Origin: Dactylosporangium sp. AC04546 | Lineage (GTDB): Bacteria; Actinomycetota; Actinomycetes; Mycobacteriales; Micromonosporaceae | Assembly (NCBI RefSeq): GCF_022095675.1 | Contig: NZ_JAHYSG010000154.1 | Span: forward strand, 1-24,059 | Reading direction: 5' to 3' | DNA length: 24,059 bases | Shown here: in pieces, positions 1-24,059 of the stretch | Position numbering within the stretch: position 1 is the stretch's first letter | How the letters are laid out: every line of letters begins with the position of its first letter | The notes under the pieces: generated by a model | Told to the model about the DNA's origin: nothing | Seen by the model: the letters and a program-made list of their open reading frames with translations, nothing else | Databases searched by the model: none | Program-made: the position numbers and the translations under genes

Positions 1-564
1 GAACACACCCTCCCACCCCAGCAGATGTGTCACGCCGCCCGACAGCGGCAGGCCGATCGCGCTGCCCGCCCCCAACGTCGAGCTCACCATCGCGATGGCT
101 GAAGCGGCCCGTCCGGCCGGCAACTCATCCCGCAGGATCGCGATCGCGAGCGGGATCACCCCGAACGCCGCACCTTGCAGCGACCGCGCGACAAGCAGCG
201 TGGAGAACGACGGCGCCACCGCACCGAGCACCGACCCGACCGACATCACGCCGAGCGAGATCAGCAGCACCCGCCGCTTGCCGTACATGTCACCGAGCCT
301 GCCGAGAACAGGCGCGACCACCGCCCCGGTCAGCATCGTGGAGGTGGCCAGCCACGACACCGAGCTCGGAGACGTGTGCAGCACCGCAGGGAACACCGGC
401 AGCAGCGGGATCACCAACGTGTGCATGAGAGCGACCGTGCACCCGGCCAGAGCCAACGCGACCAGCAGGGACCGAGAGTGCCGGTCGGACGACGACACCA
501 CCCGCCCACGCCTGCCCCGCCTCGGCCTGACGTCATCCGGCGTCCCCTGGCCGTCATGCGTCAC
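1..564 (-). CDS. MFS transporter, N-terminal part (cut by window edge)
   Basis: Only the first 188 codons are in the window. The product is probably a drug/proton antiporter-like permease of the inner membrane. After a basic, hydrophilic N-terminus of about 30 residues (rich in R and D) come alternating hydrophobic segments. The loop motif GRLGDMYGKRR (about residues 82-92) is the classical MFS motif A between helices 2 and 3, and a later segment reads SLQGAAFGVIPLAIAI, as in the DHA2-like drug exporters. I chose the GTG at 564 as the start. The Shine-Dalgarno there is weak, and the next in-frame candidate is a TTG 15 bases upstream. The gene follows the permease gene ending at 609 on the same strand with a 44-base gap, so read-through from that operon is possible. 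Family is fairly certain; the substrate is unknown. Confidence 0.8.
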   Translation of the reverse strand, partial: MTHDGQGTPDDVRPRRGRRGRVVSSSDRHSRSLLVALALAGCTVALMHTLVIPLLPVFPAVLHTSPSSVSWLATSTMLTGAVVAPVLGRLGDMYGKRRVLLISLGVMSVGSVLGAVAPSFSTLLVARSLQGAAFGVIPLAIAILRDELPAGRAASAIAMVSSTLGAGSAIGLPLSGGVTHLLGWEGVF

Positions 565-608
565 CGTTCTACACCCCAAGGAGGAAGGCCCCGGTCGATC
601 GCTCGCGG

Positions 609-1520
609 TCAGAGCTTCGAGGCCGAGATGTCGAAGCGCGACCGTAGCCACTCTCCGACGACATTGATCGAGTACACGGTGAGGAACAGCAGCGCCGCCG
701 GAACGGCGACGAGATGGAAGTGGTCACGCAACGACGACTGCCCGTCCGCGATCATCGTTCCCCAGCTCGGTACTGGCGGACGGATGCCAAGGCCGAGGTA
801 CGACAGCGAGGCCTCGGCAATGATGAGGGTCGCGGCCACCAGCGGGAGATATGCGGCAACGGGTGGCACGACGTTGGGCACAAGCTCGTTCAAGATGATC
901 TTCCGTGGCTTCGTGCCGATGGCGCGCGCCGCGGTAACGAACTCACGGTTCACGAACCGCATGGTGTTCGCGCGGGTCAGCCGAACGAAGGTCGGGAAGG
1001 AGATCAGCGACAACCCGACGACGAGCGTCGTCACGCTCGGCTCAAGAATCGCGGACAGGGCAATCAGGAGCACCAAGGCGGGAAACGCGAGGAACGAGTC
1101 GGTCACGATGCCGACCAGCGCATCGAACCGCCGCCGGAAGTAGCCCGCCAGCACCCCCACGGAGCCACCGAGCAGCATGCCGACACACGCGGAGGCGATA
1201 CCGACCGCCAACGAGACCCGCGCCCCGAAGATGGCGCGTGACAACTGGCTGCGACCGAGTCCGTCGGTTCCGAGGAACTCGGGCCATTGCCGGAAGGGCT
1301 CGAGCCGGCTGCCGCCGACGTCCTTCGACGGATCAGCGATCGGAAGGAGGTCGGCGGCGAGCGCGGCCACGATGGTCAAGCCGAGCCAGCCGACGGCCAG
1401 CCAGAGTGCGATGCGACGTTTGCGCCGCACCGGCTTGCGGGCGACCGGTCGTTCGGCGGCCGGGCGCTCAGGGCTCGGAGCCAGGTCGTACAGCTTGGTG
1501 GAGTGGGCTGTCTCGGTCAT
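609..1520 (-). CDS. ABC transporter permease, DppC/OppC type
   Basis: 303-residue inner-membrane permease of the dipeptide/oligopeptide/nickel importer family, the second of the two pore subunits. A 35-residue basic, proline-rich cytoplasmic N-terminus precedes the first membrane helix (ALWLAVGWLGLTIVAALAA), then the periplasmic segment with FLGTDGLGRSQLSRAIFGAR, typical of DppC. The EAA coupling loop that docks on the ATPase is visible as EFVTAARAIGTKPRKI with NELVPN downstream (about residues 193-218). The end segment LSYLGLGIRPPVPSWG is also characteristic. Its ATG overlaps the stop of the upstream permease by four bases (ATGA), so the two are translationally coupled. The substrate cannot be read from the permease; this family also carries non-peptide solutes. 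Confidence 0.93.
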   Translation of the reverse strand: MTETAHSTKLYDLAPSPERPAAERPVARKPVRRKRRIALWLAVGWLGLTIVAALAADLLPIADPSKDVGGSRLEPFRQWPEFLGTDGLGRSQLSRAIFGARVSLAVGIASACVGMLLGGSVGVLAGYFRRRFDALVGIVTDSFLAFPALVLLIALSAILEPSVTTLVVGLSLISFPTFVRLTRANTMRFVNREFVTAARAIGTKPRKIILNELVPNVVPPVAAYLPLVAATLIIAEASLSYLGLGIRPPVPSWGTMIADGQSSLRDHFHLVAVPAALLFLTVYSINVVGEWLRSRFDISASKL

Positions 1521-2464
1521 GATCGCACCCGAATCCTGGGATCAAGGGCGGCGTACAGCAAGTCGACCACCACGTTGATGACGATGTAGCTGACGGCGAC
1601 AAAGGCCACGATGCCCTGCATCGTGATGAGGTCCTTGCCGGTGATCGCCGTGACCGCAAGCCGTCCGATGCCGGGAAGCGCGAACACGGTCTCGACGACG
1701 ATCGTGCCGCCGATGAGCCGGCCGAGCGAGAGGCTCGCCAACGTGAGCAACGAGAACGACGACGGCCTGAAGGCGTGCCGAAGGAGCACATGCCACTTGG
1801 GCATCCCCTTCGCCCGCGCCATGAGAATGTAGTCGTCCTGCAGGGTCTGGATCGCGTCCGCACGCAGCACCCGCGTCTGTATCACCGCCTCGCCGAGCGC
1901 CAGCGTCAGGACGGGAAGGAAGGCAGATCGCAGGTTCCGGCCAGGGTCATCGGTCAGCCTCGTCCACCCCGTCACCGGGAAGACATGGAGGCGCACTGCA
2001 AGTACGTACACGAGCAAGAGCGCGAGCAGGAAGACGGGGACCGAGATGACCGCTGAGGTTCCGACCCCGACGAGGCGGTCGACGCGGCTCCCGACGTGGC
2101 TCGCGCAGTACAGCGCTGTCGGAATCGCGATGAGGAGCGCGAGCACTCCCGCCAGCAGCGCGATCTCCAGCGTCACAGGGATCCGTTCGAGGATCTCCTG
2201 GACGACCGGTTGCTTGGTGCGATAGGAGCTGCCCAGGTCACCGGTCAAGGCACTACCCATCCAGCTCAGGTAGCGCTCGAGTGGCGAGTCGTTGAAGCCG
2301 TACTGCGCGTTGACCGCATCGATGACCTCGGGCGGTGCGTCCTCGCCGGCCAGGACCAGAGCGGGATCGCCGGGAACGAGGTCCAGCATGAACGTCGTCG
2401 CGAGTGTGACGATGACGAGCACGGGCAACAACCGCAGTGCACGTCTGAGGACGTACCAGCCCAT
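1517..2464 (-). CDS. ABC transporter permease, DppB/OppB type
   Basis: 315-residue inner-membrane permease, partner of the DppC-type protein encoded just downstream. It begins MGWYVLRRALRLLPVLVIVTL, the usual DppB first helix, followed by DLVPGDPALVLAG and the conserved periplasmic segment. The EAA loop reads YILMARAKGMPKWHVLLRHA. I took the ATG at 2464 because a strong Shine-Dalgarno (GGGAGG, six bases upstream) precedes it. An open frame continues 27 codons further upstream, but those codons run through the divergent control region and its palindromic motif and do not resemble the family. Expression is probably driven from the 2465-2593 divergent region, which holds two copies of TAGAGTACACTCTA. 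Confidence 0.93.
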   Translation of the reverse strand: MGWYVLRRALRLLPVLVIVTLATTFMLDLVPGDPALVLAGEDAPPEVIDAVNAQYGFNDSPLERYLSWMGSALTGDLGSSYRTKQPVVQEILERIPVTLEIALLAGVLALLIAIPTALYCASHVGSRVDRLVGVGTSAVISVPVFLLALLLVYVLAVRLHVFPVTGWTRLTDDPGRNLRSAFLPVLTLALGEAVIQTRVLRADAIQTLQDDYILMARAKGMPKWHVLLRHAFRPSSFSLLTLASLSLGRLIGGTIVVETVFALPGIGRLAVTAITGKDLITMQGIVAFVAVSYIVINVVVDLLYAALDPRIRVRS

Positions 2465-2521
2465 CGACACCTCCCGCCCGCCGCCGTGCGTCGTGCACTG
2501 CAGCCTCTCCGAGTACGGCGA

Positions 2522-2563
2522 TAGAGTACACTCTAGACGCCGCACGAGATAGAGTACACTCTA
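2522..2563. promoter_or_regulatory. Divergent control region with two identical palindromes
   Basis: TAGAGTACACTCTA occurs at 2522-2535 and again at 2550-2563. The centres are 28 bp apart, between the permease genes (minus) and the ATPase gene (plus). Each is a 6-bp inverted repeat around AC. TACACT at 2555-2560 could serve as a -10 for the ATPase gene, and TAGAGT on either strand is also -10-like, so a protein bound here would block both promoters. Related single sites lie before the other transcription units of the window. Operator function is inferred from repetition and position. Confidence 0.65.
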
Positions 2564-2593
2564 AAGGCGGGCCCGGCGAGGGGAGCAGCAACG

Positions 2594-3598
2594 ATGGCGG
2601 AACCATTGCTGAGCGTCAGCGCAGTCAGCGTCAGCTTCGATACGCCTCGAGGAGCCGTGCACGCTCTCGATGACGTGTCGCTCGACCTCTGGCCACGGCA
2701 GACGATCGGCGTTGTCGGCGAATCCGGATCCGGCAAGTCGGTGCTCGCGCGCACCATCATGAACCTCCTGCCGCGCAACGCCAGCGTTGGCGGCAGCGTT
2801 CGGTTTCTCGGCCGCGACGTCCGCGACCTGCCGCCGGACGAGCGCAAGCACTTCTGGGGCACGCGGATCGGAATGGTGTTCCAGGATCCCATGACCTCGC
2901 TCAACCCGACAAAGCGCATCGGGACGCAGCTCACCGAGGGCTTGCGCTACCACAAGAAGCTGAGCCGATCCGAGGCCCGAACGGCGGCGCTCGAACTGCT
3001 CGACCAGGTGCACATCCCGGACGCCGCTCGTCGCCTCCGCCAGTATCCCCATGAGCTGTCGGGAGGAATGCGGCAGCGCATCGTCATCGCCATCGCGCTC
3101 GCGTGCGAGCCGCGCCTGCTGATCGCGGACGAACCGACCACGGCGCTCGACGTCACCGTGCAGCGTCGAATCCTCGACCTGCTCGACGAGCTACGGCGCG
3201 ACCGCGAGATGGGACTGATCCTGATCACGCACGATCTCGGCGTCGTCAAGGGCCGCGCCGACGAGATCATGGTGATGTACGGAGGCCGCGTGATGGAGCG
3301 CGCCGACACCGCGTCGCTCTTCGCGGGGCATCACCACCCCTACACCGAGGCGCTGCTCGGCTCGATACCGCGGCTCGACAAACCCGCCCACACCCGTCTC
3401 GTCGCCATTCCCGGGCGACCGCCGAACCTCGTCGACCTCCCGCGGGGGTGCCGGTTCACGGCGCGCTGCGGGTACGCACAGGAACGCTGCGCTTCGGAGG
3501 AGCCTTCGCTCTTCCGAGCGAATCCGGAGCACGAGTACGCCTGCTTCCACCCGCTTCCGCATCAATCCGCGGACGCCCAGCTAGCGACCGGCACCTGA
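2594..3598 (+). CDS. ABC transporter ATP-binding protein, DppD/OppD type
   Basis: 334-residue cytoplasmic ATPase that would power the dipeptide-type importer encoded divergently. The sequence shows Walker A (GESGSGKS), the Q-loop (FQDPMTSLNP), the signature (LSGGMRQR), Walker B (LLIADEPTTALD) and the H-loop (LITHDLGVV). The C-terminus carries the oligopeptide/dipeptide-specific extension with the cysteine pattern RGCRFTARCGYAQERC. The ATG at 2594 is preceded by GGGGAG nine bases upstream. Length is normal for DppD. It is read away from the permeases, so the transporter is split over two divergent transcripts that share one control region. No solute-binding protein gene is present, so a partner must be encoded elsewhere. 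Confidence 0.94.
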   Translation: MAEPLLSVSAVSVSFDTPRGAVHALDDVSLDLWPRQTIGVVGESGSGKSVLARTIMNLLPRNASVGGSVRFLGRDVRDLPPDERKHFWGTRIGMVFQDPMTSLNPTKRIGTQLTEGLRYHKKLSRSEARTAALELLDQVHIPDAARRLRQYPHELSGGMRQRIVIAIALACEPRLLIADEPTTALDVTVQRRILDLLDELRRDREMGLILITHDLGVVKGRADEIMVMYGGRVMERADTASLFAGHHHPYTEALLGSIPRLDKPAHTRLVAIPGRPPNLVDLPRGCRFTARCGYAQERCASEEPSLFRANPEHEYACFHPLPHQSADAQLATGT

Positions 3599-3604
3599 TC
3601 CGTA

Positions 3605-3618
3605 TACAGTATCCTTTA
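3605..3618. promoter_or_regulatory. Palindromic motif/-10 region before second ATPase
   Basis: TACAGTATCCTTTA lies in the 57-bp gap between the two ATPase genes. It matches the window-wide consensus TAGAGTAYACTCTA at 9 of 14 positions. TATCCT (3610-3615) is a plausible -10 for the gene starting at 3656. Read on the other strand, its flank (AAATAAAGGATACTG) closely resembles the site at 13437 (AAATAAAGTATCCTG). This suggests the second ATPase is not simply read through from the first. Confidence 0.5.
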
Positions 3619-3655
3619 TTTCGGTGCACCGGTTGAGTGTGAGCAGGGGGAGTCG

Positions 3656-4660
3656 ATGGCAGGAAGCGGGACAGCGCAGCTACGCGACGCCGAGGACATC
3701 GTGCTGCGCATCGAGAACCTCGTGGTCGAGTACCCGATCGGCCGGGGACGGGTGGTGCACGCGGTCTCCGACGTGTCGTTCGACGTGCGCGAAGGTGAGA
3801 CGCTCGGCATCGTCGGCGAGTCCGGGTGTGGCAAGTCGACGACTGCCCGCGCCGTCATTCAGCTGCCGCCGCCCAACGAGGGATCGGTGAGCTATCGCGG
3901 CCGGGAGCTCACGACATTGAAGGCCGAAGAGATGCGGCGCCTCCGGCCGGCGCTCCAGATCATCTTCCAGGACCCGGTATCGTCGTTGAACCCTCGTCGA
4001 AAGATCCGTTCGATCGTCAGCGAGCCGCTTCGAGTGTGGGGCGACAAGCAACGCACGGCGGGTCGCCGGAGTCCCGACAACGTCGACCGGCTGCTCGAAT
4101 CCGTCGGCCTGGACCCTGACGCAACGGGCGAACGACGGCCGTCCGAGCTCTCCGGCGGCCAATGCCAGCGCGTCAGCATCGCACGAGCGCTCATGCTCGA
4201 TCCCGACGTCATCGTTTGTGACGAGCCGGTGTCGGCGCTCGACGTGTCGGTACAGGCTCAGATCCTGAATCTGCTCGAGGACATGAAGGAGCGCTACGGC
4301 CTGACGTTGCTCTTCATCAGTCACGACCTGTCCGTCGTGCGCAACATCAGCGATCGCGTCCTGGTGATGTACCTCGGCAAGGTGTGCGAGATGGGCAACG
4401 GCGACGCCGTGTTCGAGAAGCCGGCGCACCCCTATACCCGAGCACTCCTGGCCGCGATCCCCGATCCGGCGCCATGCGTCGATGTCAGCGAAGCGGATCT
4501 CAAGGGCGAACTTCCCTCCCCGATCGACCCGCCCGCCGGCTGCCGCTTCCACACTCGCTGTCCGCAGGCGCAGGAGCGCTGCCGGGTCGAAGAGCCGGCG
4601 GTCCGGCCGATCGGCGACGACCACTACATTGCCTGCCACTTCCCGATCCTGAAGGAGTGA
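3656..4660 (+). CDS. ABC transporter ATP-binding protein, DppF/OppF type
   Basis: 334-residue cytoplasmic ATPase, the second nucleotide-binding subunit of the dipeptide-type importer. Visible motifs are Walker A (GESGCGKS), Q-loop (FQDPVSSLNP), signature (LSGGQCQRVSIARAL), Walker B (VIVCDEPVSALD), H-loop (FISHDLSVV) and the family C-terminal extension (PPAGCRFHTRCPQAQERC). The signature has Cys where most relatives have QQR. The ATG at 3656 follows a purine-rich GGGGGAG. A separate promoter/operator candidate sits just upstream at 3605-3618. The gene converges on the CoA-transferase operon, with a large palindrome between the two stop codons. Confidence 0.94.
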   Translation: MAGSGTAQLRDAEDIVLRIENLVVEYPIGRGRVVHAVSDVSFDVREGETLGIVGESGCGKSTTARAVIQLPPPNEGSVSYRGRELTTLKAEEMRRLRPALQIIFQDPVSSLNPRRKIRSIVSEPLRVWGDKQRTAGRRSPDNVDRLLESVGLDPDATGERRPSELSGGQCQRVSIARALMLDPDVIVCDEPVSALDVSVQAQILNLLEDMKERYGLTLLFISHDLSVVRNISDRVLVMYLGKVCEMGNGDAVFEKPAHPYTRALLAAIPDPAPCVDVSEADLKGELPSPIDPPAGCRFHTRCPQAQERCRVEEPAVRPIGDDHYIACHFPILKE

Positions 4661-4682
4661 CGGCGCGCTGATCGGCCCGGCT

Positions 4683-4740
4683 GCGACCGTGGCCCCGTTC
4701 AGCACGACGACGTCGTCGTGCTGAACGGGGCCACGGTCGC
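4683..4740. terminator. 58-bp perfect palindrome, bidirectional terminator
   Basis: Bases 4683-4711 are the exact reverse complement of 4712-4740: two 29-bp arms with no unpaired centre. It lies between the stop of the second ATPase (4660) and the stop of the CoA-transferase subunit (4749), so transcripts from both sides would form the hairpin. No T-tract follows on either strand, as is common for high-GC actinobacterial terminators. Reading as a terminator rests on the convergent position. Confidence 0.8.
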
Positions 4741-4748
4741 GTGGATCC

Positions 4749-5408
4749 CTAGACGGCCATCTCGGTGATGTCGGCTGCGATCGAGATCGGCGCAGCCGTC
4801 GCCTGCCGAACCTCGTCGACGGTGACACCTGGCGCGACCTCTCGCAGTACGAAGCCGGATCCGGTGATGTCGAGCACCGCAAGGTCGGTGATGACCCGAT
4901 TCACCACGCCGCGGCCGGTCAGGGGCAGGCTGCAGGCCTGGACGAGCTTCGGGCTGCCGTCCTTGGCAAGGTGCTCCATCAGGACGACGACTCGCTTCGC
5001 GCCACAGGCGATGTCCATCGCGCCGCCCATGCCCTTGATGAGCTTGCCCGCGATCATCCAGTTGGCCAGGTCCCCGCCGGCGGACACCTGCATGCCGCCG
5101 AGAAGAGCGAGATCGAGATGGCCCCCGCGAACCATCGCGAACGACAGTGCGGAGTCGAAGATCGACGCGCCGGCGACGAGCGTGACGGGCTCCTTGCCGG
5201 CATTGACCGTGTCCGGGTCCTCGTCCTCGACTGCCGGAAACGGGCCGACGCCGAGGATGCCGTTCTCACTGTGCAGGATCACCCTCGTCGAGGGGCTGAG
5301 GTACCGCGGAACGGACGTCGGGATGCCGATGCCGAGGTTGACGTACGTGCCATCGCGGAGTTCCTGAGCCCCGCGGGCGGCGATGCGGGCACGGGCCTGT
5401 GCGCTCAC
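4749..5408 (-). CDS. CoA-transferase subunit B (class I, 3-oxoacid type)
   Basis: 219-residue beta subunit of a class I CoA-transferase, which moves CoA between a donor acyl-CoA and an acceptor acid (succinyl-CoA to 3-oxo acids in well-known members). The catalytic glutamate is in HSENGILGVGP (Glu48), matching the ENG-x-LG-x-GP signature. Further family segments are TYVNLGIGIPTSV near the N-terminus and LALLGGMQVSAGGDLANW. The GTG at 5408 overlaps the stop of subunit A (GTGA), giving tight coupling. Size and signature fit succinyl-CoA:3-ketoacid or 3-oxoadipate CoA-transferases. The actual acid is unknown. It is the last gene of the eight-gene operon and ends at the large palindrome. Confidence 0.9.
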   Translation of the reverse strand: MSAQARARIAARGAQELRDGTYVNLGIGIPTSVPRYLSPSTRVILHSENGILGVGPFPAVEDEDPDTVNAGKEPVTLVAGASIFDSALSFAMVRGGHLDLALLGGMQVSAGGDLANWMIAGKLIKGMGGAMDIACGAKRVVVLMEHLAKDGSPKLVQACSLPLTGRGVVNRVITDLAVLDITGSGFVLREVAPGVTVDEVRQATAAPISIAADITEMAV

Positions 5409-6157
5409 TGCGCGACCCCTGCTGCCCGTCGTTCGATGCGCTTCGGCGTCGAACCCGCGGTCTGCACCACCCGCTGCACGAAGACGCCGGGCAGGTGAAT
5501 GTGATCCGGGTCGAGTGCACCGGCCGGGACGATCTGCTCGGCCTCGGCTACGGTCACGCGTCCAGCCATCGCGCACAACGGATTGAAGTTCCGGGCGGCC
5601 GAGTGGAACATCAGGTTCCCTTCCGTATCGGCGACGGCGGCGTGGACCAGACCGAAGTCGCACACGATGGAGTGCTCCAGCACCACCTCGACGCCGCCGA
5701 GCACCCGGGTCTCCCGAGGCTCGCTGCGGACCACGATCTCGCCGTTCGGACCGTACCGGATCGGCATACCGCCGGCTGCGACCTCGGTGCCCACCCCCAC
5801 CGGTGTATAGAACGCGGGGATTCCGGCGCCTCCGGCGCGCAGGCGTTCCGCGAGTGTCCCCTGCGGAACCAGCTCGACCTCGAGCTCCCCGGACGTGAAC
5901 TGCCGGACGAACTCGATGTGTTCGCCCATGTACGAACTCGTCATGCGCGCGATCTGCTTGGCCTTCAGCAGGATGCCCAGTCCCCAGTCGTCGACACCGC
6001 AGTTGTTCGACACCACGCGCAGGCCACGGACGCCCTTGGCCGCCAGCGCGGCGATCAGATCCATCGGAATTCCGCAGAGCCCGAAGCCTCCGACGGCGAT
6101 ACTGGCACCGTCCGGTACGTCGCCGACCGCGTGCCCGGCATCCATGACCTTGGTCAT
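5405..6157 (-). CDS. CoA-transferase subunit A (class I, 3-oxoacid type)
   Basis: 250-residue alpha subunit, partner of the preceding entry. The glycine-rich CoA-binding signature GGFGLCGIP (residues 23-31) is present, followed by LRVVSNNCGVDDWGLG and, later, EVAAGGMPIRYGPNGE and FHSAARNFNP, all usual in succinyl-CoA:3-ketoacid CoA-transferase A chains. I chose the ATG at 6157, five bases after the stop of the acyl-CoA ligase gene. Translation is probably coupled to that gene because only a weak Shine-Dalgarno is visible. The IpdA ring-opening hydrolase of steroid catabolism is a related fold, but IpdA is longer and the catalytic Glu in the B subunit here argues for a true transferase. Confidence 0.9.
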   Translation of the reverse strand: MTKVMDAGHAVGDVPDGASIAVGGFGLCGIPMDLIAALAAKGVRGLRVVSNNCGVDDWGLGILLKAKQIARMTSSYMGEHIEFVRQFTSGELEVELVPQGTLAERLRAGGAGIPAFYTPVGVGTEVAAGGMPIRYGPNGEIVVRSEPRETRVLGGVEVVLEHSIVCDFGLVHAAVADTEGNLMFHSAARNFNPLCAMAGRVTVAEAEQIVPAGALDPDHIHLPGVFVQRVVQTAGSTPKRIERRAAGVAQ

Positions 6158-6162
6158 CGCGC

Positions 6163-7785
6163 TCAGCGTTTCACCTCGAAGCCGACCAGATCCCGGTCCC
6201 AGACGTCGGGGGCCAGTGGGCGCGAGCGAAGTGCCACCTTGTCGGTCTTGTACTGCGCGTTGCGCGGCAGCTCGCTCACGATCTCGATGTAGCGCGGTAC
6301 GAAGTAGTAGGGCGCGTTGTCGTTGATGAAGCATGCGAGATCGTCCGGAGCGAGTGACACTCCCGCGCGTGGCACCACCGCGAGCGCCAGCTCCGCCTCG
6401 GACTCCAGCTCGGCCGACTGCCGACCGAACGCGGCGACGTCCGCGACGTCAGGGTGTTTGGCGACCACCGCCTCGACCTCGACCATCGAGATGTTGCGGC
6501 CTTTGTAGCGGATGTAGTCCTTCTTGCGATCGGCGAAGAAGTACTGCCCTTCCTCGTCGCACCTGGCGAGGTCTCCGGTGTGGTGCCACAGGTTACGCCA
6601 GGTCTGCGCGGTCACGTCCGGGGCGTTGAAGTAGCCCGCGAACAGCATGAACGGTTCCTTCGGGCGGACCACGATCTCACCGACCTCGCCGACCGGCACG
6701 TCCTCGTCGTTGTCGTCGACCAGGCGCACCTCCAGCCACGGAACCGGCCGGCCGATCGCATTCGCTCTCCAGGCCGTACCGTCGTCGGGGGCGGCGAAGA
6801 TCCGGCACGGCACCTCGCTCTGCCCATAGGCTTGCTGCACATCGGGAATGCCGAAGCGCTCCTTGAAACGCGGCACGTCACTCCACGGCATCGGCACAGG
6901 CACCGCGCAGCGGACCGGGTTGTCGCGATCGTCCGGGCACTCGTCGGCCTGCATGAGAAACATGTGCATGGCACCGAGCGTGAAGATCTGCGTCGCCTGG
7001 TAGTGCCGTACACGATCCCAGAACTTCGAAACCGACAGCCGCGGATCGATCCCGATCGCGGTACCGCTCACCAGCGAGGGCCACAGCGCGGTGGTGTAGG
7101 CGCCGCCCAGGTACATGGGCAGACAGGAGTACCAGACCTCGTCATCACGGATGTCACGGTCGGCGATCCAGTAGTGCGCCGACCGCATCAGCCCGGCGTG
7201 GGTCTGCATGATGCCCTTCGGCGCCCCGGTCGTCCCGGAAGACCACCACATCATCAGCACGTCGTCATACTTCGCCACCGACGGCAGCCCGATCGGCTCG
7301 CTGGACAGCAGCTCGTCCCAGGCGTGCACGGTCAGGCCAGGACGGCGCAGCGCGTCGAGATCGGTGGTACCGGTGACGACGAGGTGCTGCACCTGCGACA
7401 TGTCGTCGACCTCGGCGTAGCGCTCGGCAAGGTGGGCATCCGTGATCAGGACCCGTGCGGTCGACGCAGCGATGTTCCTGCTGAGAAACTCGCCGTGGTA
7501 ATCGGTACTCATCGGCGCGAACATGGCACCGAGCTCCGATGCGCCGATGCCGGTCAGGACCAGCTCGATCGACGGGTCCATGTGCATCGCGATCACATCG
7601 CCGCGACCGACACCGAATCCGCTCAACGAGGCAGCGATTCGAGAGACGAGCTGTCTCGCCTCGCCGAAGGTCACCACTCGGTCGTCAGACATCAGCCACG
7701 TTGCATCGGGAGCGTGCTCGGCCTGCGCGGACAACACGCGCCCGACAACCCGGTCGGTCAGACGGGAAAGGTCAACGATATGCAT
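6163..7785 (-). CDS. AMP-forming acyl-CoA ligase (ANL superfamily)
   Basis: 540-residue cytoplasmic ligase that would activate a carboxylic acid to its CoA thioester via an acyl-adenylate. The phosphate-binding loop SSGTTGAPKG is at residues 182-191. The adenylate motif YGQSEV, the hinge-side segment YFFADRKKDYIRYKGRNIS and a C-terminal lysine in NAQYKTDK (about residue 515) are all in place. The overall pattern resembles the CaiC-like (crotonobetaine/carnitine-CoA ligase-like) 'ATP-dependent acyl-CoA ligase' group rather than long-chain FadD proteins. The ATG at 7785 has GGAG six bases upstream. It sits 15 bases after the LLM gene and 5 bases before the CoA-transferase genes. Substrate unknown; from context a short or hydroxylated acid. 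Confidence 0.9.
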   Translation of the reverse strand: MHIVDLSRLTDRVVGRVLSAQAEHAPDATWLMSDDRVVTFGEARQLVSRIAASLSGFGVGRGDVIAMHMDPSIELVLTGIGASELGAMFAPMSTDYHGEFLSRNIAASTARVLITDAHLAERYAEVDDMSQVQHLVVTGTTDLDALRRPGLTVHAWDELLSSEPIGLPSVAKYDDVLMMWWSSGTTGAPKGIMQTHAGLMRSAHYWIADRDIRDDEVWYSCLPMYLGGAYTTALWPSLVSGTAIGIDPRLSVSKFWDRVRHYQATQIFTLGAMHMFLMQADECPDDRDNPVRCAVPVPMPWSDVPRFKERFGIPDVQQAYGQSEVPCRIFAAPDDGTAWRANAIGRPVPWLEVRLVDDNDEDVPVGEVGEIVVRPKEPFMLFAGYFNAPDVTAQTWRNLWHHTGDLARCDEEGQYFFADRKKDYIRYKGRNISMVEVEAVVAKHPDVADVAAFGRQSAELESEAELALAVVPRAGVSLAPDDLACFINDNAPYYFVPRYIEIVSELPRNAQYKTDKVALRSRPLAPDVWDRDLVGFEVKR

Positions 7786-7800
7786 GGGAGGCTCCGTGAC

Positions 7801-8754
7801 TCAGGGGGCTAGGCTCAGGACGGCGTCGCCGACGTCGACGCCTATAGGCAGCAGGGCCAACACAGGTGTCGTGACACCGCTGTCGACGAACTCGGCGATC
7901 TTCGCCTTGCACACCTCGGGAGGGCCGTGGACGCAGACCGCGTCCACGACCTCATCGGGGACGGCGGCCACGGCCCCCTTCCGGTCGCCGGCGTCCCACG
8001 CGTCCCACATGGCAGCCAGCGCGTCGGCATGCCCGAGCCAGGTCTGGTATGCGCGATAGACCGGGACGGTCAGGTAGCCGGTGATCAGTGAGCGAACAAC
8101 CCTGCGGACCGCTGCTGCGTCCGTCGAGGGGCAGACCATGATCCGCGCCACGATCTCCGCCGCGGGGTTCTCCTCGTGCACGATGGCGGCGATTCGGCGC
8201 ACGTCCTGTGCCGAGACCCAGTTCAGGATCACGCCGTCGGCCTCGCGCGCGCCCATTCTCAGCATCCGCTCCCGCAGGGCGGCGACCACGATCTTCGGTG
8301 CCGTCTCGGGCACCAGGCCCAACCGGAACCCGTTCACGGCGAACGACTCGTACCGCTCGTCGACACGTTCGCCGGTGAATGCCGCTCGCAGGAACCGAAC
8401 CACGTCACGGGTACGCGAATAGGGCTTGTCGAAGGGAATGCCGTTCCACCCCTGGACGATCACGTTCGATGACGCGCCGATTCCGATGACGAAGCGACCG
8501 GGCGCGGCTGCCGCCATGGCGGCGGCGGACTGGGCGAGCAGGGCCGGTCCCCGGGTGAACGACGAAACGATGGCGGTGCCCAACCGTAGCCGCGGCTCGA
8601 CCGCCGCGGCGAGCGCCAGCGGCGTGAGCCCGTCGGCACCGTTGGCCTCCACCGACCACAGATCGGTATAGCCGGCATCGGCCAGTTCCCGGTACACCTT
8701 CGGATGCTCGGCGAGCGGGACCCCGTCGAGCGGGACCGTCAATCCCCAGGCCAT
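7801..8754 (-). CDS. LLM-class flavin/F420-dependent oxidoreductase
   Basis: 317-residue TIM-barrel protein of the bacterial luciferase-like family, which uses FMNH2 or coenzyme F420. Family segments are YTDLWSVEANGADGLTPLALAAA, LRLGTAIVSSFTRGPALLAQSAAAMA and PGRFVIGIGASSNVIVQGWNG, followed by PKIVVAALRERMLRMGAREADGV. I start it at the ATG at 8754 (MAWGLTVPLDG), whose first base is the last base of the upstream kinase stop (TGATG). The longer open frame would add 20 residues that do not look like the family. Cofactor choice cannot be settled by eye; F420 is common in actinobacterial relatives. In this operon it might reduce a keto group or oxidise an alcohol; that is conjecture. Confidence 0.85.
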   Translation of the reverse strand: MAWGLTVPLDGVPLAEHPKVYRELADAGYTDLWSVEANGADGLTPLALAAAVEPRLRLGTAIVSSFTRGPALLAQSAAAMAAAAPGRFVIGIGASSNVIVQGWNGIPFDKPYSRTRDVVRFLRAAFTGERVDERYESFAVNGFRLGLVPETAPKIVVAALRERMLRMGAREADGVILNWVSAQDVRRIAAIVHEENPAAEIVARIMVCPSTDAAAVRRVVRSLITGYLTVPVYRAYQTWLGHADALAAMWDAWDAGDRKGAVAAVPDEVVDAVCVHGPPEVCKAKIAEFVDSGVTTPVLALLPIGVDVGDAVLSLAP

Positions 8755-9791
8755 CAGTCTCGCTCTCCCTGCGTGATCGAGAAGGCGGTCAACATGAGCT
8801 TGGGAACGATCCACTCGAAGTCGGCGTGCAACGCGGTGTCGCTGACCCCCTTGACGTACCGGTAGTGGGAGCCCTCGGCGATGCAGCCGAGCTTGAACAG
8901 CGCCAGCGTCTCGTAGTACCGCCGGAACTCGACGTGCCGTCCGGACACAGCCGCGTAGCGCTCCGCCAGCTCCGCCCGCGTCGGCGCGCCCGGACGCTGG
9001 CTCGCGTTGCCGTAGAACGCGTTGAGCGGCGACTCCTCACCGGCCTCCGTCCACAACCCGAGGACCCAGCCAAGATCGATCAGCGGATCGCCGACCGTCG
9101 ACTGCTCCCAGTCGAGGACGCCCGACACACGCGGCGGCAGGTCATCGGCGAACAGGACGTTCAAGAACTGATAGTCGCCGTGGATGATGCCCGGCGGTCC
9201 CGACTCCGGTTGATTGGCCCGCAGCCAGTTCGCGACCTCGGTGAGCTTCGGCAGGTCCCTTGTGCGGTAGGTGGCGAGCTGCCCCAGCCAGCGGTCGACC
9301 TGACGGTCGAGATACCCGGTCGGCCGGCCGAACCCGGTCAGTCCCGCCGACTCCCAGTCGACCTGCGACAGGTGCGCGATCACTTCGATGAAGTCGAACA
9401 TCATCGCGCGCATCGCGCCGTCCCGGCTGGCATGCTCCGGGTAGGGCGCCTTCAGATGGAAGCCCGAGACCTTCGCCATCAGCACGAACGGCGTACCGAT
9501 GACACGCTCGTCGGTACAAAGATGGATCGGCTCCGGATGCGGCACCGGCGTTCCCTTGAGGGCACTCAACACCCGGAACTCCCGCGTGACGTCGTGCGCC
9601 GAGGCTGACAGTCGCTGCCGGGGCGGACGGCGCAGGATGACCGGCTCGGTGTCGGTCGACAGTTCGAAGATCTCATTCGAACTGCCCGACGTTATCCGCC
9701 GGATGTCGCTGACGGTCCCGATCGCCGGAACCTCGCGCGCCAGGTAGGGAAGGAGGATCCGCTCATCGAGATACTGGCCGAGCCCCGTCAT
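8754..9791 (-). CDS. APH-family kinase of the ACAD10/ACAD11 N-domain type
   Basis: 345-residue aminoglycoside-phosphotransferase-fold kinase. The catalytic loop is HGDYQFLN (residues 204-211) and the metal-binding motif lies in GVLDWEQSTVGDPLIDL (Asp227). The N-lobe has VILRRPPRQRLSASAHDVTREF and a later segment GYLDRQVDRW. These are the hallmarks of the kinase domain fused to acyl-CoA dehydrogenase in animal ACAD10/ACAD11, and of bacterial LvaA-type 4-hydroxyacyl-CoA kinases, rather than of antibiotic-resistance enzymes. Next to it, 56 bases upstream, is a gene for the matching ACAD11-type dehydrogenase domain. I use the ATG at 9791, preceded by GGGGCGG; an alternative TTG at 9842 has no Shine-Dalgarno. 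The role proposed is phosphorylation of a 4-hydroxyacyl-CoA. Confidence 0.88.
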   Translation of the reverse strand: MTGLGQYLDERILLPYLAREVPAIGTVSDIRRITSGSSNEIFELSTDTEPVILRRPPRQRLSASAHDVTREFRVLSALKGTPVPHPEPIHLCTDERVIGTPFVLMAKVSGFHLKAPYPEHASRDGAMRAMMFDFIEVIAHLSQVDWESAGLTGFGRPTGYLDRQVDRWLGQLATYRTRDLPKLTEVANWLRANQPESGPPGIIHGDYQFLNVLFADDLPPRVSGVLDWEQSTVGDPLIDLGWVLGLWTEAGEESPLNAFYGNASQRPGAPTRAELAERYAAVSGRHVEFRRYYETLALFKLGCIAEGSHYRYVKGVSDTALHADFEWIVPKLMLTAFSITQGERD

Positions 9792-9847
9792 CTGTCCGCC
9801 CCAAGTTCGCTCGCACGGCTGTTCAAGTTCTGGTCTGCGCAACGCTG

Positions 9848-11134
9848 TCAGAGATTGAGGCTCAACGCCTGCAACGCCTCCGCGAACCGCTCCCGGGCCC
9901 CGACCGCACGGGTGGGGATGTGTTCGCTGGGGACCTCTCGCGCCTGGTAGCCGCGAAGGATCCGCCGCGCGACCGTGACCCGATGTACCTCGTCCGGTCC
10001 ATCGACGATGGAGAAGGACCTGGCCTGCCGGAACATGAGCTCCAGCGGCAGGTCGGTCGAGTAACCCAACGAGCCGTGTACCTGGATCGCCTTGTCGACG
10101 ACGTCGAAGAGGATTCGCGATCCGAAGTACTTGATCATCGCGATCTCGGTCCTGGCCTGGGATGCGCCGACCTGGTCGATCTTCCAGGCCGCATGCAGCG
10201 TCATCAGCCGCGCGGCATGCATCTGCGCGGCCGAGTCGGCGATGTAGTTCTGGATCGACTGCTTCTCCGACAGCAGCGACCCGTGTGTGTAGCGAGACAG
10301 CGACCGCTCACACATCATGTCGAACGACCGCTGCATCATGCCGATCCACCGCATGCAGTGATGGATCCGGCCCGGGCCGAGTCGCTTCTGCGCCAGCAGG
10401 AAGCCCTCGCCCGGCTGGCCGATGATGTGGTCGGCAGGGATGCGCACATCCTCGTACAGGATCTCGGAGTCGCCGGTGGACCAGTTGAGGTGGTGCTCGC
10501 ACGGTTCGGCCATGGTGCCGATGGTCCGGACCAGGTTGACGCCGGGAGTGCCCTTCGGAACGATGAACATCGACGCCCGCTGGTGTGGCGGGCTGTCGGG
10601 ATCCGTCACCGCCATGACGATCAGGAAGTCGGCGCTCGGACCGTTCGAGGTGTACCACTTGTGTCCGTTGATCACCCACTCGTCCCCGTCGCGCTCCGCG
10701 CGAGTGGACAGCAGGGTGGGATCAGCACCCGCGCCGGGCTCCGTCATCGAGAAGGCGGAGCGCAGCTTCCCCTCGAGCAGCGGGAACAGCCAACGCTCCT
10801 TCTGCTCGTCGGTCGCGCCCACCGCGATCAGTTCGGCGTTGCCGGAGTCCGGAGCCATGTTGCCGAACACCTCGGACGCATAGAATGCCTGCCCGAGAAT
10901 CTCGTGTAGCAAGGCAAGCTTGACCTGGCCCATGCCGCCGCCACCGAGCTCGCGCGGCAGGTGCGCGGCCCACAGCCCGGCGTCCTTGACCTTCTGTTTG
11001 AGCGGCTCCTCCAGGCGCAGTAGCGTGTTCCGATCCACGCCGAGGACTTCGAGGTCACGCACCTCGGTCTTGACGAACTCACGGGCCCAGTCGAGCTTCT
11101 CCTGATACTCGGGTTCTGTCGAAAACTCCCACAT
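9848..11134 (-). CDS. Acyl-CoA dehydrogenase-like protein, ACAD10/ACAD11 C-domain type
   Basis: 428-residue FAD protein of the acyl-CoA dehydrogenase fold. The segment RLGPGRIHHCMR (residues 251-262) and the surrounding MAPDSGNAELI, SMTEPGAGADPT and MCERSLSR are typical of ACAD10/ACAD11 and their bacterial relatives. Near the C-terminus, where ordinary dehydrogenases carry EGT with the catalytic glutamate, it has VDGPDEVH (Asp378), as ACAD11 does. In mammals this domain acts with the fused kinase on 4-hydroxyacyl-CoAs, converting the phosphorylated intermediate to an enoyl-CoA. Here the two domains are separate neighbouring genes. The ATG at 11134 has GGCGGG just upstream, 15 bases after the previous stop. 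Family is near certain; the 4-hydroxy role is inference. Confidence 0.9.
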   Translation of the reverse strand: MWEFSTEPEYQEKLDWAREFVKTEVRDLEVLGVDRNTLLRLEEPLKQKVKDAGLWAAHLPRELGGGGMGQVKLALLHEILGQAFYASEVFGNMAPDSGNAELIAVGATDEQKERWLFPLLEGKLRSAFSMTEPGAGADPTLLSTRAERDGDEWVINGHKWYTSNGPSADFLIVMAVTDPDSPPHQRASMFIVPKGTPGVNLVRTIGTMAEPCEHHLNWSTGDSEILYEDVRIPADHIIGQPGEGFLLAQKRLGPGRIHHCMRWIGMMQRSFDMMCERSLSRYTHGSLLSEKQSIQNYIADSAAQMHAARLMTLHAAWKIDQVGASQARTEIAMIKYFGSRILFDVVDKAIQVHGSLGYSTDLPLELMFRQARSFSIVDGPDEVHRVTVARRILRGYQAREVPSEHIPTRAVGARERFAEALQALSLNL

Positions 11135-11149
11135 GTCGCCCGCCTTTCG

Positions 11150-12217
11150 TCAGTTCGCCTCAGCGAGTTGGCGCTCCGCGCGCCGCTGCCGATGCATTTC
11201 GGGAGAGCCGAGGTATGCCCGGTCGAACACGGCGCGGCGCAGGAAGAAGTGCAGGTCGTTCTCCCAGGTGTAGCCGATGCCGCCGTGCACCTCGACCGCG
11301 CGCCTCGCCGCCGCGATGTACCGCTCGGTGATGTGCGCCTTCGCCAGCGAGGCAAATCCAGAGGCGTCATCGTGGACGCGGTCCATCGCGTGTGCCGCGT
11401 ACCAGTACATTCCCCGCGATGGCAGCACGTCGATGGCGATGTCGGCCAACTGGTGCTGGATTACTTGAAAGTGCGCGATGGTGGTGCCGAACTGCTCGCG
11501 GACCTGGCTGTACTGCACCGCCAGGTCCAGGCACTTCGCCGCGCCACCGTGCGCGTCAGCCGCAAGGAGCACCGCCCCGAGGTCCAGGACCCGCTGCGCC
11601 GCCTCGACACCGCCGGCGAGCCGCTCGTGCTCCGGTCCGTCGAACGTCAGCGAGACCATCGGCCGGGTGCGATCGAGGACGTCCGTGTCCTGGACGGTGA
11701 GGCCGTCGGCGCCGAACTCGACCACTGCGAGGCCGTCCGCCAGGACGACGACGGCGAGGTCCACACCGTCGCCGACGAGAACGCTCCGCTTCTCACCGAC
11801 GAGCCGCTCTCCGCTCATCTCCACCACGTCCAGGCCCCAACGATCGCCGGGCTCCGCGACCGCGATCGTGGCGCGCCGCTCACCGGCCGCCAACAGCGGG
11901 AGCCAGCGAGCCCGTTGCTCCTCACTGCCCGCAACGGTGATCGCGTAGCCGGCGAGCACCCGGCCGAGGAAGGGACCAGGTGCGGCTGCGGCACCGAGTC
12001 GTTCCGCGGCGACCGCGACATCGAGGATGGTGCCCCCGCCGCCGCCGTACTGCGCAGGGATCAACATCTCGTTCAGTCCCAGGGCGCCGAGGTCGTCGAG
12101 CGAACCCATCTCCCGGTCGTAGCAGTCGCGAACCCGGGACAGCGGAAAGCTGTCGGCGAAGAAGCTGTCGATCGACTGCTCGAGCAGCCGCTGCTCCTCG
12201 CTCAGGTCAAAGTCCAC
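11150..12217 (-). CDS. Acyl-CoA dehydrogenase, short FadE28/FadE27-like partner chain
   Basis: 355-residue acyl-CoA dehydrogenase-family protein. It starts MDFDLSEEQRLLEQSIDSFF and has the C-terminal core segments AVQYSQVREQFGTTIAHFQ and VEVHGGIGYTWENDLHFFLRR, but its middle domain is abbreviated. This profile matches the shorter chains of the two-gene heterotetrameric dehydrogenases known from mycobacterial steroid side-chain oxidation (FadE28 or FadE27 type). The start is GTG at 12217, with GGAG about nine bases upstream and 12 bases after the stop of the longer dehydrogenase gene, its presumed partner. It probably acts on a CoA thioester with a branched or cyclic acyl group, but no residue by itself tells the substrate. 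Confidence 0.87.
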   Translation of the reverse strand: MDFDLSEEQRLLEQSIDSFFADSFPLSRVRDCYDREMGSLDDLGALGLNEMLIPAQYGGGGGTILDVAVAAERLGAAAAPGPFLGRVLAGYAITVAGSEEQRARWLPLLAAGERRATIAVAEPGDRWGLDVVEMSGERLVGEKRSVLVGDGVDLAVVVLADGLAVVEFGADGLTVQDTDVLDRTRPMVSLTFDGPEHERLAGGVEAAQRVLDLGAVLLAADAHGGAAKCLDLAVQYSQVREQFGTTIAHFQVIQHQLADIAIDVLPSRGMYWYAAHAMDRVHDDASGFASLAKAHITERYIAAARRAVEVHGGIGYTWENDLHFFLRRAVFDRAYLGSPEMHRQRRAERQLAEAN

Positions 12218-12229
12218 TGAGATCCGCTC

Positions 12230-13405
12230 CTACTTTTCCTCGTCGCGTGGAAGCCCCAGTCCCCGTTGGGCCACGATGTTGCGTTGGATGTTCGACGCGC
12301 CTCCGGCGATCGCGCTGCCGATCGAGCCGAAGTACTGGTACATCCAACGTTCAGGGCCGACCTCGGCGTGGTTGCCGGCACCGGTGTGCGGCAGCAGGCT
12401 CGCGTCGCCGAGGATGTCGATGGCGATCGCCGCGATCCGCTCCGCGATATTGGTGCTGGAGATCTTGTTGGTCAGCCCGACAGGACCGGACGACTCACCC
12501 TTCAGCGCACGGGAAAGCTGAAGGTAGCCGGAGTACCGATGCGCCTCCACATAGCCCTGGACCTCCATCAACCTGGAGCGGAAGACGCGATCCTCGATCC
12601 AGGGACGACCCGACGGGCCCGGAGTCCGACGGGCGAGGCGGATCAAGCTCTTGATCAGGTGATCGGACTGCGCGACGTCGCCAACCCAGGCGCGCTCGTG
12701 CTTGAGCGTCGTGTTGGTCACCGCCCATCCCTGGCCGGGCTCGCCGACGATCCAATCGGCAGCGGTGGTGGCGTTGGTCAGGAACACCTCGTTGAACTCG
12801 GACTCGCCGGTGATCTGCCGCAACGGGCGAACCTCGATACCCGGCTGGTCCATGGGTACCAGGAGGTAGGAGATCCCCTTCCGCTTCGGTGCGTCCGGGT
12901 CCGTGCGGGCAAGCAGGAACATGTAGTCGGCCTCGTGCGCGAAGCTCGTCCACACCTTCTGCCCGTCGATCACCCATTGATCCCCGACCAGCCTCGCCCT
13001 GGTCTTCAAGGAGGCCAGGTCGCTGCCCGCACCGGGCTCGCTGTATCCCTGGCACCACTTGATGTCGCCGGTGATGGTGGCTTCGATGAACCGTTCCTTC
13101 TGCCACTCGGCGCCGGCCTCGAGCAGCGTCGGCACGAGCAGCTGCGTGCCGAGCGACTTGATCTCCATCGGAGCGTGCGCGGCCATGAACTCCTCCCGGA
13201 TGACCCGGGCCTTGAGCATGTCCGATGGCTGCTCCGAGCCCCCGTACCGGCGAGGAATCGACCGGTAGAGAAAACCAGCGTCGACGGCAGCCTTACGGAA
13301 AGCAGCGACATCGGCCGAACCCTCCGACGGCCGCCAACGCTCGTCAAGGAAGGCACGCACCTCCCCCCGGAACCGCTCGTAGTCCGGTCCATACGTCAGG
13401 TCCAT
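12230..13405 (-). CDS. Acyl-CoA dehydrogenase, FadE29/FadE26-like chain
   Basis: 391-residue FAD-dependent acyl-CoA dehydrogenase introducing an alpha-beta double bond. Segments seen include IKWCQGYSEPGAGSDLASL (flavin/substrate region), DGQKVWTSFAHEADYMFLLART, and a C-terminus GGASNIQRNIVAQRGLGLPR, typical of the longer chains of heterotetrameric FadE pairs. It is the first gene of the eight-gene operon that runs to 4749. The ATG at 13405 has GGGGAG three bases upstream. Upstream lies a good promoter: TTGCCG (13463-13468), 17 bp, then TATCCT (13440-13445), overlapped by two inverted repeats. Pairing with the next gene is inferred from adjacency and family. Confidence 0.9.
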   Translation of the reverse strand: MDLTYGPDYERFRGEVRAFLDERWRPSEGSADVAAFRKAAVDAGFLYRSIPRRYGGSEQPSDMLKARVIREEFMAAHAPMEIKSLGTQLLVPTLLEAGAEWQKERFIEATITGDIKWCQGYSEPGAGSDLASLKTRARLVGDQWVIDGQKVWTSFAHEADYMFLLARTDPDAPKRKGISYLLVPMDQPGIEVRPLRQITGESEFNEVFLTNATTAADWIVGEPGQGWAVTNTTLKHERAWVGDVAQSDHLIKSLIRLARRTPGPSGRPWIEDRVFRSRLMEVQGYVEAHRYSGYLQLSRALKGESSGPVGLTNKISSTNIAERIAAIAIDILGDASLLPHTGAGNHAEVGPERWMYQYFGSIGSAIAGGASNIQRNIVAQRGLGLPRDEEK

Positions 13406-13436
13406 CTGCTCCCCTGGTCAACCAAGCGTCGAGAAA

Positions 13437-13481
13437 TTCAGGATACTTTATTTGGCCCACTGCGGCAACCTGTTGCCGCAG
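13437..13481 (-). promoter_or_regulatory. Promoter of the eight-gene operon with two overlapping palindromes
   Basis: On the minus strand, TTGCCG (13463-13468) and TATCCT (13440-13445) are 17 bp apart, a good vegetative-type promoter about 35 bp before the dehydrogenase start. The -10 lies in the shared motif (minus strand TAAAGTATCCTGAA, 13437-13450). The -35 lies inside a second inverted repeat, CTGCGGCAAC-CT-GTTGCCGCAG (13460-13481). Either could be an operator; the second could also be an old hairpin terminator of the GMC remnant upstream. Confidence 0.6.
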
Positions 13482-13584
13482 CCGACGCCCGTGCACGGAT
13501 CTCGCCGAGCGACTCGCCGGCGATCCTCAATGGACATGAGTCCTCAACTCTCGACGCGAGCGAGAGGAGCTCCGATACGGCCCT

Positions 13585-13964
13585 GGACGAAGCGGCACCA
13601 CGTCCGGGGATCATGATCGTCGGATGGCGGACGCCGCAGGCCTGCCACCCACGGACGCGGAGCCAGGGGTCGGCGAGGGCCGCGTCATCAGAGCCTATGC
13701 GGCACGTTCCGACCCCATGCTCGCCCAATCAGCGACACTCCGGACCGCATTACCGGAAAACAGCTCGCCGGTGGCCACCTGGCTGAACGCCGCAGCGTCG
13801 AAGGAGGACCGCACCGCGCAACAGGCGGCGACCATCGCGCTGATGCTTCGGACTCACCGAACAGGCACCGGCCTCCAGCAGCAGCACGCGGCGAACGGAG
13901 TCCTCGGACAGACGGTCGGCCAGCAGCAGCCTGCCGACCCACCGCCGACCACGATCGTGTCGAA
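13585..13964 (-). pseudogene. Remnant of a GMC-family (choline dehydrogenase-like) oxidoreductase
   Basis: The minus strand carries the FAD-binding start FDTIVVGGGSAG (13964-13929), then after a one-frame shift LLADRLSEDSVRRVLLLEAG. The next recognisable pieces, in other frames, are GELFSGNAVRSVADW (about 13760-13715) and VGTCRIGSDDAALADPWLRV (about 13715-13650), ending in PTIMI (13609). These are the two ends of a GMC flavoprotein in the right order. Intact members have about 530 residues; only about 125 codons of sequence remain. Several hundred internal codons, the start codon and the SGNTNAP block are gone, with at least two frameshifts. It cannot make an enzyme. It occupies most of the 665-bp gap between the dehydrogenase and Baeyer-Villiger genes. 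Confidence 0.75.
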
Positions 13965-14070
13965 TGCTCCCCCCTTGAACCCGCCTTCAGCAGCGGGTCA
14001 AACCCAAGCCCGGAGCGGCGCTGCGCTCGGTTCGGCGGCCTGGTTCAGCGCGCCGGACCGGCCGCTCGGC

Positions 14071-15693
14071 TCATCGTCCCGCTGCCTGCCGGTCCTGCCG
14101 GGCGGCCAGGACGAACCCCTCATAGCCCCCGGCAACGACCTCGTCGCACTTCCTCCGGTAGATGCCGACGCCACCGACAAACGGCATGAAGACCCTTGGC
14201 TTCCCTGGAATGTTGTCGCCCAGATACCAGGACTTTGCCAGTGGGAACAGCGTCTCGTTGGCGGCGGAGTTCACGTGGTCGACCCAGGCGTCCTGGGCCT
14301 GCACGGTCGGTTCCATCGTCTCGATGTCGTGCTCTCTCAGGTACGACAGGCAATCGCTGACAAAGTCCACATGTTGTTCGATCGACACCACCATGTTGCT
14401 CAGCACCGAGGGGCTGCCGGGACCGGTGATGGTGAACAGATTCGGGAAGCCCGCGACCTGGATGCCCAGGTAGGCGCGGGGCCCCTCCGACCACACATCC
14501 CGCAACGCCGCCCCGGCCCGCCCGCGGATGTTCAGGTTCAACAGGGGCCCCGTCATGGCGTCGTAGCCGGTGGCGAAGACGATGGCGTCGAGTTCGTACT
14601 CTTGTCCGCCGGTGACGATCCCCCGGGGGGTGATCACGTCGATCGGGGCGTCGCGGACATCGACCAGGGTGACGTTGTCGCGGTTGTACGTCTCGAAGTA
14701 GTCGATGTCGACGCACAGCCGCTTGGCGCCGAACGGATAGTCAACCGGCGTCAGCTTCGCGGCGACTTCGGGGTCTTTGACGATCTCCCGGATCTTCGAG
14801 CGGACGAACTCGGCGATCGTCTCGTTGGCCGCAGGGTTGGCCATCAGATCCGTGTACGCCATTTGCATCAATGGCGCCCCGCCCATCTGCCACCGGCGCT
14901 CGTACTCACGCCACCGGTCAGCGTCGGTGACCTCGAGAGCCGACGTCGTGGGCAGAATCGCCGAGTGCCCGCCACCGGACATCTTGGCCCTCTCCCGGTA
15001 CTCGCGGTACGTCGCCTTCCGGTGCGCCTGATACTCAGCCGTGAGCGGGTGGTTGCGGGCCGGCACGCTGTAGTTGGGCGTGCGCTGAAAGACGAAGAGT
15101 TGGGCGGCCTGCTTGGCGATCTGCGGAATGGCCTGGATGCCCGTGGACCCGGTGCCGATCACCCCGACGCGCATGCCGGTGAAGTCAACGCCCTCGTGCG
15201 GCCAGCTCCCGGTGTGGTAGGTCGCCCCCCGGAACGACTCAAGGCCTTTGAATCCGGGAATCTGCCAGACGGACAAGCAGCCGGTGGCGGCGATGACGAA
15301 CCGAACCGAGATCACACGGCCCTCGCCGGTTTCCACCGTCCATCGACTGGTCTCGTCGTCGAACACGACGGACGTGACGCGGGTGTCGAACTGGATCATG
15401 CGACGCAGGTCGAGTCGATCGGCGACGAAGTTGAGGTAGTTCAGAATCTCAGGCTGTGCCGGGAACCGCTCGGTCCACTCCCACTCCTGCTCGAGCTCCG
15501 GTGAGAACGAGTACGAGTAGTCCATGCTCTCGACGTCGCACCGCGCGCCCGGGTATCGGTTCCAGTACCAGGTGCCGCCCACTCCGCTGCCGGCTTCGAA
15601 TCCCTGAGCGGTGAAGCCGAGCTCACGAAGTCGGTACAGCTGATACAGCCCGGCAAATCCGGCGCCAATGACCACAGCGTCGAACTCGTCCAT
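14071..15693 (-). CDS. Baeyer-Villiger monooxygenase (type I, FAD/NADPH)
   Basis: 540-residue flavoprotein that inserts oxygen next to a ketone carbonyl, giving an ester or lactone. All family fingerprints are present: the FAD site VVIGAGFAG (residues 7-15), the GG-T-W...YPGARCD motif (39-53), the Baeyer-Villiger signature FRGATYHTGSWP (154-165), the NADPH site GVIGTGSTG (177-185) and the late IVFATGYDAMTG. Length equals that of cyclohexanone monooxygenase-type enzymes. The ATG at 15693 has a strong AGGAGG five bases upstream; an open frame extends 37 codons further but without family similarity. It is a single-gene unit with its own control site at 15775-15788. Substrate unknown; nearby hydrolase and CoA ligases suggest the product is hydrolysed and degraded. 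Confidence 0.95.
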   Translation of the reverse strand: MDEFDAVVIGAGFAGLYQLYRLRELGFTAQGFEAGSGVGGTWYWNRYPGARCDVESMDYSYSFSPELEQEWEWTERFPAQPEILNYLNFVADRLDLRRMIQFDTRVTSVVFDDETSRWTVETGEGRVISVRFVIAATGCLSVWQIPGFKGLESFRGATYHTGSWPHEGVDFTGMRVGVIGTGSTGIQAIPQIAKQAAQLFVFQRTPNYSVPARNHPLTAEYQAHRKATYREYRERAKMSGGGHSAILPTTSALEVTDADRWREYERRWQMGGAPLMQMAYTDLMANPAANETIAEFVRSKIREIVKDPEVAAKLTPVDYPFGAKRLCVDIDYFETYNRDNVTLVDVRDAPIDVITPRGIVTGGQEYELDAIVFATGYDAMTGPLLNLNIRGRAGAALRDVWSEGPRAYLGIQVAGFPNLFTITGPGSPSVLSNMVVSIEQHVDFVSDCLSYLREHDIETMEPTVQAQDAWVDHVNSAANETLFPLAKSWYLGDNIPGKPRVFMPFVGGVGIYRRKCDEVVAGGYEGFVLAARQDRQAAGR

Positions 15694-15774
15694 CGATGCC
15701 TCCTGCGATTCGTCGAATCCGACCGCACTGCGCCGCGCACTGCTGATCAGCGACGCTACCACGGCGATCCGTAA

Positions 15775-15788
15775 ATCAGTACACCCTA
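15775..15788. promoter_or_regulatory. Palindromic motif upstream of the Baeyer-Villiger gene
   Basis: ATCAGTACACCCTA lies in the 122-bp gap upstream of the monooxygenase and matches the shared consensus TAGAGTAYACTCTA at 10 of 14 positions. On the minus strand TAGGGT (15783-15788) is a possible -10, giving a leader of roughly 80 bases. The flank AAATCAGTACAC resembles that of the site at 23545 on its minus strand (AAATCAGTATAC). Confidence 0.5.
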
Positions 15789-15815
15789 TTCTGGCCAACC
15801 TCACGAGCAGCCCGG

Positions 15816-17957
15816 CTAGCGGAGCACGAGGAGTGCGTCGAGCGCTTCCACGTCGCCACCGTCGACGAGCAACGGATTGACTTCCAGCGAATCCAGCCTG
15901 TCACCGAGCGACTGAGCAGCCGCCGCGACGGCAGCCACGGCGTCAACGAGCGAGTCGATCTCGACCGGGCGCCGGCCTCGCGCGCCCCGAAGCAGAGCGG
16001 CGCCCTGTAGCTCCCCCAACATGCGCTCGATACCGGCGCGCGACACCGGAAGCATGCGCATGGCCGTGTCCCCGAGGATCTCCACCCATACCCCGCCCAG
16101 TCCGACTACCAGCACCAGGCCCCACTCGTCGTCCCGCTGCACACCGACCAGCAGTTCGAGCCCGGTTCGGCGCATCGGCGAAACCATCACGCCATCGACG
16201 CGGAGACCCGGGCAGGCGGCCGATCCGGCGTCCTGGACGGCCACGTAGGCCTGCCGCACCTCCGCCGGTCCTTCGACATCGAGACGAACGGCGCCCGCAT
16301 CGCTCTTGTGGGGAAGATCGGGCGACACCAGCTTCAGGACGACGGGACCCCCCATGCGGCCGGCCGCCGTCACCGCTTCTTCAACGGAGTGCACCAGGAC
16401 GGCGGGGACGAACGGCACGCCGGCCGATGTGAGCAGCCGTCGCGACTGCCATTCAGAAAGGACACCCGAAGGCAGGCCCTCCGCTCGCCCGTCGGCTCGG
16501 ACCGGGGTGCCCTCTTCCGATGCGGAAAGGCGATGGCGAGACCACCATGAGAGGTGGGCCAGAGCCTGGGTACCCAGATGCAGCCCGGGCAGGCTCAACG
16601 AGATCCCGGCCCGAGCGACCGCCGCCCGGCCATAGGCGTTGAGGTGGGCGACGGTCTGCGACAACAGGACTGCGGGTGTCGAGACGGACGTCAGGCCGTC
16701 GCTGATCGTGCCGAGCAAGCGATCAAAGGTGGGATCCTTGCACGACGGATACGGCGGGACGTTCGTCAGCACGGCGATGACGCCGACCTCGTCGACGTGG
16801 TCCGTCACGTTGAGAACGCGCTTGAACTCGTCGCCGCGCGACCCGCCAGTGAGATCCAACGGATTCTGCACCGTGGCGAACGACGGGACGATCTGCCGGA
16901 TCTCGGCCGCTGCATCGCCGTCGAAGGGCGGCAACGGTAGGCGGGTCCGTTCCGCCTGGTCGGCGACGATGTCGCAGGAACCGCCGCTGATGGAGATCAC
17001 CGCGACCCCCGGCGCCCGCAATGGGCCGGTGCGCGCGATCAGGCCGCTGGTCAGGATGAGGTCTTCGAGGGAGTCGACCCGGATGACTCCGTACTGTGCG
17101 AAGGCCGCGTCGATGACGCGATCGTTCCCCACCAGGCTGCCCGTATGGGACAAGGCGTTTCGTGCCGAGATCTCGCTGGAGCCCGCCTTCAGGAACACGA
17201 TCGCCTTGCCGGCGTCTCGAGCTCGGCCGGCGATGTCACGGAACCGACGGGCGTTGCGGATCTGCTCGGCGAAGACCGCGATGACCGTCGTATCGTCGTC
17301 CTCGACCAGATACGCCAGTGCGTCCGTGGTCGACAGCATGGCTTCGTTGCCGGTGGTGATGACGTGACTGAGCCCGATGCCGAACTCGTCGGCCAGATCG
17401 ACCGCCGCGTTGCCCACACCGCCGCTCTGCGACAGCACGGCGACCGGTCCCACACTCAACGACACCGGCAGGCTTGACACCCAGCCACAGGATCGCCGGG
17501 CGAAGTTGGCGAACCCCAGGCAGTTCGGGCCGATGACGGTGACACCGCACCTGCGGGCGTCGGCCACAAGTTGATCCTGGCGTTTCCGCCCGTCGGCACC
17601 CGACTCCGCCCACCCACTCGAGAAGACCACGGCGCCGGCGATCCCCGCCGCACCGGCATCAGCGATGACCTCGGCGGTCGCCGCGGCCGGGACGATGACC
17701 AGCGCGAGATCCACCGGTTCCCCGATCTCCTGGCATGAGCGGGCGGCCGGCCGGCCGAACACGACTCCACCCGAGCGGTGCACCGGATAGATCGGTCCGT
17801 CAGCGCCGATCCGAGATATCGCCTCGATGACCCCGCCGGCCATCGTTGAGGAGTCTTTGGCACCGATGACCGCGATGCTGCGCGATCGGAACAGTCGCCG
17901 CATGTCTTCAATCGATCCGGGCGCCGAGGTAGATATCGAGCTGTCGACCAACTCCAC
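15816..17957 (-). CDS. ADP-forming acyl-CoA synthetase, fused alpha-beta (first copy)
   Basis: 713-residue NDP-forming acyl-CoA synthetase that makes an acyl-CoA from an acid, CoA and ATP through phosphohistidine. The N-terminal CoA-binding domain has SIAVIGAKDSSTMAG (about 27-41). The ligase domain has IGPNCLG (142-148), LSQSGG and the phosphohistidine loop LSHTGSLVGND (His271). The C-terminal ATP-grasp domain has SPDLPHKSDAGAVRL and GLGGVWVEILGDTAMRMLP. I prefer the GTG at 17957, with AAAGGG seven bases upstream. The GTG at 18002, overlapping the hydrolase stop as GTGA, is the alternative and would place the palindromic motif at 17975 inside the coding region. A paralogue lies at 20551-22704. 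Substrate unknown. Confidence 0.88.
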   Translation of the reverse strand: MELVDSSISTSAPGSIEDMRRLFRSRSIAVIGAKDSSTMAGGVIEAISRIGADGPIYPVHRSGGVVFGRPAARSCQEIGEPVDLALVIVPAAATAEVIADAGAAGIAGAVVFSSGWAESGADGRKRQDQLVADARRCGVTVIGPNCLGFANFARRSCGWVSSLPVSLSVGPVAVLSQSGGVGNAAVDLADEFGIGLSHVITTGNEAMLSTTDALAYLVEDDDTTVIAVFAEQIRNARRFRDIAGRARDAGKAIVFLKAGSSEISARNALSHTGSLVGNDRVIDAAFAQYGVIRVDSLEDLILTSGLIARTGPLRAPGVAVISISGGSCDIVADQAERTRLPLPPFDGDAAAEIRQIVPSFATVQNPLDLTGGSRGDEFKRVLNVTDHVDEVGVIAVLTNVPPYPSCKDPTFDRLLGTISDGLTSVSTPAVLLSQTVAHLNAYGRAAVARAGISLSLPGLHLGTQALAHLSWWSRHRLSASEEGTPVRADGRAEGLPSGVLSEWQSRRLLTSAGVPFVPAVLVHSVEEAVTAAGRMGGPVVLKLVSPDLPHKSDAGAVRLDVEGPAEVRQAYVAVQDAGSAACPGLRVDGVMVSPMRRTGLELLVGVQRDDEWGLVLVVGLGGVWVEILGDTAMRMLPVSRAGIERMLGELQGAALLRGARGRRPVEIDSLVDAVAAVAAAAQSLGDRLDSLEVNPLLVDGGDVEALDALLVLR

Positions 17958-17974
17958 CGTGTTTCCCTTTCGGC

Positions 17975-17988
17975 CAGAGTATGCTCTT
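17975..17988. promoter_or_regulatory. Palindromic motif before the first ADP-forming synthetase
   Basis: CAGAGTATGCTCTT is an AGAG/CTCT inverted repeat around TATG and matches the shared consensus at 10 of 14 positions. It sits just past the hydrolase stop and 18 bp before the preferred GTG start of the synthetase. CATACT on the minus strand could be a -10. It suggests the synthetase has an internal promoter/operator in addition to read-through from the hydrolase gene. Confidence 0.45.
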
Positions 17989-17998
17989 TTCTTGCCGC

Positions 17999-18988
17999 TC
18001 ACGGCCCGGCGGGCACGTCAATCGCCGGCGCGATCGGGTGAAGAGCCCGCTGCAGCGCCGCGAGCATCTCCGCGTCGCAACTGCGTGATACGCCTGCCGA
18101 CGGGGCGATGACCTCGAAGCCGTGTGGCGCGCCGGGGTAGACGTGAAGTTCGGTCGGAACCCCGGCCGCGAGGAGACGTGTGGCGTAGGCGATGCTCTCG
18201 TCACGGAAGAGGTCCGCGCCCCCGACCGCGACAAATGCCGGCGGCAGGCCGGCCAGGTCGACGGCCCGGGCTGGGGCGGCGTAGGCAGGCAGGTCCGCCC
18301 GGCCGGCATCCGACCCCAGGTAGGCACGCCAGCCGAGCGCGTTCGCCGATCTGCCCCATACCGGGGCGCCGTCCATCTGGCTCGACAGCGTGGTCTGCCG
18401 GTCGTCAAGCATGGGGTAGACCAGGACCTGATGGGCCAGCGACGGCCCGCCGCGATCACGCGTGAGCAACGCCACCGCTGCCGCCAGGCCCGCCCCCGCG
18501 CTCGAACCGGCGATCACGATGCGGCCGGGGTCGATGCCGAGCGTATCCGCGTTCGCGACCGCCCAACTCAACCCGGTGTAGCAGTCCTCGAGCGGAGTTG
18601 GATATGTGTGCTCGGGTGCCAGCCGGTACTCGACTGAGACCACGACGCAGTCAAGCGCCTCAACCCAGCGGTTGAGCCGCGCGTCAACGGTGAGCGCGCT
18701 GCCACTGATGTAGCCGCCGCCGTGGATCCAGTACACGCACGGCCGGGTAGGCCCCGCATCCGGCGGGGAGTAGACGCGCACACGTACCGCCGCATCGACC
18801 TGCTCGTCCCGGAAGACGGTCGTTGTCGGTGGGGCCGCGGGGACGGGAAGCGCCGCCCGGGCCGCCCGCCGGGCGGCGATCGTCTCAAGTGTCCACTCGT
18901 CGAAGTCGAACGTACCGGGCGGAAGCGCGGCGAGCTGTGCGGCGATCTCCGGGTCCAGCCCTGCCGTGTACGAGTGCGTGACTCCCAT
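17999..18988 (-). CDS. Alpha/beta hydrolase, hormone-sensitive-lipase type
   Basis: 329-residue esterase/lactonase of the HSL family. The oxyanion-hole motif is HGGG (residues 89-92) in YWIHGGGYISGSA; the nucleophile serine is in GSSAG (Ser163). The acid is the aspartate in GGADLFRDESIAYA, and the histidine is in PGAPHGFE near the C-terminus, so the triad is complete. An N-terminal cap of about 60 residues is usual for the family. The ATG at 18988 lies six bases after a TATACT -10-like box on the minus strand with no Shine-Dalgarno, so a leaderless transcript is likely. Its stop overlaps an alternative GTG start of the synthetase. In context it could cleave the ester or lactone made by the Baeyer-Villiger enzyme. 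Confidence 0.9.
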   Translation of the reverse strand: MGVTHSYTAGLDPEIAAQLAALPPGTFDFDEWTLETIAARRAARAALPVPAAPPTTTVFRDEQVDAAVRVRVYSPPDAGPTRPCVYWIHGGGYISGSALTVDARLNRWVEALDCVVVSVEYRLAPEHTYPTPLEDCYTGLSWAVANADTLGIDPGRIVIAGSSAGAGLAAAVALLTRDRGGPSLAHQVLVYPMLDDRQTTLSSQMDGAPVWGRSANALGWRAYLGSDAGRADLPAYAAPARAVDLAGLPPAFVAVGGADLFRDESIAYATRLLAAGVPTELHVYPGAPHGFEVIAPSAGVSRSCDAEMLAALQRALHPIAPAIDVPAGP

Positions 18989-18991
18989 GAA

Positions 18992-19005
18992 CTAAGTATA
19001 CTCTA
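18992..19005. promoter_or_regulatory. Symmetric divergent promoter/palindromic motif
   Basis: CTAAGTATACTCTA contains the perfect palindrome AGTATACT (18995-19002). Read on the minus strand, TATACT ends six bases before the hydrolase ATG. Read on the plus strand, TATACT (18997-19002) ends seven bases before an ATG at 19010. The same eight bases may therefore supply the -10 element in both directions, each placing the transcription start at or next to a start codon. It also matches the shared operator consensus at 11 of 14 positions. Confidence 0.6.
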
Positions 19006-19009
19006 TCCA

Positions 19010-19078
19010 ATGGGCATGGCCAGCGCGGAGCGCGATCGGACAGACGCACCAGCCGGCGTGCCAGACAGCACTCAGTGA
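19010..19078 (+). CDS. Possible 22-residue leader ORF before the NMO-family gene
   Basis: ATG at 19010 opens a 22-codon frame (starting MGMASAERDR) ending at TGA 19076-19078. Its ATG is seven bases from a TATACT box, so the transcript could begin at its first codon. The stop overlaps an in-frame GTG of the downstream gene (GTGA). The peptide resembles nothing I recognise and has no membrane segment. It could be a leaderless leader peptide or simply untranslated leader; I favour neither strongly. Confidence 0.3.
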   Translation: MGMASAERDRTDAPAGVPDSTQ

Positions 19079-19104
19079 CGCTGAAAGATCTCCGGAGGTG
19101 GCGT

Positions 19105-20217
19105 GTGCGGACCGAACTGTGCCGGACATTGGGGATAGAGTTCCCGATCGTGGCCTTCAGCCACTGCCGCGACGTCGTCGCCGCGGTCTCCAACGCCGGC
19201 GGGCTCGGCGTCCTCGGGATCAGTGGGACCACGGTCGAGCAACTCGATCGCGAACTGACCTGGATTGAGGATACCGTTGGAGGCAGACCCTACGGTGTTG
19301 ACGTCCTCCTGCCGGCTCCGGCGACGGGCGCGCCCGTCCCGATCGAGGACCTGCTCCCCATGGCGCACAAGGAGTTCGTCGCCGATCTGCTTGCCCGCTA
19401 CGGCGTCCCGCCGCTGCCCGACCCCGGGTCGACGCGCACCGTGTCGGGTGCGATGGCCGCCCACGGCGCAGCGCTGATCGAGGCCGCGCTCGAGCACCGG
19501 GTCGCGCTGGTCGCGAGCGCGCTGGGGCCGCCGCCGCCGGAGATGGTGGCGCTTGCGCACGACCGCGGCGTACCGGTCGCCGCGCTGGTCGGCAAGCGTG
19601 AACACGCCGAGCGGCAACGCGACGCCGGCGTCGACATCATCGTCGCCCAGGGATACGAGGCGGGAGGGCACGTCGGTGAGATCGGGACGATGGTTCTCGT
19701 CCCCGAGATCGTCGATGCGGTCGCCCCGCTCCCGGTGCTGGCGGCCGGTGGGATCGCGTCCGGGCGTCAGCTCGCCGCCGCGCTGGCGCTGGGGGCTCAG
19801 GGCGCATGGACCGGCTCGGTCTGGTTGACGACCAGCGAGGCCGAGACCCATCCGGCGGTCGTGGAGAAGTTCCTGCAGGCGACATCGAGCGACACGATCC
19901 GGTCGCGTGCCAGCACGGGAAAGCCGGCCCGCCAGCTGCGCTCGGCCTGGACCGACGAGTGGGAGGATCCGGCACACCCCGACCCGCTGCCCATGCCGTT
20001 GCAGATCGTCCTGACCGCCGACGCGCGGGCGCGCATCCAACGCGGGGCACACACGCCGGACAGCGGCGCGCACAAGCTGATCAACTACTTCGTCGGCCAG
20101 GTGGTCGGCTCACTGAACACCGTGCGTCCGGCCCGGCACGTCCTGCTTGACATGGTCGAAGAGTACGTCGAGGTCGTGGAGCGGCTCGCCGCCGCCACCC
20201 GCGGGTCAGCCGACTGA
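19105..20217 (+). CDS. Nitronate monooxygenase-family FMN protein
   Basis: 370-residue TIM-barrel flavoprotein of the nitronate monooxygenase/2-nitropropane dioxygenase family. Signature segments are AAVSNAGGLGVLGIS (near residue 27), AQGYEAGGHVGE (181-192, with the His at the usual active-site position) and the FMN-phosphate region PVLAAGGIASGRQLAAALALGAQGAWTGS. I start it at the GTG at 19105, which has GGAGG six bases upstream and gives MRTELCRTLGIEFPI. An earlier GTG at 19075 overlaps the stop of a small ORF but lacks a ribosome site. Many family members in degradation clusters act on CoA thioesters or unknown substrates, so nitronate oxidation is not assured. It is the only plus-strand gene in the right half and ends in a hairpin shared with the convergent neighbour. 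Confidence 0.88.
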   Translation: MRTELCRTLGIEFPIVAFSHCRDVVAAVSNAGGLGVLGISGTTVEQLDRELTWIEDTVGGRPYGVDVLLPAPATGAPVPIEDLLPMAHKEFVADLLARYGVPPLPDPGSTRTVSGAMAAHGAALIEAALEHRVALVASALGPPPPEMVALAHDRGVPVAALVGKREHAERQRDAGVDIIVAQGYEAGGHVGEIGTMVLVPEIVDAVAPLPVLAAGGIASGRQLAAALALGAQGAWTGSVWLTTSEAETHPAVVEKFLQATSSDTIRSRASTGKPARQLRSAWTDEWEDPAHPDPLPMPLQIVLTADARARIQRGAHTPDSGAHKLINYFVGQVVGSLNTVRPARHVLLDMVEEYVEVVERLAAATRGSAD

Positions 20218-20227
20218 CCCGCGGGTG
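20196..20227. terminator. Hairpin between convergent genes, overlapping the NMO stop codon
   Basis: CACCCGCGGGTCAG (20196-20209) and CTGACCCGCGGGTG (20214-20227) form a perfect 14-bp stem with loop CCGA. The stop codon of the plus-strand gene (20215-20217) is inside the second arm, and the convergent minus-strand gene ends at 20244. No T-tract follows. It is probably a bidirectional terminator. Confidence 0.7.
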
Positions 20228-20243
20228 CGTGCCCGGGCCTGGC

Positions 20244-20567
20244 TCAGCCCTTTGACCAGACGGGAACTCCCCACACGTACTCCCGCTCAGCCGTCGCCGC
20301 GTTGAGGGCGTCCAACGACTCGCCGGCGAGCGCCTTCGCCCGGTGCTCGTCGAAGTCGGCCCGGGAGGCGAAGATCTCGAAGCAGAAGAAGGTGTCCGGG
20401 TCGTCCACGGCACGGCTGAGAACAAACAGTTCCGTCCCGTCCTCTCCCGAGACCTGGTCGAACACCGGGGCGTATCCCTTGACGAGATCGTCCCCGCGGC
20501 CCGGATGTGCCCGGGTGCGGACGAGACAAGCGAACTTCTCCGTCGGTCCGTCAGCTGTGTCTGCCAT
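20244..20567 (-). CDS. Small ABM-domain (antibiotic biosynthesis monooxygenase-like) protein
   Basis: 107-residue single-domain protein with the dimeric ferredoxin-like ABM pattern: FACLVRTRAHPGRGDDLVKGYAPVFDQV, then GTELFVLSRAVDDPDTFFCFEIFASRADFDEHR. Relatives include cofactor-free quinol monooxygenases, haem-degrading proteins and many of unknown role. The ATG at 20567 lies inside the end of the upstream synthetase gene (17-base overlap) with AGGCAGGAAC as a ribosome site, so the two are co-translated. It is the last gene of the enoyl-CoA hydratase operon. A catalytic function cannot be assigned from sequence alone. Confidence 0.8.
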   Translation of the reverse strand: MADTADGPTEKFACLVRTRAHPGRGDDLVKGYAPVFDQVSGEDGTELFVLSRAVDDPDTFFCFEIFASRADFDEHRAKALAGESLDALNAATAEREYVWGVPVWSKG

Positions 20568-22704
20568 GTTCCTGCCTCATTTCGCTGTTGGGTGTCGATT
20601 GCCAGGTGACGAGTGCGTCGAGTCCCTCGACCTGGTGGCCGTGGACCCAGAGCGGGTTGACCTCGATCGACTCGAGGTCGTCGGAGAGTGACTCCGCGAG
20701 CGTGGCGAGGGCCAGCACGGCATCCACGACGGCATCGACGTCCACCGGCGGCAACCCTCTCGGCGCCCGCAGCAGAGACGCCCCCCGCAACTCGCTCAGC
20801 ATGTCGCGGACGTCCTGCCCGTCCACGGGCAGGACGCGCAGCGCGGTGTCGCTGAGCACCTCGGCCCAGACTCCCCCGAAGCCGACCGCCAACACCTGGC
20901 CCCACAACGGCTTCCGAACGACGCCGACGATCAGCTCAACGCCTTGGGGGCGCATCGGGCTGACGAGGAAGGCCTCGGACCGGTGCCCGGCCGCCGAAAG
21001 GCGCTCGGTGATCCGTTTGGCGGCCGTCCGCAGCTCCTCCGGGCTGCCGACGCCGAGTTCGACCCCACCGATGTCGGACTTGTGGGCCACCGCGGGGAGG
21101 ACCGCCTTGAGCGCGACAGGGAACCCGTGCTGCCGGGCTCCGAGCAGTGCATCGTCGACAGTGGCCGCGACCGTCGCGGGGACCAGCGGGAATCCGGCGG
21201 CGGCGAGCAGCGTGCGCGCCCGCTCCTCGCCCCAGATCTCGCCCGGCGCGTGGCCCGGCAGCGTCATCCGCTCGGCCCGGGAGAGCTCGCGGGATCCCCG
21301 GCGCTGACGCTCGGACCACCAGGCGGCCCGCCCGATAGCCGCGACGGCAAGGTCCATACCGCCGGGCATGATCCGCTCGGAAAGGTCGACCGGGAACCGA
21401 TCGTCGTCGAACGGCTCGCCCTGCCCGAGCGACCCGACCACCAAGGTCGGAACCCGGTCGCTGTCGGCGGCCGCGCGCAGGACATGGGTGAACTTGTCGG
21501 ATGCCAGCGAGTGCGCGCCGGGCACATCGTGCTGGACGAGCACCACGTCGGCATCGGCGTCGCGGGTCACCGCACGAATGATGTTGCCGAACAGGTCGGG
21601 CTGGTTGACGGCCGCACCGGTCACGTCGAGCGGGTTGTTGACGACGCCGTAGTTCGACACGAGCGGCTGCAACGACGTGGTGGTTCGCGGATTGAACGGC
21701 TCGAGCCGCAGACGCTCGTCCTCGGCGCGGTCGGCGATGATGTTGCACGCGCCTCCCGAGATGCCGAGGACGGCGAGGCGGTTGCCGGCCAGAGGAAGGT
21801 CCACGCGAGTGAGCAGGAACGCCGTCGTCATGAGCGCCTCGATGGACGGCACCCGGATCACGCCGAGCTGCCGGAAGACGGCATCGACAACCCGGTCGTC
21901 ATCTACCATCGCACCGGTGTGGGCGGCTGCGACCCGAGCGCCGGCTTCGGTTCGGCCCGCCTTCAGCGCGACGATGGGTTTCCCGGCCTCGAGTGCCAAG
22001 CCCGCCGCCCGGATGAACGCCTCAGGCGACCGGATCGCTTCCATCATCACGGCAATCACGCTCGTGTGCGGATCGCTGGCCAGGTAGTCGATCACGTCAG
22101 CGACGCCGATCACGGCCTCGTTGCCGAGAGCGATCACCTTGCTCACTCCGATGCGCTGCGTCTGGCAGTAGTGCAGCGTCGCACCGGCGAGAGCGCCGCT
22201 CTGCGTCACCAGCCCCACGCTCCCCACGCGGGGGAGGCCCGGCAGAGAGTTCGGCATCAGGGTGACGCCGTCGGTCGCGTTGATGAACCCCATCGTGTTG
22301 GGACCGATGATCGCGAGTTCGTTCTCGAGGGCGAGCCGGCGCAGCTGGTCCTGGGTGTCGCGGCCCTGGTCGCCCGCCTCGGCGAAGCCCGATGTGAGCA
22401 CCACGAAGTTGCGGATGCCGGCCTCGTGCCCCTCCCGGATCGCATCGAGCACGAGCGTGGCCGGAACCATGACATAGGCCGCGTCGACCGGGTCGCCGAT
22501 GTCGGTGAGCTTCGCGACCGCGGTCCGGCCGAAGACCTCGCCACCGCGCCCGTTGACCAACTCCACCCGCCCGGAGAATCTCGTCCGCTCCAGGGCAGCC
22601 ACGATCATGCGGGCCCAGGTGGACCGCTCCGAGGCGCCCACCAGCGCGATCGAGCGCGGGGCAAACAGCCGCTCAAGGCGAGCGGGCGTCGACTGTCCAG
22701 TCAC
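20551..22704 (-). CDS. ADP-forming acyl-CoA synthetase, fused alpha-beta (second copy)
   Basis: 717-residue paralogue of the synthetase at 15816-17957, with the same domain order. The CoA-binding domain begins RSIALVGASERSTWARM. The ligase domain has IIGPNTMGF (132-140), VTQSGALAG and the phosphohistidine loop AAHTGAMVDDD (His262). The ATP-grasp domain has PAVAHKSDIGGVEL and VGFGGVWAEVLSDTALRVLP. The ends of the two proteins are also alike (SIEVNPLWVHG here, SLEVNPLLVDG in the other). Start is ambiguous: GTG at 22704, whose first bases overlap the stop of a 15-codon frame (GTGA), or GTG at 22716. It follows the enoyl-CoA hydratase gene by 51 bases. Substrate unknown. Confidence 0.9.
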   Translation of the reverse strand: MTGQSTPARLERLFAPRSIALVGASERSTWARMIVAALERTRFSGRVELVNGRGGEVFGRTAVAKLTDIGDPVDAAYVMVPATLVLDAIREGHEAGIRNFVVLTSGFAEAGDQGRDTQDQLRRLALENELAIIGPNTMGFINATDGVTLMPNSLPGLPRVGSVGLVTQSGALAGATLHYCQTQRIGVSKVIALGNEAVIGVADVIDYLASDPHTSVIAVMMEAIRSPEAFIRAAGLALEAGKPIVALKAGRTEAGARVAAAHTGAMVDDDRVVDAVFRQLGVIRVPSIEALMTTAFLLTRVDLPLAGNRLAVLGISGGACNIIADRAEDERLRLEPFNPRTTTSLQPLVSNYGVVNNPLDVTGAAVNQPDLFGNIIRAVTRDADADVVLVQHDVPGAHSLASDKFTHVLRAAADSDRVPTLVVGSLGQGEPFDDDRFPVDLSERIMPGGMDLAVAAIGRAAWWSERQRRGSRELSRAERMTLPGHAPGEIWGEERARTLLAAAGFPLVPATVAATVDDALLGARQHGFPVALKAVLPAVAHKSDIGGVELGVGSPEELRTAAKRITERLSAAGHRSEAFLVSPMRPQGVELIVGVVRKPLWGQVLAVGFGGVWAEVLSDTALRVLPVDGQDVRDMLSELRGASLLRAPRGLPPVDVDAVVDAVLALATLAESLSDDLESIEVNPLWVHGHQVEGLDALVTWQSTPNSEMRQEHGRHS

Positions 22705-22748
22705 GACACCGCCCACAACACGTTGGTGAACTTGCCGCCGTGTTTCAT
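22701..22748 (-). CDS. Possible 15-residue ORF coupled to the second synthetase
   Basis: ATG at 22748, seven bases after the enoyl-CoA hydratase stop, opens MKHGGKFTNVLWAVS and ends at TGA 22703-22701, overlapping the GTG of the synthetase as GTGA. The arrangement would allow translational coupling across an otherwise poor ribosome site. The peptide matches nothing I know, and a frame this short arises easily by chance. Confidence 0.25.
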   Translation of the reverse strand: MKHGGKFTNVLWAVS

Positions 22749-22755
22749 AGCCTGA

Positions 22756-23541
22756 TCACGCGCCTTGCCATTGTGGTGCCCGTTTCTCCGCGAAGGCTCG
22801 CGTCCCTTCGAGGAGGTCGGCGCTCGCTCGGATCACGCTGGACGCCTCCCCGCTGAGCCGCCAACCCACCTGTTCCCCGACCCGGACCCCGTCGGCAAGC
22901 TCGAGGAGCACCCGACGGCTCCACCGCACCGCGACCGGCGCGTTCTGGGCGATGCACTCACCCAGCCGGATGGCGGTGGGCAGCACCTCTTCAGGTTCGA
23001 CCACCTCATTGACGAGGCCCCATCGTCCTGCCTCCGCTGCGCTCATCGGTTCACCGGTCAGGGTGAGCCGCATCGCGACCTTGAGCGGGATCTGCTGTTT
23101 CAGTCGCACCAATCCCCCTGCCCCTGCGACGATCCCGCGCTTCACCTCGGGGAGACCGAACGTGGCCGTTGTCGACGCGACGACCAGGTCGCTCGCCAGG
23201 GCGATCTCGGTGCCACCACCGAGGGCAAAACCGTTGACCGCGGCGATGAGCGGCTTGTCGATCTCGTGACGCACCACGCCGGCGAAACCCCACTCCGGGT
23301 GTTCAGGGTCGAGCGGCTTCCCTGCGCCATTGGCGATGGCCTTGAGGTCGGCGCCGGCACAGAAGGACTTGTCGCCCGCGCCCGTGATCACGACGGCACG
23401 GATCTCCCGGTCGTTGGCCACCTCTTCCAGGATCCGACCGACGGCGACCGCCATCTCGGTGTTCACCGCGTTGCGCACCTCAGGCCGGTTGAGGGTAACT
23501 ACCGCCACCGGGCCCTGCCGGTCCAACAGAGCTACATCCAT
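22756..23541 (-). CDS. Enoyl-CoA hydratase/isomerase (crotonase family)
   Basis: 261-residue crotonase-fold enzyme. The oxyanion-hole segments are SFCAGADLKA (59-68) and GFALGGGTEIALASDL. Both acidic residues of true hydratases are in place (Glu112 in GGTEIALA, Glu132 in FGLPEVKRG), so hydration of an alpha-beta unsaturated CoA thioester is plausible. The ATG at 23541 lies six bases after a TATACT -10-like box at the palindromic motif, so the mRNA may be leaderless; AAAGG directly abuts the ATG. It is the first gene of a three-gene unit with the second ADP-forming synthetase and the ABM protein. Isomerase or dehalogenase activity cannot be excluded. Confidence 0.92.
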   Translation of the reverse strand: MDVALLDRQGPVAVVTLNRPEVRNAVNTEMAVAVGRILEEVANDREIRAVVITGAGDKSFCAGADLKAIANGAGKPLDPEHPEWGFAGVVRHEIDKPLIAAVNGFALGGGTEIALASDLVVASTTATFGLPEVKRGIVAGAGGLVRLKQQIPLKVAMRLTLTGEPMSAAEAGRWGLVNEVVEPEEVLPTAIRLGECIAQNAPVAVRWSRRVLLELADGVRVGEQVGWRLSGEASSVIRASADLLEGTRAFAEKRAPQWQGA

Positions 23542-23544
23542 CCT

Positions 23545-23558
23545 TTAAGTATACTGAT
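23545..23558. promoter_or_regulatory. Palindromic motif/-10 region before enoyl-CoA hydratase
   Basis: TTAAGTATACTGAT contains the perfect palindrome AGTATACT (23548-23555) seen also at 18995. On the minus strand TATACT ends six bases before the ATG at 23541, the spacing expected for a leaderless transcript. It matches the shared consensus at 9 of 14 positions. Confidence 0.55.
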
Positions 23559-23903
23559 TTTCGGATGCGTCGCTAGCCGCCTTCGCTGGCCGGATGGTTG
23601 CCAGCAGCACGGTCGACGGGTCATGGCACGGGTGCGGCGATGCATGAGGGCCGCTGAGGCACGCCGGAGTGGCGAACGCACCACCACTCGCAGACCTGAG
23701 TCGCAACGCACGCGCAGGTCCGGCAGTAAGACCGCGACGCGAGAAGGGTTGAGGGGGCTCAGACCTGTCGCGATACAGGAGGTGGCGGCAACGGCCTGCC
23801 ATGCCGGCCCGGGACGCACGGCACGCCGGTTATCAGCCAGGCGTGTTCTACAGGGTCGCCGCCGACCGGTGGCTCACCAGGTGCGCCAGACGCAGCGCAG
23901 TGC
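23559..23903. other. Gap with no convincing gene
   Basis: About 345 bases between the hydratase promoter and the stop of the GntR-type gene. The frames that stay open here are arginine- and serine-rich and resemble no family. I see no strong hairpin, tRNA or repeat. It could hold a decayed gene or a long 3' untranslated region of the regulator. Confidence 0.5.
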
Positions 23904-24059
23904 TCACGCACGCCGCTTGGCGCCGCGGGGTGCAGCCGCCCGCCGGAAGTTGTCGTCGAGGGCGGCGGCGAGGGCGTTGAGGTGGCGCATCATACGATGC
24001 TGCGCCAACGCGGCATCCCCCGCAATGATCGCCTCAGCGATCGCCTCATGCGCCCGATG
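23904..24059 (-). CDS. GntR-family regulator, C-terminal end of FCD domain (cut by window edge)
   Basis: Only the last 51 codons are in the window. The peptide HRAHEAIAEAIIAGDAALAQ followed by HRMMRHLNALAAALDDNF matches the end of the FCD ligand-binding domain, where the pattern EH..I..AI..GD...A...M..HL is standard, in FadR/GntR-type regulators. A basic tail (RGAKRRA) ends the protein. The DNA-binding domain lies outside the window. It is read toward the hydratase operon on the same strand with about 360 bases between. It is the only regulator gene seen, so it is a candidate for binding the repeated palindromes. Confidence 0.7.
   Translation of the reverse strand, partial: HRAHEAIAEAIIAGDAALAQHRMMRHLNALAAALDDNFRRAAAPRGAKRRA

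Follow-up and report, generated by a model that had tools for sequence, protein, structure and literature searches.

The catabolic island and its recurrent palindrome

The window, by which we mean the whole stretch of 24,059 nucleotides that was analysed, is contig C154; C95, C1 and C6 are other contigs of the same genome. It encodes dppC- and dppB-like ABC transporter permeases (609–2464, minus strand; BPD_transp_1) and two oligopeptide-type ABC ATPases (2594–4660, plus strand, the genes spanning 2594–3598 and 3656–4660; ABC_tran and oligo_HPY). An MFS gene situated 3′ of dppB-dppC on the same strand is split between C154 and C95, with positions 1–154 of the MFS_1 profile on the former and 155–346 on the latter, and may be part of the dppB-dppC operon. 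An eight-gene run on the minus strand (4749–13405) encodes two CoA-transferase subunits, an acyl-CoA synthetase, an LLM-class oxidoreductase, an APH-type phosphotransferase and three acyl-CoA dehydrogenases. Further along are genes for a flavin-binding (Baeyer-Villiger-type) monooxygenase (14071–15693, minus), an NDP-forming acyl-CoA ligase (15816–17957, minus), an alpha/beta hydrolase (Abhydrolase_3; 17999–18988, minus) and a nitronate monooxygenase-like FMN enzyme (19105–20217, plus), as well as NDP-forming acyl-CoA ligase and enoyl-CoA hydratase genes (20551–23541, minus) followed by a small ABM-domain gene (20244–20567). At the right edge, a GntR/FCD regulator gene is truncated by the contig boundary so that just its 3′ part is present (23904–24059, minus).

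None of the NCBIfam models matched by the catabolic genes names a pathway. For two flavin monooxygenases the nearest models are those of pentalenolactone D synthase, at 285 and 318 bits against a cut-off of 1100, while one dehydrogenase scores above the cut-off of one TcuA model (576 bits against 369) and below that of another (255 of 372.55). We infer that the substrate belongs to an alicyclic or terpenoid/steroid-like class of compound.

Eight 14-mers had been proposed as operators in the window, at 2522, 2550, 3605, 13437, 15775, 17975, 18992 and 23545, and all were found as written. The putative operator is an 18-bp palindrome, roughly AAWWSAGTATACTSWWTT, with a GT-N2-AC core, and it precedes nearly every transcription unit of a large catabolic island, which we define as C154 and C95 plus the initial 3.2 kb of C1, together 0.58% of the genome. 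Sites 1 and 2 (2520–2537 and 2548–2565; matrix scores 23.1 and 23.9) share the intergenic region between the divergent dppB-type (minus) and dppD-type (plus) genes, with a centre-to-centre spacing of 28 bp. Site 3 (3603–3620; score 26.9) precedes the dppF-type ATPase gene at 3656–4660 (plus), site 4 (13435–13452; 27.2) the eight-gene run read from 13405 to 4749 (minus), and site 5 (15773–15790; 21.6) lies upstream of the flavin monooxygenase gene, about 80 bp from its likely ATG at 15693. Site 6 (17973–17990; 18.4) is at the 5′ end of the NDP-forming acyl-CoA ligase gene. Site 7 (18990–19007; 26.4), between the divergent hydrolase (minus) and nitronate monooxygenase-like (plus) genes, reads TATACT-N6-ATG toward the hydrolase. 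Site 8 (23543–23560; 21.9), ahead of the enoyl-CoA hydratase and NDP-forming CoA ligase genes (minus), also reads TATACT-N6-ATG.

With up to one mismatch allowed and palindromic places counted on both strands, the AGTAYACT core matches the window 19 times, whereas 100 shuffles averaged 5.06 ± 2.33 matches and never exceeded 10. On the basis of these shuffles and of the held-out matrix described below, we reject the idea that an AT-rich palindrome merely recurs by chance in this GC-rich DNA. The original prediction placed every site upstream of a gene start, which holds given plausible starts: the site at 17975 falls within the longest ORF reading (15816–18002) and is upstream only if translation begins at GTG 17957 or ATG 17903. 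It also placed none within gene bodies; this stands for strong sites, but weaker in-gene matches are present at 19263 (12.6, the best), 12206 (9.3) and 666 (7.2), compared with 18.4–27.2 for the eight sites. The MFS gene, behind dppB-dppC, indeed has no site ahead of it.

Confinement of the palindrome within the genome

In a scan of the 13.0-Mb genome, 13 of the 16 near-perfect places fell in the island (reversed control, 7), as did every one of the 11 places with two or fewer mismatches. A wider mismatch scan returned 28 places, 18 of them in the island (C1 edge, C95 and C154), three on C6 and seven elsewhere. A weight matrix built from the eight window sites alone and applied to held-out stretches at a score of at least 15, with 20 shuffles per stretch, found 16 sites on C95 (shuffle mean 0.1), two in 8 kb of C1 and seven in 31 kb of C6 (shuffle mean 0 for both), and none in 178 kb of 17 other loci of the same genome; the C6 stretch and the 17 loci had been chosen because each contained a pattern match.

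The exact 8-mer core is not enriched genome-wide, with 13 forward and 10 reverse matches against 23 and 28 in the reversed control. The bare AGTAYACT was rejected as too weak a signal, only nine of its 18 distinct places lying in the island and the control being higher. The inner arms flanking this exact core are A/T at 33 of 36 positions in the nine island places versus 9 of 36 in the nine elsewhere. It is thus the arms, not the core alone, that set the island sites apart, and the arm-containing form is confined to the island apart from a few places, as had been anticipated.

Sites scoring at least 15 are centred in non-coding DNA in 38 of 45 cases, such DNA making up 9.9% of the scanned stretches. 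For four of the 45, no gene start was called within range, and seven are centred in called coding sequence; we attribute the latter to the simple gene caller, since at least four of them sit at counterpart gene starts. The acyl-CoA dehydrogenase gene pair at C95:11119–13523 has no site of its own. The predicted regulon extends beyond the window to C95 and the C1 edge, and probably includes the right end of C6, where no gntR was seen near the sites. The contig ends share 67 exact bases.

Regulator genes and their co-occurrence with the motif

A complete GntR/FCD regulator gene is present at C95:5718–6512, in a same-strand run headed by a site. Its product matches the GntR winged helix (PF00392; 31.3 bits, cut-off 27) and the FCD effector domain (PF07729; 57.2 bits, cut-off 24.3). 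Paralogues are cut at the right edge of the window and at the start of C1, giving three paralogous genes; the remnant at the window edge is a genuine one, 33 aligned C-terminal residues being 82% identical to the complete protein. The proposal of a single-regulator regulon is well supported by site confinement and gntR co-occurrence, but the genes are three and not one. Among nine of 16 other FCD paralogues checked, none had a site above score 5 in its 1.5-kb flanks. A Pfam search of all 65 genes counted in the island matched no DNA-binding regulator family besides GntR/FCD; the nearest other regulator is a BTAD-domain gene at C1:6588–8000, 3.6 kb past the last site.

Homologues fetched by protein alone had adjoining sites in all seven actinobacterial loci, of which the one from S. 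violaceusniger is 79% identical and the other six (38–46% identical), all being mycobacterial, count as one lineage; an Ancylobacter protein (27% identical) had no adjoining site (0/1). Both domains were found in the S. violaceusniger and four mycobacterial homologues, and an alignment of nine homologues shows many residues of the HTH and the wing to be invariant. When the 11.7-Mb S. violaceusniger genome was scanned, all nine places with no more than two mismatches lay in the 55 kb around gntR (730–785 kb), as did 10 of 16 places in total (control 9), and the held-out matrix found 12 sites in 80 kb (shuffle mean 0). Forty-one genes have a close counterpart there, and among these 12 gene starts bear sites in both genomes; the symmetric arms are therefore kept, both as the A/T bias in the island and in the recurrence of sites at orthologous starts. 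TetR-like and LysR-like genes were seen by eye outside the site-bearing block of S. violaceusniger.

At E ≤ 1e-40, the only one of 61 genomes besides the window's own to carry the regulator was G045, only 42 candidates having been scored in many of them, including six congeners. G045 has three places with two mismatches or fewer (control 1), all within 33 kb around its regulator gene. For the six congeners, where the search did not find the gene, the corresponding counts are 0, 0, 0, 0, 1 and 0 (controls 0, 0, 0, 0, 1 and 1). In four mycobacterial genomes the three-mismatch counts against control were 20/21, 29/13, 37/30 and 22/14, so beyond one or two gntR-adjacent sites nothing there is notable. 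The expected co-occurrence of motif and GntR gene is thus strong and extends to S. violaceusniger, the mycobacterial loci and G045, together with the near absence of places from the six congeners.

A predicted GntR/FCD regulon

The sequence itself shows the sites with their arms, their restriction to the island and, in several lineages, their occurrence alongside the regulator. From this we consider it probable (roughly 0.85) that one GntR-superfamily regulator of the FadR/FCD type uses the eight sites as its operators and governs a large catabolic regulon, of which the window is one contig. In the most likely mechanism, a dimer of the regulator, or any of the three paralogues, would occupy the palindrome at a promoter and repress each catabolic unit as well as its own. 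The regulator would be released once the FCD domain binds a metabolite of the pathway, for which a CoA thioester or an intermediate of ring or side-chain breakdown is plausible.

The motif could instead be a mere −10 promoter element (TATACT) read by an ordinary or alternative sigma factor with no dedicated regulator. TATACT and TACACT suit a −10 hexamer, and at four sites a TATACT, TACACT or GATACT stands 6–8 nt ahead of an ATG, a leaderless geometry. Against this, the 13-Mb genome has just 16 places, of which 13 fall in 0.58% of its length, rather than a box before most housekeeping genes; the 18-bp arms are longer than a −10 box; and the presence of the motif follows the gntR gene across genomes. 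Nor was there any signal of a −35 element at 16–18 nt: in 58 site orientations, compared with the TTGACA consensus only, matches averaged 1.22–1.48 of 6 at offsets −25 to −21 versus 1.40 over all offsets. Given the genomic confinement and the missing −35 signal, we reject a plain −10 box as highly improbable. That operator and −10 box coincide, so that the GntR regulator blocks RNA polymerase at the −10 box, is a variant of the regulon reading that we consider possible but somewhat doubtful. The four leaderless-like geometries are consistent with it, as is the Atu1419 palindrome ATGTATACAT, which is reported to overlap −10 boxes (PMC7797058). However, there is no conserved −35, the degenerate cores GATACT and GTATCC are poor −10 boxes, and a minimum distance to the start codon is also expected of operators that stop short of coding sequence.

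TetR-family operators are palindromes of similar size, and a TetR-family protein, or an FCD paralogue encoded elsewhere, might bind the palindrome, leaving gntR a regulon member only. The position of gntR in site-headed runs is what a simple target would show; the G045 cluster holds a TetR gene directly behind a site-headed aldehyde dehydrogenase gene, and TetR-like and LysR-like genes occur outside the site-bearing S. violaceusniger block. This reading is unlikely, since none of the 65 island genes other than GntR/FCD matched a DNA-binding regulator family in Pfam, on which ground a TetR or other local regulator was rejected, the nine other FCD paralogues lack sites, and the palindrome core bears the GntR signature.

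The FadR-subfamily operator consensus (PMC4494728) is a palindromic NyGT-Nx-ACNy with 2-nt spacing for some members, which the proposed GT-N2-AC core fits. The sites here have this form: around a GT-AT-AC core, 89 of 90 half-sites carry G at −2.5, a count that is partly by construction because they were selected with a symmetric matrix. As in the FadR/FCD regulons that PMC4494728 describes, GntR winged-helix and FCD domains are combined, and the regulator gene is among the likely targets. Unlike those regulons, with their TKGT/ACMA boxes, ours has a AGTATACT core, A/T arms that reach ±8.5, numerous operators spread across tens of kb and three paralogous regulator genes. Atu1419, a VanR-group FCD regulator of Agrobacterium fabrum, likewise binds a GT-AT-AC palindrome at promoters of one catabolic region, but it has three sites in one small region with TG..CA flanks (PMC7797058), where ours have AG..CT plus arms.

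A large catabolic cluster with numerous palindromic operators under one local regulator is also characteristic of KstR and KstR2 of actinobacterial steroid degradation, which, unlike the GntR/FCD protein here, are TetR-family regulators with another motif. The predicted regulator–operator pair would serve a large uncharacterised catabolic regulon, and the operator, by marking which genes belong to the pathway, would help to find the substrate. Neither the operator nor a tandem GntR-FCD-GntR-FCD form is described among the matches listed in the open-licence literature.

We suggest tentatively, at a little under even odds, that AAWWSAGTATACTSWWTT is an old operator code that has persisted through changes both in the form of its reader and in the genes governed. 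The reader would be a single GntR-FCD protein, three paralogues in the window's genome, or a tandem single-chain ‘dimer’ in mycobacteria and G045; the governed genes would be terpenoid/alicyclic-type clusters in the window's genome and Streptomyces, versus a secosteroid/meta-cleavage-type cluster in G045. If so, new catabolic clusters would have been captured by gaining that operator. Single, multiplied and tandem-fused regulators on a conserved motif would offer a natural series for studying how GntR proteins read a palindrome. The single-chain GntR-FCD-GntR-FCD form was found in mycobacteria and G045, and the Nocardia and Pseudonocardia proteins share this build.

Sites in the window and across the genome

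Inspection of the window (contig C154, 24,059 bp, of a 13.02-Mb genome in 348 contigs) confirmed all eight palindromic sites of the original prediction at their predicted positions. Allowing one mismatch, the core AGTAYACT has 19 strand-wise matches there; the expectation is 5.06, and 100 shuffles reached 10 at most. The window offers nine assessable transcription units: dppB-dppC (followed by the MFS gene), dppD, dppF, the eight-gene run 13405-4749, the flavin monooxygenase, the first NDP-forming CoA ligase, the alpha/beta hydrolase, the NMO-like gene and the hydratase/ligase genes. A site upstream of the gene start was found for 9/9 units, provided that the gene behind site 17973 uses a start codon later than that of the longest ORF; in two pairs, both units have one site region in common. 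The claim that gene bodies are free of sites stood for strong sites only, with weaker intragenic matches at 19263, 12206 and 666 (scores of 12.6, 9.3 and 7.2 on the matrix of the eight window sites).

That matrix was then run, held out, on other stretches of the genome at a score of at least 15. Contig C95 (47.7 kb) yielded 16 sites against a shuffle mean of 0.1, the first 8 kb of C1 yielded 2, and 31 kb at the right end of C6 yielded 7; none was found in 17 other loci (178 kb), the C6 stretch and these loci having been chosen since each contained a pattern match. Genome-wide, TNNAGTATACTNNA with one mismatch occurs at 16 distinct places (reversed control, 7), of which 13 fall on C154, C95 or the first 3.2 kb of C1, hereafter the island; these make up 0.58% of the genome, giving P ~ 4e-27 under uniform scatter. 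With three mismatches, AWTNNAGTATACTNNAWT occurs at 28 places (control, 9): 18 in the island, 3 on C6 and 7 elsewhere, and every one of the 11 places that differ by two mismatches or fewer is in the island. The motif is thus confined to the island apart from a few places, and is no general promoter box of the plain -10 kind; chance recurrence was rejected from the shuffles and the held-out matrix.

The bare 8-mer is not enriched genome-wide (18 places, 9 in the island; reversed control matches are more numerous). The predicted symmetric arms are what sets the island places apart: their inner-arm bases are A/T in 33/36 cases versus 9/36 at the others. Of 45 sites scoring at least 15 in this genome and that of S. 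violaceusniger, 38 have their centre in non-coding DNA; such DNA forms 9.9% of the scanned stretches. Beyond +/-8.5 from the centre these sites carry no further motif information, and the consensus reads AAWWSAGTATACTSWWTT; choosing sites with a symmetric matrix favours symmetry inside this limit, not outside it. Two non-island AGTACACT places (L014:6473 and L019:154) have a longer context in common, TTATTTCACCTAGTACACT, and are followed by genes that we take to encode PadR-type regulators; they probably represent a different operator.

Gene content and regulator copies

The right end of C95 and the left end of C154 have 14 bases in common, and one MFS gene is split between them (profile positions 155-346 on C95, 1-154 on C154), so the two contigs are almost certainly adjacent. 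The right end of C154 matches the left end of C1 exactly over 67 bases, in inverted orientation, and each carries the 3′ terminus of a GntR/FCD gene, in agreement with the predicted gene cut at the window edge (23904-24059). A complete regulator gene with GntR and FCD domains lies at C95:5718-6512; by sequence, its nearest solved structures are GntR-type regulators including NanR, LldR (2di3) and PdhR. A protein search returned the complete C95 protein (P0001) and the 83%-identical P0031, both flagged as belonging to the window's own genome; P0031 is a cluster with two members, and its end resembles, as compared by eye, that of the C1-edge copy. We infer three paralogous gntR genes (window 23904-24059, C1:1-111 and C95:5718-6512), and the assembly probably broke at two near-identical copies sharing the 67 bases. 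Of the 16 other FCD paralogues of the genome nine were examined, and none of these nine has a site scoring above 5 within its 1.5-kb flanks. Shortly upstream of another FCD paralogue (L027, C38:57640-58320) stands an exact AGTGTACT core that lacks the A/T arms.

C95 and C154 are rich in acyl-CoA dehydrogenases, CoA ligases, CoA transferases and thiolases with ChsH2-type partners, as well as flavin monooxygenases, LLM-class oxidoreductases, and carboxylase and ABC transporter parts. Pfam assignment of all 65 island genes revealed no DNA-binding regulator family besides GntR/FCD; the next such gene, encoding a BTAD-domain protein (C1:6588-8000), lies 3.6 kb beyond the last site. On C95 nearly all units are preceded by a site, many being common to divergent genes, and site 9360 heads the run SDR-carboxyltransferase-gntR. 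The acyl-CoA dehydrogenase pair at C95:11119-13523 lacks its own site, and before the cupin/aldo-keto reductase unit there are weak sites only (13.8 and 12.4). At the right end of C6 (178-202 kb; L034:7873-12113 and L035:1142-10622), eight further sites scoring 12 or more stand before genes for ABC transporter, ALDH, amidohydrolase and GMC proteins. In some of these sites the right arm is displaced (..TGAATC), and no gntR was seen near them.

Conservation in other genomes

Homologues gathered by protein similarity alone came from S. violaceusniger (79% identity), six mycobacterial loci (38-46%) and one Ancylobacter (27%). The predicted co-occurrence of site and GntR gene was borne out, with sites scoring above 18 in 7/7 actinobacterial loci (six of them one lineage) and in 0/1 Ancylobacter loci. 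In S. violaceusniger (11.7 Mb), 10/16 places (control, 9), and 9/9 of those with at most two mismatches, lie at C2:730,357-785,379 around gntR. Counterparts (at least 60% identity over at least half the length) exist there for 41 of the 77 genes called on C154, C95, the C1 edge and the C6 stretch; they derive from all four contigs, in a different order, which argues that these genes form one regulon. Twelve gene starts carry a site in both genomes, for example the hydrolase (18990), the ECH/SDR pair (C95:10209), the thiolase/CoA-transferase pair (C95:15256) and the aldehyde dehydrogenase (C95:33492). The gntR gene belongs to a site-headed same-strand run in each of C95, S. violaceusniger and the mycobacteria; the S. 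violaceusniger gene is also directly preceded by a weak site (10.9; L044:9901). Several genes at C2:735-793 kb of that genome (L053-L055) are called as two overlapping pieces, e.g. the flavin monooxygenase at 747830-749432, perhaps due to frame errors in the assembly or the simple gene caller.

Among 61 genomes, with 42 candidates scored per genome in many of them, including six congeners, the regulator was found at E <= 1e-40 only in the window's own genome and in G045. In G045 all three places with at most two mismatches (control, 1) lie within 33 kb around the regulator gene; the congeners have 0, 0, 0, 0, 1 and 0 such places (controls 0, 0, 0, 0, 1 and 1). Two observations count against the GntR reading. 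Three-mismatch places versus controls in four mycobacterial genomes number 20/21, 29/13, 37/30 and 22/14, so the mycobacterial regulons, if real, are small, and the G045 cluster also contains a TetR gene.

Predicted operator form, proposed mechanism and tandem regulators

Collectively, the sites are well-documented predicted operators of a GntR/FCD regulon, and the single-regulator reading is supported with corrections: there are probably three gntR paralogues, and sites extend beyond the window to C95, the C1 edge and C6. GntR/FCD regulons are already known as a kind, and the island is a further candidate example. The GT-AT-AC core, with its 2-nt spacing, fits FadR-subfamily operators (PMC4494728), in line with the GntR operator form proposed originally. 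The FCD regulator Atu1419 recognises ATGTATACAT at target promoters, overlapping -10 boxes (PMC7797058). Most likely, a regulator dimer on the palindrome would repress each promoter as well as its own unit, and a pathway intermediate would relieve this repression. No -35 signal was found at the right spacing from the sites. At four of them (window 18990 and 23543; L011:577 and 4606) TATACT, TACACT or GATACT is followed after 6-8 nt by ATG, a geometry as in leaderless promoters, and the operator may also serve as the -10 element.

The site-bearing G045 cluster encodes acetaldehyde dehydrogenase and 4-hydroxy-2-oxovalerate aldolase, both above model cut-offs. It also encodes proteins related to HsaA, HsaD and ketosteroid dehydrogenase, each scoring short of its model's cut-off (362/450, 300/400 and 469/789), so that calling the substrate class terpenoid- or steroid-like is a guess.

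The mycobacteria and G045 (together L045-L050 and L057), as well as Nocardia harenae (P0081) and Pseudonocardia (P0098), have homologues built as one chain of about 455-510 residues with the tandem order GntR-FCD-GntR-FCD. Literature matches listed for this form included nothing relevant by title. Alignment by eye shows a recognition helix and wing in both halves, and the palindrome again adjoins the tandem gene in G045 and in the mycobacterial loci; one chain with both readers of the palindrome would be an attractive object.
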